Part shown: positions 1 through 62,299 of the stretch, one piece after another | Numbering within the stretch: the stretch's first letter is position 1 | Layout of the letters: each line of letters begins with the position of its first letter | From: Streptomyces alkaliterrae | GTDB lineage: Bacteria; Actinomycetota; Actinomycetes; Streptomycetales; Streptomycetaceae | NCBI RefSeq assembly: GCF_007097205.2 | Contig: NZ_VJYK02000001.1 | Location: forward strand, 1-62,299 | DNA length: 62,299 nt | Reading direction: 5' to 3' | The notes under the pieces: generated by a model | What the model was told of the DNA's origin: nothing | The model's database searches: none | The model's input: the letters and a program-made list of their open reading frames with translations, nothing else | Made by a program: the position numbers and the translations under genes

Positions 1-1
1 G

Positions 2-2728
2 TCCCCGACGTCCACCGAGCCCGCAGCGGCCACCAGAGGTCGCACGTCCCCGACAGCCGCGACGGACGCCCCGCCGCCGACCACCGGCCCCGAGCCCCCC
101 GTGCCTTCCCTCACGCTCGGCGTCGGCCGTCGCGGGCCGGGCGGGCGGCTGCTCGGCGCCCTGGTCGCACGCGGCGGCCCCCGCCCGGCGGCCGACCTGT
201 CGGCGTCCGTGTCGGTCTTCCTGATCGCCCTGCCGCTCTCCCTGGGCATCGCCCTGGCCACCGGCGCGCCGCTCCAGGCCGGCCTGGTCGCGGCGGCGGT
301 GGGCGGCATCGTCGTCGGCCTGCTGGGCGGCGCGCCCCTCCAGGTGAGCGGCCCCGCCGCCGGTCTGACGGTGGTCACCGCCGAGCTGATCCAGATCTAC
401 GGGTGGCGCACGACATGCGCCATCACCGTGCTCGCCGGTCTCACCCAGCTGCTGCTGTCGCGGATCCGGGTGGCCCGTTCCGCGCTCGCCGTCAGCCCGG
501 CGATCGTGCACGGCATGCTCGCCGGCATCGGTGTCACGATCGCCCTCGCTCAGCTGCACATCGTGCTCGGCGGGGACCCGGAGAGTTCGGCCATCGCCAA
601 CGTCGCGGCGCTGCCCGGCCAGTTGGCGAACCCGCATCCGGCCGCGCTCGCGGTCAGTGTGCTGACGGTCGCCGTACTGCTCGTGTGGCCGCGACTGCGC
701 GGCCGCCTCGGAAGCGTCGTGCGGGCCATGCCCGGCCCGCTCGCCGCCGTGCTGCTGGCGACGGCGTTCGCGATCGTCGGCGGGCTCAGCCTGCCGCGGG
801 TGGAGCTGCCGTCCTGGCGCAGCCACGCACTTCCCGAGATGCCGCACGGGCCGGTCCTGGGGATGATCGCCGCCGTGCTGACGATCACACTGGTGGCGAG
901 CGTCGAGTCGCTGCTCTCCGCCGTCGCCGTGGACAAGCTGACCGCCGCCCGGGCGAAGAACCACGGCGGCCCCCGGATCCCCCGCGCCGACCTGGACAAG
1001 GAGCTGCGCGGGCAGGGCGCGGCCAACATCATCTCCGGCTCGCTCGGCGGTCTGCCGATCACCGGTGTCGCGGTCCGCAGCGCGGCCAACGTGCAGGCCG
1101 GCGCGGTGAGCGGCAACTCGGCGGTGCTGCACGGCTTCTGGATCGTGCTTGCCGCCGCGCTGCTGGTGCCCGCGTTGGAGCTCATCCCGCTGGCCACGCT
1201 CGCCGCCCTGGTGATGGTGGTGGGCATCCAGATGGTGAACATCACTCACATCCGCAGCGTCAGCCGGCACCGCGAGGCGCTGGTCTACCTGGCCACGACG
1301 CTGGGCGTGGTGCTGCTCGGCGTGCTCGAAGGGGTGGCCATCGGCATCGCCGTGGCGATCGCGGTGGCACTGCACCGCCTGGCCCGGACGCGGATCGTGC
1401 ACCAGCCGGAAGACCCGGCGGCACCACCCGAGAACACGGAAGGGCGGGAGCCGGACGGCAACGGTGACGCCGCCCCGCCGTCGTCTCATCGGGTGGTGGT
1501 ACGCGGACAGTTGACGTTCCTGGCGGTGCCGAGGCTGAGTCGGGCGCTCAACCAGGTGCCCGAGGGCTGCCCGGTCGTCGTGGAGCTGGACGGTTCCTTC
1601 ATGGACCACGCCGCCTACGAGACGCTGCAGGACTGGCGGCACTCCCACGAGCTGCACGGCGGCCGAGTGGAGATCACCGGGCGGGCCGGAGGCCGCATCG
1701 CCGAGCCGGCGACCGCGCACCACTGCACGCCGTGGACGCCCTGGCGCAACCACCACTGCACACGCCCGGCACCGAGCGCCCCGTCCGCTCCCCGCCCGGA
1801 GCGGCGCGGACAACTGCTCGGCGGCGTACGGAACTTCCAGCGCAGGACGGCGCCACTGGTGCGCGAGGAACTGGCCCGGCTGGCACGCGACGGCCAGCGC
1901 CCCTCGCACCTCTTCCTCACCTGCGCCGACTCCCGGCTGGTCACGAGCATGATCACCTCCAGCGGCCCTGGCGACCTGTTCACCGTGCGGAACATCGGCA
2001 ACCTCGTGCCACCGCCCGGCCGGGAGACGGGCGACCACTCGGTGGCGGCCGCCATCGAGTACGCGGTCGACGTACTCGGCGTGGGCGCCATCACCGTCTG
2101 CGGCCACAGCGGATGCGGGGCGATGCACGCCCTGCACGCCGGTCGCGAGGCGGGCCTCGACGGTGCCGGCTCGCTCGCCCGCTGGCTCGGTCACGGCCGT
2201 CCCAGTCTGGAGCGCGCGGCCGGTCTCGCGGGGCCGGTGCCCCGGTTGGCCGACCGCCCGACGGCGGACGAGGTGGAGACACTGTGCCTGGCGAACGTGG
2301 TGCAGCAGCTGGAGCACCTGCTGGCCCACCCACGGGTCGCCGCGCGGGTGGCCGACGGTTCGCTGGAGCTGCACGGCATGTACTTCCACGTCGGCGAGGC
2401 CCAGACGTACGTGCTTGATCTCCCGTCGGGCGCGCCGGCGCGGTCGGGCGGTTCGGAGCGGGGCGCGAAGGGGGTCCGTCCGGGGGATGGCGCCTCAACC
2501 GATCGGGTGGCGTCGTGCGCCACGGAAGAGGGCGTGCCGGAAGCCGGCGACGCACCCGTGTTCAGTCCGGTCCAGCCGGACGACGTACCCGTGTTCGGTC
2601 CGCTGCGGGCGGCCGACGGCGGCCCGCGCGGCGACGGCCGCACGGTCGGTGGGCCCGGCGAAACCGCCGGTGGGCCGTCCGCCGACCGTCGGGCCCGCCA
2701 GGAGTACCGCCCGTCGAGAAAGGTCTAA
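2..2728 (+). CDS. SulP-family anion transporter fused to beta-carbonic anhydrase (5' end outside window)
   Basis: The N-terminal ~430 residues are a SulP-type membrane transporter with about ten hydrophobic segments. A charged linker and a weak STAS-like stretch follow, then a beta-carbonic anhydrase domain with zinc-site motifs CADSR (about residue 608 counted from the GTG at 101) and GHSGCG (about 669). The likely role is uptake of bicarbonate or sulfate coupled to CO2/bicarbonate interconversion at the membrane. The frame is open to the window edge through a Pro/Ala/Thr-rich stretch, and the GTG at 101 has no ribosome binding site, so the true start probably lies upstream. The C-terminal ~100 residues are low-complexity Gly/Arg/Asp. 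Substrate is inferred from family only. Confidence 0.85.
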   Translation, partial: SPTSTEPAAATRGRTSPTAATDAPPPTTGPEPPVPSLTLGVGRRGPGGRLLGALVARGGPRPAADLSASVSVFLIALPLSLGIALATGAPLQAGLVAAAVGGIVVGLLGGAPLQVSGPAAGLTVVTAELIQIYGWRTTCAITVLAGLTQLLLSRIRVARSALAVSPAIVHGMLAGIGVTIALAQLHIVLGGDPESSAIANVAALPGQLANPHPAALAVSVLTVAVLLVWPRLRGRLGSVVRAMPGPLAAVLLATAFAIVGGLSLPRVELPSWRSHALPEMPHGPVLGMIAAVLTITLVASVESLLSAVAVDKLTAARAKNHGGPRIPRADLDKELRGQGAANIISGSLGGLPITGVAVRSAANVQAGAVSGNSAVLHGFWIVLAAALLVPALELIPLATLAALVMVVGIQMVNITHIRSVSRHREALVYLATTLGVVLLGVLEGVAIGIAVAIAVALHRLARTRIVHQPEDPAAPPENTEGREPDGNGDAAPPSSHRVVVRGQLTFLAVPRLSRALNQVPEGCPVVVELDGSFMDHAAYETLQDWRHSHELHGGRVEITGRAGGRIAEPATAHHCTPWTPWRNHHCTRPAPSAPSAPRPERRGQLLGGVRNFQRRTAPLVREELARLARDGQRPSHLFLTCADSRLVTSMITSSGPGDLFTVRNIGNLVPPPGRETGDHSVAAAIEYAVDVLGVGAITVCGHSGCGAMHALHAGREAGLDGAGSLARWLGHGRPSLERAAGLAGPVPRLADRPTADEVETLCLANVVQQLEHLLAHPRVAARVADGSLELHGMYFHVGEAQTYVLDLPSGAPARSGGSERGAKGVRPGDGASTDRVASCATEEGVPEAGDAPVFSPVQPDDVPVFGPLRAADGGPRGDGRTVGGPGETAGGPSADRRARQEYRPSRKV

Positions 2729-2819
2729 ACCACTTGGCCGGGAACCCTTGTCAGAGCCCTGTGCGAGCTGCTGAGGTATGACCTGGGACACAGCGCACAC
2801 CCTGGGAAAGGGAGATGTC

Positions 2820-4790
2820 GTGAGCAATGAGAGCCTGGCCAACCTGCTCCGTGAAGAGCGGAGGTTCGAGCCGCCGGCCCAGCTCGCCGCCGACGCCAAT
2901 GTGACAGCCGAGGCGTACGAGCGGGCGAAGGCCGACCGGCTGGGCTTCTGGGCGGAGCAGGCCCGCCGACTCAGCTGGTCGACGGAACCGACCGAAACAC
3001 TCGACTGGTCGAATCCGCCCTTCGCCAAGTGGTTCAAGGACGGCCGACTGAACGTCGCCTACAACTGCGTCGACCGGCACGTCGAGGCCGGCCACGGCGA
3101 CCGCGTCGCGATCCACTTCGAGGGCGAGCCCGGCGACAGCCGCTCGATCACCTACGCCGAGCTGCGGCGGGAGGTGGCCAAGGCCGCCAACGCGCTGCTG
3201 GAGCTGGGCGTCCGCGCGGGCGACCGGGTCGCGGTCTACATGCCGATGATCCCCGAGACCGTCGTCGCCATGCTGGCGTGCGCCCGCATCGGCGCACCGC
3301 ACTCCGTCGTCTTCGGCGGCTTCTCCGCCGACGCGCTCGCCACCCGGGTGCGGGACGCCGACGCGCGGGTGGTCATCACCTCCGACGGCGGCTACCGCAA
3401 GGGCGGCGCGAGCGCGCTCAAGCCCGCCGTCGACGAGGCCCTTTCACGCCCCGGCACCGAGAACGTCCGCAACGTGGTCGTCGTCCGCCGCACCGGGCAG
3501 GACGTCGACTGGACCGAGGGACGCGACCTGTGGTGGCACGACCTCGTCGAGCGGCAGTCCGAGGAGCACACCCCGGAGGCGTTCGAGGCCGAGCACCCGC
3601 TGTTCATCCTCTACACCTCGGGGACGACCGGTAAGCCGAAGGGCATCCTGCACACCTCGGGCGGCTACCTCACCCAGGTGTCGTACACCCACCACGCGGT
3701 GTTCGACCTCAAGCCCGACACCGACGTGTTCTGGTGCACGGCCGACGTCGGCTGGGTGACCGGGCACTCGTACATCGTCTACGGCCCACTCTCCAACGGC
3801 GCCACCCAGGTGCTCTACGAGGGCACGCCCGACTCGCCGCACAAGGGCCGCTGGTGGGAGGTGGTGGAGAAGTACAAGGTCACCATCTTCTACACCGCAC
3901 CGACCGCGATCCGCGCCGCGATGAAGTGGGGCGACGACATCCCCGCGAAGTTCGACCTGTCCTCGCTGCGGCTGCTCGGATCGGTGGGTGAGCCGATCAA
4001 CCCGGAGGCGTGGATCTGGTACCGGCAGCACATCGGCGCCGGCCGGACGCCGGTCGTCGACACGTGGTGGCAGACGGAGACCGGCGGCATCATGATCAGC
4101 CCGCTGCCGGGCGTCACCGCGACCAAGCCGGGCTCCGCGCAGGTGCCGCTGCCCGGCATCAGCGCCACCGTCGTCGACGACGAGGCGCGGGAAGTGCCCG
4201 ACGGCGCCGGCGGGTATCTGGTGCTGACCGAGCCGTGGCCGTCCATGCTGCGCACCATCTGGGGCGACGACCAGCGCTATCTGGACACCTACTGGTCCCG
4301 GTTCGAGAACCGCTACTTCGCGGGCGACGGCGCCAAGAAGGACGACGACGGCGACATCTGGCTGCTCGGTCGCGTCGACGACGTGATGCTCGTCTCCGGC
4401 CACAACATCTCCACCACCGAGGTGGAGTCCGCGCTTGTGGCGCACCCGGCGGTCGCCGAGGCCGCCGTCGTCGGCGCGGCGGACCCGCAGACGACGCAGG
4501 CGATCTGCGCGTTCGTGATCCTGCGGGGCGCCGCCGCCGAGGAGTTGGAGGAGGGCGGACTGGTCGACGAGCTGCGGGCGCACGTCGCCAAGCAGCTCGG
4601 GCCGATCGCCAAGCCGAAGCGGATCCTGCCGGTCGCCGAGCTGCCGAAGACGCGCTCCGGCAAGATCATGCGCCGCCTGCTGCGGGACGTCGCCGAGAAC
4701 CGGGAGCTGGGCGACGTGACCACGCTCACCGACTCCTCCGTCATGTCGCTGATCCAGCAGAAGCTGCCGAGCGCCGGCAGCGAGGACTGA
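2820..4790 (+). CDS. acsA: Acetyl-CoA synthetase (AMP-forming)
   Basis: It activates acetate with ATP and CoA to give acetyl-CoA in the cytosol. The 656-residue length is normal for Acs. Visible signatures are the P-loop-like YTSGTTGKPKG, the WWQTETGG adenylate-binding motif, YFAGDGA and the C-terminal acylation-site motif RSGKIMRR, whose lysine is the usual target of regulatory acetylation. The GTG at 2820 follows AAAGGGAG at good spacing. It stands alone between the transporter and a strong terminator. Knowledge of the family makes the assignment secure; regulation by acetylation is inferred from the conserved lysine. Confidence 0.97.
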   Translation: MSNESLANLLREERRFEPPAQLAADANVTAEAYERAKADRLGFWAEQARRLSWSTEPTETLDWSNPPFAKWFKDGRLNVAYNCVDRHVEAGHGDRVAIHFEGEPGDSRSITYAELRREVAKAANALLELGVRAGDRVAVYMPMIPETVVAMLACARIGAPHSVVFGGFSADALATRVRDADARVVITSDGGYRKGGASALKPAVDEALSRPGTENVRNVVVVRRTGQDVDWTEGRDLWWHDLVERQSEEHTPEAFEAEHPLFILYTSGTTGKPKGILHTSGGYLTQVSYTHHAVFDLKPDTDVFWCTADVGWVTGHSYIVYGPLSNGATQVLYEGTPDSPHKGRWWEVVEKYKVTIFYTAPTAIRAAMKWGDDIPAKFDLSSLRLLGSVGEPINPEAWIWYRQHIGAGRTPVVDTWWQTETGGIMISPLPGVTATKPGSAQVPLPGISATVVDDEAREVPDGAGGYLVLTEPWPSMLRTIWGDDQRYLDTYWSRFENRYFAGDGAKKDDDGDIWLLGRVDDVMLVSGHNISTTEVESALVAHPAVAEAAVVGAADPQTTQAICAFVILRGAAAEELEEGGLVDELRAHVAKQLGPIAKPKRILPVAELPKTRSGKIMRRLLRDVAENRELGDVTTLTDSSVMSLIQQKLPSAGSED

Positions 4791-4812
4791 CACGGGGAAC
4801 CTTCGGCGAAGG

Positions 4813-4853
4813 CGCCCGGGGCGGTCGGCGGACGCAGCCGACCGCCCCGGGCG
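4813..4853 (+). terminator. Terminator after acsA
   Basis: A perfect 16-bp inverted repeat (arms 4813-4828 and 4838-4853, 9-nt loop) lies 23 nt after the acsA stop. It is GC-rich without a clear T-tract, as is common in Streptomyces. Confidence 0.85.
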
Positions 4854-4975
4854 TTCCGTTGGAAAGCCACGGCGCGGCGTGCCGAACCGACCACCAGCGA
4901 CGCGTACCGCCGGGCGGTCCGGCATGATGTGACGGCTGGGTAGAACCATTGGCGTGCCTGAGACAGGAGTGAGCG

Positions 4976-5440
4976 ATGAGCACAGCCGACCAGGACCGGG
5001 CGAGCCTTGGTGAGCTGGTGTCCAGGGCGACGGGCGACCTCTCGACGCTGTTCCGCGCGGAGTTCGCGTTGGCCAAGGCGGAGGTCAAGCAGTCCGCCGT
5101 GCGCGGGCTGGCCGGTGTCACCGCGCTTGTGGTCGGCGGGGTGCTGGCGCTGTTCTCGCTGCCGGTGTTCAGCTTCGCCGTGGCCTACTGGCTGCACGCC
5201 TGGTGGAAGGTGCCGTTGGCGATCGCCTTCCTGATCACCGGTGGCCTGATGCTGCTCTTCGCCGTGGTGTGCGCGTGGCTCGCCAAGCGGCTGATCCAGA
5301 AGATGCAGGCGCCGGAGCGGACGATCGCCTCCGCGAAGGAGTCCGCCGCCGTGCTGTCGAACATCAAGCCGCACCCCCGCGCGGCGTCCGACGGTGAGCC
5401 GGTCGACGGACGGTCGGCGACCGCCCGTGTCGAACAGTGA
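4976..5440 (+). CDS. Phage-holin-superfamily-type membrane protein (host gene)
   Basis: A 154-residue protein with a charged N-terminal ~50 residues, two strong membrane helices (about residues 43-68 and 78-103) and a polar C-terminal tail. This layout matches the actinobacterial membrane proteins annotated as putative holin superfamily III (Phage_holin_3_6), found next to acsA in Streptomyces; no lysis role is implied. ATG at 4976 follows AGGAGTGAGCG. It lies 13 nt upstream of the alpha/beta hydrolase gene, so the two are probably co-transcribed. Function unknown. Confidence 0.8.
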   Translation: MSTADQDRASLGELVSRATGDLSTLFRAEFALAKAEVKQSAVRGLAGVTALVVGGVLALFSLPVFSFAVAYWLHAWWKVPLAIAFLITGGLMLLFAVVCAWLAKRLIQKMQAPERTIASAKESAAVLSNIKPHPRAASDGEPVDGRSATARVEQ

Positions 5441-5453
5441 CAGACTGCCCCGT

Positions 5454-6377
5454 ATGACAGCCGTGCCCTCCGCCACCGCCCTCGACGGACCCTGGAGCCA
5501 CCGAGACGTGGCGGCCAACGGGGCCCGTTTCCACATCGCCGAGATGGGTGAGGGCCCGCTGGTGATGCTCGTGCACGGCTTCCCGCAGTTCTGGTGGACG
5601 TGGCGGCACCAGCTGCCCGCACTCGCCGAGGCCGGCTACCGCGCCGTCGCCATGGACCTCCGCGGGGTCGGCGGCAGCGACCGGACCCCCCGCGGCTACG
5701 ACCCGGCGAACCTGGCCCTCGACGTGACCGGCGTGATCCGCTCGCTCGGCGAACCGGACGCCGCGCTCGTCGGACACGGGCTCGGCGGCTACCTCGCCTG
5801 GACCGCCGCCGTCATGCGCCCCAAGCTCATCCGCCGCCTCGTGGTGTCCGCGATGCCGCACCCGAGGCGGTGGCGTTCGGCGATGCTGCGCGACCCGAAG
5901 CAGACTGCGGCCAGTGCCCACATCTGGGGCTTTCAGCGGCCGTGGCTGCCCGAGCGGCAGCTGACCGCCGACGAGGGCGCCCTCGTCGGCGAGCTGATCA
6001 CCGACTGGTCCGGGCCGAGCCCCGACGCGTACGGCGAGCACGAGCTGGAGGTGTACCGGCGGGCCATGTGCGTGCCGTCCACCGCGCACTGCTCGGTGGA
6101 GCCGTACCGCTGGCTGGTCCGCTCGCTCGCCCGACCGGACGGCATGCAGTTCTACCGCCGGATGAAGCGCCCGGTTCGGGTGCCGACGCTGCATCTGCAC
6201 GGCTCGCTCGATCCCGTGATCCGCGTCCGCAGCGCGGCGGGCTCGGCGGAGTACGTGGAAGCGCCCTACCGCTGGCGGCTCTTCGACGGATTGGGGCACT
6301 TCCCGCACGAGGAGGACCCGGACGGGTTCAACACCGAACTGATCGACTGGCTCGGGGACACCGAACCGGACCGCTGA
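5454..6377 (+). CDS. Alpha/beta-hydrolase fold protein, epoxide-hydrolase-like
   Basis: A 307-residue protein with an HGFPQFWWTW oxyanion motif near residue 40 and the epoxide hydrolase-like DLRGVGGSD, then a nucleophile-elbow region reading VGHGLGGY, and a late GLGHFPHEE carrying the candidate catalytic His. Acid and base residues appear retained. The elbow has Gly where a Ser or Asp nucleophile is expected (codon GGG), so this paralogue may be non-hydrolytic or use another residue. ATG at 5454, 13 nt after the membrane protein gene, suggests an operon. Substrate unknown. Confidence 0.85.
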   Translation: MTAVPSATALDGPWSHRDVAANGARFHIAEMGEGPLVMLVHGFPQFWWTWRHQLPALAEAGYRAVAMDLRGVGGSDRTPRGYDPANLALDVTGVIRSLGEPDAALVGHGLGGYLAWTAAVMRPKLIRRLVVSAMPHPRRWRSAMLRDPKQTAASAHIWGFQRPWLPERQLTADEGALVGELITDWSGPSPDAYGEHELEVYRRAMCVPSTAHCSVEPYRWLVRSLARPDGMQFYRRMKRPVRVPTLHLHGSLDPVIRVRSAAGSAEYVEAPYRWRLFDGLGHFPHEEDPDGFNTELIDWLGDTEPDR

Positions 6378-6531
6378 GACACTTCGCGACCCCCACGCGC
6401 GCTTTGGGTTAATTCGCCTGTTTCCGTTACCTTTTGACCGGCCGCCAGGTAGGAACAATTGCCCGACGCATAGGCCGACAGGGTGAGCGGAACGCGATTA
6501 CCGACCCGCTCCCCCGGGCAGAGTCCGAGGT

Positions 6532-6762
6532 ATGGGCTGGACTCACGACTTCCGTGACACCTCTCGTGGCTCCCGGGACCGCACCGTCCGGGACAGCAAC
6601 AGCACCGCCGACGCCGGCCAGTCCGGCAGAGGCGGCGCGCGGCCGAGGCCCGTCGCGACGCACACCGCTCACGCCACCCGCGACCCGAGGCTGGGCATCC
6701 CCCGCATCCTCCGCCGCCGGGCCCGCTGGGTGAGCGCCCGCCTACGACACACCCGGGGCTGA
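6532..6762 (+). CDS. Small basic hypothetical protein
   Basis: A 76-residue Arg/Gly/Ser/Thr-rich protein beginning MGWTHDF, with an Arg-rich C-terminus (RILRRRARW). Codon third positions are mostly G/C, as in neighbouring genes, and GAGG lies just before the ATG. No domain recognised. It sits between the hydrolase and the convergent protease gene. Called coding mainly from codon bias; it could be spurious. Confidence 0.45.
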   Translation: MGWTHDFRDTSRGSRDRTVRDSNSTADAGQSGRGGARPRPVATHTAHATRDPRLGIPRILRRRARWVSARLRHTRG

Positions 6763-6824
6763 CCCGCCGGGCCGGCTCGTCCGCCGGCGGTCGGACCGGG
6801 CCTGAGATCCAGGGCCTGTCCGGC

Positions 6825-8024
6825 CTAGAGGGCGCAGCCCTGGCTGTTGACGGGCTTCAGCGAGGAGCGGCCACGGGTCACGGTCTCCCGCACCTCGTCG
6901 TACGTCAGCGCGTAGCCGGTCTGCGGGTCCTCCAGCGACTTGGCGAACACGACGCCGTACACCTTGCCGTCGGGAGTCAGCAGCGGGCCACCCGAGTTGC
7001 CCTGCCGGACGGTCGTGAAGAGCGAGTAGACGTCGCGGCGCACCGAACCCCGGTGGTAGATGTCGGGCCCGTTCGCCTGCACTCGGCCGCGGACCCGGGC
7101 CGACCTGGCGTCGAAGCCGCCGTTCTCCGGGAATCCGGCGATGACGGCGTCGTCGCCGGTGGTCGCGGCCCCCTCCTCGAACTCGAGGGCCGGGGCGTCC
7201 AGACCCGGCACGTCGAGTACCGCGACGTCGCGCTCCCAGTCGTAGAGCACGACGTCCGCGTCGTACAGCCGCCCGACCCCACCCACCTGCACGGTCGGCT
7301 CGCGGACACCGCCCACGACGTGCGCGTTGGTCATGACGCGGCCCTCGGCGAAGACAAAACCCGTTCCTTCGAGTGACTTGCCGCAACTCACCGCCGTACC
7401 CGTGACCTTCACGATCGAACGCCGCGCCACGGCGACCATCTCACTCCCCGCCAGCCTCGGGTCCGGCTCCGGCACGGCGGTGATCGGCTCGTTGGCGAAG
7501 GGCGAGAAGACCTGCGGGAAGCCGTTCTGCGCGAGGACGGAGGAGAAGCCCGTGAACCAGGTGTCGGCGTTCGCCGGCAGCGCCCGCGAAACCCCCTGCA
7601 GGACCGAGGAGTTGCGCACCTCGCGGCCGACCGTCGGCAGGGAGGTGGTGGCCAGCGCCGAACCGATCAGCCAGGCCACCAGCAGCATCGCCAGCACGTT
7701 GGCCAGGGCGCCGCCCGTCGCGTCGACCGCGCGGGCCGGGGACCAGGTGACGTACACCCGCAGTCGGTTGCCCACCTGCGTGGTCAGTGCCTGCCCCACG
7801 GACGCGCAGACGATCACCAGCACCACGGCCGCCACCGCGCCCAGCGTGCCCGGGGACACGTCGCCGCCGAGCTCACGCCACAGCGGCGGCAGCAGCAGCA
7901 CCGCCACCAGGCCGCCGCCGAGGAAGCCCACCACCGACAACACCCCGACGATGAACCCCTGCCGGTATCCGATCACCGCAAACCACACGGCCGCCAGCAC
8001 CAGCAGGACGTCCAGCACGTTCAC
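6825..8024 (-). CDS. MarP-family membrane serine protease (CvpA-like N-terminus plus trypsin-like domain)
   Basis: A 399-residue protein. The first ~130 residues form four hydrophobic segments of the CvpA/colicin V production type. A periplasm-facing trypsin-like domain follows, with the triad visible as TNAHVVGG (His ~233), ERDVAVLD (Asp ~267) and GNSGGP (Ser ~341). The mycobacterial homologue MarP works in acid and oxidative stress resistance; that role is inferred here. GTG at 8024 has AGG about 8 nt upstream. It is read leftward after the NUDIX and nth genes, probably as one operon. Confidence 0.92.
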   Translation of the reverse strand: MNVLDVLLVLAAVWFAVIGYRQGFIVGVLSVVGFLGGGLVAVLLLPPLWRELGGDVSPGTLGAVAAVVLVIVCASVGQALTTQVGNRLRVYVTWSPARAVDATGGALANVLAMLLVAWLIGSALATTSLPTVGREVRNSSVLQGVSRALPANADTWFTGFSSVLAQNGFPQVFSPFANEPITAVPEPDPRLAGSEMVAVARRSIVKVTGTAVSCGKSLEGTGFVFAEGRVMTNAHVVGGVREPTVQVGGVGRLYDADVVLYDWERDVAVLDVPGLDAPALEFEEGAATTGDDAVIAGFPENGGFDARSARVRGRVQANGPDIYHRGSVRRDVYSLFTTVRQGNSGGPLLTPDGKVYGVVFAKSLEDPQTGYALTYDEVRETVTRGRSSLKPVNSQGCAL

Positions 8025-8136
8025 CGCGTCAGCCTCGCCTCTTCGCTCTCGCCCGATGGGGGCGCTCCTCGCCAGGGGAGGAGGTCGCTCACTCGGCGCG
8101 CGCCTCGCACGGTGCGCGCCGCCTGCCGGCAGTCGG

Positions 8137-8883
8137 TCAGGTGTGCCGCTCCAGCGGCATCGTGCGCTCCCGGTCCCACGGCCGCTCCCAGCCCACGTGG
8201 TGCAGGATGCGGTCGATCACACCGGCAGTGAAACCCCACACCAACGCGCCGTCGACGAGGAAGCACGGACCGCGGTAGCCGCTCGGGTGGACAGCCGTGC
8301 CGCGGTTCGCCGGGTCGGCCAGCTCCGCCACGGGGACGGTGAAGACGCGGGCCGTCTCTCCACTGTCCACGGCCGCCACCGGGGTGGGCTCGTGCCACCA
8401 GCCGAGCACCGGCGTGACCACAAAGCCGCTCACCGGGATGTAGAGCTTCGGCAGCACTCCGAAGACCCGCACTCCGGACGGGTCGAGGCCCGTCTCCTCC
8501 TCCGCCTCACGCAGGGCGGCGCGCAGCGGACCGTCGCCCTCCGGATCGCCGTCCTCCGGGTCGAGCGCACCGCCGGGGAAGGACGGCTGACCCGCGTGCG
8601 ACCGCAGCGTCGAGGAGCGCTCCATGAGCAGCAGATACGGATCCGACCGCGTCTCGCCGACGGGAGCGCGCCCGGCCGGCTGGGCCGCCGCGTCCCCGAA
8701 CAGCACCAGCACCGCAGACTGCCGCCCGCCCTGCGACGGCGGCAGGAAGCGCGTCAGCTGCTCCGGCCGAAGCCGACCGGCGGCCTCCGCGACCGGCGCC
8801 AACCAGTCCGGCAGCCCCTCGTCACTCACCGGCACGGCCCGCCGCTGCGCCGAACCGGCCGGACCGCCGCGCCCGCCGCTCAC
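8137..8883 (-). CDS. NUDIX hydrolase, CoA-pyrophosphatase-like
   Basis: A 248-residue protein with a Nudix box (PGGALDPEDGD followed by AALREAEEETGL) preceded by SHAGQPSFPGG, typical of the CoA diphosphatase (NudL/PCD1) subgroup. It would hydrolyse CoA or related nucleotide diphosphates in the cytosol. The GTG at 8883 overlaps the nth stop codon (GTGA), indicating translational coupling; a second GTG at 8829 is possible. Substrate is inferred from subgroup motifs only. Confidence 0.88.
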   Translation of the reverse strand: MSGGRGGPAGSAQRRAVPVSDEGLPDWLAPVAEAAGRLRPEQLTRFLPPSQGGRQSAVLVLFGDAAAQPAGRAPVGETRSDPYLLLMERSSTLRSHAGQPSFPGGALDPEDGDPEGDGPLRAALREAEEETGLDPSGVRVFGVLPKLYIPVSGFVVTPVLGWWHEPTPVAAVDSGETARVFTVPVAELADPANRGTAVHPSGYRGPCFLVDGALVWGFTAGVIDRILHHVGWERPWDRERTMPLERHT

Positions 8884-9710
8884 CGGCCGGCCAGGGGCGG
8901 AGCCGCCCGCCCCGGGTAGTCCGGCGGCGGCTTGAGCCGCTGGCCCGGCTGACCGCCCATCTCGTACTTGAGCAGCTTCCGCGCCTTCTCCTCGTCCGTC
9001 TCGCCGACGCCGTACGACGGGCACAGCGGCGCGATCGGGCAGGCCCCGCAGGCCGGCTTGCGGGAATGGCACACACGGCGGCCGTGGAAGATCGTCCGGT
9101 GCGAGAACATCGTCCACTCCCGCTTCGGGATGATCTCGGCGATCTCCGCCTCCACCCGCTCCGGGTCCTCCTGCTCGGTCAGCCCCCAGCGCCGGACCAG
9201 CCGACCGAAGTGGGTGTCGACCGTCAGCCCCGGCACGCCGAAGGGGGTCGACACATTAGCACCATGGTTCGGATCACCCGCCCGGCTTGCCTCACAGGCG
9301 CACGCGTTGCCAGACACTACGAACGCAGTCTTCCGGCCGACACCAGGGAGTTTCACCAGTTCAGCAAGGGTGCGTGGCACCATGCCGTCATGATCGGCGA
9401 CGATGACTGCCGCGAGCCGGGTGATACTCCGAGTCTTGTTCCGGAAGAACCCCGTAGGCCGAATCAGTCCCTCAACGTCTGCCGGGTCGGCCCCTGCCAG
9501 ATCAGCCGGGCGCGGGTACTTGGCGAACAGGGCAGGCGTCACCTGGTTCACACGTAGGTCTGTCGTCTGCGCACTGAGCACGGTAGCCAACAACAGTTGC
9601 CACGCGTTCACGTGGTCCAGCTCGCAGTGTGCGTATGGGTATGCCTCGGCAAGAGCACGGTTGATGCGTCGTGCTCGCCGGACGAGAGCTAGCCGGGTCT
9701 CTTCCGCCAT
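8880..9710 (-). CDS. nth: Endonuclease III, phage/host chimera regenerated at attL
   Basis: A DNA glycosylase/AP lyase for oxidised pyrimidines. The helix-hairpin-helix LPGVGRKTA (catalytic Lys), VDTHFGR (catalytic Asp) and the iron-sulfur ligands of CHSRKPACGACPIAPLC (C-x6-C-x2-C-x5-C) are all present. Everything 3' of the att core (below about 9238) is host sequence. The 5' ~156 codons lie inside the prophage and are about 69% identical by hand alignment (90 of 131 residues) to the displaced host 5' half at 44.9-45.5 kb. The phage half adds about 20 residues between the Lys and Asp motifs. ATG 9710 gives MAEETRLAL; an upstream GTG at 9731 is possible. Neither has a good ribosome binding site, so it may be leaderless and driven by a phage promoter. 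Confidence 0.92.
   Translation of the reverse strand: MAEETRLALVRRARRINRALAEAYPYAHCELDHVNAWQLLLATVLSAQTTDLRVNQVTPALFAKYPRPADLAGADPADVEGLIRPTGFFRNKTRSITRLAAVIVADHDGMVPRTLAELVKLPGVGRKTAFVVSGNACACEASRAGDPNHGANVSTPFGVPGLTVDTHFGRLVRRWGLTEQEDPERVEAEIAEIIPKREWTMFSHRTIFHGRRVCHSRKPACGACPIAPLCPSYGVGETDEEKARKLLKYEMGGQPGQRLKPPPDYPGRAAPPLAGR
9238..9242. other. attL core inside nth
   Basis: CCGAA at the junction of host nth 3' sequence (left) and phage nth 5' sequence (right). On the coding strand it is the TTCGG of the Phe-Gly pair in the FGVPGLTVDTH stretch. Functional att sites of this integrase family extend roughly 20-25 bp on each side. Confidence 0.85.
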
Positions 9711-9895
9711 ACGGGCCAGCGTACGGGGCACAGAACGTCTCTGTACTGCCGTCTAAGCAGACAGGAGAGCCCCGCCCATGCGCCACGGGGGCAACGCACG
9801 GACGGGGCCGTCTCGGGGGCTCACACGCTGCGCATCGTGCTTTGCTCCCTCATCCTCCCGAGTGACGCGTACGGTCGCTGGGGAGGGCACTGCGC

Positions 9896-9943
9896 CCCGT
9901 TTCAGCCGCTCGACCTGTCCAGGGTTGCTACGGCTGAAACGGG
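9896..9943. promoter_or_regulatory. 13-bp inverted repeat between divergent nth and a small gene
   Basis: Arms CCCGTTTCAGCCG (9896-9908) and its exact complement (9931-9943) with a 22-nt loop, in the 248-nt gap between leftward nth and the rightward gene at 9980. It could be a terminator for an unseen transcript or a regulatory hairpin. The same gap also holds GC-rich partial repeats at 9767-9833. Confidence 0.55.
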
Positions 9944-9979
9944 AGTCTGCGCCCGTCGTGCGGGGCTAGGCTCAGGTGC

Positions 9980-10297
9980 ATGGCTGAGCCCTTCGTCAAC
10001 GCTGATGACCTTGACCATCCGGCTTGCGGTATCTGTCCGTCGAAACGGCTGCCCCGGTCCGGCTTTGTGGTCTATGACCGGCCGACCCGGGAGTGCCCGT
10101 TCAATCCGGCTGACGGATTCCGCTATGCCACGGATGGAATGCCCGCGTGCGTGCACCCTCACAAGTTGGGGCTTGAGCCTGATCGGATCGCGCCGCCCCC
10201 GATTCCTGTCGATACGGGGGCGGCGGACCCTGCACCGCCTAAGCGGCCGTGGTGGCGTCGCCTAGCGGGATCGAAACCTTCTTCCCGCGCTCAGTGA
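9980..10297 (+). CDS. Small Cys-containing phage protein
   Basis: A 105-residue protein starting MAEPFVNADD, with CGICPSK, a later Cys (TRECPF) and CVHPH, which could form a metal-binding cluster, and a Pro-rich basic C-terminus (PPKRPWWRRL). ATG at 9980 has only a weak CAGG upstream. The last 59 bp overlap the convergent gene ending at 10239. No family recognised. Confidence 0.6.
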   Translation: MAEPFVNADDLDHPACGICPSKRLPRSGFVVYDRPTRECPFNPADGFRYATDGMPACVHPHKLGLEPDRIAPPPIPVDTGAADPAPPKRPWWRRLAGSKPSSRAQ

Positions 10298-10841
10298 CGC
10301 CGATTCCGGCATAGACCTTGTCCAGCACCTTGCGGCGGCGCTCCGTCTCGGCTGAGCCAATCCAGTAGCGCGGGTCGACGCTGCCGAACGCCTTTTCGTA
10401 GCACTGGTGCGTGTAGTCGCCGTGGTCCCACGTTCCGCCCCCTGCCCCTTCCTCCATGTCCGTCATGTGGACGAACCGGATCTTGAGGCGGTCTTGCATC
10501 CTGCACAGCAGGGTGAATTGAGCGGTGAGCGCGTGGCTCATCACGTCGACCGGCACGGGGAGCGGGAGTTCCGCCGCCTTCTCGTCGCCGTCCGTGAGTT
10601 CGTACACGGCGGATTTCAGCGCCATGGCTCGTGTGGTTGCCGCGAAGAGCGCGGGCGCGTCGGCAATGGCGTCGTAGTCGCTGATGATCGGGTACCCGGT
10701 GTAGTCCGTCCAGTCGGACGAATACTTCGCGCACGTTTCCCAGAGTCGGGAAAACTCCGGGTCGGCTTCCATGGCAGCGAAGATCTCGCGTGCCCGCACC
10801 GCCACCTTGTCCGGTGCGGGACGTGTGGTTGTTGTGGTCAC
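10239..10841 (-). CDS. Phage hypothetical protein
   Basis: A 200-residue acidic/neutral protein, read from GTG 10841 because AAAGGAGAGG sits immediately upstream. The frame stays open further upstream, but that stretch contains a tRNA-like segment and has no ribosome binding site. The sequence is mostly helical with a Thr-rich N-terminus (VTTTTTRPAP) and an acidic/Gly patch (EEGAGGG). No domain recognised. It converges with the small gene at 9980. Confidence 0.75.
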   Translation of the reverse strand: MTTTTTRPAPDKVAVRAREIFAAMEADPEFSRLWETCAKYSSDWTDYTGYPIISDYDAIADAPALFAATTRAMALKSAVYELTDGDEKAAELPLPVPVDVMSHALTAQFTLLCRMQDRLKIRFVHMTDMEEGAGGGTWDHGDYTHQCYEKAFGSVDPRYWIGSAETERRRKVLDKVYAGIGVTERGKKVSIPLGDATTAA

Positions 10842-10892
10842 TACCTCTCCTTTGCGGTTCGGTTGCGCCTTGCGCCCCTCGGTAGAGGGAGC

Positions 10893-10916
10893 GAGCCCGG
10901 GTGGAGTCGAACCACC
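10893..10916 (-). other. tRNA-like 3' half (T arm plus acceptor strand), probable relic
   Basis: On the minus strand a perfect 5-bp T stem (GGTGG/CCACC) encloses the 7-nt loop TTCGACT and is followed by CGGGCTC, as in a tRNA 3' end. I could not find a matching 5' acceptor, D arm or a U33-containing anticodon loop in the 120-nt noncoding gap upstream. It may be a tRNA fragment, for example an old attachment site, or coincidence. Confidence 0.35.
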
Positions 10917-10962
10917 AGCCGTCACCTTCGTGCGGCGCCGCATGCGGGCCCCGTTCGTCTTC

Positions 10963-11208
10963 TTACTCGGTGTGCTCACGTGGGGACGCGCATAGTGCGG
11001 CGCGGAGCTTCTTGACCGCCTGGTCTACGTCGTCGACGCGCATGTTTCCCAGCCGGATCATGGTGTCGTCACGGATGCATTCGCTACAGGGGTCGATAAT
11101 GTCTAGGTCGTCAAGTTCGATACCGATCCTTTTCAGTTCGATGTAAAGGGTGTTCGCCACCCTTTCGGCGCGCTTCCTTTCGTCAGTCTGGAAACTCAGT
11201 CCGGTCAT
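10963..11208 (-). CDS. Small phage protein with CSEC motif
   Basis: An 81-residue protein starting MTGLSFQTDERKRAE, with a central IDPCSECIRDD motif and predicted helices on each side. ATG 11208 was chosen because GAGGAG lies 7 nt upstream; an ATG at 11223 overlaps the preceding stop (ATGA) but has no ribosome binding site. It follows the gene ending at 11220 in the same leftward operon. Function unknown. Confidence 0.7.
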   Translation of the reverse strand: MTGLSFQTDERKRAERVANTLYIELKRIGIELDDLDIIDPCSECIRDDTMIRLGNMRVDDVDQAVKKLRAALCASPREHTE

Positions 11209-11219
11209 TGTGCGTCTCC

Positions 11220-11660
11220 TCATGCTGCCGCGTAACGGAGCGGCGTTATTTTCCAGTCGGTCACGAAGTTGATGGTGATAGGCCGCGCGGAGAGCGAGTA
11301 GGAAACGTCAACGTCGCAGAACCCGAAAATCCGGTCGGGGCCGCCTACCGTGACGCTGAGGGGGCGCCCTTCCGTCAGAGCGTCCAACTGTGCCGCCTGG
11401 CGCCGAACGTCGCCCGCCCACACACGTAGGTCTCTTCCAGGGTTCGGGTGGTCGTCGGCGCTTTCGCGGAGGCAGTGTGGCGGAATCGGCCCGGCACCGG
11501 GGATTGGGTCCAGCGCGTTGGCCAGGCGCCCGGCTTGCCCACTCAGCCACCGAACCGCGAGACGTGGCGTGGTGGCCCGGTAGCTGCTCAACCACCACTC
11601 AGCGGACGCGGAGGCACGCGCCACGACTTCGCACCAGTACCCGTCAACCAACTGTGTCAC
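11220..11660 (-). CDS. Phage hypothetical protein
   Basis: A 146-residue protein starting MTQLVDGYWCEVVARA, preceded by AAAGGGG at good spacing. The N-terminal half is helical and Arg/Trp-rich; the C-terminal half looks like beta strands (RPLSVTVGG, PITINFVTDW). It overlaps the upstream gene by 17 bp. No family recognised. Confidence 0.7.
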   Translation of the reverse strand: MTQLVDGYWCEVVARASASAEWWLSSYRATTPRLAVRWLSGQAGRLANALDPIPGAGPIPPHCLRESADDHPNPGRDLRVWAGDVRRQAAQLDALTEGRPLSVTVGGPDRIFGFCDVDVSYSLSARPITINFVTDWKITPLRYAAA

Positions 11661-11856
11661 TGTCGTGCCCCTTTCGGGTTGTGGGCGGGCGGCAGTAGTC
11701 GCAGTCTTTATGGAAGGGCGACGGGGGGTGGTACGGGCCCGGCAGGAAGACGACACCGGATCGGAGGTCTTTCGCTCCCCCGTATTCCGTCCACCACCCT
11801 TCGGGGCTTCCCTCCCACGCGGTTCCCTTGTGGGGGTCCGGTCTGGCGCCGGTCAC
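11644..11856 (-). CDS. Small phage protein with CDYC motif
   Basis: A 70-residue Pro/Gly/Trp-rich protein with a late HKDCDYC motif that could bind metal. The start overlaps the stop of the preceding gene (ATGA at 11853-11856) and its end overlaps the next gene, a tight polycistronic layout. Function unknown. Confidence 0.6.
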   Translation of the reverse strand: MTGARPDPHKGTAWEGSPEGWWTEYGGAKDLRSGVVFLPGPYHPPSPFHKDCDYCRPPTTRKGHDSDTVG

Positions 11857-12086
11857 AGTAGCCGCCCCAGGGTGCCGAACCGTCGACGTGCGGCAATGTC
11901 ACGTGCGATACGGGCGCGAAGGTCCGCCAGTGCGGAATCGGATCGGTCGCGCTGGACGTTCGGCGGCTGCTTGAGACTGCATGCGGGGTCGGGGCACTCA
12001 CACGGGCCGAAGTCGGCGGAGGGCAACGCGTCGAACGCGACGCGTTCCGGGTCTACGTGGTGCCTTACGGGCTCAACGTCCGGCAT
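11853..12086 (-). CDS. Small phage protein with CECPDPAC motif
   Basis: A 77-residue protein starting MPDVEPVRHHV. The ATG at 12086 has an excellent GGAGGTGA 4-5 nt upstream; a longer form from ATG 12164 (MADTPLAP) is possible with a weaker site. A Cys cluster (FGPCECPDPACSL) suggests metal binding, and the C-terminus is helical and Arg-rich. First gene of the leftward operon that faces the divergent XRE gene. Confidence 0.65.
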   Translation of the reverse strand: MPDVEPVRHHVDPERVAFDALPSADFGPCECPDPACSLKQPPNVQRDRSDSALADLRARIARDIAARRRFGTLGRLL

Positions 12087-12243
12087 GCTCTCACCTCCTG
12101 GCCGGAGGGCGGTTGCAGCCTCACCCAGTGCGTCTACGTGAGGCGCTAAGGGGGTATCAGCCATGGGTATGCCCTGCCGTCGTACGCGGTTGCTTACACA
12201 ACAGAAAGCTTGGCTTCTGGGCACGGTCGGCAATACCGTCTGA

Positions 12244-12267
12244 TGTCCCCAACGCCAGTAGGGGACA
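12244..12267. promoter_or_regulatory. Inverted repeat upstream of the XRE/DUF397 pair
   Basis: TGTCCCC (12244-12250) and GGGGACA (12261-12267) are separated by 10 nt, 20 nt before the ATG at 12287. Position between divergent genes suggests an operator, perhaps for the adjacent XRE protein. Confidence 0.55.
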
Positions 12268-12286
12268 TTGCATATTGAGGAGTCAT

Positions 12287-13117
12287 ATGCCGCAACCACC
12301 AAGGGAGTTGACCCCGGAGCGCTCGGCGCGGCACCTCTTCGGGGCGAAGCTCCGTGCCTACCGGGAGGGCGCGAAGATGAGCCTTGAAGCGCTCAAACAG
12401 GTGGTCAACCTGAGTACCAGTCATCTGTCACGCATCGAGAACGCAACGGCCATGCCCCCGCCGGATCTGCCGCGCGCGCTGGACGCGTGCTTCGGTACTG
12501 ACGGGATCTTCGTAGAGCTCTACCGCCTGTGCGCCCGGGAAAGCCACCCTGACCAGTTCCAGCGGCGCATGGAGCTTGAGGCACGCGCGCGGCTAGTGCA
12601 GGAATACAGCGGCCAACTCGTTCCGGGCCTGCTCCAGACAGAGGCGTACGCGCGCGCTCAGTTCCGGGAGCATGACCCTAAGGCCGCACCCGACGAGGTA
12701 GACGAGCTGGTGACCGCACGCATGGCGCGGCAGTCCCTTGTGAATCGGGCCGATCCTGCGGACTACACCTTCGTTCTTGATGAAGCCGTCATCCGGCGAC
12801 GGTTCGGCACCGCCGAGGAGTGGCGCCACCAGCTTGCCCGCCTAGAGGCTGCTGCCGACACCCCGAACGGCACCTTGCAAGTCCATCCCTTCGCCCGGGG
12901 CGGCCATGGCCTGATGGGCGGCTACCTGAGCTTGCTACACCTGCCCGATGGCACCGCCGTGGCCTACGAAGAAGCCATCACGACAGGGTGGTTGCTCGAA
13001 GAAACGCATGAGGTGATACGGCGCCAACGGGCATACGATCGCCTCACAGCCTATGCGCTGACGCCGTCTGAGTCGGCGGCGCTCATCCGGTCCGTGATTG
13101 AGGAGATAGAGCCATGA
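12287..13117 (+). CDS. WhiJ-like XRE regulator with DUF5753 C-terminal domain
   Basis: A 276-residue protein. An N-terminal helix-turn-helix (about residues 20-65; LRAYREGAKMSLEALKQVV then LSTSHLSRIENATAMP) is followed by the large C-terminal region typical of DUF5753/Scr1-type regulators (QEYSGQLVPGLLQTEAYAR; RRFGTAEEW). In Streptomyces these regulators are paired with DUF397 proteins, act in developmental control (WhiJ/BldB system) and have been proposed as antitoxin-like. AGGAG precedes the ATG. It is on the strand opposite most phage genes and overlaps its DUF397 partner by ATGA, suggesting cargo acquired from a host. Confidence 0.93.
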   Translation: MPQPPRELTPERSARHLFGAKLRAYREGAKMSLEALKQVVNLSTSHLSRIENATAMPPPDLPRALDACFGTDGIFVELYRLCARESHPDQFQRRMELEARARLVQEYSGQLVPGLLQTEAYARAQFREHDPKAAPDEVDELVTARMARQSLVNRADPADYTFVLDEAVIRRRFGTAEEWRHQLARLEAAADTPNGTLQVHPFARGGHGLMGGYLSLLHLPDGTAVAYEEAITTGWLLEETHEVIRRQRAYDRLTAYALTPSESAALIRSVIEEIEP

Positions 13118-13314
13118 CCCCAAGCCGCCCCTTGGTATGGGTGAAGTCGAGCTACAGCGGCAACGGTGGCGCCGCATGTGTCGAGTGCACCCCCGGCACC
13201 GCCCCCACCGGTGCAATCCACGTCCGTGACAGCAAGCAGGAGAACGGCCCGACGCTTCGTCTGTCGGTCGCTGCCTTCGCTTCCTTGGTGGAGTTCATCA
13301 AGCACGACGGCTGA
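13114..13314 (+). CDS. DUF397 protein, partner of WhiJ-like regulator
   Basis: A 66-residue protein with the DUF397 hallmarks: WVKSSYSGNGGAACVE near the start, then a VRDSKQENGPTLRLS strand and a C-terminal AFASLVEFIK helix. ATG overlaps the stop of the regulator gene. The pair is abundant in streptomycete chromosomes; its presence in a prophage is less usual. Confidence 0.93.
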   Translation: MTPSRPLVWVKSSYSGNGGAACVECTPGTAPTGAIHVRDSKQENGPTLRLSVAAFASLVEFIKHDG

Positions 13315-13329
13315 CCCGCGCCACGAACT

Positions 13330-13366
13330 GAGCCCCGTCACCCTGAACTCAGGAGTGACGGGGCTC
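13330..13366. terminator. Terminator after the DUF397 gene
   Basis: 12-bp arms GAGCCCCGTCAC (13330-13341) and its complement (13355-13366), followed by CTTGG. It serves the rightward pair and possibly the convergent leftward gene ending at 13381. Confidence 0.85.
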
Positions 13367-13380
13367 TTGGCGTTCTCGGG

Positions 13381-13746
13381 TCAGTTGCTCCGGGCCAGGT
13401 TTCCGGCTGTCGGGCGGGCGGTGTCCGGCCAGGCAATCCACGGGTCAGAGTCGGGCGTATAGGTGTGCGTGGCGTGGGACACGTGCCATCCGTAGACGCC
13501 TACCGTGCCCAGGGAGGGCAGCAGGTGAGCCGTGATGCGGAACTGAGCAATCCGTTTGGGGTTGAGTAGGTGGGTGGCCAGGTGGCCGTATGTCCGCATG
13601 ACGCGGGTCAGCTCCCGACAGCTGTAGACACACTCACGTCCGGCAGGATTCAGGCGCTCAAGGGGCCGCCAGACCCCCCGGCCGTCCTGCTGGACGTAGG
13701 CGCTCAGCCGTAGCTCGATAGTCGGTCCGCCAGTCGTAGTGACCAC
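13381..13746 (-). CDS. Phage protein divergent from the repressor candidate
   Basis: A 121-residue protein read from GTG 13746 because GGGGGGAG precedes it. Mixed beta/alpha, beginning VVTTTGGPTIELRLSAYV; no domain recognised. It is transcribed away from the XRE repressor candidate, and the two TGTCC-type operators lie in its upstream region. By position it could be the lysogeny-side divergent partner, a Cro- or antirepressor-like gene, but its sequence does not show that. Confidence 0.65.
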   Translation of the reverse strand: MVTTTGGPTIELRLSAYVQQDGRGVWRPLERLNPAGRECVYSCRELTRVMRTYGHLATHLLNPKRIAQFRITAHLLPSLGTVGVYGWHVSHATHTYTPDSDPWIAWPDTARPTAGNLARSN

Positions 13747-13783
13747 GGGATCTCCCCCCCTTACCGCGTACACTCGTGCGCGG

Positions 13784-13801
13784 TGTCCAGTAATTTGGAC
13801 A
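13784..13801. promoter_or_regulatory. Operator candidate O1
   Basis: TGTCCAGTAATTTGGACA, an 18-bp inverted repeat (TGTCCA/TGGACA half-sites). With O2 it shares TGTCCA, AATTTGGACA and spacing. It lies between divergent genes next to the XRE repressor candidate. Confidence 0.75.
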
Positions 13802-13828
13802 GTGAGTGTCGCACACGTTGTTGAAGGT

Positions 13829-13846
13829 TGTCCATGAATTTGGACA
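13829..13846. promoter_or_regulatory. Operator candidate O2
   Basis: TGTCCATGAATTTGGACA, the second copy of the O1 palindrome, 45 bp away centre to centre (about four helical turns), 81 nt before the repressor start. Confidence 0.75.
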
Positions 13847-13927
13847 CCATGTGGAGGTGTGGTGGTGGAGACGTGAGTGATCGTTGTCACATAACGAGCC
13901 TGCGGCAAGAAGGAAGGAGCGGGCGCC

Positions 13928-14320
13928 ATGGCCGATCAACCGCACTTGTTTGAGCTTGTACATCGGCGGCGCGTTGAGCTTGGCCTCAGTCTGCGCCAGG
14001 TAGAAGACCGAACCATTAACGCAGGCAGCGGCGAACCGATCGTGAGGAAAAGTTGGCTTGATCGACTAGAGAAGCGGGCCGGTGTCAAGGCCCCAAGTCC
14101 CTTGATGCTTAGGGCACTTTCGCGCGCCCTAGAGCTTCCACTAGTGAAGGTTCAAGAGGCGGCGGGTTTGGAGTTCTTCGAGCTTGAGCCCCGCCGCAGC
14201 ACCGACGGGGAAGTCCGTGCACTGGTAGCGCACTGGGAGGAGATGAGCACGTCCGAACGGGCAGAGCTGACCCGTGTGCTCGATCAGTTTGCGCAGCGCC
14301 GCCGTGACCGGAAGAAGTAG
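13928..14320 (+). CDS. XRE-family repressor candidate
   Basis: A 130-residue DNA-binding protein: helix-turn-helix at about residues 10-60 (LVHRRRVELGLSLRQVEDRT, then SWLDRLEKRAG), followed by a helical C-terminus rich in Glu/Arg (HWEEMSTSERAELTRVL). GGAAGGAG precedes ATG 13928. Two perfect 18-bp operator-like repeats lie upstream, which makes it the best candidate for the lysogenic repressor. The small size lacks a protease-sensitive domain, so induction would not be by RecA-type autocleavage if this is the repressor. Confidence 0.85.
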   Translation: MADQPHLFELVHRRRVELGLSLRQVEDRTINAGSGEPIVRKSWLDRLEKRAGVKAPSPLMLRALSRALELPLVKVQEAAGLEFFELEPRRSTDGEVRALVAHWEEMSTSERAELTRVLDQFAQRRRDRKK

Positions 14321-14368
14321 GGGCCGCTCAGGAGACATGCACGCGTCTTCCCGCTGGTTTACCCTGAC

Positions 14369-14378
14369 TGTCCAGTAA
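14369..14378. promoter_or_regulatory. Half-site of the TGTCCAGTAA operator
   Basis: TGTCCAGTAA matches the left half of O1 exactly, 26 nt before the GTG at 14404. The right half is not conserved. It could be a weak third operator controlling the downstream gene. Confidence 0.4.
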
Positions 14379-14403
14379 GACGTGTTTGTGGGGGTGCCTG
14401 CCC

Positions 14404-14847
14404 GTGGTTGCGAGTTTTGATCACCGCGTAGAGATCGTGGATGACTTGCCGGTTTTGATACAGCCGTTTGAGTCCTACGGGGAACTTGTGTGGCTTGTGC
14501 GGCGCGACGAGATGACCGATCGGCTTTGTGAGCAAGTCAACCACTACCTAACGTTCTGGGCGCACTCCGGTCTGTCCGCACAGGGTTGGTACGACACGGG
14601 ATCAGTGACTCAGCTCACAGATGCGGCGGGGTCTGCTATCGAGTGGATTCGCATTGAATTCGTGGGCGCGGACAAGCTACCGGCAGGGACTCTCGCTGAG
14701 CCCCGCAGAGAAGGCGACGGCTTTGTCTGGCGCATTCTCCGGGGCGAGATGACCGAAGACCTTCGGAAGATAGTAGAAACTCTTCTCGCCCGGTATCTCC
14801 AAACCGGTGCACTGCATCAGGAATGGGGAGAGCCCGACGCTCCGTAG
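14404..14847 (+). CDS. Phage protein with internal duplication
   Basis: A 147-residue protein starting from GTG 14404 (GGGGGTG upstream). Two segments resemble each other: LVWLVRRDEMTDRLCEQV near residue 28 and FVWRILRGEMTEDLRKIV near residue 110, each starting with an aromatic strand and continuing into a helix with an EMT core. No named family recognised. It sits just downstream of the repressor candidate and ends at a strong terminator, so it is probably expressed in the lysogen. Confidence 0.75.
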   Translation: MVASFDHRVEIVDDLPVLIQPFESYGELVWLVRRDEMTDRLCEQVNHYLTFWAHSGLSAQGWYDTGSVTQLTDAAGSAIEWIRIEFVGADKLPAGTLAEPRREGDGFVWRILRGEMTEDLRKIVETLLARYLQTGALHQEWGEPDAP

Positions 14848-14863
14848 ATCCGGGAAACACGAA

Positions 14864-14891
14864 AGGGCCGTCTAGATACCTAGACGGCCCT
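14864..14891. terminator. Bidirectional terminator
   Basis: Arms AGGGCCGTCTAG and its complement around the tetraloop ATAC (14864-14891), flanked by A-rich and T-rich bases, between the rightward gene ending at 14847 and the leftward sigma gene ending at 14910. Confidence 0.9.
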
Positions 14892-14909
14892 CTTGTGTGC
14901 TGCGAGTCA

Positions 14910-15746
14910 CTATTCTACGGATGCCCACAGTTCCGCGAAACGGTCCTTTGCCTTGCTGCGCACGACGCGCACCTGATTGAGCGGTATTCCGTAGTCGCGC
15001 GACAGTTCTTCGTCTCTCTCGGTGCCGTAGTAGTCAACCGGGATGATTCCGGTCAGCGCCATGAGCACTACGCGTTGCTGCTCCCCCATGCGCTTGAGGG
15101 TGCGACGAACCTTGACCCCCGTCTCCTTACGTCGTGCTTTCTCGTAGTCACTAGGCTCCAACAGTTCGACCGGTACGCCACTGTCGGCGGCAAGCGTGTC
15201 TACGAGCGTGACCGTCTCGCCGCTCTCGCTCTCCCCCAGGGGTGCGTCAAGATACTCAAGACCCTGGTAGCTCAGTCGGGCCGCATAGGCGGTTTCGGCA
15301 CTGAGTCGCCGGTCCCCCATGGCTTCCGTCGTGGTGGCCAACCATTCAGCTTCGTATACGTCGCCATTGGCCAGGGAGAGCGCCCGCTCAAATGCGGCGG
15401 CGACGGAACGTGAGACCCCCCGCCGGGTCTCACGCTTACGCGCGTCGCTCATTGCCCCTTTGAGCGTCCGGTCCATGAAGGTGAAGAATTCAGCCACGCT
15501 GACGCCGTTGAAGCGGCGCAACCCTTCCCAGACGGCTATCCGGCCTATCTGCGCCAGGTCGTCGGTCAGCGCGTGGTCGGTGCGTCCCGCGCCGGTCGCG
15601 TACCGCCATGCCAGTTGGTTGACGCGCTCTTCGGTGGCTTCCACCACGGCTGCTACGGCGGAAAGGTCGTTTGCCTGAGCTGCGACTATCTGCTCTTCGG
15701 TGAGATCTATCAAGGGGTGCTCCGCGTATTCCTGGGCTGTTCGCAC
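14910..15746 (-). CDS. Phage-encoded sigma factor-like protein
   Basis: A 278-residue protein with sigma70 region 2 features at about residues 62-110 (LTDDLAQIGRIAVWEGLRRF, then FFTFMDRTLKGAMSDARKR) and a C-terminal region 4-type helix-turn-helix (LKRMGEQQRVVLMAL, then YGIPLNQVRVVRSKAKDRF). It would direct host RNA polymerase to phage promoters. GTG 15746 lacks a clear ribosome binding site; a later start is possible. It is the last leftward gene of the replication block before the lysogeny region. Whether it drives late transcription is inferred. Confidence 0.85.
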   Translation of the reverse strand: MRTAQEYAEHPLIDLTEEQIVAAQANDLSAVAAVVEATEERVNQLAWRYATGAGRTDHALTDDLAQIGRIAVWEGLRRFNGVSVAEFFTFMDRTLKGAMSDARKRETRRGVSRSVAAAFERALSLANGDVYEAEWLATTTEAMGDRRLSAETAYAARLSYQGLEYLDAPLGESESGETVTLVDTLAADSGVPVELLEPSDYEKARRKETGVKVRRTLKRMGEQQRVVLMALTGIIPVDYYGTERDEELSRDYGIPLNQVRVVRSKAKDRFAELWASVE

Positions 15747-15846
15747 TCCCGGGGGGAGCGCGGGTGTTGCCCGGAACGGGGCGGAGCGCGCTAGACCGTT
15801 TGGTGACCTGATTCACCGATGCGTCTGGACATGCAGGGGCACGACA

Positions 15847-15878
15847 AAGCCCCGTCCGGGACGCTCCGAACGGGGCTT
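15847..15878. terminator. Terminator-like hairpin upstream of the sigma gene
   Basis: AAGCCCCGT (15847-15855) pairs with ACGGGGCTT (15870-15878) over a 14-nt loop, about 100 nt upstream of the sigma start. It would stop leftward transcripts from the polymerase operon. Confidence 0.75.
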
Positions 15879-15911
15879 GCGCATTGCCTTCGTCGTTGCG
15901 TGGCGCTGAAC

Positions 15912-16013
15912 CTAGGTAGGCAGACAGGCGCCAGCAACGGCCTTGATGACAGGTGTGACCGCTTGTCTTTTGATTGGGTTGTAGAGAGCCGCGAAGGCGA
16001 GACGATCACTCAC
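15912..16013 (-). CDS. Possible 33-residue peptide
   Basis: From GTG 16013 a short frame beginning VSDRLAFAALYNPIK and ending in ACLPT reaches a stop at 15912. GGAGG is about 20 nt upstream, too far to be convincing. It is the only candidate in the 15747-16108 gap, which otherwise holds the hairpin at 15847 and palindrome copy 1. Low confidence. Confidence 0.2.
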   Translation of the reverse strand: MSDRLAFAALYNPIKRQAVTPVIKAVAGACLPT

Positions 16014-16080
16014 ACTCGGGAAGGAGCGACGCGGCCTCCTCTCCCCCTTAGGGAGTACGCGGGTCACACGTAGGTAACGG

Positions 16081-16106
16081 GGCACCGACTCACGTGAGTC
16101 GGTGCC
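16081..16106. repeat. Dispersed palindrome copy 1
   Basis: Perfect 26-bp palindrome with core ACCGACTCACGTGAGTCGGT, 2 nt after the polA stop codon and 67 nt before the next possible leftward start. Confidence 0.95.
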
Positions 16107-16108
16107 TC

Positions 16109-17965
16109 CTAGTAGGTGGCGCCGTAGAGGGACCCCCATGACCGCTTTCCGATTTCGGCTTCCGCGACGATGGGAACGCCGAACAGGTCGAACGTCATCG
16201 CGCGCTCGAACTCCCGCGCGTAGTCCTTCGCTTCACGTTCCGGAACTGACGCGAGGATTTCGTCATGAATCGGCAGGCGCATGGCATCGAGCAGACCGGC
16301 GCTCTCGGCGTTGATAAGGGCTTGCCCAAGCAAGTCCCTTGCCGCTGACTGGCATTGGTAGTTCACAACGGCATAAGCCCGGTCACGGTCCAGTGGCATT
16401 CGCCTGCCGGTGGCCGACACGGTGACCATGCCGGTTGCCCGTGCTTCGCGTTGCCAACGTGCGGATGCTCGCCGGATCTCTGGGAACGCGTGGTCGTAGG
16501 CGGTTACCGCCCGGCGGATCTCGTCTTCACTCGCACCGGTCTGCCGGGCCAGCGTGGAAATGCCCCCCCCGTACACTTTGCCGAAACCGGCTCCCTTGTA
16601 GAGTTTGCGGTCTTTCTCGGTGGCCTCTTCACCCTTGATGAGTTGAGCCGTGAACATGTGAATGTCGAAATCTCGCCCGCCCGACTGAAAGCCTTCTTTC
16701 ATCCGGCGCACGTCGGCCAGCGCTGCCAGCACCCGCATTTCTACGGCCTGAAAATCAGTGCTCACCATGACGTGACCTTCGTCAGCAAGAAGGCACCGAC
16801 GGATCATCTGATCCGATGACGGCAGCGTTTGAAGTGCCGGACGCGTAACACTCATCCGACCCGTGCGCGCGGCCATGGAGTTGATGAACGGATGGACCCT
16901 GCCGGATGAGTCCACGGTCTCTAGGAACGTCTCCGCATACGTTGAGCGCCATTTACCCGCACGCTTGCTTTTCAGGATTGCCTCAGCCAGCGGATTAGGA
17001 GTGCGAACCCCAAGGCGTTTCCATTGCAGGTCCATGTCTGCAAGCGCAAGTAGCACGGCCTTGTCTATCTTGACGGCCCCGCCTGCCGTCCGCTCCGTCA
17101 GCGTCTCCCCCATGCCGGTGAGCGCTTCCGTTATCTGCTTGTTGGAGTTGACCGACTCGACCCCGTACCGCGCGGCGATACCCGCATACTCCTGCGCATC
17201 CTCCCTGAGTGCGGCGTTAAGTTCATGGGTGAACGGCACATCAAGGATGAGCCCCCGCCGCTGCATATGGGCACAGATACGGGATATCTCATGCTCGTAG
17301 TCCACCAGCCTTTCCCGAACGCCGAGTCGGTCGAGGGCAGCGGAGAGAATCGGAGCAAGTCGCGCCGTGAAGATTACGTCTAGCCCCGCGTAGAGATTCA
17401 ACAGGGGGTGATCTAGCGGGATGCGGGCAAAGCCGTTCGCCTTCGTGAGTCCCAGGGACCGGAAGACGCTTGTGAGGTCCCCTTGAGCGTCTGGGGCCGT
17501 GCGGTCCACGTAGTACGCAGACAGGGGCTTGAGCGCTGTCCCAATGCCCCCTTCCTGGGGTTGGCGTGGGTCCACAAGAGCGGCCATTACGCGCGTGTCC
17601 CGCGTTCGTGGCGCTAGGTCTTCCAACGCAATGCCCGCGTGCCGGTCCAACACCAGCCAGTCAAAGGCAGCGTTGTGGATCAGGAACCGGCGAGCCTTGC
17701 GGAGAACCTGAGCGGCAGCACGCCGGAAATGCCCCCCGCGCTCCCAATGGATTACCCACGCTTCGGAGGCGTCGCCAAACTGAATGGTGCGCAGACAGAA
17801 CCCATCACTGAATACGTCAAGTCCACTCGTTTCAGTGTCGAGCGCGATTGCACCCCGCACGGTTGCCCGCTGAGCCCATGCCGTGAACTGGTCTAGTTCC
17901 TCCGTGGTTTGAGGTACGCGGATGGCCACCGAGTCACCGGCGACCCTGTGTCGATAGACGCGCAT
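16109..17965 (-). CDS. DNA polymerase family A with 3'-5' exonuclease domain
   Basis: A 618-residue phage replicative polymerase. The N-terminal DEDD exonuclease begins with ALDTETSGLD (Asp43, Glu45). The polymerase domain shows motif A (VSTDFQAVEMRVLA, about 400), motif B (KLYKGAGFGKVYGGG) and motif C (IHDEI, about 567). The 5'-3' exonuclease domain of host Pol I is absent, as in phage enzymes. ATG 17965 follows GGGAGGG. It lies between palindromes 1 and 2, downstream of the primase-helicase. Confidence 0.96.
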   Translation of the reverse strand: MRVYRHRVAGDSVAIRVPQTTEELDQFTAWAQRATVRGAIALDTETSGLDVFSDGFCLRTIQFGDASEAWVIHWERGGHFRRAAAQVLRKARRFLIHNAAFDWLVLDRHAGIALEDLAPRTRDTRVMAALVDPRQPQEGGIGTALKPLSAYYVDRTAPDAQGDLTSVFRSLGLTKANGFARIPLDHPLLNLYAGLDVIFTARLAPILSAALDRLGVRERLVDYEHEISRICAHMQRRGLILDVPFTHELNAALREDAQEYAGIAARYGVESVNSNKQITEALTGMGETLTERTAGGAVKIDKAVLLALADMDLQWKRLGVRTPNPLAEAILKSKRAGKWRSTYAETFLETVDSSGRVHPFINSMAARTGRMSVTRPALQTLPSSDQMIRRCLLADEGHVMVSTDFQAVEMRVLAALADVRRMKEGFQSGGRDFDIHMFTAQLIKGEEATEKDRKLYKGAGFGKVYGGGISTLARQTGASEDEIRRAVTAYDHAFPEIRRASARWQREARATGMVTVSATGRRMPLDRDRAYAVVNYQCQSAARDLLGQALINAESAGLLDAMRLPIHDEILASVPEREAKDYAREFERAMTFDLFGVPIVAEAEIGKRSWGSLYGATY

Positions 17966-17989
17966 TCACTACCCTCCCGAGACAGGACA

Positions 17990-18015
17990 GGCACCGACTC
18001 ACGTGAGTCGGTGCC
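17990..18015. repeat. Dispersed palindrome copy 2
   Basis: Same 26-bp palindrome; here the symmetry extends to 32 bp (17987-18018). It lies 24 nt upstream of the polA start and 15 nt after the primase-helicase stop. Confidence 0.95.
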
Positions 18016-18030
18016 TGTTTTGGATGTGGG

Positions 18031-20454
18031 TTACTTGCCGAAGACTCCGGGCCCGCCGGGGGTTGGCTCCGCCGGTCGTATGCCGTTCAGGGAGACGCCC
18101 GTCCGCTTGACCGTGCGAATCACCCCCCGCTCTTCGAGGGCCGAATAGAAGGTGCGGCGCGTCCACCGCTCACGCTGCGGCAGGTTCTCCGATTCACACC
18201 AGTCGAGATAGGTAATGAATGCCTCATTGCCGTGCATGATGCCGCTTTCGTCGAACTCAAGGACGCCGGGCAGGAATCCCGCCAGTGCGTCACTGGTTCT
18301 CCGGTATTCGGCGCTCGCTTCCGTAATCCCCTCAGGGTCACGAAGACCACCCCGGTACCATTCGACTGCCCCGCGCACTGCCCACGCTGCAATGCCTTCG
18401 GCTTCTCGTAGCAGCTTCATGTCTAGCCCGTGGTCTCTTTCATGCGGCGCGAACCACCGCGTAAAAGGCAGCAACTTGACGCGCCGCCAGAGACCTTCAT
18501 CTTGGCCCCGAAACTTTGGTCGGTGGTTAGTGGCGAGAAGTAGCAGGAACGTAGGCTTGAAGGTGAAGAATTCTTGCCTCAGAAATCGCGCGGCGATTTC
18601 GTCCTTTCCGGTCACTCTCTTTAGCACGCTTTCAGACATTGGCTTGCCCGATTCACCTTCGGACGCCATGACCAGCCGTGCCCCGCGAAGTGCCGCGAGG
18701 TCGTTGGGGATACCCCCGGATGGCTTCTCTTCGAATGTGGCGAAGGGAGTTGTGCGGCTGACCGCACGAAAGACCGAAGTAAGGGTTTCCGTTGCTACGC
18801 TCTTTCCGTTGGCGCCCTTTCCCCAGAAGACACAGAAACACTGTTCGCTGGTGGCGCCAGTGATGCCGTATCCGATGAGACGCTGAAAATACGCGGGCAA
18901 CTCCGGGTCACTGGGGAAGATTTCCTGAACGAACTGTTCCCAGCGTGGACATTCGGCGTCCGCGCGATAGTCGAGGTCTAGCTGATAGGTGAGCATGTCA
19001 CGCGGGTCGTGCGGCTGGAGTTCGCCGGTCCTGAGATTCACTGTGCCGTTCTTGAAGCTCAGCAGATCCGGGCGGCTATCAAACTCGGATGCGTCCACGT
19101 GGACCAGGGGGACGCTCCGCAGTTCCCGTAGCAGGGCCTCAATGCGGGAAGTCATGGTGAAGCCCCGCGCGGCTTGTGTTTCGCCGACCAGGACGAGAGC
19201 CGCCCCCATGCGGTGAATCTCCTGCCGGACGCGGACTTCTGACCGCTCCCATCTCTGGCCGGTCCACACGTAGAAGCCCAAACCGGGCGCATAGCGAATA
19301 CCACCGTTCGACCACGCTACGAGCGCGTGTGCGTTCATGGCGTCGGATTCGCCGTACCTGGCGATGACCCCCGCAAGGATGCGCGCGGCTTCCGTGCCCT
19401 CAGAGCGGGTGACCACGTCCGTACCGGTGCGGTCGGTCACCTCTACCGCCACTGCTTGCGCCTTCGCTTCCTCTGCACCGATAACCGCTTGCGCCGACTT
19501 GACGGCATGGTGAAGGGCTGGTGGAAAGGCTTTATGGTCCCGCCCCCGCCAATCGGTCATGTCGTCGCCCTCATGCGGAATAGGTAGCCCGTAGACCTCA
19601 ATCCCGTACGGCTTGAGACCTTCGGCAAGGGAAAGGTTGAAGGTCCGTCCTGCTTGGTCGTTGTCCCCAGCGGCGATTACCTGAGTGCCCCGGAGTCCTT
19701 CAGCCAGCTCCGCCAGTAGCTCAGGGCTTCCGGCGAGAGCAGCACCCCGGATGACCACCGCGTCATATCCCACCGCAACGGCTGTAAGGCCGTCTCCGGG
19801 CCCCTCAGAGACGATGGTGACCCCATAGCCGCCCTGCCCCCTCAGAACGCCGTACGGGGCCCACCGCGCCCCTTCGGGATTACTCAGGGATACCCACCGC
19901 CCAGGGCACTTCCCGCTGAGGTCCCGCCCCTGGAGACCACGGGCTACGCCGTTGAAGTCACAGAGCGGCACGGTGAGCCGGGGGAATCGAGTGAACGCCC
20001 GTGCCCGGTAGGGGAAGTTCAGCATCGGAGCGCCGTTGTCCGCACCGAGCCGAAGGTCTGCGGCCGTGTCGGCATCAATACCGAACCGCTCGTGCACGTA
20101 CGCCATGGCGCGCGTGCCGACTGGTGAACCGTCGTGGAACAGGTCCCCGGTGCGGGCAACGTATGTGGCGAGTGCGGCTGTCGGTCCGGGGCCTACGAGA
20201 GTCGGGCGCTTACTGGGGATCGTCGCACCGGGGCCCGTGGCGTCGAACAGGTCTTTCCACGCCAGGCGAACGGCGTTGATGACATCCACGGTTGGGCACC
20301 CTGCCCGACACGTAAGGCGAACCTTGCCATCGTCGCCGCGCCAGATACGCAATGACGGGCGAGAGTCCTTGTGTGCGGGGCAGAGTGCGAGATATCCCCC
20401 GTCTCCATATTCGGTCACATCAGCGAACCGGGCGAGAATGTGAGTGAACTCCAT
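18031..20454 (-). CDS. Primase-helicase (CHC2 zinc finger, Toprim, D5/P4-type helicase)
   Basis: An 807-residue protein for replication initiation. In order: zinc finger CPAHKD...CRAGC (C25, H28, C49, C53), Toprim region (IVSEGPGDGLTAVAVG, then AAGDNDQAGR, about 225-285), and a superfamily 3 helicase with Walker A GKGANGKS near residue 547 and LLLATNHRPKF. The architecture resembles the P4 alpha family. ATG 20454 is preceded by AAGGAGG; an in-frame longer form exists but lacks a site. It is downstream of its own terminator/operator region and directly upstream of polA. Confidence 0.95.
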   Translation of the reverse strand: MEFTHILARFADVTEYGDGGYLALCPAHKDSRPSLRIWRGDDGKVRLTCRAGCPTVDVINAVRLAWKDLFDATGPGATIPSKRPTLVGPGPTAALATYVARTGDLFHDGSPVGTRAMAYVHERFGIDADTAADLRLGADNGAPMLNFPYRARAFTRFPRLTVPLCDFNGVARGLQGRDLSGKCPGRWVSLSNPEGARWAPYGVLRGQGGYGVTIVSEGPGDGLTAVAVGYDAVVIRGAALAGSPELLAELAEGLRGTQVIAAGDNDQAGRTFNLSLAEGLKPYGIEVYGLPIPHEGDDMTDWRGRDHKAFPPALHHAVKSAQAVIGAEEAKAQAVAVEVTDRTGTDVVTRSEGTEAARILAGVIARYGESDAMNAHALVAWSNGGIRYAPGLGFYVWTGQRWERSEVRVRQEIHRMGAALVLVGETQAARGFTMTSRIEALLRELRSVPLVHVDASEFDSRPDLLSFKNGTVNLRTGELQPHDPRDMLTYQLDLDYRADAECPRWEQFVQEIFPSDPELPAYFQRLIGYGITGATSEQCFCVFWGKGANGKSVATETLTSVFRAVSRTTPFATFEEKPSGGIPNDLAALRGARLVMASEGESGKPMSESVLKRVTGKDEIAARFLRQEFFTFKPTFLLLLATNHRPKFRGQDEGLWRRVKLLPFTRWFAPHERDHGLDMKLLREAEGIAAWAVRGAVEWYRGGLRDPEGITEASAEYRRTSDALAGFLPGVLEFDESGIMHGNEAFITYLDWCESENLPQRERWTRRTFYSALEERGVIRTVKRTGVSLNGIRPAEPTPGGPGVFGK

Positions 20455-20491
20455 GGCGTAATGCCTCCTTCGGTTACTCGCCCTTGAGCGC

Positions 20492-20515
20492 GACGGTTGC
20501 CTAGACACGACCGTC
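20492..20515. promoter_or_regulatory. Inverted repeat upstream of the primase-helicase
   Basis: GACGGT (20492-20497) and ACCGTC (20510-20515) with a 12-nt spacer, between the upstream terminator and the primase-helicase start. This operon lacks a copy of the dispersed palindrome, so this may be its own operator. Confidence 0.45.
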
Positions 20516-20529
20516 ACCCTGTGTCGATT

Positions 20530-20588
20530 CCGCGGGGCCCGGCATGTCCGTTTTCACCAGACCTGATCCCATGCCGGCGGCCCCGCGG
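20530..20588 (-). terminator. Terminator after the resolvase-like gene
   Basis: Long interrupted inverted repeat (CCGCGGGGCC and GGCATG with their complements) around a ~23-nt loop, directly after the stop at 20592 on the leftward strand. Confidence 0.75.
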
Positions 20589-20591
20589 TTC

Positions 20592-21104
20592 TTACGGAGC
20601 GTGACGACGGTCGCGCACGTCCTTGAGTAGACGCGCGAAGGCTTCTAGATCCGTCGTCATGTACCAACGCCCGGTGTCGAGCCCCCGAAGCGACGGCAAG
20701 AACAGGTACCGATCCGCAAACTCCCGCGTCCCCATCTCCAGCGAACGCCGCACCCGGGTCCACGTCCGCACTCCGAAATGCACACTGCCCCGCCGAACGT
20801 TCTTCCGGGGAATCTTGACTACAGCGACACCGAAGGGGAAACCCGCGTGAACGGCCTCAATCTCCCCCTGTCGCACGAAAGTTGGGACACTGGGGCGCTT
20901 GACGTTCTTGCACTCCAGAACGAAGGGCACCGCATGCACGTCACCAACGTCGGCGGCGCCTTCTTGCGCGGGTCTCCGGACGTTGTGAGCGTCGAACGGG
21001 TCGCGGAGCTTCCCGCTTTCGTCTACCTGCCCTAGAGCGCTATTCAGGTAGTCGCGCACGTCGCTCTCCCAGGCAGTTCCTTTGACTTTGTTCGGATTAG
21101 CCAT
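20592..21104 (-). CDS. Holliday-junction-resolvase/PD-(D/E)XK-like nuclease
   Basis: A 170-residue protein starting MANPNKVKGTAWESDVRDYLN. The pattern KGTAWE, RRPAQEGAADVGDVHA and FVLECKNVKR is the E-D-(E)CK signature of phage resolvase-like restriction-fold enzymes. It would cut branched DNA during replication or before packaging. Its start overlaps the stop of the 60-residue gene upstream by 8 bp. Biochemical role inferred from the fold signature. Confidence 0.8.
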   Translation of the reverse strand: MANPNKVKGTAWESDVRDYLNSALGQVDESGKLRDPFDAHNVRRPAQEGAADVGDVHAVPFVLECKNVKRPSVPTFVRQGEIEAVHAGFPFGVAVVKIPRKNVRRGSVHFGVRTWTRVRRSLEMGTREFADRYLFLPSLRGLDTGRWYMTTDLEAFARLLKDVRDRRHAP

Positions 21105-21279
21105 GGCGGCACCACCGAGCATCGGCCCCCCGGGCAATGGCGCCCGCTATGGCGTCTACGTATCGACCCCAGTCGGAGCGCTCTTGCACTCCGGGGCTCA
21201 TCCACACCGTGTCCCCCTCCCCCATGCGCCGCACGTCCCCCAGCGCCGGGGCCACATGCGTCGTGATGCTGCGTTCCAT
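21097..21279 (-). CDS. Small phage protein
   Basis: A 60-residue protein starting MERSITTHVAPAL, with WMSPGVQERSDWGRYVDAIAGAI. ATG 21279 has GGGAGGGGGAGG just upstream. It is the first gene after a terminator and palindrome copy 3, and overlaps the resolvase start. Function unknown. Confidence 0.7.
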   Translation of the reverse strand: MERSITTHVAPALGDVRRMGEGDTVWMSPGVQERSDWGRYVDAIAGAIARGADARWCRHG

Positions 21280-21291
21280 TCCTCCCCCTCC

Positions 21292-21313
21292 CACCGACTC
21301 ACGTGAGTCGGTG
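21292..21313. repeat. Dispersed palindrome copy 3
   Basis: Perfect 22-bp palindrome, 12 nt upstream of the start at 21279 and just downstream of a separate leftward terminator (21326-21366). This order argues against the palindrome itself being the operon terminator. Confidence 0.95.
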
Positions 21314-21325
21314 CCCGGTACGCGA

Positions 21326-21366
21326 AAGGGCCGGACAGTGCCCGCGTGGGGTGCTGTCCGGCCCTT
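21326..21366 (-). terminator. Terminator between two leftward operons
   Basis: 13-bp arms AAGGGCCGGACAG and its complement over a 15-nt loop, 8 nt after the stop at 21375. Confidence 0.9.
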
Positions 21367-21374
21367 GTTGGTTG

Positions 21375-21668
21375 TCAGTCGTGTCCGCCGTTCGCCATGA
21401 TCAGACGCGCGTGTTCGGCGCTTATCCATTCGCTCCGCATGGTGCGTCTCTTCGCGAAACCGCTTTCCGTGCCGGTCGGCTGCACCTTGAGCATCGGGCG
21501 CAGCCTGCCGTCTACGAGAACCGCTGTGACGCGCTGAATGATCGCATCCGACACCCGTACCCGGTTTCCCTGACGTGTCGCGTAGTTGATGAGGTCACCG
21601 GGGTACAGTTCTTCCCCCGCGTAGTCGGTTACCACGCCTCGCTTACCCAAATTCGGGCCCTTCGTCAT
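21375..21668 (-). CDS. Phage hypothetical protein
   Basis: A 97-residue protein from ATG 21668 (MTKGPNLGKRGVVTDY), beta-rich, with YPGDLINYATRQGNRVRV and a C-terminal helix (ISAEHARLIMANG). It overlaps the end of the 58-residue gene by 26 bp. No clear ribosome binding site for this ATG; a longer start at 21698 or a GTG further in is possible. Function unknown. Confidence 0.65.
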   Translation of the reverse strand: MTKGPNLGKRGVVTDYAGEELYPGDLINYATRQGNRVRVSDAIIQRVTAVLVDGRLRPMLKVQPTGTESGFAKRRTMRSEWISAEHARLIMANGGHD

Positions 21669-21819
21669 CGTCCACGCCGAAGCGTCGACGCCGCTCATGT
21701 ATCAGTGCTTTGCGCGCCTCGGGAGGGAACTCCCACATAGGGGACCGCACAGTTTCGTCAGCAGCACCCTTGAATGCTGCTGCCCAGTCGTACGCGGGCG
21801 CTTCATCGAGTTTTGGCAT
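21643..21819 (-). CDS. 58-residue phage protein
   Basis: MPKLDEAPAYDWAAAFKGAA is the start of a 58-residue acidic protein ending in DDDEGPEFG, located 3 nt after the RDF stop and overlapping the next gene. The composition (WEFPPEARKAL, then HERRRRFG) and position in a tight leftward operon support it despite its size. Function unknown. Confidence 0.65.
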   Translation of the reverse strand: MPKLDEAPAYDWAAAFKGAADETVRSPMWEFPPEARKALIHERRRRFGVDDDEGPEFG

Positions 21820-21822
21820 GGC

Positions 21823-22536
21823 CTACCGCTCGTCTGCACTGGGGACGTTGTAGCTCTTTAGCACCCTGAGTACCGGCTTGTAGTAGCTCACGTTCCGGCC
21901 CTTGTTCTTGCCCTTCTTGACCGTGTACTCCACTAGTTCAAGGGCCAGGTCGGCCAGCGCGGGGCCATCGATCTCGGCTAGGTCGTTCTCGTATTCATGT
22001 AGAACGCTGGCCATTACCCAACTGCCGGACTGAAACCGGAACTTCCCAAGGTCGGGGTCATCCGCGAGCCTGAAAGTGAGGCTGATCGATGGTGTGGGCC
22101 CCATGAAGTCCCGCGCCGCCGCCTTGCGCTCAGCGAACAGCTCGGGACAATGGCACGGCTTTCCCTTACGGTCGTCCGGAGACAGGTAAACGGAACCGTC
22201 GCAATGATGGACCAGCTTGCTCCGATTCCAGAGCTTCATATCGGCGTAGATCGCCTCTGGTCCCTCCAGGATGATCGGCACCGATTCACGGTCGGTAAGT
22301 ACATCGATGCAGTGTTCGCCCGTCGCATCCGTCTCGACTGGCTCGCCCCCGAAGAGTCGCGCGACAGCCGCAGCTACCTCGGGGTCGCCCGTCGAGATGC
22401 GCCATTCGGAGAGCGCTTCGGGAGCGCCGCCCACCTGGCGCCCGGAGTGGAAACGCCCAACCGTGTCATCGGTGAATACCTGGCGCGGCTTCGGCTTGGC
22501 GTCCGGATCGGTTTCGAAGATCGTAAGTAGTGACAT
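21823..22536 (-). CDS. Recombination directionality factor, phiC31 gp3-like
   Basis: A 237-residue protein starting MSLLTIFETDPDAKPKPRQ. The pattern TDDTVGRFHSG, SEWRISTGDPEVA, ARLFGGEP, LWNRSKLVHHCDG, C-x-C after the CDG block, FRLADDPDLGKFRFQSGSW and a late VEYTVKKGKN matches what I remember of the phiC31/phiBT1 gp3 family. These bind the cognate large serine integrase and switch it from attPxattB to attLxattR. GAAGGG precedes ATG 22536. It lies 20 kb from the integrase, among early genes, as in phiC31. Assignment is from recalled family pattern, not alignment. Confidence 0.88.
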   Translation of the reverse strand: MSLLTIFETDPDAKPKPRQVFTDDTVGRFHSGRQVGGAPEALSEWRISTGDPEVAAAVARLFGGEPVETDATGEHCIDVLTDRESVPIILEGPEAIYADMKLWNRSKLVHHCDGSVYLSPDDRKGKPCHCPELFAERKAAARDFMGPTPSISLTFRLADDPDLGKFRFQSGSWVMASVLHEYENDLAEIDGPALADLALELVEYTVKKGKNKGRNVSYYKPVLRVLKSYNVPSADER

Positions 22537-22586
22537 GCATGCCCTTCGTCGCCATGGATTGGAAAGGGGCGAACACAAGGGACTGG

Positions 22587-22608
22587 CACCGACTCACGTG
22601 AGTCGGTG
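22587..22608. repeat. Dispersed palindrome copy 4
   Basis: Perfect 22-bp palindrome, 50 nt upstream of the RDF start and 48 nt after the exonuclease stop. Confidence 0.95.
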
Positions 22609-22656
22609 GTCTACCTTGCATCCGCCCCTAAGTGCCCTAGAGCGCGCGGGTTGCCG

Positions 22657-23496
22657 CTACTTGCTTCGGCGCTGAGTGCCGGTCACAAGATCACCTGTCC
22701 TTGCGGCGATCGGTGCACCGACGACCTTCTTTGACAGCTCTCGATCCCAGTCGAAAACGCGCCTCAGCGCGAGGAACACCGAGAACACTTCCGCACCAAT
22801 GCACACTGGCTTGAACGCCCATCGGTCCGGGGTGATGTGCAGCACGGCCGCGCCGTCAAAGGTCGGCATGGGCTCACTCGTACCGTCCGGCGCAATGATC
22901 CTGTCGGCGTTGGCGTAGGCGCTCATCTGTAGTGCCACGTCCGCATAGGTGTCTTTGCTCGTCTTCCAGTCGACCATCAGCAGATGCGGAGTGCCGGACC
23001 GGTCCGGTGTCGGCTTTCCCTCATCGTCCAGCCACACACGCACTACCGCGTCGAAAGACCCGGCATAGTTGTGCTCGTCGCTCCATGCCACATCTTCGGC
23101 CCGCACTAGCTGAGGGTTCACCGCATCGAGAAACGCCGCGAAGTGCACCCGATACGGCTCAAGGTCCGGGTGCACCTTTCCAACGTAGGCGCCACGAATC
23201 ATCCGCTCGAAAAGGTCGTGCGCGTCGGAGCCCACATCGGCCCGGAGCTTGGTGTACCTGCGGGCCGCACCCTTGAGATAGTCGATTGCCCCCTGTCGGT
23301 CACGTTCGGCCATTTGCGCGACGAACGGCAGCGAGTCAACCGCGAGTTCAGCGGTCATGCGCGCGTACCAGAAGTTCAGGAACGGCTTAGGGAGCATAGA
23401 CACCACGGACGTGACGCCAGGGGCCTTGATCTCTGGCCGCTCCGGGTGAATGTAGAAGCGGCTGCCGCCGCGCTGAATTGTGCGTACGCGTCCCAC
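22657..23496 (-). CDS. RecB/Cas4-type PD-(D/E)XK exonuclease
   Basis: A 279-residue protein with the RecB nuclease signature: a helical start (SVVSMLPKPFLNFWYAR), GSDAHDLFERM, then AGSFDAVVRVW, MVDWKTSK and the QMSAYANADRI motif that completes the active site. It probably works in phage recombination or end processing. GTG 23496 follows GAAGGGGG. It is monocistronic between a terminator and palindrome copy 4. Confidence 0.9.
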   Translation of the reverse strand: MGRVRTIQRGGSRFYIHPERPEIKAPGVTSVVSMLPKPFLNFWYARMTAELAVDSLPFVAQMAERDRQGAIDYLKGAARRYTKLRADVGSDAHDLFERMIRGAYVGKVHPDLEPYRVHFAAFLDAVNPQLVRAEDVAWSDEHNYAGSFDAVVRVWLDDEGKPTPDRSGTPHLLMVDWKTSKDTYADVALQMSAYANADRIIAPDGTSEPMPTFDGAAVLHITPDRWAFKPVCIGAEVFSVFLALRRVFDWDRELSKKVVGAPIAARTGDLVTGTQRRSK

Positions 23497-23510
23497 GCGT
23501 GCCCCCTTCG

Positions 23511-23532
23511 GGTAGGTGTGCTGTCACCTACC
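23511..23532. promoter_or_regulatory. Inverted repeat upstream of the exonuclease
   Basis: GGTAGGTG (23511-23518) and CACCTACC (23525-23532) with a 6-nt spacer, 15 nt before the GTG start, in the short gap after a terminator. It is unrelated in sequence to the dispersed palindromes. Confidence 0.5.
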
Positions 23533-23594
23533 GGGGAGCGTGAGTGTTGCCGTGTCCCCGAGAGCCGCTGTATGGCTGCCTGCGGGCATGAGAG

Positions 23595-23627
23595 AGCCCC
23601 GTCCGACCACTAGGGCCAGACGGGGCT
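23595..23627 (-). terminator. Terminator after the 85-residue gene
   Basis: Arms AGCCCCGTC and GACGGGGCT over a 15-nt loop, 20 nt after the stop at 23648. Confidence 0.85.
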
Positions 23628-23647
23628 AGAAGGCTCCCTGGGGGCGC

Positions 23648-23905
23648 TCAGGGTTCCATAGGTCCTCTTGTGCGCGCATCCCGCGCAGCTTGTGCCGCCT
23701 TCTCCGCCTTCTCCGCTTCCTCAAGAAGGGCTGCCGCCACCTCCCGTGCCCCCTTACTGGTCAACTCAATAACGATCTTCCGGTCGTAGTCTTCACGATC
23801 GTTGATGTAGGCAGTGAGGGTGACAGTGTCGAGAAAACCATGAACTTCACTCCGCTGCGCACGAACCGTAGCCATGCGAGCCCTACGCGCCTTCTTCTTT
23901 CTCAC
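23648..23905 (-). CDS. Small phage protein with coiled-coil tail
   Basis: An 85-residue protein: basic N-terminus (RKKKARRARM), a beta-like middle (FLDTVTLTAYINDRED, KIVIELTSKG) and an Ala/Glu/Lys-rich helical C-terminus (AAALLEEAEKAEKAAQAA). GTG 23905 with GGGGGGCG upstream. Function unknown; it could be a small DNA-binding protein. Confidence 0.7.
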   Translation of the reverse strand: MRKKKARRARMATVRAQRSEVHGFLDTVTLTAYINDREDYDRKIVIELTSKGAREVAAALLEEAEKAEKAAQAARDARTRGPMEP

Positions 23906-23949
23906 CGGGCGCCCCCCAAAGCAGTCTTCACTCGAACTCCTCTCCTAGG

Positions 23950-23971
23950 CACCGACTCACGTGAGTCGGTG
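23950..23971. repeat. Dispersed palindrome copy 5
   Basis: Perfect 22-bp palindrome, 44 nt upstream of the start at 23905 and 65 nt after the stop at 24037. Confidence 0.95.
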
Positions 23972-24036
23972 GTCCGCAAACGGGAAACCCTGCGACTCAG
24001 GTTGGAGAGTGCGGCGCACGTGGCGCGCAATGGCGC

Positions 24037-24351
24037 TCATACATGCCCCTTCTTGTGTCGTTCGGCAGCGAGAGTGGTCACGGCGCCGATATGGGCACCT
24101 TCCGGGCTACCGCTGTAAAGTGCCTCATTGCGCTGCATCACGCATGTGTCGCACACCGGTTGAGGCGCGGAGCGCTTGACGGCTTCCGGGTCGGGGTTCG
24201 GGTTATGCCTTGCCTTGCCATCGACAAGCACCGCGTCGGGCGGGTACCCGGTTTCAGGGTCGATCCGAATCGTATTCACGCACTCAGGGCATGCAGTGAA
24301 CCCCCGCTTACAGTTGACGCACGCCATAAGCGCAAGATAGTCGCCGGTCAT
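24037..24351 (-). CDS. Zinc-ribbon-like phage protein
   Basis: A 104-residue protein with three Cys pairs: CVNC, CPEC (residues ~11-24) and CDTC (~68), a layout typical of zinc ribbons. The start overlaps the preceding stop by ATGA, so it is translationally coupled. The C-terminus is basic (AERHKKGHV). Function unknown. Confidence 0.75.
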   Translation of the reverse strand: MTGDYLALMACVNCKRGFTACPECVNTIRIDPETGYPPDAVLVDGKARHNPNPDPEAVKRSAPQPVCDTCVMQRNEALYSGSPEGAHIGAVTTLAAERHKKGHV

Positions 24352-24716
24352 CGTTCGCCCTCTTCTTCGTCGTCGCGCTCTTCGAAGGTCACATGCGTTT
24401 CCATGTCATCGCTGAACACATGGACAGTGCCCACACCAGTAACGCCGTGCAGCGTGATGCCCTGAGACTCCGCGCGTTCCTCAAGAGGCTGCCCCAGGTC
24501 CCACGCGGCCCGTAGCCTGTCGATGTGCTCTTGCGTCCAGCGTGCGCACAGTTCAGCCGCGAAACGCGTACCGGAGTGCTTCGCCTTTGCTGCGAACCGT
24601 TCGTCAGCTTCCTTACTCAGCGTCAGCGTCGCGAGAAGTCCGTTCAGTTGCTCGTACGAGATATCCAGCGTGATGCGCCTCATGTGCCGCTGGTCGCTGT
24701 TGTCTGCGACTCCCAC
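24348..24716 (-). CDS. Phage hypothetical protein
   Basis: A 122-residue protein from GTG 24716, which follows GAGGAGGTGG at ideal spacing. N-terminal segment RRITLDISYEQLNGLLATL, helical middle, acidic C-terminus (EERDDEEEGE). First gene of a two-gene operon immediately after palindrome copy 6. No domain recognised. Confidence 0.75.
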   Translation of the reverse strand: MGVADNSDQRHMRRITLDISYEQLNGLLATLTLSKEADERFAAKAKHSGTRFAAELCARWTQEHIDRLRAAWDLGQPLEERAESQGITLHGVTGVGTVHVFSDDMETHVTFEERDDEEEGER

Positions 24717-24732
24717 AACTCCACCTCCTCAC

Positions 24733-24754
24733 CAGTGACTCACGTGAGTCACTG
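24733..24754. repeat. Dispersed palindrome copy 6 (symmetrical variant)
   Basis: AGTGACTCACGTGAGTCACT with one flanking C/G pair: two bases in each arm differ from the other copies (CC to GT on the left, GG to AC on the right), so the dyad stays perfect. 16 nt upstream of the GTG at 24716, just downstream of a terminator. Confidence 0.92.
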
Positions 24755-24765
24755 CCACCCTTATG

Positions 24766-24808
24766 GGGAAGCCTCCGGGCCTTTGCTGTGAAGAGCCGGA
24801 GGCTTCCC
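24766..24808 (-). terminator. Terminator after the long charged protein
   Basis: 13-bp arms GGGAAGCCTCCGG and its complement over a 17-nt loop, 17 nt after the stop at 24826. Confidence 0.9.
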
Positions 24809-24825
24809 GTGTGATCAGCCGTTCC

Positions 24826-26250
24826 TTACGCCTTGAGTTCCTTGCGGAGCGTGGACAGCAGTGCCGTCAGTTCGTCCAATGCTTCTTCTTGTTCTTCGGC
24901 GTTCTCGATGGCCTTAATCTCCTTAACGTGCTTCTTCCATGAGTTCTTCATCCTCTGGAGGTATGCCGCACGCTTCTCCTTGGGGCTCTTCTCTTCCGTG
25001 GTGCCGCCGCCCAGCGTTTCGGCAGCTTCTTCCTCGGAGAGTTCGCCCGCCTTTACGGCGTCCTCAACCTTCTTGCGCTCAAGTGCCTTCTTCTCGCGGG
25101 TGGCCTTCGCGATCTCGGCGCGAGTCTGCTTCGGCAGGGCCTTGCCTGCCTCTTCGTAGTGCTTGAAAACTGCCTCGGACGGCTTGAGGTCCGGGTAAGC
25201 GTCAAGGGCCTTCGCGAACCGCTTACGCTCCTCAAGCGTTTCGGGGGTTTCCTGGTCAAGTGCTCGAACGTAGCCGACCACCACGTCCGTCATCGCGTTA
25301 CGGACATCCTTCTTGATATCCCCGATCGCCTCACGGATGATGTCAGCCGTTTCGTCCGTACCCTCTTCCGGAAGCCCCTTGAGAACCGCGTCATAGACCG
25401 CCGAAGCGGCCTTCTTGGCTTGGTCGCTGCGGGCGGTAAGGTCCGGGTCGTCATCCTTGTCAAGAATGTGAGTCCGAATGTCGAAGATCGCTTCGGCCAC
25501 CTCCTTACCACGCGCGAACTTCTGCGCAGCAACTTCCTTTACCTTCTCGGCAGCCGCAACGATCCGATCGGGCACACCCTCAGCCTTCATGAAGTCCTGA
25601 GTACCCTTGACAACGATCTCCGGGTCCTTCTTGGAGCCCTTTGCATCAGTCGGCTTCTTCGCGTCCGCCTTCGCCTTCTTGGCGTCCTTCTCCGCCTTCT
25701 CCGCCTCAGCGCGAAGCTTCGCCTTGATGGCGGCAGCACCGGTTCCGGTGATCTTGGGGATTGCGGCGTTAATACCCTCCGCCAGTTCCTTGGCGGAATC
25801 GTCCTTACCCTCAGCGATGAGCGACCGCAGACGCTCAATGTCTGCCCGGATTTCCTCGGCGGCCTTCTCTTGTTCAGCCTTCTTCATCGGTGCGTTCTTC
25901 GCGGCCATGGCGTCCGTCTCCGTCTTCTCTTCGGCGGTGCCGGTAACAGGCTTTGCTACTCGGCGAGTCACGGTGCGGTTCAACCCCGGAATCGAGACCT
26001 GTTCCTCGGCGATCTCAACCGGGCCGGTAGGGACCAGCTTGCTGCACTTGATGCAGAGTTCAAGGTGGGGCTTCTGCTCATGCGCCTGCCCCCACGAGCG
26101 AAGGGGAGTCTTCGTGCGCGTCGGACAGTAGGGGACGTTGCGACCATCGGCGTCAACGTCCTTGATGGCGTGGATAGCCCCGGTGCCGGTACCCGCACTG
26201 CCGACGCGGACGTCTCCGCGAACCTCACTCAGCTTGAGCTTTCCAGCCAT
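24826..26250 (-). CDS. Long Lys/Ala/Glu-rich phage protein
   Basis: A 474-residue protein. The N-terminal ~100 residues carry CPTR and CIKC pairs (a possible zinc site). The rest is highly charged helix and coiled coil (EAEKAEKDAKKAKADAKK near residue 190) with a more globular middle (DFMKAEGVPDRIVAAAEKV) and a Lys-rich C-terminus. ATG 26250 was preferred over 26256 because GGGGAG is 7 nt upstream. It sits alone between terminators among early genes, not in the head module, so a scaffold role is unlikely. I do not recognise it. Confidence 0.8.
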   Translation of the reverse strand: MAGKLKLSEVRGDVRVGSAGTGTGAIHAIKDVDADGRNVPYCPTRTKTPLRSWGQAHEQKPHLELCIKCSKLVPTGPVEIAEEQVSIPGLNRTVTRRVAKPVTGTAEEKTETDAMAAKNAPMKKAEQEKAAEEIRADIERLRSLIAEGKDDSAKELAEGINAAIPKITGTGAAAIKAKLRAEAEKAEKDAKKAKADAKKPTDAKGSKKDPEIVVKGTQDFMKAEGVPDRIVAAAEKVKEVAAQKFARGKEVAEAIFDIRTHILDKDDDPDLTARSDQAKKAASAVYDAVLKGLPEEGTDETADIIREAIGDIKKDVRNAMTDVVVGYVRALDQETPETLEERKRFAKALDAYPDLKPSEAVFKHYEEAGKALPKQTRAEIAKATREKKALERKKVEDAVKAGELSEEEAAETLGGGTTEEKSPKEKRAAYLQRMKNSWKKHVKEIKAIENAEEQEEALDELTALLSTLRKELKA

Positions 26251-26336
26251 CGTCATACTCCCCGCATCCTTCTCGACTCCGCTCCGTGCGGCGCCGTGCG
26301 GGGCCAACCATGGCACACGCGCGCGCGTGCGCGCAA

Positions 26337-26362
26337 GGCACCGACTCACGTGAGTCGGTGCC
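26337..26362. repeat. Dispersed palindrome copy 7
   Basis: Perfect 26-bp palindrome between a terminator (26377-26408) and the start at 26250, 86 nt upstream of that start. Confidence 0.95.
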
Positions 26363-26376
26363 CCGAAACCAAGAAG

Positions 26377-26408
26377 GCCCCCTACCTGCACGGATGCAGA
26401 TAGGGGGC
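26377..26408 (-). terminator. Terminator after the dNMP kinase
   Basis: Arms GCCCCCTA/TAGGGGGC plus CTGCA/TGCAG around a short loop, followed on the leftward strand by CTTCTTGG. Confidence 0.9.
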
Positions 26409-26431
26409 TCTTGTGTTCGAGTGCCATCGAG

Positions 26432-26995
26432 TCAAATCAGTTGGTCTGCAAGGGAGTTGAGGTCTGCGACGGTTCCCATGTTGGCAATCGTCACGTCGAC
26501 CGGGTATCCGTCTAGCTCCGTCTCGCTCACGTGGCCGGGGCCCCTATCCCGCACTCCGGGACGGGTGACTCTGACCATGCGGAACCCAGCGGCGCGCAGC
26601 GCACGCGCTTCGTTCTCATAGCGGCAATCGGTGACTACGACAGGGAGACTCCACATGTCCGCTACGGCGATCTTGTCGAGTGCGATGCTGAGCCAGTATC
26701 CGGGCTCTTGATCCCGTACGGCATGGCCGACCCGCTGTAGCGTTCGGCGGACCTCGGGGAAACGATTCTTTGCTTCTTCCCAACCGTGCCGCTTGATGAT
26801 CGCGCCGAGACGGACGGGAAGGGGGCCGTATCCGGTCGGTTCGTAGGTCACGATGGGGTCAGCACGCAAGACCAGCTCCTTGAGTGGGTCTGCGAGAGCC
26901 ACGCGCGTGTAAGCGTGTCGGCCGACCAGTCGAGCGGCAATCGTGTCCTTTCCGGCCCGTGCGCGTCCGATAAGGGCAATGTGCGGATATCCCAT
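26432..26995 (-). CDS. Deoxynucleoside monophosphate kinase-like P-loop protein
   Basis: A 187-residue protein with a Walker A-type loop GRARAGKDTIA at residues ~10-20, a base/sugar-binding region (ALADPLKEL) and VVVTDCRYENEARAL, as in phage dNMP kinases. It would phosphorylate dNMPs for phage DNA synthesis. ATG 26995 is preceded by GGGAGC, but that site is the 3' arm of a stable hairpin (27003-27045), so translation may be structure-controlled. It lies downstream of the lysis genes. Confidence 0.85.
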   Translation of the reverse strand: MGYPHIALIGRARAGKDTIAARLVGRHAYTRVALADPLKELVLRADPIVTYEPTGYGPLPVRLGAIIKRHGWEEAKNRFPEVRRTLQRVGHAVRDQEPGYWLSIALDKIAVADMWSLPVVVTDCRYENEARALRAAGFRMVRVTRPGVRDRGPGHVSETELDGYPVDVTIANMGTVADLNSLADQLI

Positions 26996-27002
26996 GGCGT
27001 TA

Positions 27003-27045
27003 GCTCCCGTGGCGTGCGACTACTCCTGTCGTAGGCCACGGGAGC
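27003..27045 (-). promoter_or_regulatory. Hairpin covering the dNMP kinase ribosome binding site
   Basis: An 11-bp perfect inverted repeat GCTCCCGTGGC/GCCACGGGAGC with a 21-nt loop. On the leftward transcript the second arm contains the GGGAGC site 8 nt before the ATG at 26995. There is no T-tract. It may act as a terminator/attenuator for the holin gene or repress kinase translation. Confidence 0.6.
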
Positions 27046-27056
27046 GCCCGCGTTGC

Positions 27057-27272
27057 CTACTGTCGGTACCGGGAAGCGAGACCGGCAGTCTCAAGCGCGT
27101 CCACGGTCTTGCCGTTCTCTACTCGCTGCACCGCCTCACCAGTACCGAGAACCGCCGCAGCGACACCCAGAATGAGCGCGGACGGCAGTGACGGCACGTA
27201 GTGCGCAACCAGCGCGAGAACGGCCACTAGAACGGCGTACAGCCGCGTTGCGTGCTCCTTGGCAAAAGTCAT
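27057..27272 (-). CDS. Holin-like membrane protein
   Basis: A 71-residue protein from ATG 27272 (AAAGGAG upstream) with two membrane helices (about 11-28 and 31-48) and a polar C-terminus. Size, topology and position directly after the endolysin support a holin role; sequence alone does not prove it. Confidence 0.75.
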   Translation of the reverse strand: MTFAKEHATRLYAVLVAVLALVAHYVPSLPSALILGVAAAVLGTGEAVQRVENGKTVDALETAGLASRYRQ

Positions 27273-27383
27273 GCGCCAACTCCTTTTCATGTATACACAG
27301 GGTGAGATTCGCCCGGTGGCCGGCATCCGGCTAACCGGGTCAGAAACGGACATAGGTGGTTCCGCGGTACTGACGCAGCGTGA

Positions 27384-28319
27384 TTACACATGAGGCACCT
27401 TGAGCGCGTCCCACTGCCTCTTTCCGGGCCATCCGTCGCAGTAGGCGGGCGCGTCTCCTAGTTTGCGCTGCCACTTCCGGAAGCTCTCCCGATCGGCGTT
27501 AGTCCACTGAGGTCCGGGGCCGGACCGGTAGGCGGAACACCCCTCCGCTACGAGACGCTTACCCATTGCCGTAACAACAGGACTCTTAGGGTTCCTCTTA
27601 AACCAGGCAGCACCCGGGAACGGCTGATATACGGGGGTTCGCTTCGGCTGAGGTCCGGGAATTTTGAGACGCTGACCGGGACGGATGAGATACGGGGCCC
27701 GAATACCGTTGAGGCTCGCAAGGTCCTGCCAGCGCACGCCAAGCTTGGCCCCGATCCGGGTAAGAGTGTCGCCAGACCGGACGGTATAGGCGCCTGCCGA
27801 ATCTCCCTTCTCGTCGGTCGCACCGGGCTCCAACGTGCCCGACCGAACGAGCGTGTAGAGCGCCGCACCGGGGCACTCGGTTGCGTAACCGTCCCGGTGG
27901 CCCCGAATTTCACTACCGGCCCCGCCGTGCCTTCGTAGGTAGGCAATCGCGTCGCGAATACCGTCTACCTGCGCCTTCGTAGGCACTGTGTGCCCCGCAC
28001 TGCCGACGAGCGCCAGGACCGCGTAATGATCCCTGTTCAGACCCGCGTTTCCGTTCGCTGCACACTGCACCCCGGCTCCGCGCCCCTCGAAGACGTAGCC
28101 ATGTTCACAGACGGCAACCGAATAGGCGATATCCGCCCAGCCCTGCCCATCCATGTGACTGTTCTGAATGCGGCGCACATAGGCGGCGCAAGTCGAGTGC
28201 TCACCGACTTCGTACCGGGTGCCGAGATAGTGAACCTTGACGCCCCGGGTCTTCGTTATCGGCGGATGAATGTTGGTGGGCTTACGCGCTCCCCATGCGG
28301 CGCGACTGACGAATTCCAC
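27384..28319 (-). CDS. Endolysin: N-acetylmuramoyl-L-alanine amidase with LysM and C-terminal wall-binding region
   Basis: A 311-residue enzyme. The amidase_2/PGRP domain (about 1-165) starts EFVSRAAWGARKP and carries the zinc ligands in VKVHYLGT and GHRDGYATECPG. A LysM domain follows (YTVRSGDTLTRIG...LIRPGQRLKIP, about 190-235), then a peptidoglycan-binding-like C-terminus (ESFRKWQRKLG, GWPGKRQWDAL). GTG 28319 has a perfect GGAGGT. No signal peptide is seen, so release depends on a holin. A hairpin lies in the leader. Confidence 0.95.
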   Translation of the reverse strand: MEFVSRAAWGARKPTNIHPPITKTRGVKVHYLGTRYEVGEHSTCAAYVRRIQNSHMDGQGWADIAYSVAVCEHGYVFEGRGAGVQCAANGNAGLNRDHYAVLALVGSAGHTVPTKAQVDGIRDAIAYLRRHGGAGSEIRGHRDGYATECPGAALYTLVRSGTLEPGATDEKGDSAGAYTVRSGDTLTRIGAKLGVRWQDLASLNGIRAPYLIRPGQRLKIPGPQPKRTPVYQPFPGAAWFKRNPKSPVVTAMGKRLVAEGCSAYRSGPGPQWTNADRESFRKWQRKLGDAPAYCDGWPGKRQWDALKVPHV

Positions 28320-28345
28320 GCGTGTACCTCCGTGAGAAATAGGAA

Positions 28346-28372
28346 GCCCCGCCGGGCGTATCCCGACGGGGC
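28346..28372 (-). terminator. Hairpin in the endolysin leader (attenuator or terminator)
   Basis: GCCCCG-C-CGGG and CCCG-A-CGGGGC pair with a single mismatch over a 5-nt loop. On the leftward strand it is followed by a pyrimidine-rich run (CTTCCTATTTCTC) before the endolysin ribosome binding site, and it lies downstream of palindrome copy 8. Confidence 0.65.
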
Positions 28373-28376
28373 GGAC

Positions 28377-28398
28377 CACCGACTCACGTGAGTCGGTG
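28377..28398. repeat. Dispersed palindrome copy 8
   Basis: Perfect 22-bp palindrome, 57 nt upstream of the endolysin start, with the leader hairpin in between; 30 nt after the stop at 28429. Confidence 0.95.
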
Positions 28399-28428
28399 CT
28401 TGGTGGTCTAGGTGGCTCTACTGGCGTA

Positions 28429-28671
28429 TTAGCGGCTCAGCAGCTCCGCAATCTGTGCGCGTAGTTCTGCGTTCTCTCGCCGCAGTGCGCGAACCTCAGC
28501 GTGAAGGTCGGCAAGCTCCTGTGACTGCCGCTCGACCTTGCTCCTGTACGCTTCCGCCTCTTCCTTCCATGACGCTTCCATTCCGGCGCGAAAGCGCCGC
28601 AGTGAGATTGCCAGGAATACAGCGAGCGGGATCACAACTTCGGCCACTCGATACAGGCGGTCTATGTCCAT
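28429..28671 (-). CDS. Membrane-anchored coiled-coil protein, possible lysis accessory
   Basis: An 80-residue protein: one membrane helix at about residues 8-24 (VAEVVIPLAVFLAISL), then a continuous heptad-rich coiled coil (VERQSQELADLHAEVRAL). Located between the tail genes and the endolysin, where second holins or spanin-like proteins often occur. Role inferred from position. Confidence 0.75.
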   Translation of the reverse strand: MDIDRLYRVAEVVIPLAVFLAISLRRFRAGMEASWKEEAEAYRSKVERQSQELADLHAEVRALRRENAELRAQIAELLSR

Positions 28672-28674
28672 GCC

Positions 28675-29277
28675 TCACCCCTCAACCGGGGTCAGCGCCC
28701 CATCGATGCGCGGGTTGCCGTCGTCTGATTCCTCTCGGTAGGTTCCCAGTGGAATACCTACCGAGATCGTGGGGAGGCCCATTCCGACCGTCAGGGATTG
28801 GCCGTTGAATGTCGCGCGTTTGTTGACTCGATAGAAAATCGCGATGTGCTTGTATACGGCCTCATCGTCGAATCCGACAGGCTGAGGGTGAATCCATGAA
28901 TACGCAACGTTGCGAGTCCATCCGTTTCCGGCGGAAGTGCGATCTAGAGTGATCTCCTTTGTTCGACCACCGGTAATGCCGCACTCCAACCAAAGCGTCA
29001 CCGACACATCAAGCGGGCCGCTCGTCCCCCAAGGGATGTGAAAAGGGATCGCGCAAATGACCACCGGCATATTGAGTCCGGTGGTATTGATGACTCCTAG
29101 CGCGTGGGTGGTCGATCCGGCTGGACCTTCAAGGGAGGGGCTTTGCATCATTCCACTTGGCAGCCTTTCATTCACGCTCCCAAGTTGCGGCTTCCGCTCA
29201 AGCGCGTTCAGGCGTCTTTTCAGATCGTTGATTTCAGCGACCAGCGAAGGCGGCAAAGTGTTAGCTTGGATTGGCAA
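28675..29277 (-). CDS. Minor tail / tail-tip protein candidate
   Basis: A 200-residue protein read from TTG 29277, because GGGAGG precedes it at 6 nt. A short N-terminal coiled coil (LVAEINDLKRRLNALERK) is followed by a beta-rich body (PVVICAIPFHIPW, VSVTLWLECGIT). The coiled coil plus beta layout resembles tail-tip proteins. It overlaps the previous tail gene by 17 bp. No named family recognised. Confidence 0.65.
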   Translation of the reverse strand: MPIQANTLPPSLVAEINDLKRRLNALERKPQLGSVNERLPSGMMQSPSLEGPAGSTTHALGVINTTGLNMPVVICAIPFHIPWGTSGPLDVSVTLWLECGITGGRTKEITLDRTSAGNGWTRNVAYSWIHPQPVGFDDEAVYKHIAIFYRVNKRATFNGQSLTVGMGLPTISVGIPLGTYREESDDGNPRIDGALTPVEG

Positions 29278-30349
29278 TGAAGGCCTCCCGACTGGCCAGA
29301 CTGAGCGACACGGTTTCCCCGCCTGTGGTATCGACGTCCACGCGCCGTTCCGTGATGACGAACTCATCGAGCAGCGCGACATAGCCCCCGGAGTCGACTA
29401 CTACCGTCCCTACGGCGCCAGGAATGAACTGACTGGGAGAGAAGCCGGGGTAGAGGGTCAGTGTCGGCACACCGATTGGCTTCCTGCCCAATGTGGCGAT
29501 TGCCGCCGCCTTCGGAATCAGCGAAGCTGTCGTCTTCGTGTCTGAGTACGTCGCTACCGACACCATGCGCGGGGTGTCGAGCGCGGGATTACTTGAGGAA
29601 GCGTAGGGCTTGGCGCCGCTTCCTAGGTCTGCTCCGAACGCGTAAGCGTGGGTGGTCAGTTGGGTACCGTCGTAGCTCACATTCGTGGCGTTGCAGTTCG
29701 CGCGGTGCTCAAGCTGAGGAAACGACAGGGAACCTCGCTGCGAGATGCGGAAGTGATGCCCGACGCGGCTCCCCTGTGTGTGCCAGAAGGACTCGTACCG
29801 GAAATCGAATCCGGTAATGTCGTCTGCCATTTCGTCAATTGCTTCGGCTATGCACTTGAATTCATAGAACGACCACGACCGTGTGCGGACGCGCCCGGTG
29901 TTCGTGATAGTGGAAGTGTCCGTCCCGATGCCGCCGTTGGCGTTGGCGTAACCAATCCATTCCCTGAGCAAAACGGCTTGATCCGTGCTCTTCCGCTTGT
30001 ATCCCGCCTTCGCATCTAGGTACCGGCGCCCGTAGTAGGAGTGGTAGCCGGACGCGTTGAGCGTCAACACACCTTCTCCAAGGTCCGCCGACGCGCCCCA
30101 GAGAACGCCACCCCACACCGGTTCTCCGTCACGTAGGACGACCAGGCCACTTCCACCAGGGGTGAGCGACCCCGCGTCCGCCTCGGGAGCGAACAACGGC
30201 ATACCTACCGTGGCGTCACCCGCAGCGTTAAGAGTTTCAACGTACGAGAGTCCCGTCACGGGCAGCGTGGTGACCACGGCGCCTGTCCGTAGGTTCGTCT
30301 GCACGACTGCATACTCGGCGTTCGGCACTACACCCACCTGTTCCGCCAC
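29261..30349 (-). CDS. Minor tail protein (siphovirus tail hub type)
   Basis: A 362-residue protein from GTG 30349. The N-terminal beta segments (LRTGAVVTTLPVTGLSYVE, LVVLRDGEPVWGGVLWG) are typical of the gp37/tail-hub-like minor tail proteins of siphophages; the C-terminus has PGAVGTVVVDSGGYVALLDEF-type strands. It would form the tail hub beneath the tape measure. It overlaps the upstream distal tail gene by 22 bp. Confidence 0.8.
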   Translation of the reverse strand: MAEQVGVVPNAEYAVVQTNLRTGAVVTTLPVTGLSYVETLNAAGDATVGMPLFAPEADAGSLTPGGSGLVVLRDGEPVWGGVLWGASADLGEGVLTLNASGYHSYYGRRYLDAKAGYKRKSTDQAVLLREWIGYANANGGIGTDTSTITNTGRVRTRSWSFYEFKCIAEAIDEMADDITGFDFRYESFWHTQGSRVGHHFRISQRGSLSFPQLEHRANCNATNVSYDGTQLTTHAYAFGADLGSGAKPYASSSNPALDTPRMVSVATYSDTKTTASLIPKAAAIATLGRKPIGVPTLTLYPGFSPSQFIPGAVGTVVVDSGGYVALLDEFVITERRVDVDTTGGETVSLSLASREAFIANPS

Positions 30350-31122
30350 GTGAACGTAGCCACGGTGGCTCGGCTTGTCGCTTCGCTATACAGCGCTAGC
30401 CTGTGCTCTCCGAAACGGTATTCAGGCCACGTGGAACCCGGAGTGATGCGGTGCTCAAAGGAGTTACCCGCGTCGCTCCGGACCGTGCGTGCCGCCGAGT
30501 CAATAGTGATGTTCCCGCCGTACGTGAGCCCAAAGAACTCCCCCGTTATCTCGTTGGTCAGTCTGCAATTCGACGCATTGTCGAGACGAATGACAGGCAG
30601 GGCAGGAATCGAACCCAACTGCGTGAAACTGAGCTTCGGATCATTCCCTCCCCACGGACTAGAGAGCGTGCGTGTTTCCAGCGCATCGCCATAGATGTGC
30701 GGGTCGGTGGCGAAGAACTCCACCACGACATTGCATACCCGGTGAGCGAAGTTCAGATCGAGCGGCGCGCTTCGCTTGCGCACCCGCGCGTTGACGAACG
30801 CCGTCCGGTCCGCCCCAATACCGGGAAACCGGAAACGCAATGGTCGCTCAGGCTGAGCGGGGCGGAACGCCGCATACACGGCACTCAGCGCGTTGGTGAA
30901 TTCGGCGCGGGTTGCCCCATAGACCTCCAATGTCAGCGTGACGGCGCGGCCGTCCATGTAGTCGTCACCGGGATAGAGGCCATGCCGCTGCACAAGCGTC
31001 AGGTCAGACGTGCGCATGTCCGGCAGGGACAGGAGACCATCAACCGCAACGAGCGAGATTGCGGAATCGGGCACCCCCATGACAAGCCCCCGGTATTCGC
31101 ACGTCCAGTCGCTCAGCTCCAC
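30328..31122 (-). CDS. Distal tail-like protein
   Basis: A 264-residue protein starting MELSDWTCEYRGLVMG. The pattern of an N-terminal domain with YPGDDYMDGRAVTLTLEVYG and VVVEFFATDPHIYG, then a galectin-like beta half (RLTNEITGEFFGLTYGG), fits Dit/distal tail proteins. GTG 31122 follows AAGGGGGG. It is directly downstream of the tape measure gene, as usual for siphophages, with palindrome copy 9 in between. Confidence 0.8.
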   Translation of the reverse strand: MELSDWTCEYRGLVMGVPDSAISLVAVDGLLSLPDMRTSDLTLVQRHGLYPGDDYMDGRAVTLTLEVYGATRAEFTNALSAVYAAFRPAQPERPLRFRFPGIGADRTAFVNARVRKRSAPLDLNFAHRVCNVVVEFFATDPHIYGDALETRTLSSPWGGNDPKLSFTQLGSIPALPVIRLDNASNCRLTNEITGEFFGLTYGGNITIDSAARTVRSDAGNSFEHRITPGSTWPEYRFGEHRLALYSEATSRATVATFTWRNRWV

Positions 31123-31144
31123 AACGCCCCCCTTTCTCTCATTT

Positions 31145-31174
31145 GGGGCACCGACTCACGTGAGTCGGTGCCCC
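31145..31174. repeat. Dispersed palindrome copy 9
   Basis: The longest standard form: a perfect 30-bp palindrome with GGGG/CCCC ends, 22 nt upstream of the distal tail start. Confidence 0.95.
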
Positions 31175-31177
31175 GTT

Positions 31178-31194
31178 GCTCACGTGAGTCGGTG
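31178..31194. repeat. Dispersed palindrome, partial copy beside copy 9
   Basis: CTCACGTGAGTCGGTG with the left arm truncated; only CTCAC/GTGAG remains symmetrical. It lies 3 nt from copy 9 and 5 nt after the tape measure stop, giving a tandem of one and a half sites. Confidence 0.85.
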
Positions 31195-31199
31195 ATCCG

Positions 31200-33296
31200 T
31201 CAGCGCGGCGCGACTCGAAGAGCCCACGCGACTTCCCGCCCAATCGCGCGGGGGTCAGCCGTGCTCGTGACGTTCACGGTGACGTTCCCCCCGGGTCCCG
31301 CCGCATGGTTCGGGATCACGGTGGATTCACGGGGCAGGGACACCCATTCCGGACCACGTTCACCTACGCGCGTCCAGCCGCCCGTAGGGCCACCCATGGC
31401 GCGAATTCGGGGAATCGGATTCTTCGGCAGGTTGATGCCGACAGGGCCGATACCGATTCGATCCGGAATCGCGCGGTTCAACAGGTCGATCACGCCATTA
31501 ACGGAGTACTTGACTCCGCGCCCAACAGCCTTGCCGATATCCCTTCCGAAACTCGCCACCTTGGAGAGCCCTTCTCCCAAAGTGGAAATGATGCGCCTTC
31601 CGATATCCTTGCCCGCTCCGCCGATCTTCCCGAGATGCGCGAGCATTCGCCCGGGTAGGCCACGGATGAAACCGACAACGGCGTCAATGCCTTCCCGCGC
31701 CTTGTCTTTCACCCATCGGAATGCGGCTGCCGTCTTCTCCTTGATCGTGTCCCAATGCTTGATGAGCAGACCGGGGCCGGTGAAGTTCAGGAACAGGTCC
31801 TTGAGCCAGCGGAATACCGCCTTGATCTTCTCCCAAACCCATTCCCACGCTGCGGCAGTCCATTTCTTGATGGTGTCCCAGTTGGCCAGAATGAGCGCAG
31901 CGAGAGCGACTACGGCGGCAATGATCCACGCGACCGGGCCCATGGCGGCAATCCACGCTGCCGCCATCTGCGCACCGGTAGCCAGTGCGGCAAGGCCGGA
32001 TGCGACAAGCGGCGGGATGAGCGTGATCAGGAGAAGTGCGGCAATACCCGCGATCAGCGGGCTCAAGGGGCGCCAGTTCTGCATAATCCAAACTGCCGCG
32101 TCAATGACGCCCTTCGCGGCAGCGACCGCAACGTCAAACGCCGACGCGATGCCCCGAAATGCTGCTTCAATCTGCGGCTTATGGTTCTGCACCCAATCCC
32201 CGAACCGGGCCGCTAGGGTCCCTAGTTTCTCAGCTAGTTTCGTCGCGAAGTCGAGTAGCCCCGCTTCCGCAATGGCGATCATCAGCCCTTCGAAAGCGCT
32301 TTGAAGCCGCTTGACTGCCCCGTTGAAACCTTCCATCTGCGTCTCAGCGACGCGCTTTGCCGTGCCCCCGGAGTTATCTAGTTCATTCGTTAGTTTCCCC
32401 AGAGCCTTAGAGCCCTGGGAAACCAGCGCTTGCATGGCAGGGCCAGCCTCAAGGCCAAAGATCGCCATCATGTCGGCGGTGTCGGCACCGGATTCCTCAA
32501 GCTGCCGCACAATGTCGACCAGGGGCAGCAGCTTGCCGTTAGAGTCGGTCACCGACACACCAAGCTTGTTCAGCGTGTCGGAAACCTCACCAGTCGGTTT
32601 CAGAAGCCGTGCGATAGAACCGCGAAGCGCCGTGCCCGCCTCCGAACCCTGGATGCCCGCGTTACCGAGAAGACCGATAGCGGCAGACGTTTCGGAGAAT
32701 TTGAGACCCGCACTCGATGCAACCGGACCCACATATTTAAAGGACTCGCCCAACATGGCGAGGTCTACATTGGCGCTCGTGAACGTCTTCGCGAGAATGT
32801 CATTTACGCGGCCAATGTCCTTCGCTTTGAAGCCATAGCCGGAAAGAATGTTGGAAGCGGTGTCCGCAGCTTCGGCGAGGTCAAGACTTCCCGCCGCTGC
32901 AAGGTCCAGAACGCCCGGGAGGGCGTCCATGGTTTCCGTGGCATCGAAACCTGCCATGGAAAGGAACCCCATGGCTTGCGCGGCCTCATTCGCGCTGTAC
33001 TGCGTGGTGCTGCCCAGTTTCTTGGCAAGCGCCGACATCTCGTCAAACTGCTTGCCCGTCGCCCCTGAAACCGCCTTGACCTTGTTCATGGACGATTGAA
33101 AGTCGCCGCCCATCTTGAGGGCAGCACCGGCCGTTGCGACGATCCCGCCCCCGGCCAGTGCCATTCCCCGTTTGACAACCGCGCCGACCTTGTCCCCCAC
33201 CGTCCCGAAACGGTTGGTCGCGTTCGCCGCCCGGGTGAGATTTCGCTGTAGGTCTTCTATATCGGCCAGCAGCCGAATGCGAATAGGTCGAGCCAT
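31200..33296 (-). CDS. Tape measure protein (TP901 family)
   Basis: A 698-residue protein. The N-terminal TP901-type domain (MGGDFQSSMNKVKAVSGAT, QYSANEAAQAMGFLSMAGF, SNILSGYGF) is followed by a long helical rod with hydrophobic stretches around 400-480 (LIAGIAALLLITLIPPLVAS), a Trp-rich repeated segment and a Gly-rich C-terminus. It sets tail length and is ejected with the DNA. ATG 33296 follows GGGGGG. The length predicts a medium siphovirus tail of roughly 100 nm. Confidence 0.95.
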   Translation of the reverse strand: MARPIRIRLLADIEDLQRNLTRAANATNRFGTVGDKVGAVVKRGMALAGGGIVATAGAALKMGGDFQSSMNKVKAVSGATGKQFDEMSALAKKLGSTTQYSANEAAQAMGFLSMAGFDATETMDALPGVLDLAAAGSLDLAEAADTASNILSGYGFKAKDIGRVNDILAKTFTSANVDLAMLGESFKYVGPVASSAGLKFSETSAAIGLLGNAGIQGSEAGTALRGSIARLLKPTGEVSDTLNKLGVSVTDSNGKLLPLVDIVRQLEESGADTADMMAIFGLEAGPAMQALVSQGSKALGKLTNELDNSGGTAKRVAETQMEGFNGAVKRLQSAFEGLMIAIAEAGLLDFATKLAEKLGTLAARFGDWVQNHKPQIEAAFRGIASAFDVAVAAAKGVIDAAVWIMQNWRPLSPLIAGIAALLLITLIPPLVASGLAALATGAQMAAAWIAAMGPVAWIIAAVVALAALILANWDTIKKWTAAAWEWVWEKIKAVFRWLKDLFLNFTGPGLLIKHWDTIKEKTAAAFRWVKDKAREGIDAVVGFIRGLPGRMLAHLGKIGGAGKDIGRRIISTLGEGLSKVASFGRDIGKAVGRGVKYSVNGVIDLLNRAIPDRIGIGPVGINLPKNPIPRIRAMGGPTGGWTRVGERGPEWVSLPRESTVIPNHAAGPGGNVTVNVTSTADPRAIGREVAWALRVAPR

Positions 33297-33330
33297 GGCA
33301 CCCCCCAATGCCTAGCAGGGCGCCACGCCC

Positions 33331-33525
33331 TTATGTCATAACTGGCGTCCGTCGCTCACCTGGCGCGGCTCTTCCTCGTTGGGCGGCGCGTCGCTCAGAG
33401 CGCTTCTGTTCCTCAAGGTCACGCGACATGGCGTCGCACAGTGCGGTGAAGTCCCGCAACTTCATTGCCTTGAGATCAGACATGGTGACGCCGCGAAAGT
33501 GCCCGACAAGCCGCGCCATCGTCAC
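33331..33525 (-). CDS. Second tail assembly chaperone ORF
   Basis: A 64-residue helical, Arg/Glu-rich ORF (SDLKAMKLRDFTALCDAM) between the first chaperone and the tape measure, in the -1 frame relative to the upstream gene with a TAGTG overlap. In siphophages this ORF is often made as a -1 frameshift fusion. The -1 frame is open for at least the last twelve codons of the upstream gene, but I see no textbook slippery heptamer. Confidence 0.7.
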   Translation of the reverse strand: MTMARLVGHFRGVTMSDLKAMKLRDFTALCDAMSRDLEEQKRSERRAAQRGRAAPGERRTPVMT

Positions 33526-33779
33526 TACGCGACGGCTGCGGTAGGGTCCGGCTTCTCGTCCTGACTCAGCGAAATGATGAGGTCCCCTGCATCCTCAACG
33601 GAGAAATCGGGGTCGGTACGCCGCTTCACGACCACGGCGATTGCCCGCAGAAACCTGCCCTTCTTCATGTCCGGGCGAGACATGGTGTCCAGCGGCGCGT
33701 CAATGACCTCTTCAATGGTTTCGATCTCGGCGATGGTTAGATCATCAATGTCAACGGAAATCCGCTCACGCTCAGCCAT
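33525..33779 (-). CDS. Tail assembly chaperone
   Basis: An 84-residue protein starting MAERERISVDIDDLTIAEIE, with a helix rich in Glu/Asp and RFLRAIAVVVKRRTDPDFSV. Position two genes before the tape measure and the overlapping -1 ORF fit the G/GT chaperone pair. GGAGAG precedes ATG 33779. Confidence 0.8.
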   Translation of the reverse strand: MAERERISVDIDDLTIAEIETIEEVIDAPLDTMSRPDMKKGRFLRAIAVVVKRRTDPDFSVEDAGDLIISLSQDEKPDPTAAVA

Positions 33780-33783
33780 GTAT

Positions 33784-34185
33784 TTAGCTCTCCAATCGGT
33801 CGCGCATGACTTCCGCCATGCCTTCTGTGTAGGTCTCGTGTGCCTCGTCGTACTTCCGTCCGGCAGCCCAGCGAAGGAAGGGGCGCGGACGAATATTGCG
33901 TCTACGCCAACCCCAGTGCAGGGGCCCGGCATACGGGACCCGCGCGGCAGACCCGGCCTTGACAGACGCATCACTGCGGGACGCGAGAGCACCAATGGAA
34001 CGCCGCAGCTTGCCGCTCTTCGTCGGCACGGCCCGCAGCGACTTTGCTTCGGCGGCAACGAGCTTGGCCACGTCCTTGTTAACGTCCTTGACGCGCCGAT
34101 CAAGCTCGCTGTCCCGCAGCCGCCGCATGGCCTGTTGCAGCTCCCGTAGCCCCTCAACGCGAATCGTGAAGCGGGAACGGCTCAC
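33784..34185 (-). CDS. HK97 gp10-like head-tail joining protein
   Basis: A 133-residue protein with an N-terminal helical part (LQQAMRRLRDSELDRRVKD), then SGKLRRSIGA and YAGPLHWGWRRRNIRPRPF, the hallmark region of the HK97-gp10 tail-completion family. GTG 34185 with GAAGGGTGA. Here it lies after the tail tube gene, towards the tape measure. Confidence 0.85.
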   Translation of the reverse strand: MSRSRFTIRVEGLRELQQAMRRLRDSELDRRVKDVNKDVAKLVAAEAKSLRAVPTKSGKLRRSIGALASRSDASVKAGSAARVPYAGPLHWGWRRRNIRPRPFLRWAAGRKYDEAHETYTEGMAEVMRDRLES

Positions 34186-34189
34186 ACGG

Positions 34190-35188
34190 TCACCCTTCGT
34201 TCGGCGGGACCCATCCCGGGACGGGCTCCGTATAGGTCACCTTGATAGCCGCGCCTCCTGCCCCGGGGTCGAGAATCCGGAACGGGAGATTCATGGTCGT
34301 CACGTCGTCTACAGACGCTTCCGGGCTCTCCCCCGTGAACTGAATGGCAGGGCATTCAACGCTGAGCGACGTGTGCGGCGTCAGCCCCTCAAGGTCGACG
34401 CGGAGACCCAGCACCGCGCCACTCAGGAAGTCCTCATACAGCGGAACGGATGCATCCGTGAACTCCCCCTCCATCGTCCCTTCGTACGTGGGTACAGCCG
34501 CCCGCACGGGCCGCTTCTTCAACGCCGTACCCCGCAAGAAGCGGCGGTCCGTCTTCAAACCCCGATCGCCGGTCAGCTCGAACTTTCCGGCATCCACGCC
34601 GACGGATACGCCGCCCCGGTTGAGGGTGATAGCCGTACGCGACCAGTCGTAGGGGCGCCCACCCTCCGGGTACTGCGGAGCTATCTGCTCCCCGGGCACC
34701 CTGGTGTGCGCTACGTCCTGGAAATCGAACCCAACCGTGACCGTTACGGGGTTCTCTACTTCAGCGGAGAGCGTGAATTCCTTCGCCATGCAGCCCACAT
34801 GCCGGTAGGCGACAGGCGTGCCCTCAGCGGTCGGCCGGACCATCTGCGCAGTGAATGACGGGGAATCCATAGTGGCGGCTGTCTCGAAGACGTGCGTACG
34901 CACTCCGTCAACGGAATCCGAGAACGTGTAACGGTCGAACGCCGCCCGGAGAAGGTCTGCCGCTCCCACGTCAAGTATGTCAACTTCTAGTTCGCCTTCG
35001 CCGCCCATGTTGATGATGTTCCGGCGGTCGGCACGTGCCGTCTGCATGCCTGCCCGGAAACCGACAGACTCGATGAACTCACGTGCGACTTTCCATGAAT
35101 CGGCCTTGCCTTCGTAGCCGGTTATGGCCGTAGCGGCACTTCCGTATTCGGCCTCTTCGCCAATCCCGATAGACGCGTCTAGCGCCAT
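34190..35188 (-). CDS. Major tail tube protein
   Basis: A 332-residue beta-rich protein (ELEVDILDVGAADLLRAAFD, HVGCMAKEFTLSAEVENPVT, VGFDFQDV, TYEGTMEGEFTDA). Size, composition and position between head-tail connectors and chaperones fit the major tail protein. No Ig-like C-terminal domain stands out. Function from synteny and beta pattern. Confidence 0.8.
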   Translation of the reverse strand: MALDASIGIGEEAEYGSAATAITGYEGKADSWKVAREFIESVGFRAGMQTARADRRNIINMGGEGELEVDILDVGAADLLRAAFDRYTFSDSVDGVRTHVFETAATMDSPSFTAQMVRPTAEGTPVAYRHVGCMAKEFTLSAEVENPVTVTVGFDFQDVAHTRVPGEQIAPQYPEGGRPYDWSRTAITLNRGGVSVGVDAGKFELTGDRGLKTDRRFLRGTALKKRPVRAAVPTYEGTMEGEFTDASVPLYEDFLSGAVLGLRVDLEGLTPHTSLSVECPAIQFTGESPEASVDDVTTMNLPFRILDPGAGGAAIKVTYTEPVPGWVPPNEG

Positions 35189-35200
35189 GATGCCCCCTGT

Positions 35201-35632
35201 CTATGTGACGCGCCCGCGCACCCGCACGCGGACACTCAGCGCGCTGTAGGCGCCGTCGGTCGTCTCGGCTGTCTCGACACTCACCGACTCCGGGCGCACG
35301 TCGATAAGCCCCGGAACGGACCGGCGGTCAAGTGCCAGACATGCGACCGTTACGCAGTCTCGGAGACGGTAGGCGGCACGTTCCGCATCCAGCGGCCCGC
35401 CGGGTGAGATCACAACCCCCTGCACGTCCATGGCACCGGTCACCGATAGCGGCTTCGCTGCGCCCGCACGCATACCCACGGGTTCACTCTCGTCGGTGGT
35501 CGTCTCCCCGAACCACATTTGAGAACGCCGATCAGCCGCCCCAGTCTGCGCAAAGGTGCATTGCACCCCGGCAGGAGTGGACCGTTTCAACTCCTCGTAA
35601 AGTGCGAGCTTTACGTCAAACATCAGCGCCAT
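35201..35632 (-). CDS. Head-tail connector / tail terminator candidate
   Basis: A 143-residue protein starting MALMFDVKLALYEELKR, alpha/beta, ending in SALSVRVRVRGRVT. GAGGTGG precedes ATG 35632. Located between the gp6-like connector and the tail tube, where the tail terminator is usual. Assignment is positional. Confidence 0.65.
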   Translation of the reverse strand: MALMFDVKLALYEELKRSTPAGVQCTFAQTGAADRRSQMWFGETTTDESEPVGMRAGAAKPLSVTGAMDVQGVVISPGGPLDAERAAYRLRDCVTVACLALDRRSVPGLIDVRPESVSVETAETTDGAYSALSVRVRVRGRVT

Positions 35633-35641
35633 GCGACCACC

Positions 35642-36007
35642 TCACAGGACAATGAATGGAAGTCGCACGCGATACCGGTTCAGATGCGCGTTAACCTCGG
35701 GAAGCGAGGTAGGGCGCCACGGTCCGCCCGCTTGCGCAAGCTGGATCGTTCCGAATTCGCTTTGCATCTGTAGCGCCCGATCCGGCACGCGAGAGACGAG
35801 ATCGAGACAGAACTGTCGGGCGAGTGTACGAACGCACCATCGGATCGTTTCCGGCGGCACGTCACCCCCCTCCCACTTGCGACCGCAGTAGCTCTCGACA
35901 GTTTCAATCGCATATGCGAGTGCGGCTGTCAGCGTCTCGTCTGAAAAGAGCGACGCGTCATCCATACCGTCCAACGCACGAACCTCTTCCACGGTCGCGT
36001 AGGACAT
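35642..36007 (-). CDS. Head-tail connector (gp6/gp15-like)
   Basis: A 121-residue protein beginning MSYATVEEVRALDGMDD, with AIETVESYCGRKWEG and a helical middle (IRWCVRTLARQFCLDLV). This pattern is typical of the HK97 gp6-like adaptor that sits under the portal. ATG 36007 follows GAGGGGG; palindrome copy 10 is 18 nt upstream. Confidence 0.8.
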   Translation of the reverse strand: MSYATVEEVRALDGMDDASLFSDETLTAALAYAIETVESYCGRKWEGGDVPPETIRWCVRTLARQFCLDLVSRVPDRALQMQSEFGTIQLAQAGGPWRPTSLPEVNAHLNRYRVRLPFIVL

Positions 36008-36025
36008 GCGCACCCCCTCACTGGA

Positions 36026-36055
36026 GGGGCACCGACTCACGTGAGTCGGTGCCCC
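36026..36055. repeat. Dispersed palindrome copy 10
   Basis: Perfect 30-bp palindrome with GGGG/CCCC ends, 13 nt after the major capsid stop and 18 nt upstream of the connector start. Confidence 0.95.
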
Positions 36056-36068
36056 GTTAGCTGTCGCC

Positions 36069-37238
36069 TTACGGGGTTACGGTCAAAACCTTCGCCGCCC
36101 GCTCGTCGACAAGCAGACCGTCAGCACGCTGAATGAAGCGGTAAACGATCTGATCCGACGTGAAGCGGGCATCCACGCTGCGCTCAACGCGGAGCGGGCC
36201 AGCAAGGCGAACCTTGTACTTGGAAAGGTCGCCGAACAGAACCTTGTCGTCCGGCACTGCAACGTCAGTTGCCACCGGCTTGCCGTTGAAGGTGTCCGGG
36301 GCACCGGCCGTTAGTGCGCTCTGCCACAGGTATTGACCGTTGCCATCCTTCAGCTTGCGCATGGCCGCTGCGGTCCTATCGGAAACGATGAAAACCGCGT
36401 TGCCCCGATAGGACGAAGGGAGTTCATAGAACAGGTCAATGAGTGCGTCGGAAACGGTGTTGTCCTTCGCTCCCTCAGTCCACGTGGCGTCAGCATCCGG
36501 GGCGGAAGTCAGAATGCCGGTTGGCTGGCCGTTTCCAGTGCCAATGAGGAAGTGCTCACCCATGCCGTGTCCCAGTGCCGGGCCAGCGTCACCCACGAGG
36601 AAGCCGACAAGGTCCAGCGCCTGATCCTGTACGAACTCAGTGCTGACCACGGATGCATAGGCGTACTTGAACGCACCTACCGACCGCTGAACGGTCGCCG
36701 GGGTGCTTTCCGGAATGTTGGCGTTCTCCGCCACGATGCCCGCAGACGCGCGCCCCGTAACGACCGTGAAGTCAATGGACTCACCGCCGGACGTGGTGAG
36801 AATGGACGCGCCACTACGCATCACTGTCGAACGCTCGACAGCCTCAGCGAGAAGCTGACCGAACAGGGTACGCGGGATGACGTTGGAGCCCGTAGCGGTG
36901 TCCAGTACGCGCGTCTCCGGGGCGAAGGTCAGCCCCTCATTCAGCCCCAGTGAGCGCAGCTTGGAAGCCGCCTCAGCTAGCTTGTCCTGAGTGCGCTTCT
37001 TGCTTCCGGTGCCCCTGAGTCCCGCCATGAGGGCGCTGACAGACTCGGATGCCCGGATTGCCTCAACGCCTCGCTTGACACGGCCGTCGTAGTCCGCAAT
37101 GGCGTCGAGCAGACGAGTCTCCGTCTCTCGCGCCTCGGCGGTCATCTCCTTGCCCGCGAACTCATCGACCAGGGCCCGAAGTTCGGCGTGCGCCTTCTCT
37201 CGCGCCTCATAATTAGCATGAAGAGTCTGTGCGTCCAC
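36069..37238 (-). CDS. Major capsid protein, HK97 fold
   Basis: A 389-residue protein with an N-terminal coiled-coil delta-like scaffold domain (YEAREKAHAELRALVDEF, to about residue 100), then the HK97-type body (NVIPRTLFGQLLAEAVERS, HGMGEHFLIGTGNGQPTGI, FVQDQALDLVGF). The upstream protease would remove the N-terminal domain. GTG 37238 overlaps the protease stop (TAGTG) and follows AAGGGGGG. Confidence 0.96.
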   Translation of the reverse strand: MDAQTLHANYEAREKAHAELRALVDEFAGKEMTAEARETETRLLDAIADYDGRVKRGVEAIRASESVSALMAGLRGTGSKKRTQDKLAEAASKLRSLGLNEGLTFAPETRVLDTATGSNVIPRTLFGQLLAEAVERSTVMRSGASILTTSGGESIDFTVVTGRASAGIVAENANIPESTPATVQRSVGAFKYAYASVVSTEFVQDQALDLVGFLVGDAGPALGHGMGEHFLIGTGNGQPTGILTSAPDADATWTEGAKDNTVSDALIDLFYELPSSYRGNAVFIVSDRTAAAMRKLKDGNGQYLWQSALTAGAPDTFNGKPVATDVAVPDDKVLFGDLSKYKVRLAGPLRVERSVDARFTSDQIVYRFIQRADGLLVDERAAKVLTVTP

Positions 37239-37855
37239 TACTGGACACCCCCCTTGTGTAGCAGCGCGCGGGAAAGAATGCGCGCCGGATGATCGGCCAC
37301 CGACTCACGTGAGTCGGTGGGCACGTCGGGAATGCCGAGAGTCAGCGCGATAGAGCGACTGAGCGCGGCATCGGTGGTCGGATAGGCGGGAGTGAGAACC
37401 GGGCCAAGCTCGATCACGTCCATGTGCGTGATCTCCCGAATGGGAAGCCCGGTTTCGGGGTCTAGTTCGTCATGGACGCGCTGCCCGCCGTCGCGCACTC
37501 GGAATGTGAAGCTGCTGCCGCGCACATCTCCACGCGCGAGCAGTTCGGCTAGATCACGACCTAGAGTCGTGTCGGGTAGATCGATCTCGTACCATCCGCC
37601 GTCGGCATCCTCGCCGGTGCGAAGAGTGCCCGACGATGTGCGGCCAAGGACGTTGTTTACGTCGTGGTTGAACGTCGCAAGTACGTCGTTCACCTTGAGT
37701 GAGTCGGCACCCGCGCCAGGCATAATCCGTTCACGGAAGCCGCCTAGGTTCTGGCTCAGTTCGTTGAACCGGTAGGCGTACCCACGCACTGTCAGTGCGG
37801 CGTCTGCGGATCGGATCTCAGCCGGTAGCGCTAGGCTCCTGTGTTCCGTCGTCAT
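37238..37855 (-). CDS. HK97-type prohead protease
   Basis: A 205-residue serine protease. His in ATFNHD (about residue 63) and Ser in RGSSFTF (about 116) match the catalytic pair of HK97 gp4-like proteases; TVRGYAYRFNELS and GFRERIMPGA are also typical. Palindrome copy 11 lies inside its 3' end and encodes PTDSRESVA near residue 180, beyond the catalytic core. The start overlaps the portal gene end by 38 bp. Confidence 0.94.
   Translation of the reverse strand: MTTEHRSLALPAEIRSADAALTVRGYAYRFNELSQNLGGFRERIMPGAGADSLKVNDVLATFNHDVNNVLGRTSSGTLRTGEDADGGWYEIDLPDTTLGRDLAELLARGDVRGSSFTFRVRDGGQRVHDELDPETGLPIREITHMDVIELGPVLTPAYPTTDAALSRSIALTLGIPDVPTDSRESVADHPARILSRALLHKGGVQ
37297..37320. repeat. Dispersed palindrome copy 11, inside the protease coding region
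   Basis: Perfect 24-bp palindrome within the protease gene, 58 nt upstream of the capsid start. The only copy inside a well supported gene. Confidence 0.95.
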
Positions 37856-39143
37856 CAGTAGAGTCCCCCTTAGGGCCCCCGCGCGTCGGGGGTTGATCTG
37901 TTGATGGGGGCTCGATGGCAGCGAGGTTCAAGGGCACGCGGTGCGCCGCCCCTTGACCATCCGGCAAGGGCTCCAGGTCCTCCCACGCGCGCACTTCGTC
38001 AATGCTGTAAATGCCTTGCTGCAAGCCGATTGAGTACATGCCCATGCGCTCACTCGGGGCCCCACGCTGGATGCCGTCCAGACTGAACTTCACGAACTGC
38101 CGCCGGTCGGCAGTCTCCGCGTACAGAAGACGCGTGAAACCCGCTTCAATCCGCTCAAGCCACGGACGCAAAGAGAACATGGAGAAAGCTTGATTCTGCT
38201 CAGCAAGCCCCGAGCCCCAGCTAGTTGAGTTCGTGGCGTCCGCTATAAGGTGAGGCGGAACACCGAAGATCCTGGCGATTTCCGGGACCTGAAATTGGCG
38301 CGTCTGCAAGAACTGTGCTTCGTCCGGCGAGAGCGCCACTTTGGAGAACTTCGCGCCTTCGGTCAGCAGCGCAACGCGGTGCGCGTTCTCTGCCCCGGAG
38401 TTGGCCAGTCGCCACGCCTCACGCGCACGCGCCAGACCTTCCTCGGACATGGCGCCCGGCACTTCAATGAGCGCGCCCGGCATGGCGCCATTTGCGAAGA
38501 ACTTCGCGCCGTAGGTCTGCGCCGCCATGGCAAGCCCAATCGACTCACGAGCGTGCGCGATTGGCGAGACCCCGGTGAATTCCCCGGGAAGCATCATTCC
38601 GGGAATGTGCAGGATCTCCCGGGTAGTGAACCACCCAAGGGCTACCTCATTACCCGTTTCGTCGTAATCCGCGACATGGAAGACCTTGCGACGCTTCCCC
38701 TCAACGACAACCGTATGGGTTTGAATGCGATTGGGGTCAAGAACCTCAAGCCCGGCAATGCGGGGACCGTCCCATAGGACAGCGAGATAGGCATTGCCGT
38801 CCAAGAGCAGCGAAAGGACAACCTGCGACAGCAAGTCGATGCGCCCAAGTCCACCCGGTTCCGCATTCGGGTAGTCCAGCCACGGCGGAGACTCGATACG
38901 CCTACGAGCGGAGTCCCGACGCGCATAGGTGGCCACCGGCAGCGTGCATATCGTCTCGCTCAACAGACGGACGCACGCGAAGACAGCCGAGACAGTCAAG
39001 GCACTATTCGCGTCAACCCGTTGACCAGCAGCCGAAACGGCACCAGGGAGGGGAAACAGGTCTGACGCAGGGTCCCACCGTGCCCGATGCTGTACCGAAT
39101 CCGCCGATGAGCGCCGAAAGAGCGCACGCCAAAAGCCCATCAT
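37818..39143 (-). CDS. HK97-type portal protein
   Basis: A 441-residue protein starting MMGFWRALFRRSS. Portal hallmarks: VSAVFACVRLLSETI, LLLDGNAYLAVLWD, EILHIPGMM, and FARIFGVPPHLI-like VPEIARIFGVPPHLIAD. It forms the dodecameric DNA channel. GGGGGG precedes the ATG pair at 39143. The C-terminus is Pro/Thr-rich and overlaps the protease start. Confidence 0.95.
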   Translation of the reverse strand: MMGFWRALFRRSSADSVQHRARWDPASDLFPLPGAVSAAGQRVDANSALTVSAVFACVRLLSETICTLPVATYARRDSARRRIESPPWLDYPNAEPGGLGRIDLLSQVVLSLLLDGNAYLAVLWDGPRIAGLEVLDPNRIQTHTVVVEGKRRKVFHVADYDETGNEVALGWFTTREILHIPGMMLPGEFTGVSPIAHARESIGLAMAAQTYGAKFFANGAMPGALIEVPGAMSEEGLARAREAWRLANSGAENAHRVALLTEGAKFSKVALSPDEAQFLQTRQFQVPEIARIFGVPPHLIADATNSTSWGSGLAEQNQAFSMFSLRPWLERIEAGFTRLLYAETADRRQFVKFSLDGIQRGAPSERMGMYSIGLQQGIYSIDEVRAWEDLEPLPDGQGAAHRVPLNLAAIEPPSTDQPPTRGGPKGDSTDDDGTQEPSATG

Positions 39144-39171
39144 GAGCCACCCCCCGCGTGACTCACCGAGT

Positions 39172-39193
39172 CACCGACTCACGTGAGTCGGTG
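39172..39193. repeat. Dispersed palindrome copy 12
   Basis: Perfect 22-bp palindrome, 28 nt upstream of the portal start and 11 nt after the terminase stop. Extra GACTCAC and CGAGTCAC words lie just beside it. Confidence 0.95.
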
Positions 39194-39204
39194 CCTGAGT
39201 CCCA

Positions 39205-40761
39205 CTAGTCGTCTAGGTACTGGTCAAAGTCCCGTGCACCCACGTTGAACACGCGACCGCCTTCCTCCCATGTGGCGATCACCGCCGTTTCGATCAACTC
39301 CGGGTTGTCCTCCCGGAACATCACCGCACCATGAACCGCCAGGATCATGGCAACGGCGAGATCGATCTTTCGGCGGGAATTCGCGTGCTCCTTGGTGACG
39401 CGCGCCCCGTACTTATCCTCGCGAAGAACGGCGTTTCCAACGTGCCGTGCTAGCGCGGGATTGCCGTCATGTGACAACCTCCCGTCCCGACACGCGTCGT
39501 ATACCGCTTGAGTCGCCGGAACCATGCGTTTGAGACTGTTGGTCGGGAAAGCCTCAACAGGCCACCCCTCCGCCTCAAGGTTGTCTAGCGTCTCTTCCCA
39601 GCGGTACGGGTCAGCGACAAGGTTCCGCACCGTGTACGTGTCCAGTGCTGAACGAAGAACGTCCCGCACGTCCGCCATAGGCACCCGCCAGTGCGCGTCA
39701 TCCTGGGGAGCCTCCCAGTGGCCCAACACGAAGACTCGTAGGTCTGCCACCCGGCAGGCGACGAGCGCCGTGCTGTCGCCCTTCCATGAGCCGTCAAAAC
39801 CCAACACAACGGCCTCTCCGGGGTTCAGGGTGTCATCGGCCGCAAGAGAGCCCCAGAGGCCGTGAGGCAGCCACGTAGAGGCTCCACGGACGAACTGCGA
39901 CAGTCGGTAGATTCGGAAGCTCGCTTCCGTGCTCCGCTGAGCGGCAGCCTTGAAGTCTTCCTCGTTCAGGATCTCGTACGACGGGTTGCACGCGCGCCAC
40001 ACTTCGGGGTCTAGGTGGTCCACCTGTTCCCCGATGCGCGGACCCCACGACCGATAGCACAGCGTAGGGTCTACTGCCTCACCCGAATTAACGCGCTCCC
40101 CCTGTTCGCAGAGTTGCGCGAAGGGCCCGTCCGGATCGGGACCGGCAGTCGAAACCACCCACGTAATCGGCTGATATCGAGCGGCACTGCCCAGCGTCAA
40201 CGCGTCGAACAGATCAGCGCTCTTACTGAACGCGTACTCGTCCAGACTTACCGCACTCGGATTAAGGCCCTGCTGCCGCCCAGCATCCGCACTCACCACT
40301 CGATAGGTGCAGTCCTTGAACCGGATTACGTCCCGCTGAACATCGCAGACAGCCGAAAGCTTGGGAGACGCGGTCACCATGCTCTTGGCCGCGTCGAAAA
40401 CCATCCGAGCTTGATTCCGGTCATTGGCAGCGGCGATGATCTGACGCTGAGCGTCCGCACGGTCGGCAATCAGGTGGTACAGCATGATTGCGGCGGCAAG
40501 CGTCGACTTGCCGTTCTTCCGCGCAATGCAGACAACAACCATTCGATGCTTACGAATCCATCGACCGCGCGCATCCTGCCGAAGTTCATACGCGTCGACG
40601 AGTAGTCGCCGCTGCCATTCGAGCAGCCGAAAAGGCTGACCAGCAAAACTCCCCGTAAGGCGGCAAAACGTTTCGATCCAATTCGCCACCCGATACCCCT
40701 CACTCGGGAACGGCGCATCAGCGGGAATGTGGCGAGAGATTACGCGGTCAATACCTGCCAC
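39205..40761 (-). CDS. Terminase large subunit
   Basis: A 518-residue packaging motor. The ATPase shows Walker A ARKNGKST (about residue 88) and Walker B AVSLDEYAF (about 180); the nuclease half has VLGFDGSWKGDSTAL (acidic site) and VGNAVLRED with a late KIDLAVAMILA. GTG 40761 has GGGGGTG upstream. Family terminase_1 (phage lambda-like/HK97-type). The imperfect palindrome copy 13 is 17 nt upstream. Confidence 0.96.
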   Translation of the reverse strand: MAGIDRVISRHIPADAPFPSEGYRVANWIETFCRLTGSFAGQPFRLLEWQRRLLVDAYELRQDARGRWIRKHRMVVVCIARKNGKSTLAAAIMLYHLIADRADAQRQIIAAANDRNQARMVFDAAKSMVTASPKLSAVCDVQRDVIRFKDCTYRVVSADAGRQQGLNPSAVSLDEYAFSKSADLFDALTLGSAARYQPITWVVSTAGPDPDGPFAQLCEQGERVNSGEAVDPTLCYRSWGPRIGEQVDHLDPEVWRACNPSYEILNEEDFKAAAQRSTEASFRIYRLSQFVRGASTWLPHGLWGSLAADDTLNPGEAVVLGFDGSWKGDSTALVACRVADLRVFVLGHWEAPQDDAHWRVPMADVRDVLRSALDTYTVRNLVADPYRWEETLDNLEAEGWPVEAFPTNSLKRMVPATQAVYDACRDGRLSHDGNPALARHVGNAVLREDKYGARVTKEHANSRRKIDLAVAMILAVHGAVMFREDNPELIETAVIATWEEGGRVFNVGARDFDQYLDD

Positions 40762-40778
40762 GCGCACCCCCAATACGA

Positions 40779-40799
40779 CACCGACTCACGCACGTCGGT
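40779..40799. repeat. Dispersed palindrome copy 13 (degenerate)
   Basis: CACCGACTCACGCACGTCGGT: the outer arms ACCGAC/GTCGGT are intact but the centre reads TCACGCAC instead of TCACGTGA. 17 nt upstream of the terminase start. Confidence 0.85.
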
Positions 40800-40805
40800 C
40801 GATAC

Positions 40806-41246
40806 TCAGAAATCCTCAGGTCCGGCAGCGATACGGCGTGCCTCAGCCGCCACGATTCCTAGCCGCATGCGCGCTTCGGGAGTGAAACCAATGACTGTCT
40901 CGATCGCCCGTAGCTCTTTCTCCGTGGATTCCACATAGCGCATAGCAGGATGAACAACGGGCTGACCGGTTGAGCCAACGGCCATGAGACCATCCTCAGC
41001 GACAGCCGAAAGGAGTTCAGCGCGCCGGTCGTGCAGCTCCGCGTAGCGAAGGATGATGTTCCGGTCAGTCTCCGGGGAGTACGCCCCGTTCCCCGCCGTC
41101 CAGACGTTGCGCCAGACCTCGCGCCCGACGCGCTTGAGTCCAGCAGGGGCCCGGGGTGCTCGCCCTTCGTAGACCACGGGGGCGGCACTCTCGGCGGCGC
41201 CGTTAGCGTGGCCGGTGCGCATGTCGGGGCTCTTACTCCGAGACAC
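40806..41246 (-). CDS. Terminase small subunit, P27 family
   Basis: A 146-residue protein with PRAPAGLKRVGREVWRNV, TDRNIILRYAELHDRRAEL and a late AIETVIGFTPEARMRLGI, characteristic of P27-type small terminases that recognise the cos site. GTG 41246 follows AAGGGGG; another GTG at 41252 is too close to that site. Confidence 0.92.
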   Translation of the reverse strand: MSRSKSPDMRTGHANGAAESAAPVVYEGRAPRAPAGLKRVGREVWRNVWTAGNGAYSPETDRNIILRYAELHDRRAELLSAVAEDGLMAVGSTGQPVVHPAMRYVESTEKELRAIETVIGFTPEARMRLGIVAAEARRIAAGPEDF

Positions 41247-41252
41247 TGACAC

Positions 41253-41443
41253 CCCCTTAACGGGCCTTAAAGGCCCCTTAACTTCGCCCTTCTCGCGGGG
41301 TCGGAATGGCGTTTCCCCAGTAGCCGCACGGGTCAGTCGACCAAAAAAGGCGTCACACCTAGCGCGCGTTTCGGAAGCGGGGGGCGGGATCGCCAGAGGC
41401 CACGTCCGGCGAACTTCGGAAGCGCCCTACCCTTACCACGGAG
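41253..41443. other. Noncoding region between small terminase and HNH genes, cos candidate
   Basis: 191 nt without a gene. Features: GGGCCTTAAAGGCCC (dyad around one A, near 41261), a direct repeat TTCGGAAGCG at 41370-41379 and 41415-41424, and G-rich and C-rich runs between. In cos-type phages with an HNH-P27 arrangement the packaging site is usually close by; the exact nick positions cannot be read from sequence. Confidence 0.4.
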
Positions 41444-41827
41444 TCAGAACGGACGCTTACCGAAGTCCATTGCGGTCTTGATCTTGTGGCAACGCTTGCA
41501 GAGAACCTGAACGTTGCTCGCCACGTCTTCCCCGCCAAGCGCAAGGGGCTTGATGTGGTCAATGTCCACCTGACTAGGCAGGTAGGTCACGCCACACATG
41601 GCGCACGTTCCGGCTACAGCCTTGCGTACAGCCTTGCGCAGAAGTGCCGCCGCATTGTGGCCACGGGCGATAGCCTCGCGCCGCTTGCGGTGCGCCTGAC
41701 ATGAACGGCCGTTCTCATAAGCCTTGTGGTGCGCGTGGCACCGCCCCCGGTGAGTTGCCCACTCTCGGCACTCAAGACACCGAATACGAATGACACACCC
41801 CCTATCGGGGAATGCCCCCATAAACAT
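41444..41827 (-). CDS. HNH endonuclease (packaging-associated)
   Basis: A 127-residue protein with two Cys/His clusters at the N-terminus (CLECREWATHRGRCHAHH) and a classic HNH domain: CAMCGVTY, VDIDHIKPLALGG, NVQVLCKRCHKIKT. HNH proteins beside terminase are needed for cos cleavage in several HK97-like phages. Start ATG 41827 lacks a clear ribosome binding site; translation may start further in. Confidence 0.88.
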   Translation of the reverse strand: MFMGAFPDRGCVIRIRCLECREWATHRGRCHAHHKAYENGRSCQAHRKRREAIARGHNAAALLRKAVRKAVAGTCAMCGVTYLPSQVDIDHIKPLALGGEDVASNVQVLCKRCHKIKTAMDFGKRPF

Positions 41828-41860
41828 ACGCCGCGAATAGCCAGGCGGTACCATTTCCAC

Positions 41861-42388
41861 GTGACGCCAGATCAAAGCGTGAAGCAGTGCCGAGAATGCG
41901 ACGTGAGCCTGCCTCCCAACAGAAAGGCACCACTATGCAGAACATGCCTCCGCTCTCAATACGCTGCCACATGGGAGAAGCGCGCACAGACAGGTGAGAT
42001 CAAATGCAAACAATGCGACACACTAAAACCGGTCACATCCTTCAATCGCAATACGTATGTCTGCAAGCCATGCCATGCCGACTATGAGCGCGCCCGCCGA
42101 GCAGAGGAGGCGGAGAACAAGCGGCGCACCGGGGCTAAGCCGTACGCCGACCAACGCATGAAGCGCACCGCCCAAAACCTGGGAATCTCACCGTCTGATT
42201 TTGCCGTTGTCCGCATGAAGCCATGCGGGGCATGCGGCCACGAAGCAACCGACGAAAGACCCAACACGGGACTAGCCGACGCATCCGGAAGGTTCGCCGG
42301 AACCGTCTGCCTGTCATGCGCCCGGGGCTATGCCTTCCTGAGGAAGGACCCGGAGGTAGTACGGAGGCTTTCTGAGATGCTGGAATAG
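41861..42388 (+). CDS. Zinc-ribbon protein related to endonuclease VII, active site degenerate
   Basis: A 175-residue protein with CRECD...CRTC and CKQCDTLKPVTSF...CKPCHADYERARR zinc ribbons, then a C-terminal CGACGHEA, GRFAGTVCLSCARGYAFL and DPEVVRRLSEML segment resembling the end of endonuclease VII-like proteins. The DHDH-type catalytic stretch expected before TGRVRG is replaced by LADASGRFAG, so it is probably not active. GTG 41861. It is on the strand opposite its neighbours. Confidence 0.75.
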   Translation: MTPDQSVKQCRECDVSLPPNRKAPLCRTCLRSQYAATWEKRAQTGEIKCKQCDTLKPVTSFNRNTYVCKPCHADYERARRAEEAENKRRTGAKPYADQRMKRTAQNLGISPSDFAVVRMKPCGACGHEATDERPNTGLADASGRFAGTVCLSCARGYAFLRKDPEVVRRLSEMLE

Positions 42389-42389
42389 G

Positions 42390-42411
42390 CACCGACTCAC
42401 GTGAGTCGGTG
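42390..42411. repeat. Dispersed palindrome copy 14
   Basis: Perfect 22-bp palindrome in the 28-nt space between the stop of the rightward zinc-ribbon gene (42388) and the 3' end of the leftward tRNA (42417). It is 3' of both genes. Confidence 0.95.
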
Positions 42412-42416
42412 GTCGG

Positions 42417-42490
42417 TGGTCGCCCCGGGATTCGAACCCGGATCATCACGGTTCTAAGCCGTGCACCTCTACCGATTGGGCCAGGCGACC
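42417..42490 (-). tRNA. tRNA with anticodon UAG (Leu, CUA/CUG), class I variable loop
   Basis: A 74-nt cloverleaf: acceptor GGTCGCC/GGCGACC with discriminator A, D arm with G18G19, anticodon stem CACGG/CCGTG with loop CTTAGAA (U33, anticodon UAG), 5-nt variable loop ATGAT, T arm CCGGG/CCCGG with TTCGAAT. CCA is not encoded. By anticodon it would read the Leu codons CUA and CUG, yet bacterial tRNA-Leu normally has a long variable arm. The charging amino acid is therefore uncertain. Confidence 0.9.
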
Positions 42491-42650
42491 AAGCCCCCGG
42501 AGGGACAGAGGGCGGGGCACTCAGTCCGCCGTGCCTACAGGAAGGGTGCGCGGTATCCCCTTGCCCTCTACCTCTACTAGAGCGCAAGGGTTTACCTGAG
42601 TAGGGAAGTTGCCTCACGTGCAGCGAGACGCTTGGGTAACCCCGGTCACG

Positions 42651-42747
42651 GTGCGGTGGAAGCGGTGAATGAGGCGTGATTTCGGTTTGCTTATAGAGAT
42701 TCTTAAGGGATACCTGAAACAAGGTAAGAACCACCGCTTCACCGCAC
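42651..42747. repeat. Long-range inverted repeat near the integrase
   Basis: GTGCGGTGGAAGCGGTG (42651-42667) and CACCGCTTCACCGCAC (42732-42747) are complementary except for one unpaired base. Between them lies AT-rich sequence with TTATAGAG. It may be a promoter/operator, an origin-like element or an RNA structure. Confidence 0.6.
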
Positions 42748-42900
42748 ACTTCTCGCTGTAGGTAGCCAGCCACATACACTCCGTGCTGACATCTCGACTT
42801 GCTCAACACATGCCATGCACATGTCACGACTGGTCACAACAGGACGCCGAGTCCCGCCGAGTGGTCCATACGCCCGCTCAGCGGCCGCCCTGGAGCATGG

Positions 42901-42937
42901 CACGGCCCCGGCAGGGGTGAGGCCCGCCGGGGCCGTG
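42901..42937 (-). terminator. Integrase terminator
   Basis: 12-bp arms CACGGCCCCGGC (42901-42912) and its complement (42926-42937), 20 nt after the integrase stop. Confidence 0.9.
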
Positions 42938-42957
42938 TCGCGCACTCTCAGGGGCCG

Positions 42958-44778
42958 CTACGCCTCCGTCTGAGTCACGACTGTCTCGTCCCCCTCCTTC
43001 CAAGGGCGCACAAACTCAAGGTCGATTCGCGCTGCAACGTCGTAGCCACCCCGGACGCGCCCTTTATGCACACCGCCCACGGACCGCACGGTGATCTTTC
43101 GGATGAACAGTTCAACGAACTTGCGTCGTTCGCTCAGATCGGCGGTTGCCCACCATGAACCTTTGCCCATGGGGTCCCCGTCCTCCGCGCCGTCCAGCCA
43201 TGCGGCAAACGGCAGGGCGACGGTTTCCGGGTCGGCCAACTCCTCAAGTCGACTATCCGCCGCCGCGATTCGTCTTTCAATACGCGCCTTCGTCTTCTTG
43301 AACCGTTCCCGCCCAACTGGGCCGTCGTAGAGCCCCCCCTCTAGGTCGTCGTACAAGTCCGTTAGCGCGTTGGTGGCGTCGGCGCGCTCCGTCACTACTT
43401 GAGTCCGTTCGGCTGCCGTCTCCGGGCTCTCAATGGAACGAGAGAAAACGCGGGTCGCTTCGGACACGATTTCCAGCGTGTCAGCGTCCACGTCTTTCGC
43501 GGTAGCGCTGTGGATAAGTGCGAAGATCCGTCGGGCAATGAAGTCATCAAGGTGGCTTTGCATGACCCGGTTCAGTCCCTGGTGTTCGCCCGGCTTGCTC
43601 GGAACCGTGCTGCTGCGTGTACACAGGTAAACCGGCTTTGGCCCAGAGTTTTGGGCCTTTCCGGGTCGCCCACACTCACACGTCAGTACGGGCTTTGGCT
43701 TACGGTCCTTCTCGTCCACGCGGCGAAGACCGCTGAGAAGGCTTGTTCCACGCGCCACCCCTTCGCCCTGCCCCCGACCCAAAAGCCAGTCACGAAGCAG
43801 GAACCACTTTGCCGGGGGAATGATCGGCTCACAGATCATCTCCGGTCGACCGTCCTCATCCCGGATGATCCGGTACCCGGTCAGCGTGTTGGTTCGCGTG
43901 CCGTTCTCTCGAATCTTGTAGATTGGTTCTGCCCGCATACCAGCAATTGCCGGATTGAGAAGAATCCATTTCAGCGTTTTAACTCCCCACGTCGAGTTCT
44001 TACGCTCCTTCCCCTTTCTCTGGCCCCGTGTGGGAATGCCGCGCTTCGTCATGTCGTCGCACAACGCAGAAAGCGTTCCCATGTTGCGCTGACCACGCTT
44101 CCGGTTAACCGGTTCGTGCATGTGCCTGAAGATCAGCTCAACGATTCGGCGGATGTTCCCTGACTCATCCTTGTTGTGGACGAGACGCATAAGCGTGAGC
44201 TTGCCGTCAATGTACGGTTCAGCGTCCAAGCCATAGGGAGTCTGACCGCCAAGCCATGAACCCTTTTCCCGCTGTGCCGCCTTTACATCCCGCACCTTCT
44301 TAGACTTGACGGCCGATTCCTTGTTCACAGCGTCTAGGCGCATAATCAGATATAGCAGTGCCATTGTGTCTCGCGGCGCGAATACGCCCTCAGTGACGCT
44401 CACAATTGTGATCCCGAGCCGGTGAAGCTCAAGAACGATTGGCGCGGCGTCCTCAACTTCACGGCGAGAGAAGCGGCTCACGTCGTACACAACCAGCATA
44501 TTGAAGGCGCCCGCGCGGGCGGATTTGAGCATGTCCTCAAATCCGGGGCGCTCAGCGTCCGGGTTCCACCCGGAAATGCCAATGTCTTCGTAGTGCCGCA
44601 AGAACTGGGCGTTGAGTTCGGCCGCGCGGCCCTCATTGGCTGCCCGCTGAGTGAGCGGGGAAGCCTCAGTTCTGTTGGATTTGGCGGACGACTGGCGTAC
44701 ATAGCTGACGGCTACGGCTTCCAGCGCCTGGGCGGACGCGAAGGTGCCAGGTACGTCGGTAAGCGGGGTGGTGACCAC
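42958..44778 (-). CDS. int: Large serine integrase, phiC31 type
   Basis: A 606-residue recombinase. The catalytic domain has YVRQSSAKS (Ser about 30), LVVYDVSRFSRR and MALLYLIMRLDAVNKES, close to phiC31 Int. The recombinase domain (WLGGQTPYGLDAEP, TLKWILLNPAIAGMRAEPIY, WLLGRGQGEGVARG) is followed by a zinc ribbon (CECGRPG...CTRSS), a coiled-coil region (ERADATNALTDLYDDLEGG) and WWATADLSERRKFVELFI. AGGAG precedes GTG 44778. It lies 160 nt from attR, as expected. Confidence 0.97.
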   Translation of the reverse strand: MVTTPLTDVPGTFASAQALEAVAVSYVRQSSAKSNRTEASPLTQRAANEGRAAELNAQFLRHYEDIGISGWNPDAERPGFEDMLKSARAGAFNMLVVYDVSRFSRREVEDAAPIVLELHRLGITIVSVTEGVFAPRDTMALLYLIMRLDAVNKESAVKSKKVRDVKAAQREKGSWLGGQTPYGLDAEPYIDGKLTLMRLVHNKDESGNIRRIVELIFRHMHEPVNRKRGQRNMGTLSALCDDMTKRGIPTRGQRKGKERKNSTWGVKTLKWILLNPAIAGMRAEPIYKIRENGTRTNTLTGYRIIRDEDGRPEMICEPIIPPAKWFLLRDWLLGRGQGEGVARGTSLLSGLRRVDEKDRKPKPVLTCECGRPGKAQNSGPKPVYLCTRSSTVPSKPGEHQGLNRVMQSHLDDFIARRIFALIHSATAKDVDADTLEIVSEATRVFSRSIESPETAAERTQVVTERADATNALTDLYDDLEGGLYDGPVGRERFKKTKARIERRIAAADSRLEELADPETVALPFAAWLDGAEDGDPMGKGSWWATADLSERRKFVELFIRKITVRSVGGVHKGRVRGGYDVAARIDLEFVRPWKEGDETVVTQTEA

Positions 44779-44790
44779 GCCTGCACTCCT

Positions 44791-44810
44791 AGGGGTCGTA
44801 GTGGACCCCT
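44791..44810. promoter_or_regulatory. Inverted repeat at the integrase promoter
   Basis: AGGGGTC (44791-44797) and GACCCCT (44804-44810), 6-nt spacer, 12 nt upstream of the integrase start. It could be an operator. A wider 9-bp repeat (GGGGAGCGC at 44830 and its complement at 44881) lies further upstream. Confidence 0.5.
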
Positions 44811-44861
44811 CGGGGTCACGTCCCTAGGTGGGGAGCGCAGATGTTGTCTGAACGGCGGTGC

Positions 44862-45470
44862 CTATGTGGCGAACCCGTAGGCGCTCCCCAGTTGGGCACC
44901 CCCGCCGCTCCCCGACCGTGAGGCCGTAGTGGAAAACCCGAACGCGTTGCCGAGGACGACAAAAGCCGTCTTCCGGCCCACGCCGGGCAGGCTGACCAGA
45001 TCCTCCAGCCGGCCGGGGACCTCGCCGTCGAACCGGTCCCGCAGCGCGGTGGACAGCCCTATCAGGGACTTCGTCTTGTTGCGGAAGAAGCCGGTAGGCC
45101 GGATCAGCTCCTCCAGCTCCTCCGGTGGCGCGGCGGCCATGTCCTCGGGCGTGGGGTAGGCGGCGAAGAGGGCGGGGGTCGTCTGGTTGACCCGCAGGTC
45201 CGTCGTCTGCGCCGACAGCACGGTGGCCACGAGCAGCTGGAACGGGTTCTCGAAGTCCAGCTCGGGGTGGGCGTAGTAGTAGACGTCGGCCAGCTCCCGA
45301 TTGATGCGGCGGGCGCGGCGCACCATGGCCAGCCGCGACTCCGGCTTGCCCTTCGGCTTACGGGCGGCGGGTTTGCCCTCCGACTTGGGGGCGGCGGGTT
45401 TGCCCTCCGACGGACGCGCCGCCCGCGCGGACACCTGTTCGCCCAGAGCGGAACCCTGTGATGACACCAC
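44862..45470 (-). pseudogene. Host nth 5' fragment displaced by the prophage
   Basis: From GTG 45470 (or 45467) the host N-terminus runs through a Lys/Pro-rich leader ([17 protein letters not shown]), [22 protein letters not shown] and [18 protein letters not shown]. After the core it enters phage DNA and ends 23 residues later ([17 protein letters not shown]). It lacks the catalytic Asp motif and all iron-sulfur ligands, so it should be inactive as a glycosylase. The host promoter still drives it. Confidence 0.9.
44938..44942. other. attR core inside nth
   Basis: CCGAA shared with attL. To the right lies host nth 5' sequence, to the left the phage arm. Joining 44938 onward to host sequence left of 9238 restores NAFGVPGLTVDTH in frame. 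Confidence 0.85.
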
Positions 45471-45629
45471 CCGTCCGGCCCCCTTTCGATGCGCTCTCAC
45501 CGGGGAACACCGGCGAGTTCGGCCACCCGGCCAGCCTAAGGGGACACGCCGACATTCGCCCGGCTCCTCGCTGATTGGCAGCCCAATCGGCCCCCTGCCG
45601 TACGCTCCCCGCGCCGCGTAGGTCAAACT

Positions 45630-45645
45630 TGTGACTGATCGCACT
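45630..45645. promoter_or_regulatory. Crp-like box upstream of crp
   Basis: TGTGACTGATCGCACT matches TGTGA-N6-TCACA at 8 of the 10 defined positions. It lies 72 nt upstream of the crp start, suggesting autoregulation. Confidence 0.5.
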
Positions 45646-45716
45646 GTTTCGACGTCCGGCATCATGGGGCGGAACCTTCCATCCCCTCCATGGGCAGGTC
45701 GACAAGGAGAGAACTC

Positions 45717-46391
45717 GTGGACGACGTTCTGCGGCGCGCCCCCCTGTTCGCGGCGCTCGATGAAGAGCAGGCGGCTGAGCTGCGTGCCTCCATGTCCGAG
45801 ACGACGCTGGCCCGTGGCGAGGCCCTGTTCCACGAAGGCGACCCCGGCGACCGCCTCTACGTGGTCACCGAAGGCAAGGTGAAGCTCCACCGCACCTCCC
45901 CCGACGGCCGCGAGAACATGCTCGCCGTGCTGGGGCCCGGTGAGCTGATCGGCGAGCTGTCCCTGTTCGACCCGGGCCCGCGCACCGCCACCGCCAGCGC
46001 CCTCACCGAGGTCAAGCTGCTCGGTCTCGGCCACGGCGACCTCCAGCCCTGGCTCAACGCGCGCCCCGAGGTCGCCATGGCGCTGCTGCGCGCCATCGCC
46101 CGACGGCTGCGCCGCACCAACGACTCGATGTCCGACCTCGTCTTCTCCGACGTGCCGGGCCGGGTCGCCAAGGCGCTGCTGGACCTCTCGCGGCGCTTCG
46201 GGGTGCAGTCCGAGGAGGGCATCCACGTGGTGCACGACCTCACGCAGGAGGAGCTGGCCCAGCTCGTCGGCGCCTCCCGCGAGACGGTCAACAAGGCCCT
46301 CGCCGACTTCGCCGGCCGAGGCTGGCTGCGGCTGGAGGCGCGCGCGGTGATCCTGCTCGACGTGGAGCGGCTGGCCAAGCGCAGCCGCTGA
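45717..46391 (+). CDS. crp: Crp/Fnr-family transcriptional regulator
   Basis: A 224-residue protein: cyclic nucleotide-binding domain (about 1-120; [39 protein letters not shown]) and a winged helix-turn-helix ([20 protein letters not shown]). It looks nearly identical, from memory, to the Streptomyces coelicolor Crp that controls germination and antibiotic production. GTG 45717 follows AAGGAGAG. Divergent from the nth fragment; convergent with the MBL-fold gene. Confidence 0.95.
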
Positions 46392-46419
46392 CCGCCGCCC
46401 CTCCCCGATTCCGCCGCCT

Positions 46420-46445
46420 TTCCCCGGCCGGCGCCGGCCGGGGAA
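46420..46445. terminator. Bidirectional terminator between crp and the MBL gene
   Basis: Perfect 26-bp palindrome of TTCCCCGGCCGGC and its complement, flanked by C/T- and G-rich bases, between convergent genes. Confidence 0.85.
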
Positions 46446-46496
46446 GGCGACGACCCCCGCTCCGCCCGCGCCTGCCCCGGGGCGGGGCCGGACGGG

Positions 46497-47324
46497 TCAG
46501 ATAAGGCCGTGTTCCTCGAGGTAGTCCAGCTGGGCGCGGACGGACATCTCCGCGGCCGGCCACAGCGACCGGTCGACCTCCGCGTACACATGTGACACGA
46601 CCTCGGCCGGCGACCGGTGACCGTTCTCCACGGCCGTCTCCACCTGCGCCAACCGGTTCGCGCGGTGCACCAGGTAGTAGTCGATCGCGCCCAGCGCGTC
46701 GTCCAGCACCGGGCCGTGCCCCGGCAGCACCGTTCTCACGCCGCGGTCGACGGTGAGGGAGCGCAGCGCCCGCAGCGAGTCCAGGTAGTCGCCGAGCCGC
46801 CCGTCCGGGTGGGCGACGACCGTGGTGCCGCGGCCCAGCACGGTGTCCCCCGAGAAGAGCGCCCGGTCGGCCGGCAGGTGCAGGCACACCGAGTCGTGGG
46901 TGTGGCCCGGAGTGGCCAGCACCCGCAGCTCCAGGCCACCGGTGGTGATCACGTCACCGGCCTCGAGCCCCTCGCCGCCCACCCGGTACGCCGGATCGGC
47001 GGCCCGTACCGGCGCCCCCGTCAGCTCGGCGAAGCGCGCCAATCCGTCGGAGTGGTCGCCGTGGCCGTGGGTGAGGAGGGTCAGGGCGACCCGGCGTCCG
47101 GCGTCCTCCACCGTCCGCACGACCGCGCGCAGGTGCTCCTCGTCCAGCGGGCCCGGGTCGATCACCACGGCCGCGTCCGAGCCGGGCTCGGCGACGATCC
47201 AGGTGTTCGTACCGTCGAGCGTCATCGGGGACGGGTTCGCGGCCCGCACGCAGACCGCCCGCTCGGTGGCCGGTCCGTCGGGAAGCGGGGCACGAGGCCG
47301 GCCGGGCGCTGCTGCGGTGCTCAT
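46497..47324 (-). CDS. MBL-fold metallohydrolase
   Basis: A 275-residue protein with the metallo-beta-lactamase metal site HGHGDH (about residue 95), a late TPGHTHDSV and FSGDTVLG, and a C-terminal helical extension (AELEVDRSLW-like, EVDRSLWPAAEM). The size and GTNTWIV start resemble the LACTB2/glyoxalase-II-like group. ATG overlaps the NUDIX stop (ATGA), so the two are coupled. Substrate unknown. Confidence 0.9.
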   Translation of the reverse strand: MSTAAAPGRPRAPLPDGPATERAVCVRAANPSPMTLDGTNTWIVAEPGSDAAVVIDPGPLDEEHLRAVVRTVEDAGRRVALTLLTHGHGDHSDGLARFAELTGAPVRAADPAYRVGGEGLEAGDVITTGGLELRVLATPGHTHDSVCLHLPADRALFSGDTVLGRGTTVVAHPDGRLGDYLDSLRALRSLTVDRGVRTVLPGHGPVLDDALGAIDYYLVHRANRLAQVETAVENGHRSPAEVVSHVYAEVDRSLWPAAEMSVRAQLDYLEEHGLI

Positions 47325-48232
47325 ACGGTGCTGATCCTCTTCTCGAACTCGTGGTGACCGGGCCAGCTGAGGACGATCTCGTCGCCTTCCATGCGGGCGG
47401 AGGCGACGATCGGCGTCAGGTCGCGGCTGCCGGCCGCCGCCAGGACATCGGCGGCGGCACGCCCCGCCGTGAGCTCCGTCAGCTCCCGGAGAGTGGCGAT
47501 GGTCGGCGGCATCATCAGGAACTCGCCCCGGTCGTAGCCGGCCGCCGCGTCGGCGGGCGTCGCCCACACCGTGCGGTCGGACTCCGTGGAGACGTCGCGG
47601 GTGCGCTGCCCCGCCGGCAGCGCGGCGACGAAGAACCACGTGTCGTAGCGGCGGTCCTCGAACTCCGGGGTGATCCAGCGCGCCCAGGCGCTCAGCAGGT
47701 CGCTGCGCAGCACCAGTTTCCGCCGGGCGAGGAAGTCGGCGAAGGAGACCTCCCTGGCCACCAGGGCGCGGCGGTCGTCCTCCCAGTCGGACCCGGTCGT
47801 GTCCGCGACGACCGAGACGGCGTCCGGGCCGGCGAGCAGCACCCCGGCCTCCTCGAACGTCTCCCGGACGGCGGCGCACACGACGGCCTGCGCCTCCACG
47901 GCCGGCACACCAAGACGGTCGGCCCACTCCTCCGTCGACGGGCCCGCCCAGGCGACCTCCCCCTCGTCCCGCGGGTCGACGCCGCCTCCGGGGTAGGCGT
48001 AGGCGCCGCCTGCGAAGGCCATCGAGGTGCGCCGCCGCAGCAGGTAGACGGCCGGGCCGGTGGCGGTGGCCGCGGGCCCGGCGTCGCCGGTGGGCGGCTC
48101 GGGCGGCGGGGTGTCTCGGAGCAGCATCACGGTGGCGGCCCGGCGTGGCGTCACCGGCGTGAGTTCGCCACGCGCGTGCGCCCTGATGCGGTCCGGCCAC
48201 TCGGGCGGGTACCACTGACCGTTTCTCGACAT
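47321..48232 (-). CDS. NUDIX hydrolase
   Basis: A 303-residue protein with an expanded Nudix box: YAYPGGGVDPRDEG, then AAVRETFEEAGVLL after an insertion of about 30 residues. The long C-terminal part (PTIATLRELTEL) is typical of the actinobacterial Nudt19-like group. It is the first gene of a two-gene operon with the MBL hydrolase. Substrate unknown. Confidence 0.88.
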   Translation of the reverse strand: MSRNGQWYPPEWPDRIRAHARGELTPVTPRRAATVMLLRDTPPPEPPTGDAGPAATATGPAVYLLRRRTSMAFAGGAYAYPGGGVDPRDEGEVAWAGPSTEEWADRLGVPAVEAQAVVCAAVRETFEEAGVLLAGPDAVSVVADTTGSDWEDDRRALVAREVSFADFLARRKLVLRSDLLSAWARWITPEFEDRRYDTWFFVAALPAGQRTRDVSTESDRTVWATPADAAAGYDRGEFLMMPPTIATLRELTELTAGRAAADVLAAAGSRDLTPIVASARMEGDEIVLSWPGHHEFEKRISTV

Positions 48233-48434
48233 GGCCGGATCGTACGGCGCCGCAGTCGGATGTTCGAGTGTTCCCCAGGCGCCCGGCGGGCGCTCCGGCC
48301 GTCCGGGCGCCCCCGCCCTCGACCGCCCGGCGCTTTCACTCGATCAGGTGATCACTCTCTCGGGATGCCGGACGGCCTCCGACGCGGGAGAGTGGGGGAA
48401 CGCCGTATTCGGGTCGCGGGTCCGAGGAGGAGAC

Positions 48435-48599
48435 GTGTCCAAGCACCACCGGGAACACAGCAGGTTCGCCGAGCAGCAACAGCAGAAGAACACCGCCACC
48501 GAGCAGCGCGCCGCGCAGACGATGCGCGACATGCACGCGGCCGCCGCCAAGGTGCGCGGCAAGACCCAGAAGGCCACCGCCAAGCGCCAGGGCCGGTAG
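48435..48599 (+). CDS. Small basic/Gln-rich conserved-type protein
   Basis: A 54-residue helical protein starting MSKHHREHSRFAEQQQQ and ending KTQKATAKRQGR. GTG 48435 follows GAGGAG. High G/C at third positions supports coding. Function unknown. Confidence 0.65.
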   Translation: MSKHHREHSRFAEQQQQKNTATEQRAAQTMRDMHAAAAKVRGKTQKATAKRQGR

Positions 48600-48697
48600 C
48601 CCCGGGCGGACGGCGCCGCCGGGCGCACTGGCACGCCCGGCCGGGGTTACCGGCCGGGGTTACCGGCCGGGCGTCCCTCCCCGGTCCGCCCCACCCC

Positions 48698-48736
48698 GCC
48701 GGATGCTCATCCACGGACAAAGGCTGAGCATCCGGC
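48698..48736. promoter_or_regulatory. Inverted repeat upstream of the anti-sigma-type gene
   Basis: GCCGGATGCTCA (48698-48709) and its complement (48725-48736) with a 15-nt loop, 59 nt before the start at 48796. A partial tandem repeat of CCGGCCGGGGTTA lies just upstream (48638-48670). Terminator for the small gene or operator. Confidence 0.55.
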
Positions 48737-48795
48737 GCACTCCCGCGCGTACCCGTTCGCAAGGGCGACACGGCACGGCTGAGGAGTGGGTGCTG

Positions 48796-49287
48796 ATGGA
48801 TGACCTCTGCGACGGCTACGGCGCGAACGGTTCCCGCACTGACGCCGCGGCACCCGAACCGCTGGGCACCATGACGCTGCGGCCCGTGCCGGAGTCGGTG
48901 CCCACCGCCCGGCGGTGGTTCCGCAAACTGCTCGAGCCACACGCGCCGCACGGCTCGCCACGCTGGTCACGGGCGTTGGAGGACAGCCTGCTGATGATGT
49001 CCGAGCTCGTCACCAACGCCGTGCTCCACCCACGGGCGCAGAACTCGCGGTGGCGGGTGCGAGTGGAGTGGTGGCGGGAGGGCACCCGCTTACGGGTGAC
49101 GGTCCACAGCCCCGGGCCGCCGGAGGCGGTGCGGATGCGGGCCGCCACCGAGGACGCCACCGGCGGGCGCGGCCTCCTGCTGGTGGACGCCCTCGCGTCC
49201 CGGTGGCAGGTGGCGACCGGCCGGTACGGCGGGACGGCGGTGACCTTCGAGGTGGACGACGCCTGGCCCGCCACCGAGGACGGCTGA
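48796..49287 (+). CDS. ATP-binding regulatory protein, anti-sigma factor (RsbW/SpoIIAB) type
   Basis: A 163-residue HATPase_c protein: N box SELVTNAVLHP (about 73), G1-like region and G2 box GGRGLLLVDALA (about 126), GGTAVTFEV at the end. Such proteins bind sigma or anti-anti-sigma factors in Streptomyces; no partner is adjacent. GAGGAG lies upstream of ATG 48796; a GTG at 48790 is also possible. Confidence 0.88.
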   Translation: MDDLCDGYGANGSRTDAAAPEPLGTMTLRPVPESVPTARRWFRKLLEPHAPHGSPRWSRALEDSLLMMSELVTNAVLHPRAQNSRWRVRVEWWREGTRLRVTVHSPGPPEAVRMRAATEDATGGRGLLLVDALASRWQVATGRYGGTAVTFEVDDAWPATEDG

Positions 49288-49367
49288 CCGCACCGGACGC
49301 GCGCGACAGACCCGAACACCACCACAACAGCACCGAACGGACCGGACAGCAGCGAGGAGGATGCGGC

Positions 49368-50774
49368 ATGCCCATCGCCACGGTGAACCCCGCTACCGGC
49401 GAAACCCTCAGGACGTTCGAGGAGATGGACCGGGAACAGATCGAACGCCGGCTGACGGCCGCCCGCGCCGCCTTCAGGCAGCACCGGACGACCGGTTTCG
49501 GCGAGCGCGCGCGGATGCTCCTGCACGCCGCCGAGCTACTGGAGGCGGACAACGCGGACATCGCCGAGATCATCACCACCGAGATGGGCAAACCGATCGG
49601 GGCGGCCCGCGCGGAGGCGGCCAAGTGCGTCAAGGCGATGCGCTGGTACGCGCACAACGCCGCCGACCTGCTGGCCGACGAGCACCCTGCGCCCGACGAC
49701 GTGGCCGACTCCGGCGCCGAACATGCCAGGGTGGTGTACCGGCCGCTGGGCGTGGTGCTGGCCGTGATGCCGTGGAACTTCCCGCTCTGGCAGGTGGTGC
49801 GCTTCGCCGCCCCCGCCCTCATGGCCGGGAACGTGGGACTGCTCAAGCACGCCTCCAACGTGCCGCAGACCGCGCTGTACCTGGAGGAGTTGTTCCGACG
49901 GGCCGGCTACCCGAAGGGCTGTTTCCAGACGCTGCTCGTCGGTTCGGACGCCGTCGAGTCCCTGCTGCGCGACGAGCGGGTGGACGCGGCCACCCTCACC
50001 GGTAGCGAGCCCGCCGGTCGGGCGGTGGCGTCGGTCGCCGGCGACGAGGTGAAGAAGACGGTGCTCGAGCTGGGCGGCAGCGACCCGTACGTCGTCATGC
50101 CCTCGGCCGACGTCGCGCGCGCTGCGGCCACCGCCGTGACGGCCCGCACCCAGAACACCGGCCAGTCGTGCATCGCGGCCAAGCGCTTCATCGTGCACTC
50201 GGACGTCTACGACGACTTCACCCGACGCTTCGTCGAAGGCATGACCGCCCTACGGGTCGGCGACCCGAAGGACGAGGACACCGAGGTCGGCCCGTTGGCG
50301 AGCGAGCGGGGCCGGTCCGATCTCGAGGAACTCGTCGACGACGCACTCGGCCTGGGCGCGACGGCGCTGTGCGGCGGCCGGCGGCCCGACGGCCTGGACC
50401 GCGGCTGGTACTACGCGCCGACCGTACTGACCGGCATCACCGACCGGATGCGCATCCACCGCGAAGAGGCGTTCGGCCCGGTGGCCTCCCTCTACCGCGC
50501 CGACAGCCTGGACGAGGCACTGGAGTTGGCCAACGACACCTCCTTCGGGCTGAGTTCGAACCTTTGGACACGGAACGAGGAGGACAGCCGGCGGTTCGTA
50601 CGGGACATCAACGCCGGTGGCGTCTACGTCAACGGCATGACCGCCTCACACCCCGCGCTGCCGTTCGGCGGCGTCAAACGCTCCGGGTACGGCAGGGAGC
50701 TGGCAGGCCACGGCATCCGCGAGTTCTGCAACACCACAACCGTCTGGTTCGGCGCGCAGGCGGAAGCCGGCTGA
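49368..50774 (+). CDS. NAD(P)-dependent aldehyde dehydrogenase, succinate-semialdehyde type
   Basis: A 468-residue enzyme starting MPIATVNPATGE. Signatures: VMPWNFPLWQ, the Glu motif LELGGSDPY and catalytic Cys in NTGQSCIAAKR. Sequence features match the short succinate-semialdehyde dehydrogenase group (GabD1-like). GAGGAGG precedes the ATG. It is 84 nt upstream of the phosphoketolase and probably co-transcribed. Confidence 0.93.
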   Translation: MPIATVNPATGETLRTFEEMDREQIERRLTAARAAFRQHRTTGFGERARMLLHAAELLEADNADIAEIITTEMGKPIGAARAEAAKCVKAMRWYAHNAADLLADEHPAPDDVADSGAEHARVVYRPLGVVLAVMPWNFPLWQVVRFAAPALMAGNVGLLKHASNVPQTALYLEELFRRAGYPKGCFQTLLVGSDAVESLLRDERVDAATLTGSEPAGRAVASVAGDEVKKTVLELGGSDPYVVMPSADVARAAATAVTARTQNTGQSCIAAKRFIVHSDVYDDFTRRFVEGMTALRVGDPKDEDTEVGPLASERGRSDLEELVDDALGLGATALCGGRRPDGLDRGWYYAPTVLTGITDRMRIHREEAFGPVASLYRADSLDEALELANDTSFGLSSNLWTRNEEDSRRFVRDINAGGVYVNGMTASHPALPFGGVKRSGYGRELAGHGIREFCNTTTVWFGAQAEAG

Positions 50775-50858
50775 GAGCCGGCAGCACCGGCGGGAACCGG
50801 CACCCCGCCGACGACCGGACGTCGACTCACACGCCGACCGGAAGGACGGAGAACGCCC

Positions 50859-53228
50859 ATGGGCGACACCGCCAACCACCTCGACGTCGCCTCCCTCGAC
50901 GCGCATTGGCGGGCGGCCAACTACCTCTCCTGCGGCCAGATCTACCTGATGGGCAATCCGCTGCTGAGCGAACCGCTGAGCCCGGAGCACATCAAGCCGC
51001 GGCTGCTCGGCCACTGGGGTACCACCCCCGGTCTCAATCTCGTCTACACGCATCTGAACCGGCTGATCCGCGAACGTGACCAGGACACGTTGTGCGTATG
51101 GGGACCCGGGCACGGCGGGCCGGCGATCCTCGCCGGCAGCTGGCTTGAAGGCAGCTACACCGAGTTCTACCCCGACGTGACCCGCGACCGCTCCGGCATG
51201 GAACGCTTCTTCCGACAGTTCTCCTTTCCTGGTGGGGTACCCAGCCACGCCGCACCGGACGTGCCCGGTTCGATCCACGAAGGCGGTGAGCTCGGCTACT
51301 CCCTGGCACACGCCTACGGCGCCGCGCTGGACAACCCGCAGCTACTGGTGGCCTGCGTCATCGGCGACGGAGAGGCCGAGACCGGTCCGCTGGCCGCCTC
51401 CTGGCACGGAAACAAGTTCCTCGACCCGGTACACGACGGCGCCGTCCTCCCGATCCTGCACCTGAACGGCTACAAGATCGCCAACCCGACCGTGCTCGCC
51501 CGGCTACCCGAGGCCGAACTGGACCAGTTGCTCCGCGGATACGGTCACGAGCCCCTTTACGTCACCGGTGACGTCGACGATCCGCACGCGGTGCACCACA
51601 AGCTCGCCACCGCGCTCGACTCCGCCGCCGATCGCGTCCGGGAGATCCAGCACCGGGCGCGGGTCGGCCGCGTAGCCGGTCGCCCGCGCTGGCCGATGAT
51701 CGTGCTCCGCACACCCAAGGGCTGGACGGGCCCCGCCGAGGCCGACGGGAAGCCGGTGGAGGACACCTGGCGCTCGCACCAGGTCCCACTCGCAGAGGTC
51801 CGGGAGAACCACGACCACCTGCTGCGCCTGGAAGCCTGGCTGCGCTCCTATCGGCCCGGGGAACTGTTCGACGAAGCCGGCCGGCCACGTCCGCAGGTGC
51901 TGCGGTACGTACCGGACGGCGCACGACGACTCGGCGCCACCCCGCACGCCAACGGTGGGATACGGCTGCGCGAGCTCCCCGTACCGTCCCTGGAGAGGTA
52001 CGGCGTACAGGTGGACAAGCCGGGCGCGAGCAGTCACGCGCCGACCCGGGTCCTCGGGTCCCTGCTCGCCGACCTGATGGCCGCCACCGCCGATCGCCGT
52101 GACTTCCGCCTGGTCGGCCCGGACGAGACGGCCTCCAACCGGCTGGACGCCGTGTACGAGACAACGGGCAAGGCATGGCAGGAACAGACACTCGCCACCG
52201 ACGAGCATCTGAACCGCGACGGGCGGGTCATGGAGGTGCTGTCCGAGCACCTCTGCCAGGGCTGGCTGGAGGGCTACCTGCTCACCGGCCGCCACGGGCT
52301 CTTCTCCTCCTACGAGGCCTTCGCCCACATCGTCGCGTCCATGGCCAGTCAGCACATCAAGTGGCTCAAGAGCGCCGACGAACTCCGCTGGCGACGGCCC
52401 GTCGCCTCACTCAACTACCTCCTCACCTCCCATGTCTGGCGGCAGGACCACAACGGCTTCTCCCACCAGGACCCGGGTTTCGTGGACCACGTGTTCAACA
52501 AGAGCCCGGACTACGTACGGGTGTATCTGCCGCCGGACGCGAACACGCTGCTGGCCGTCACCGAGCACGTCCTGGGCACCCGCAACCTCGTCAACGTCGT
52601 CGTGGCCGGCAAGCAGCCCTGCTTCGACTGGATGCCGTTGGAGGACGCCAGGCGCCACTGCGCCCGAGGCGTGGGCGTGTGGCCCTGGGCCGGTACCGAC
52701 GACGGCCACCGGGTTCCCGACGCCGTTCTCGCCTGCGCCGGGGACGTGCCGACCCAGGAGACGCTCGCGGCGGCCGCGCTCCTCCGCAGGCACCTTCCCG
52801 ACCTCGCGGTACGGGTCGTGAACGTCGTCGATCTGGCCCGACTGCTGCCTGCCGACCAGCATCCGCACGGCATGACGGACACCGACTACGACGCGCTCTT
52901 CACCCGGGACCGCCCGGTGATCTTCGCCTACCACGGCTACCCGTGGCTCGTCCACCGCCTGACCTACCGCCGCACAGGTCACGACAACCTGCACGTACGC
53001 GGCTATCAGGAGGAGGGCAGTACCACCACCCCCTTCGACATGGTCGTGCGCAACAACCTGGACCGCTACCGGCTCGCCATGGACGTCGTCGACCGCGTTC
53101 CGGGCCTCGCCGTACACGCCGCCGATCTCCGCCAGCACCTGGCGGACGTACGCGGTCGTCACCACGAGTGGATCCGACAGCACGGCACCGATCTGCCGGA
53201 AGTCGCCGAGTGGGCCTGGCCCGGCTGA
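50859..53228 (+). CDS. xfp: Xylulose-5-phosphate/fructose-6-phosphate phosphoketolase
   Basis: A 789-residue thiamine-diphosphate enzyme that cleaves sugar phosphates to acetyl phosphate and a smaller sugar phosphate. Visible signatures: [18 protein letters not shown]-like [19 protein letters not shown] motif [20 protein letters not shown] and [13 protein letters not shown]. Together with acsA in this window it feeds acetyl-CoA pools, though the genes are far apart. Confidence 0.97.
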
Positions 53229-53339
53229 CGGGCACCTCCTTCCTGTCTCATCGTTCCGGCGCCCCTCGCCCGTCCGGGTTCTTCGAACTAGGCTTCAGGG
53301 GACGCGGCGTTCCGGTGGCACCGCGTGGAAGGGACGGTC

Positions 53340-53930
53340 ATGGCTCGGTTCGGCAAGCTCCTCAGCAGACCTGTGGTCATCAGCGGTGCCGTGGTGCTCA
53401 CGCTGCTGGTGGGATTCGGGCTGTACTGGTTCCAGCCCTGGAAGCTTGTCGTCGACGAGACCGTCAACGAGTCGCTCCCGTCGGCCGCACCGACCGCCGA
53501 GCCCTCTCCCGGCACGGGCACTGACCAGGACAGCGGCGATCAGGACGCGTCCGCGACGCCGGCGCCGCCGGCCGAGCCGCGTACGCTCGTGTCAGGCGAG
53601 CTGATCAGCCACGAGCACACCACCACCGGAAGCGTGCGCGTCGTCGAGACCGCCGACGGCAACCGGATCCTTCGGCTGGAGAACCTGGACACCAGCAACG
53701 GACCCGACCTCCACGTGTGGATCACTGACGCACCTGTCATCGAGGGCCGTGGCGGCTGGCACGTCTTCGACGACGGCGAGTACGTCAACCTCGGCAAGCT
53801 GAAGGGCAACAAGGGAAGCCAGAACTACGAACTTCCCGACACCGTCGACCTGGAGCAGCTCACCAGCGTCAGCATCTGGTGCAAGCGCTTCGCCGTCAGC
53901 TTCGGAGCTGCCGAGCTGAAGCAAGCGTAG
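53340..53930 (+). CDS. Membrane-anchored DM13-domain protein
   Basis: A 196-residue protein: N-terminal membrane anchor (VVISGAVVLTLLVGFGLYW), a Pro/Asp/Thr-rich linker (to about residue 85), and a DM13-type domain (GSVRVVETADGNRILRLENL, NGPDLHVWITDA, SVSIWCKRFAVSFG) with the conserved Cys. DM13 proteins are thought to act in extracytoplasmic redox. ATG 53340 follows GGAAGGGACGG. Confidence 0.9.
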   Translation: MARFGKLLSRPVVISGAVVLTLLVGFGLYWFQPWKLVVDETVNESLPSAAPTAEPSPGTGTDQDSGDQDASATPAPPAEPRTLVSGELISHEHTTTGSVRVVETADGNRILRLENLDTSNGPDLHVWITDAPVIEGRGGWHVFDDGEYVNLGKLKGNKGSQNYELPDTVDLEQLTSVSIWCKRFAVSFGAAELKQA

Positions 53931-54152
53931 GGTCCGCGCGACGGCCGTCACGTCGGCCATGCGGTTGAACGTCGATCCACCTTCTGGCGGATAGAGGCAT
54001 CATCCCTCTGGAGAACCGGAGCAAGGCCTCTGGCCTCCACCGCCCACTCATACTTTTGGCCGGTAGCCAAAGCAACCATTCGGCCGAGGCGGGAAGGCGC
54101 CTCGGCAGTGGACCGTGGACGGGACGAACAGTTCCCGCACTCGGAGAAGCCC

Positions 54153-54515
54153 GTGAAACGCTCCACTCTCGCCGTCCTGAGCCTCGTGGGAGGCCTCGCC
54201 TTCGTGGCTGCCGTACTGGCGGTCCTCACCGTGCCCCGGCTGCTTTCCAGCGAGTCCACGAGCCAGCGTGACACCGCGACCGGTCACGTGCCCCGCGCCG
54301 AGGTCGAACGCCAGATACGGGCCAACTACGGCCTCCCGGTCATCGAGAAGAAGCCGCGGGAGGTGCGCTGCGAGGACGAACTGCGGCCGCGTGCGGAGCA
54401 GCCCCTCATGTGCGAGGTCACCCTCGAGGACGGCACGACCCAGAACATCGCGGTCTCGGTCACCGGGACCGACGGTGAGCGGGTCTCCTACGACTACGTG
54501 CTGCTGGAGGGCTGA
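54153..54515 (+). CDS. Membrane-anchored DUF4333-like protein
   Basis: A 120-residue protein with an N-terminal signal anchor (LAVLSLVGGLAFVAAVLAVL) and a small exported domain containing a Cys pair (VRCEDELRPRAEQPLMCEVTL), as in DUF4333 proteins. GTG 54153 follows GGAGAAG. It is 5 nt upstream of the DUF418 gene, likely an operon. Confidence 0.75.
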   Translation: MKRSTLAVLSLVGGLAFVAAVLAVLTVPRLLSSESTSQRDTATGHVPRAEVERQIRANYGLPVIEKKPREVRCEDELRPRAEQPLMCEVTLEDGTTQNIAVSVTGTDGERVSYDYVLLEG

Positions 54516-54520
54516 ACAGC

Positions 54521-55594
54521 ATGAACGCCGTGAACGCCGTCTCGCACACCCCAGCGCACACCCCAGCGCACACCCCAGCACCCGAGACCACGTCCGGCGC
54601 TGGCGCCGGACGCCCACGCATCCACTCCCTGGACGCCCTTCGGGGATTCGCACTCTGCGGCATCCTGCTGGTCAACATCCCGCAGATCGTCTCGCTCGCC
54701 GCCGGGCCCCGCCCCGGTGAACTCCACCCGATCCGTGAGGCTCTGGACCTGCTGGTCCAGCACCGGTTCTTCCCGATCTTCTCCTTCCTCTTCGGCCTGA
54801 GCTTCGTGCTCTTCTACGAGAGCGCGGCAGCCCGCGGCGCCAACGCTCGTCTCCTCCTGCTCCGCCGGCTGCTCGCGCTCGGCGTCCTCGGCGGGCTGCA
54901 CCAGCTGCTGCATCCGGGCGAGGCGCTGCTCCCCTACGCCCTCGCCGGTCTGGTGGTGCTGCTGCCCTCAACATGGCTGCCGCGCTGGGCGGTCCTGCTC
55001 GCGGGCCTCGCGGCGACCGTGGCGGGGCTGATACTCGCCAGTGGCGGCATGGCCCTGATACCCGGGCTCTTCCTGCTGGGTGCCGCAACCGCCAGGTACG
55101 GCATACCGGACACACTGCAGGACCGGGGTCGGCAGCTCACCCTTCTCCTCGCGATCACCGCGCCGACCGCCGTCGCCGCCACCATCTGGCAGCACAGGAC
55201 GTGGCTGGAGCCGATCGCCATGAAGTCCGCCGCCGTCGCGGGGCTGCTGGCCGCGATCGCCTACGTCTGCGGATTTCTGCTGCTGTTGCAGAGCCCGCTG
55301 GGGCGCCCGCTCAAGGCCGTGTTCAGCCCGCTCGGTCGGATGGCGCTCACCAACTACGTAGGCGGAACCCTTGTTGTCGTGGCTGCGGCGCCGCTTCTCG
55401 GCCTCTCGGACTCCATGCGTTGGGCCGGCGCCCTCGCTCTCGCCGCCGGCACGCTGACCGCGCAGGCCGTGTTCAGCCACTGGTGGCTGGCTCGCCACCG
55501 GTACGGGCCGCTCGAGTGGGCATGGCGACGAGTGACCTGGTGGCACTGGAGCAAAGAAAGCCGAGCCCGCGGAAGCCGAGCCCACAGGAGCTGA
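54521..55594 (+). CDS. DUF418-family membrane protein
   Basis: A 357-residue multi-pass protein with SLDALRGFALCGILLVNI, the DUF418 entry motif, FPIFSFLFGLSFVLFY and a C-terminal FSPLGRMALTNYVG. The N-terminus carries three copies of an HTPA-containing unit from a 12-bp tandem repeat. Family role is uncertain (transport or lipid modification). Converges with the response regulator. Confidence 0.9.
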   Translation: MNAVNAVSHTPAHTPAHTPAPETTSGAGAGRPRIHSLDALRGFALCGILLVNIPQIVSLAAGPRPGELHPIREALDLLVQHRFFPIFSFLFGLSFVLFYESAAARGANARLLLLRRLLALGVLGGLHQLLHPGEALLPYALAGLVVLLPSTWLPRWAVLLAGLAATVAGLILASGGMALIPGLFLLGAATARYGIPDTLQDRGRQLTLLLAITAPTAVAATIWQHRTWLEPIAMKSAAVAGLLAAIAYVCGFLLLLQSPLGRPLKAVFSPLGRMALTNYVGGTLVVVAAAPLLGLSDSMRWAGALALAAGTLTAQAVFSHWWLARHRYGPLEWAWRRVTWWHWSKESRARGSRAHRS

Positions 55595-55643
55595 GCACCC
55601 GGAAGCGGCGGCGCGCCGGGCAGCGGCACCGCCGCTCTCGCCC

Positions 55644-56303
55644 TCAGCCGTCCCGCATCCGGCCAGTCCGCCAGGCCCACGCCGCGATCTCCACCCGGTT
55701 ACGGGCGTCCAACTTCAACTGAACACTCGTGAGGTGGGTTTTCACCGTGGACAGGGAGATGTGCAGCTCCGCTGCGATCTCCTGGTTCGTCCGGCCATGA
55801 GCCACCAGCCGCACCACCTCCGCCTCCCGCTCCGAGAGCGGAACAGGAGGCGTGTCGGCGGTGGAGCCGTGATCGAGATTCCTGAGCAGGCGGAGTGTGA
55901 CGGCCGGGGAGACCAGCCCGTCGCCCCGGGCCGCCGCCCGCACTGCCTCGACCAACAGCGCCGGACCCGCGTCCTTGAGGAGGAAGCCGACAGCACCTCC
56001 CCGTAGCGCCCCGTACAGATAGTCGTCCTGATCAAAGGTGGTGACCACAACAACCCGAAGCGGCTCGGCGACGTCCGGCCCGGCCAGCCGTCTGGTGACC
56101 TCCAGCCCGTCCAGCCTGGGCATCCGGACGTCGACCAGGCAGACATCCGGACGCAACCGACGGGCCAGCTCCACACACCGCGCGCCGTCGGCGGCCTCGC
56201 CGACGACCTCGATCCCGGGCTGAGCCTCCAGAATCAGCCGGAAGCCCGTTCGGACCATCTCCTGGTCGTCCGCGATCAGAACCCGCGTCACGGCATCGCT
56301 CAT
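55644..56303 (-). CDS. NarL/LuxR-type response regulator
   Basis: A 219-residue regulator: receiver domain with DVCLVDVRMPRLDG (phosphorylated Asp about 56) and KDAGPALL, then a LuxR helix-turn-helix (LSEREAEVVRLVAHGRTNQEIAAEL). It overlaps the histidine kinase gene by ATGA and forms its cognate pair. Confidence 0.95.
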   Translation of the reverse strand: MSDAVTRVLIADDQEMVRTGFRLILEAQPGIEVVGEAADGARCVELARRLRPDVCLVDVRMPRLDGLEVTRRLAGPDVAEPLRVVVVTTFDQDDYLYGALRGGAVGFLLKDAGPALLVEAVRAAARGDGLVSPAVTLRLLRNLDHGSTADTPPVPLSEREAEVVRLVAHGRTNQEIAAELHISLSTVKTHLTSVQLKLDARNRVEIAAWAWRTGRMRDG

Positions 56304-57496
56304 CCGACTGACCCTCCCGACTCCAGCACCGGAAACCTTCCGACCACCCGCCAGCCCCCGCTCTCCGTCGGCCCCACGTCCAGTCCACCGCCCACCGCCT
56401 CGACCCGCTCCCGTAGACCCACCAGACCGAAGCCACCGCGTCCGCCGGGCGGCGGAGTACGGTCAGCCGGCCCGTTCACGACACGCACCACCAGCCACGC
56501 GCCCTCCCGGTGGCCCTCCGACAGTCCCATCGTCACCCGGACGCCGGGGGCGCCCGGAGCGTGGCGAGCGACGTTGGTCAGCGCCTCCTGTACCAGGCGA
56601 TGCACTGACGTCTCCACCTCCGGAGCGAGGCGCACCGACCTCGCGTCGGCCGCGACCTCAAGCGTGGCCGTGCCGCCGCCCTCCCGTTCCCCGAACACCG
56701 ACACCAGCACACCGAGTTCGGTCAGCAAGTTCTCCGGCCGCACCGTGCCGCCGTCCTCCTCCCGCAGCACCCGCACCAGCCGGCGCATCGACTCCAGCGT
56801 CTCCGCACCAGCCCGTTCGATGCCCTCGAGCAGCGGATCCAGCCGTTCGGGTGCCGTCTCCCGGATGGTCCGCGCCGCCTGTGCCTGCACCACGATGCCG
56901 GTGACGTGGTGCGCGACGAAGTCATGCAGGTCGCGCGCCAGTTCCAGCCGCTCACGCTCCCGGACTCGGTGGACGGCCTGGGCCCGCCGGTTGTCCAGCC
57001 CTCGCAGGTAGCCGCCCAGTCCCACGGCCCCACCGGCCGCCAACGTCAGCAGGAAGGCGAACGTGATCTCGTCACCACCCCCGGAGATCCGCAGCGGCGC
57101 GGCGATCACAGCCGCGCCCACCAGCAGGCACAGCCCCACGGCTTCCGGCATCGGAGCCGACCGCGCGGCCCCGACCAGCAACGTCAGCAGGGCCGCACTC
57201 TCCATCAACCCCCAACTACCGGCCTCACCCGAACGGAGCAGCAGCAACGTGACCCCGGCCGACACCGCGAAGGCGGCCAGGACCCGCCAGCGGATCACCG
57301 TGCTCTCGGCGACGCGACCCGGCCACCACCGCCCGGGTGCCAGCACCAGCAACGCCACCAGCGGGCCGCCGAGCAGCGGCGGCCAGACCCACACGTGCCG
57401 ACTGGTCAACACGTCCAGCAGCCACAGCAGCGTGAAACCGGCGACCAGCAACACGGTCGTTGATCTTCGCCGCCCGGCCTCCTCCACGTTCTCCAC
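56300..57496 (-). CDS. Sensor histidine kinase, DesK/NarX-like
   Basis: A 398-residue kinase with about six hydrophobic segments in the first 165 residues, a HisKA_3 box (ARDLHDFVAHHVTGIVVQAQ, His about 193) and an HATPase domain (VQEALTNVARHAPG, GFGLVGLRERVEAVGG). It likely senses a membrane signal. GTG 57496 or 57487. Upstream lies a 15-bp perfect inverted repeat shared with the divergent phosphatase gene. Confidence 0.93.
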   Translation of the reverse strand: MENVEEAGRRRSTTVLLVAGFTLLWLLDVLTSRHVWVWPPLLGGPLVALLVLAPGRWWPGRVAESTVIRWRVLAAFAVSAGVTLLLLRSGEAGSWGLMESAALLTLLVGAARSAPMPEAVGLCLLVGAAVIAAPLRISGGGDEITFAFLLTLAAGGAVGLGGYLRGLDNRRAQAVHRVRERERLELARDLHDFVAHHVTGIVVQAQAARTIRETAPERLDPLLEGIERAGAETLESMRRLVRVLREEDGGTVRPENLLTELGVLVSVFGEREGGGTATLEVAADARSVRLAPEVETSVHRLVQEALTNVARHAPGAPGVRVTMGLSEGHREGAWLVVRVVNGPADRTPPPGGRGGFGLVGLRERVEAVGGGLDVGPTESGGWRVVGRFPVLESGGSVG

Positions 57497-57573
57497 GTCG
57501 CGACCCTACGCCGGGCGTCGGCAGCGCCCGGGCCGGCCGGGCGGAGCGCCGCACGCGACCCGGGCGGAACGTC

Positions 57574-57616
57574 TCCTGCCAGGTTTTCCTCCTAGGGAGC
57601 AGAAAACCTGGCAGGA
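57574..57616. promoter_or_regulatory. 15-bp perfect inverted repeat between divergent genes
   Basis: TCCTGCCAGGTTTTC (57574-57588) and its exact complement (57602-57616) around a 13-nt loop, in the 186-nt gap between the leftward kinase and rightward phosphatase genes. It is AT-richer than its surroundings. As neither gene ends here, an operator or an RNA element is more likely than a terminator. Confidence 0.7.
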
Positions 57617-57682
57617 GCGGGCCGGGCGGGTGGACGATGGGGGCACAGGCACCGCGCCGGGACGGTGCCGGGAGGAGTGGCC

Positions 57683-59758
57683 ATGGGCGGCGGTGGCGAG
57701 CTGTGGGCCGCCCGTGAGAGGGCCACCACGTCCGCTCCCACGGGTGGGCTGCTCGAGGTGCTCGGGGTGGCGGCCGTGGTGCTCGACGACAAGGGCCGCA
57801 TCGTCTTCTGGAGCCCGCAGGCCGAGCGCCTGCTGGGTTACTCGGCCGACGAGGCGCTGGGCGCGTACGCGGCTCGGCTGATGATCGCCGAGGAGCACTT
57901 CGACATGGTCGTGAAGCTCTTCGAGCAGGTCATGAGCAGCGGGGAGGGCTGGGCCGGGGTCTTCCCCGTGCGCCACAAGGACGGCAGCATCAAGAACCTC
58001 GAGTGGCGCAACATGCGCCTCCTGGACGACCTCGGCGACTACTACGCGCTCGGCATCGCCACCGACCAGGAAACCCTCCGCAAGGTGGAGCGCGACCTGG
58101 CCCTGTCGGTCCGGCTGGTCGACCAGTCCCCCATCGGGCTTGCCGTCTTCGACACGAACCTGCGCTACGTCGCCGTGAACGACGCGCTGGTCCGCATCGA
58201 CGGCATCGACGCGGCGGGGCACCTCGGCCGGCGTGTCGGGGAGATCCTGCCGTCGGTCGACGCGGATGCGGTCGAGATGAAGATGCGGCGGGTTCTGGCG
58301 AGCGGTGAGCCGCTGCTAGACCACGAGATCACCGGTCGGACGCCGGCCGACCCGGACAACGACCACGCCTGGTCGGTCTCCCTGTACCGGCTGGACGACG
58401 TCGGTGGCCGGGTCATCGGTCTCGCGGTCTCCGCGATCGACGTCACCGACCGGCACCTCGCGACGCTGGAGATCGAGCGGGCCCGCCACCGGCTGGCGCT
58501 CGTCGCGGACGCGTCGGTGCGGATCGGCACCACGCTGGACCTGGAGCAGACCGCCCGGGAGCTGGCCGACGTGGCCGTGCCCGAGCTGGCCGACATCGCC
58601 GCCGTCGACGTGCTCGACACCGTGCTGCGCGGTCGCCCCTCGCCGGACAACGGCCCCGCGGTGATCCAGGCGCTGGCCGTCGCCGCCGCCTACGACACGG
58701 TCGCCGTGGACGCCGCCGACCCGCCGGGCGAACCGGCGCGCTACGACGCGGACCGGCTGGTCACCCGCTGTGTACGGACCGCCGAGCCGGTGCGGGTGGC
58801 GCTGCTGGACGACGACGCGCTGTCGTGCGTCGCACGCGACGAGCGGGCCGCGGCGCTGCTCGCCAAGGCGGGGGTCCACTCCTATCTCGCGGTACCGCTG
58901 ATCGCCCGGGGCGAGGTTCTCGGCGCGCTGGACCTCAAGCGCGCCCGCAACCCGCTGCCCTTCACCGAGGACGACACGCTGCTCGCCTGCGAGCTGGCCG
59001 CCCGGGCGGCCGTGTGCATCGACAACGCGCGCCTCTACCGTCAGCAGCGGGAGACCGCGCTGGCCCTCCAGCGCAGCATGCTGCCCCGCAAGCCGAGCCA
59101 CCTCGCCGGGCTGCAGGTCGCCTCGCGCTACCAGCCCGCCGGTTCGGCCTTCGAGGTCGGCGGCGACTGGTTCGACGTGCTGCCGCTGCAGGGCGAGAAG
59201 ACCGCCCTGGTCGTCGGGGACGTGATGGGCAGCGGCATCAACGCGGCCACCACGATGGGGCGGCTGCGCACCGCCACCCAGACGCTCTCCCGTATCGACC
59301 TGGAGCCCGTCGAGGTACTGCGCCACCTCGACGACATCACCGTCGGACTCGATCCCTACATCGCCACCTGCGTCTACGCCGTCTACGACCCGCGTGAGGG
59401 CCGCTGCCGGGTCGCGTCCGCCGGCCACCTCCCCCCGGTCCTGGTCTCCGCCCAGGGCACGCCACGTCTGCTCGAGTTGCCGAGCGGCGCCCCGCTCGGC
59501 GTCGGCAACACGGTGTTCGAGAGCGTGACGGTCGATCTCGCGCCGGGCGACCGGCTTGTTCTGTACACGGACGGCCTGGTGGAGACGCGGGACGAGGACA
59601 TCGACGTCAGGATCCAGGCCCTGGTGACCCTGCTGGGCTCCGCTGACGGGTCGTTGGAGGAGGTCTGCGACCTCCTCCTCCGGGAATTGCGCCACCCCAG
59701 CGAGGACGACGACGTGGCCCTGCTGATCGCCGCCGCGGACGGCGCGGGGCGCCGCTGA
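57683..59758 (+). CDS. PAS-PAS-GAF-PP2C (SpoIIE-type) phosphatase
   Basis: A 691-residue regulator: PAS 1 (about 15-130; GRIVFWSPQAERLLGYSADE), PAS 2 (about 145-260; QSPIGLAVFDTNLRYVAVND), GAF (about 275-450) and a PP2C/SpoIIE phosphatase domain (GGDWFDVLPL, VVGDVMGSGINAATTMG, LYTDGLVETRDEDID). It probably dephosphorylates anti-sigma antagonists. GGGAGGAG precedes ATG 57683. Confidence 0.95.
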   Translation: MGGGGELWAARERATTSAPTGGLLEVLGVAAVVLDDKGRIVFWSPQAERLLGYSADEALGAYAARLMIAEEHFDMVVKLFEQVMSSGEGWAGVFPVRHKDGSIKNLEWRNMRLLDDLGDYYALGIATDQETLRKVERDLALSVRLVDQSPIGLAVFDTNLRYVAVNDALVRIDGIDAAGHLGRRVGEILPSVDADAVEMKMRRVLASGEPLLDHEITGRTPADPDNDHAWSVSLYRLDDVGGRVIGLAVSAIDVTDRHLATLEIERARHRLALVADASVRIGTTLDLEQTARELADVAVPELADIAAVDVLDTVLRGRPSPDNGPAVIQALAVAAAYDTVAVDAADPPGEPARYDADRLVTRCVRTAEPVRVALLDDDALSCVARDERAAALLAKAGVHSYLAVPLIARGEVLGALDLKRARNPLPFTEDDTLLACELAARAAVCIDNARLYRQQRETALALQRSMLPRKPSHLAGLQVASRYQPAGSAFEVGGDWFDVLPLQGEKTALVVGDVMGSGINAATTMGRLRTATQTLSRIDLEPVEVLRHLDDITVGLDPYIATCVYAVYDPREGRCRVASAGHLPPVLVSAQGTPRLLELPSGAPLGVGNTVFESVTVDLAPGDRLVLYTDGLVETRDEDIDVRIQALVTLLGSADGSLEEVCDLLLRELRHPSEDDDVALLIAAADGAGRR

Positions 59759-60082
59759 CCCGACACAGCGGCGCCTTCGCCCGCTCGTCGCCCATTGCCT
59801 CGATCAGGTGAATGTGGCCCGGCGCCATCGGGTCTGCCCGAAGGCCGGTCCGAGTCGTACGGGCCCCGGGGTTCTGGTGCGCCGTCCCCGACCTCGTCCC
59901 GATCTCGCCCGGCCCGGCCGTTCCACGGCCGCGCGGGATTCCGTCCGCACCGCCCTAGACTCTGCCGCCGCCGACCGAGGACGAGCGTGCCCGGGGCGCC
60001 GAACAACAAACGACGAGCGACGAACGAGAACGGCGAGCGGCGAGCGGCGAGCGGCCGGGCAGGTGGGGAGAGGGGAGACCGG
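59759..60082. other. 324-nt intergenic region
   Basis: No gene seen. It includes a short run of GCGAGCG heptads (about 60033-60056) shortly before the next ribosome binding site; otherwise nothing stands out. Confidence 0.6.
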
Positions 60083-60496
60083 GTGAGTCAGCAGGATGGC
60101 GAACCACGCGTCGACGAGAGCGAGTTGATGGACATCACCGGGGATCCGGCACATGCCCGGGTACTCAGGGAGTCGTTGGAGAAGCTGGCCGACGGGGTCG
60201 CCGGGGAGACGCTTCGTGAGTTCGCGACCGAGGTGCTGGCCGGCCGGGTCGCGCTGCGGGACGCCGTCCGCGTTCCGGCCTACGGCGACGCCCTCGTGGT
60301 GGGTGGGCGTGCGTTCCACGACGAGTGGTCCCGGCTCTCGGAGGCCGAACGGCAGCTCCTCGCCGCCGAGGGCGACCGCCTTCTGGAGAGCAAGGAGCGG
60401 GAGATGGCCGCAGCCCGCCGAACCGCGGCCGAGCGGCGGCAGTCCGGGCGACAGCGGCGATCCCGGCACGACGGCCGAGGCTGGTCGCCTTACTGA
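60083..60496 (+). CDS. ESX-associated hypothetical protein
   Basis: A 137-residue, mostly helical protein starting MSQQDGEPRVDESELMDITG, with RVLRESLEKLADGVAG and a basic Arg-rich C-terminus. GTG 60083 follows GGGGAG. Its immediate neighbour has a WXG-like region, so it may be a secretion partner; that is inferred from position. Confidence 0.75.
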   Translation: MSQQDGEPRVDESELMDITGDPAHARVLRESLEKLADGVAGETLREFATEVLAGRVALRDAVRVPAYGDALVVGGRAFHDEWSRLSEAERQLLAAEGDRLLESKEREMAAARRTAAERRQSGRQRRSRHDGRGWSPY

Positions 60497-60566
60497 GCCC
60501 TGCGGCGCACACCACCCGTCGCACCCCGTCCGTCACCCGCCATCGCACCGAAGGGGCGAGACGCCC

Positions 60567-61733
60567 ATGGCCTTCCGGGTCGAACCGACCGACATCAGCG
60601 CCTACGGCCGGCAGATCGGGCGCGCCCACTCGGACATCGCCGCCGGGCGTCGGCATCTGGAGAAGGGGACCGAGGTCGACTCGTCGTTCCCCAGCGAGCT
60701 CTGGCAGCTCGTCGTCGGCAGGCACGGCACACAGGTCGCCCAGGCCCGCCACGCGATGAGGGCCCTCGAGCGGGCCGTGGCGGCGTGCGAGCGGGAGCTG
60801 GTCGGCACCGCCCGGTACTACCGGCTGACCGACCACGAGGAAGCCGCCCGGGTGGACCGCACCTACCCGGGCGGACGGGCCGAACGTCCGGCGAACGGGC
60901 CGACGGGAAGCCGCGACTTCCGGGACGTCGCCGAGCCGACCGCCGAACTCCCCGGCGGGACGTCCGGTGTCCTCGACAGCGTGAAACAGGGTGTGAAGGA
61001 CCGCTACGACGGGCTGGTCGGTTCCCGGGTCGACGGCGTGGTCGGCGGGGGCGGCAACCCCGCGCTCGGAGTCCTGGGGGTGGGCCTCGATCTGGTGAGC
61101 CCTTCGACGCTTGTCAACGAAGGGCTCAAGCTCGCCTTCGACTTCGATCTCTTCGGCGAGGCCGCGAAGCTCGTCGCGGGGGACTGGGCGAGCTACGAGT
61201 CCTGTGCGGCGACGTGGTCGCAGGTCGGCCGCCTGTGCGGGAAGGTCGCCGACAACGTGGCCGCGGGGAACAACCAGCTCAGCGAGAGCTGGACGGGCAA
61301 CGCCGCCGACACGCGCTGGGAGTATTTCGAAGGCCTAGCCGGCAAGCTGACCGGGACCGGGGGCTGCCTCCTCGATCTGGAGCGGGCCTACGAGCAGGTC
61401 GCCGCAGCCGTCGCGCAGTTCGCGGAGGGCATGAAGGCAGCCCTGCTGTTCATCAGCGACCTGGCGATCGCGGCGGCCGTGGAGGCGGCGGCCGCGGCGG
61501 GAGCCGCCGCCACCGGTGTCGGCCTGGTGCTGACCGGCGGCGCGGCGGCGCTGATCGCCGCCAAGGTCGCGATGATGATCAGCCGCTGGTCCGACGTCAT
61601 CAACGCGTTGACGGTGCTGTACGCGACGGTCAACGCCGTCTTCGGCGCGGGCGACGCCGTACTGAACGGTCAGCTGGACGCGGTGAGGTCCTTCCCCCTC
61701 CCCTGCTCCGCCTACGACCACCAGGCCGTCTGA
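60567..61733 (+). CDS. WXG100-like (type VII secretion) protein
   Basis: A 388-residue helical protein. Features: long N-terminal helix-turn-helix (AHSDIAAGRRHLEKG), a central Gly/Val-rich part, a WXG-type motif SWTGNAADTRWEYFE (about 244) and a C-terminal hydrophobic Ala-rich segment (LAIAAAVEAAAAAGAAATG). This resembles actinobacterial ESX-linked toxins or cargo chaperones lacking an obvious C-terminal toxin domain. ATG 60567 follows GAAGGGG. Confidence 0.8.
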   Translation: MAFRVEPTDISAYGRQIGRAHSDIAAGRRHLEKGTEVDSSFPSELWQLVVGRHGTQVAQARHAMRALERAVAACERELVGTARYYRLTDHEEAARVDRTYPGGRAERPANGPTGSRDFRDVAEPTAELPGGTSGVLDSVKQGVKDRYDGLVGSRVDGVVGGGGNPALGVLGVGLDLVSPSTLVNEGLKLAFDFDLFGEAAKLVAGDWASYESCAATWSQVGRLCGKVADNVAAGNNQLSESWTGNAADTRWEYFEGLAGKLTGTGGCLLDLERAYEQVAAAVAQFAEGMKAALLFISDLAIAAAVEAAAAAGAAATGVGLVLTGGAAALIAAKVAMMISRWSDVINALTVLYATVNAVFGAGDAVLNGQLDAVRSFPLPCSAYDHQAV

Positions 61734-61757
61734 GCCACACCCCGGCAGACTGGTCGG

Positions 61758-62144
61758 ATGTCAGGGCCGCCGCAGGAGCAGGCGCGTCGAACCTCCCGCA
61801 GTCCCGCTGTCGCTAGCGCTACCGCTACCGCCGCCTTCGTCGCAGCGTTGCTGGTCACCCTGTGGTGGCCCTTCACAGGCTTGGGCACCGAGAACTTCGG
61901 CGGCAACTGTCTCTTCCACTTCGGCGAGACCGGGCGTCGGGCGGAGCACTGCCACCAGGTGAACGACCGCGCTCGTGGGGCGCTGCCCCTCCTTGTACTG
62001 GGCGCTTGGGCGAGCGCCGTTGTGACGCTCGTCTACTCCGGTGGTCGGCGTTGGCCTCACCGTGCGGGATTGGCCGCGGCGTTCGGTTGCCTCGCCGTGG
62101 CCGCTCTCCTCGGTTGGCATGCCGTGGTGGTCTCCTCGCCCTGA
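61758..62144 (+). CDS. Small membrane protein
   Basis: A 128-residue protein with three hydrophobic segments (FVAALLVTLWWPF; PLLVLGAWASAVVTLVY; GLAAAFGCLAVAALLGW) and a Cys pair in the first extracytoplasmic loop (NCLFHF...EHCHQ). It follows the WXG-like gene by 24 nt and may belong to the same cluster. Function unknown. Confidence 0.75.
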   Translation: MSGPPQEQARRTSRSPAVASATATAAFVAALLVTLWWPFTGLGTENFGGNCLFHFGETGRRAEHCHQVNDRARGALPLLVLGAWASAVVTLVYSGGRRWPHRAGLAAAFGCLAVAALLGWHAVVVSSP

Positions 62145-62218
62145 CCACCCTCGGCGTGGTGAGGGCGAAGGGTTGGTTAGAGTCCGAAGGTCGGATGTGT
62201 CGGGTCTGAGTGTGGGAT

Positions 62219-62299
62219 GTGGTGGGTGTGAGGGTCGGGCGTGGGGCGGTGGTGGCCGCTGCGGTGGCGCTCGTGGGCGTGGTGGGGATTCTGGTGTGG
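62219..62299 (+). CDS. Start of an exported or membrane protein (cut by window edge)
   Basis: From GTG 62219 the frame encodes a basic N-terminus (VRVGRG) followed by a hydrophobic stretch (AVVAAAVALVGVVGILV), a typical signal anchor, and runs off the window. It follows the ESX-like cluster; identity unknown. Confidence 0.5.
   Translation, partial: MVGVRVGRGAVVAAAVALVGVVGILVW

Follow-up and report, generated by a model that had tools for sequence, protein, structure and literature searches.

The window analysed here, the whole 62,299-nucleotide stretch of Streptomyces alkaliterrae contig NZ_VJYK02000001.1, holds a prophage along which one palindrome is repeated. Its minus strand encodes a phage protein with a sigma-70 region 2 (14910..15746; PF04542, E 9.1e-6), a c-type repressor of 476 aa (24826..26256; PF25746, E 3.6e-98) and a serine integrase (42958..44778; PF00239, E 1e-21). 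A first-pass annotation of this DNA had listed 13 perfect palindromes plus partial copies at 31178 and 40779, all restricted to the prophage, and this description is borne out: the 13 palindromes are present, both partial copies are real, and in the draft genome (5,999,109 bases, 769 contigs) all 13 copies of the core lie in the window, within this prophage. A 14-bp core, GACTCACGTGAGTC, is exact in 13/13 palindromes and the 22-mer CACCGACTCACGTGAGTCGGTG in 12; the 20-mer claimed by the annotation is exact in 12/13, the remaining palindrome, at 24733, being CAGTGACTCACGTGAGTCACTG, a symmetric change in which both arms are altered. With up to 3 mismatches, this 20-mer is found 13 times in the window (12 exact occurrences and the degenerate copy at 40779) versus 0.01 expected. 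The perfect dyads measure between 22 and 32 bp, the longest being that at 17987-18018, as against 22-30 bp in the annotation; three palindromes have arms of 15-16 bp. Ten of the 13 copies are intergenic and immediately 5' of a gene start, the exceptions being 37297, in a coding region, and 16081 and 42390, far from a gene start. The spacing of 12-90 nt from start codons previously proposed fails for 16081, which is ~335 nt from the start (15746) of the leftward gene that follows it, and the copy at 37297, one of those beside the tRNA or the protease to which the rule had not been applied, in fact lies within the protease reading frame.

The phages phiC31 and phiBT1 have 15 and 16 copies, respectively, of TACTCACGTGAGTA, which we regard as the conserved inverted repeats (CIRs), the sites where the c repressors of these phages bind; in phiC31, the 42-kDa isoform of c binds the CIRs. 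The 12-bp core ACTCACGTGAGT is identical in the window (13 copies), phiC31 (15) and phiBT1 (16), and hence the analogy to the phiC31 repeats drawn in the first-pass annotation was correct, whereas its remark that the sequence differs from known ones was not. Between the phiC31-type 18-mer CCTACTCACGTGAGTAGG and 12 window copies, the sole difference is a symmetric T-to-G pair. The base pair at ±7 (seven bases from the center) is G/C in 13/13 window copies and T/A in the counted phiC31 and phiBT1 copies, these per-position counts having demanded the 12-bp core, whose conservation there holds by construction. The window wings are CACCG/CGGTG, and, since they are unlike those of phiC31, the phiC31 c protein need not bind the window sites. 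In the three genomes, the sites lie mostly between genes, with 13-16 per genome, and 9/13 window sites occupy gene junctions that also hold a phiC31 site.

Following the window coordinates, the copy at 16081..16106 (13-bp arms) is placed at the polymerase/sigma junction, as is a phiC31 copy (29550), and the one at 17987..18018 (16-bp arms) at the primase/polymerase junction (phiC31 counterpart at 27545). The palindrome at 21292..21313 comes after a gp4-like gene, with a hairpin just upstream in the gene direction (phiC31 counterpart at 24366). The copy at 22587..22608 marks the exonuclease/RDF junction, and this site 5' of RDF is exact in three of four relatives of the same operator class (G-class, described below) and has one mismatch in the fourth. 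Downstream of c, one copy (23950..23971) is found between two small genes of unknown function, and the symmetric variant (24733..24754) directly after c and a hairpin; the same variant precedes c in S. violascens (L042:5290). On the other side of c, the palindrome at 26337..26362 (phiC31 counterpart at 19203) is 80 nt 5' of the likely c start and follows a terminator-like hairpin (26377..26408, minus strand), which separates it from the dNMP kinase gene. The copy at 28377..28398, 5' of the endolysin gene (phiC31 counterpart at 17012, gene 50 at 17105), is followed by a terminator-like hairpin (28372-28346) before the lysin start. In the structural genes, copies are located at the tape measure/Dit junction (31145..31174, 15-bp arms; phiC31 counterpart at 11092), abutted by the partial copy with one intact half-site (31173..31194), at the major capsid/gp37 junction (36026..36055, 15-bp arms; phiC31 counterpart at 6100) and at the large terminase/portal junction (39172..39193; phiC31 counterpart at 2851). 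The coding palindrome (37297..37320) falls within the 3'-terminal part of the protease gene, with 58 nt separating it from the capsid gene that follows; it encodes TDSRES (read PTDSRESV), and the same coding site is present in four relatives. The degenerate copy (40779..40800) is at the small/large terminase junction, where 3/4 G-class relatives carry an exact copy. Finally, the copy at 42390..42411 is beside a tRNA-Leu, between the integrase and HNH genes and ~515 nt before HNH, a different distance from that in phiC31, whose copy adjoins HNH (41034). The copies after c, in the protease gene, before RDF and between the two small genes have no counterpart in phiC31; conversely, the phiC31 copy inside c (19775) is absent from the window.

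Contrary to the earlier statement that no copy lies in the lysogeny region, the c gene, which the first-pass annotation had overlooked, is inside the array with one copy on each side (26337 and 24733). As in phiC31, it stands between the genes for dNMP kinase and exonuclease; it is on the lytic-gene strand, and its product shares 32.6% identity with phiC31 c over 445 aa. An internal ATG (Met117) with an upstream GGAG could give a short isoform of 360 aa (24826..25908, minus strand). This ATG is aligned in 29/31 rows of alignment A2, which covers 24 of 38 viral loci (the other 14 being taken as near copies from table rows), with a lenient SD pattern in 27/31, but a start codon is present in only 8/14 rows of alignment A1. 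It also aligns with the internal c start of phiC31, a phage described as producing three repressor isoforms (PMC4557955).

Residues 219-412 of c (25021..25602, minus strand) form a conserved helical domain, the proposed DNA-binding part (AF2 pLDDT 92.0, pTM 0.78), in which all eight fully invariant residues, numbered within 261-381, are found. Against solved structures, a sequence profile gave four matches, none below E 0.018, and the whole-protein model had no Foldseek match at E ≤0.001, its VIA matches of up to Z 9.9 being mainly on the helical region 124-204. The isolated domain 219-412 reached a best Foldseek E of 1.5 in the PDB and a best Z of 3.8 (rmsd 4.1, 82 residues aligned). In BFVD, the c model has three matches at E ≤0.001, all Streptomyces phage proteins (Shawty, Vash, and Nesbitt). 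The lack of a PDB match does not establish a new fold; what appears to be new here is a confidently predicted repressor domain for which a PDB match was not found. This c-type repressor is the probable reader of the palindromes. The previous suggestion of an unrecognised phage DNA-binding protein was right in kind, and the XRE proteins and sigma factor, also listed as candidates, are not needed.

Four related prophages carry the G-type operator, with 14, 15, 16 and 19 sites, and their c proteins are 56-74% identical to that of the window (tblastn). On a tree built from 39 c domains (31 A2 rows and 8/14 A1 rows, the remaining A1 rows being already present), the 11 operator labels need 11 changes, with a minimum of 10 and a shuffled mean of 25.0, and 0/200 label shuffles are as low. 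Moreover, the five G-class rows form one clade with a support of 100/100. The 5-bp spacer label, weak in L076, L082, L085 and L086 (3-4 copies each), needs three changes (42/500 shuffles as low), as does the label for no motif found; the TCAA labels of L083, L087 and L093 are also weak (5 copies each). Overall, the operator classes of the 39 repressors agree for the most part with the branching of the repressor tree. Two or more ACTCACGTGAGT copies occur in 21/38 viral loci with a c relative and are lacking in 17/38, some of which carry other spacers or cores; in several c-bearing loci no convincing motif was found, five tree rows being labelled 'x'. Operator class and c could co-segregate through shared phage descent, but the terminase comparison weakens that explanation. 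Large terminases 81-85% identical to that of the window occur in seven phages from the T, C, TCAA and 5-bp-spacer classes, yet the c proteins of these phages are only 25-34% identical to the window c, and therefore the operator is not simply tracking the neighbouring structural genes. However, Dubu and AbbeyMikolon are distant from the window in terminase as well (27-30%). Across the family, the operator types differ in the wing base (T/G/C), the core (ACGT, TCAA/TTAA or AATT), the use of a CCTC half-site and the spacer of 4 or 5 bp. Both the G operator class and this variation would be new here, and no earlier description of the G-class operator was found in the accessible text of the open-access literature searched.

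A comparison with other phages places the window close to TG1, which has 11 exact copies of the same core and a c homologue annotated as repressor, although it differs in the C at ±7 and in its mixed wings (CACTC, TACTC, and TGCTC). Both phiC31 and L5 are described as having multiple (18-30) dispersed repressor sites (PMC4557955), and the stoperators of mycobacteriophage L5 and cluster A are many dispersed repressor sites, mostly off promoters and thought to block elongation, whose motif diverges together with the repressor (PMC6550527). However, the L5 sites are given as 13-14 bp without dyad symmetry, with 20-30 per genome (PMC6550527), and as bound by a monomer (PMC4557955), whereas 13/13 window sites are perfect palindromes and the repressor belongs to PF25746. 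In the R4/phiJoe/phiScoe system, the repressor lies between structural and early genes and the sites are intergenic, like those of the window (PMC10276819); tblastn with phiC31 c reached 24 phage records, none of them from R4.

Taken together, the palindromes very probably serve as the operators of the c-type repressor that the prophage itself encodes, in a variant of the phiC31 CIR system. A symmetric repressor oligomer would bind the copies, with one subunit per half-site CACCGACTCAC, and in the lysogen the bound repressor would silence the lytic genes at many points simultaneously. At gene starts and where modules meet, it may halt RNA polymerase during elongation, as a stoperator-like roadblock, and it may shut phage promoters wherever a site overlaps one, whereas the copies flanking c would allow it to control its own gene. 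We infer repressor binding, repression and roadblocking at the window sites; binding with roadblock and autocontrol of c is favoured because there is neither an excess of sigma-70-like promoters nor a U-tract at the sites.

An alternative, which we consider rather unlikely, is that the copies are classical promoter operators only, each placed over a promoter of the phage, which its own sigma factor may read, so that initiation is blocked without any roadblock. The position of 10/13 copies just 5' of gene starts would agree with it, as would the sigma-like gene of the prophage and the hairpins before three copies, as though a new unit begins there. The first-pass annotation had placed terminators ahead of three copies (21.3, 24.75 and 26.35 kb), and hairpins in the gene direction do exist just before all three, but the terminator scan lists only that at 26.4 kb in this direction, places that at 21.3 kb on the other strand and omits that at 24.8 kb; terminator-like sites are not above shuffles (9 versus 11.0; 6 versus 10.3). 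For sigma-70-type promoters, the only type covered by the test in a phage that encodes its own sigma factor, 77 G-class, 124 T-class and 65 other sites were compared with 20 mononucleotide flank shuffles per site. None of the 77 G-class sites reaches a score of 8, versus 1.1% of shuffles (<1 expected), their mean best score being 0.08 versus 1.87, and 11/13 window copies have no sigma-70-like promoter candidate. No excess is detected at T-class sites either (3% versus 2.4%), and a consensus scan gave six promoter-like sites in 28 kb, about the shuffle level, none on a palindrome. Also, the sites within the structural operon (TerL/portal, MCP/gp37, and TMP/Dit) are hard to explain as promoters, though possible. 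Nonetheless, 12% of the 33 sites of the TCAA phages lie in a promoter of score ≥8, versus 3.6% of shuffles, and 3/3 Dubu sites, at score ≥8, are in the 18-bp spacer between TTGAC- and TA---T-type hexamers, an arrangement noticed before scoring. Because these sites overlap promoters, the roadblock would not be the sole mode in the family.

It is very improbable that the palindromes act as RNA hairpins, either terminators or processing sites, without a protein reader. The long arms of three copies (15-16 bp) are compatible with stems, T-tails follow some sites in other phages (e.g. TG1 and phiC31), and single chromosomal copies in Streptomycetaceae sit at the tips of longer hairpins. However, the terminator scan lists no window palindrome, no T-run or U-tract is present 3' of any window copy, and a stem alone would not require one fixed 22-bp sequence in 12/13 copies. 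In a test of outer-arm covariation controlled by within-phage permutation and slid registers, no signal was observed in the window and its four relatives (77 sites, z -1.0), and single-arm changes in relatives are uncompensated in the other arm. The outer arms do covary in the T class (124 sites, z 6.7) and in another six phages (62 sites, z 4.2). Nevertheless, the T-class sites are not claimed as terminators because slid registers of -1, +1 and +2 also score (z 2.0, 3.7, and 2.6), and two symmetric site types in a single phage would mimic the signal. Another phage or host DNA-binding reader, such as the XRE/DUF5753 protein (11981-13117) or a partition or packaging protein, is hardly credible: HTH proteins are encoded nearby and centromere-like sites, too, typically consist of dispersed palindromes, but the core is the repeat of phages encoding c, the operator class tracks c, and the gene for the DUF5753 protein is on the opposite strand, away from the operon of leftward phage genes.

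With the palindromes read as operators of c, the relatives suggest that whole operator sets change recognition letters together with the repressor, and the mixed genomes of TG1, Euratis and the viral contig of L067 are possible intermediates in operator switching. A broader reading, offered tentatively and as a single joint proposal, is that in phiC31-type multi-site immunity up to 19 operators per genome switch specificity jointly, that they act mostly as roadblocks and are read by a helical c domain unlike solved DNA-binding folds, that residues beside the invariant Asn320 and Arg379 set the specificity, and that there are six or more types of operator, which go mostly with particular branches of the c tree. 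A palindrome family previously unexplained is thus placed in a known system, with a probable reader named, and the repressor family, for which the search found no solved structure, offers repressor-operator pairs from nature that differ by degrees, in the closest case by a single symmetric base pair. This makes it testable which residues set the specificity of c and how specificity can change across a dozen or more sites while lysogeny is kept; heteroimmunity between G-class prophages and phiC31 is predicted.

Outside the prophage, the 18-mer of the window motif is found in 3/391 other Streptomyces genomes, with 1, 2 and 1 copies, and the motif is thus not widespread in host chromosomes, as it would have to be for the first-pass annotation's proposal to be refuted on that ground. 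A generic host repeat was rejected as the main account on this count and on the presence of 13/13 core copies in the prophage. A scan of the genome collection gave 29 stretches with the 18-mer; when 16 phage proteins of the window were searched for in them, 14 stretches showed homologues and 15 showed none. These 15 belong to 12 Streptomycetaceae, a Clostridia MAG, a Planctomycetota MAG and Lacticaseibacillus; neither they nor the viral locus L006 show a c homologue at 1e-4 with 14 queries. Each of the 15 holds a single copy, mostly at the tip of a longer hairpin, and for the Streptomyces single copies, host terminators are the only account offered.

The palindrome GACTCACGTGAGTC occurs 13 times in the window, always within 16081-42411, and is absent from the rest of the draft genome, the chance expectation for the palindrome 20-mer being 0.01 copies. 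The exact 22-mer CACCGACTCACGTGAGTCGGTG is present in 12 of the 13 copies, and the one at 24733 corresponds to a symmetric variant. The set lies in a prophage resembling phiC31. Its leftward gene order starts with a serine integrase (42958-44778), continues with terminase, portal, capsid, tail, lysin, dNMP kinase, repressor, exonuclease, RDF, RusA, primase and polymerase, and closes with a sigma-like gene (14910-15746). In a megablast search, 16000-40900 hit 16 phage records, each from a Streptomyces phage and with phiC31, phiBT1 and TG1 among them; identities were 72-78% and query coverage 4-14%. The prophage apparently ends soon past the sigma-like gene (14910-16000); in contrast to phiC31, it seems to be devoid of the block of small genes between sigma and integrase, and it may be shortened.

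The palindromes are almost certainly operators of the phage repressor c, binding being inferred from homology and co-segregation, and support for this operator model is entirely comparative. The ORF at 24826-26427 is 32.6% identical to phiC31 c over 445 aa (E 6e-43), with the gene in the same position in both. Because palindrome 26337 falls inside the longer reading frame, ATG 26256 is the likely start, and the 476 aa from this codon match the full Pfam profile PF25746 ('Streptomyces phage repressor protein c') with an E value of 3.6e-98.

The phiC31-type repeat shares a 12-bp core with the window palindromes, whereas the latter depart from it at ±7 and further out. Exact copies of TACTCACGTGAGTA number 15 in phiC31, 16 in phiBT1, 14 in Lilbooboo, 15 in Vash, 14 in Shawty and 15 in Samora. 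Sites can be classed by the base seven from the centre, being G in the window, T in phiC31 and phiBT1, and C in TG1. Searches for the exact 18-mer CCGACTCACGTGAGTCGG gave 12 stretches, from five viral contigs, and a further 29 from the genome collection. Four of the prophages so identified are G-class relatives, with c 56-74% identical to that of the window (tblastn) and, as lower bounds from contig pieces, at least 15 sites in UViG 2932597426, at least 14 in UViG 2934556957, at least 19 in S. violascens and at least 16 in Streptomyces sp. H27-C3. Loci L015 and L026 (c ~30% identical) and related contigs carry few copies of the 18-mer, with AACCG wings. Selection by the 12-bp core gave 77 sites (154 half-sites) in the window plus the four relatives. 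Among these, positions 7, 10 and 11, counted from the centre, do not vary and positions 8 and 9 are conserved at 93-97%; in T-class half-sites (ten phages, 124 sites, selected by the same core), conservation is 95-98% at positions 7-8 and 64-75% at 9-11. A second repeat family of phiC31, CCGGGTTGCCGACTCCCTTACGG, has nine copies (locus L046, e.g. 27580, 31186 and 36219), which we take to be its conserved early promoters.

Site positions were assigned from tblastn-mapped neighbour genes and the phiC31 annotation. For nine of the 13 window sites, phiC31 has a site at the corresponding junction, these junctions being int/HNH, TerL/portal, MCP/gp37, TMP/Dit, before the lysin, dNMP kinase/c, after gp4, primase/polymerase and polymerase/sigma, although the int/HNH copy adjoins a tRNA in the window and the HNH gene in phiC31. 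Four copies have no phiC31 counterpart: one in the protease gene, one after c, one separating two small genes and one at exonuclease/RDF. The protease copy (37297-37320) is within the coding sequence of the C terminus; the window and each of the four G-class relatives read it as TDSRES, and it is thus coding sequence and operator-like at the same time. At TerS/TerL, the degenerate copy (40779) is best taken as a decayed site, since three of the four relatives carry an exact copy there. Between a palindrome and the endolysin start, a terminator-like hairpin is observed at 28346-28372, in the opposite order to the other hairpin-palindrome pairs.

Across the family, the operator is CACTC, mixed, in TG1; ACTC-TCAA/TTAA-GAGT with unequal wings in Sebastisaurus, Heather and RemusLoopin; GACTC-AATT-GAGTC in Dubu (3 copies); CCTC-ACGT-GAGG in AbbeyMikolon; and of a 5-bp spacer type in Euratis and some viral contigs. 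Operators of Euratis (L053), L085 and L086 have an additional base at the centre (ACTCAC-N-GTGAGT or ACTCA-3-TGAGT), and in Euratis they are mixed with 4-bp-spacer sites. When 11 operator labels are placed on a tree of 39 c domains, 11 changes are enough, with a minimum of 10, a shuffled mean of 25.0 and 0/200 shuffles as low, a clustering also raised by near-copies and shared descent. The G rows and the TCAA rows each form a single clade (100/100), the T label requires two changes with one mixed genome within, and the 'no motif found' label three; the 5-bp spacer label also takes three, a value equally low in 42/500 shuffles. The deep order of the tree is unsure because the tree tool warns of long branches. 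The TerL of seven T, C, TCAA and 5-bp-spacer phages is 81-85% identical to the window TerL, whereas their c is only 25-34% identical; Dubu and AbbeyMikolon are also distant in TerL (27-30%). CGTTAACG reaches 16, 11 and 8 copies in ~20 kb of L095, L075 and L074, far above expectation, and the repressors of these loci group with that of Dubu. Searches of the open-access literature gave no prior description of wings of the G class or of operator variation across the family, and on this ground both are taken as new. The window set itself is real and is judged a repressor operator set of an ordinary kind.

In the 31-row alignment of c, the eight fully invariant residues (R261, P271, D272, N320, D324, A362, R379 and E381) are all in the domain 219-412, whose predicted structure has a pLDDT of 92.0 and a pTM of 0.78; no PDB fold match for c was found by sequence-profile and structure searches. 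Thirteen columns are fixed in the five G rows and fixed otherwise in ten T rows, and four of them flank N320 and R379 (Q319R, K321A, G378T and T380A, from T to G class). Our guess is that these four residues set wing specificity; common descent likewise sets the G clade apart. Met117 of window c is an internal ATG that aligns in 29 of the 31 rows, and 27 of the 31 bear a Shine-Dalgarno pattern under lenient matching, but a start codon is present at this site in only 8 rows of a 14-row alignment. An in-frame short isoform from Met117 would fit these data.

As a whole, the claim that the palindromes are operators of c, with the modes of action mixed, is very probable. Bound c would block the passing polymerase at most window copies, which we consider somewhat probable, and would autoregulate through the two copies flanking its gene. 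Overlap with sigma-70-like promoters (score ≥8) is seen in 0/77 G-class sites, with 1.1% in shuffles (<1 expected), in 3% of T-class sites versus 2.4% in shuffles, in 12% of the 33 TCAA sites versus 3.6%, and in 3/3 Dubu sites. In Dubu (L057 29455, 31590 and 33991), each of the three GACTCAATTGAGTC sites occupies the whole 18-bp spacer that separates TTGACC/G from TACATT-like hexamers, a textbook operator-in-promoter layout. For the window, a 28-kb scan gave no promoter-like matches on palindrome copies, the outer arms of G-class sites show no covariation (z -1.0) and no U-tract follows the copies. Together with the promoter-overlap counts, these results are why roadblock plus autoregulation is favoured. 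A point against is that the phage sigma factor could use promoters outside the reach of the promoter scan.

Two sets of sites are left unaccounted for by the operator model. The symmetric four-base variant CAGTGACTCACGTGAGTCACTG has one copy in the window (24733-24754, after c) and another in S. violascens (L042:5290, before c). Both adjoin the repressor gene, at different junctions, and this is suggestive of a special type of site at the c locus. Fifteen of the 29 genome stretches bearing CCGACTCACGTGAGTCGG show none of the 16 window phage proteins tested; they have a single copy apiece, in most cases forming the tip of a longer hairpin, and the repressor model gives no account of them. Twelve are from Streptomycetaceae (L017, L020-L022, L024, L027, L029, L030, L032, L034, L037 and L043), again mostly longer-hairpin tips and several with similar flanks, and correspond to a host hairpin whose core is identical to that of the phage operator.
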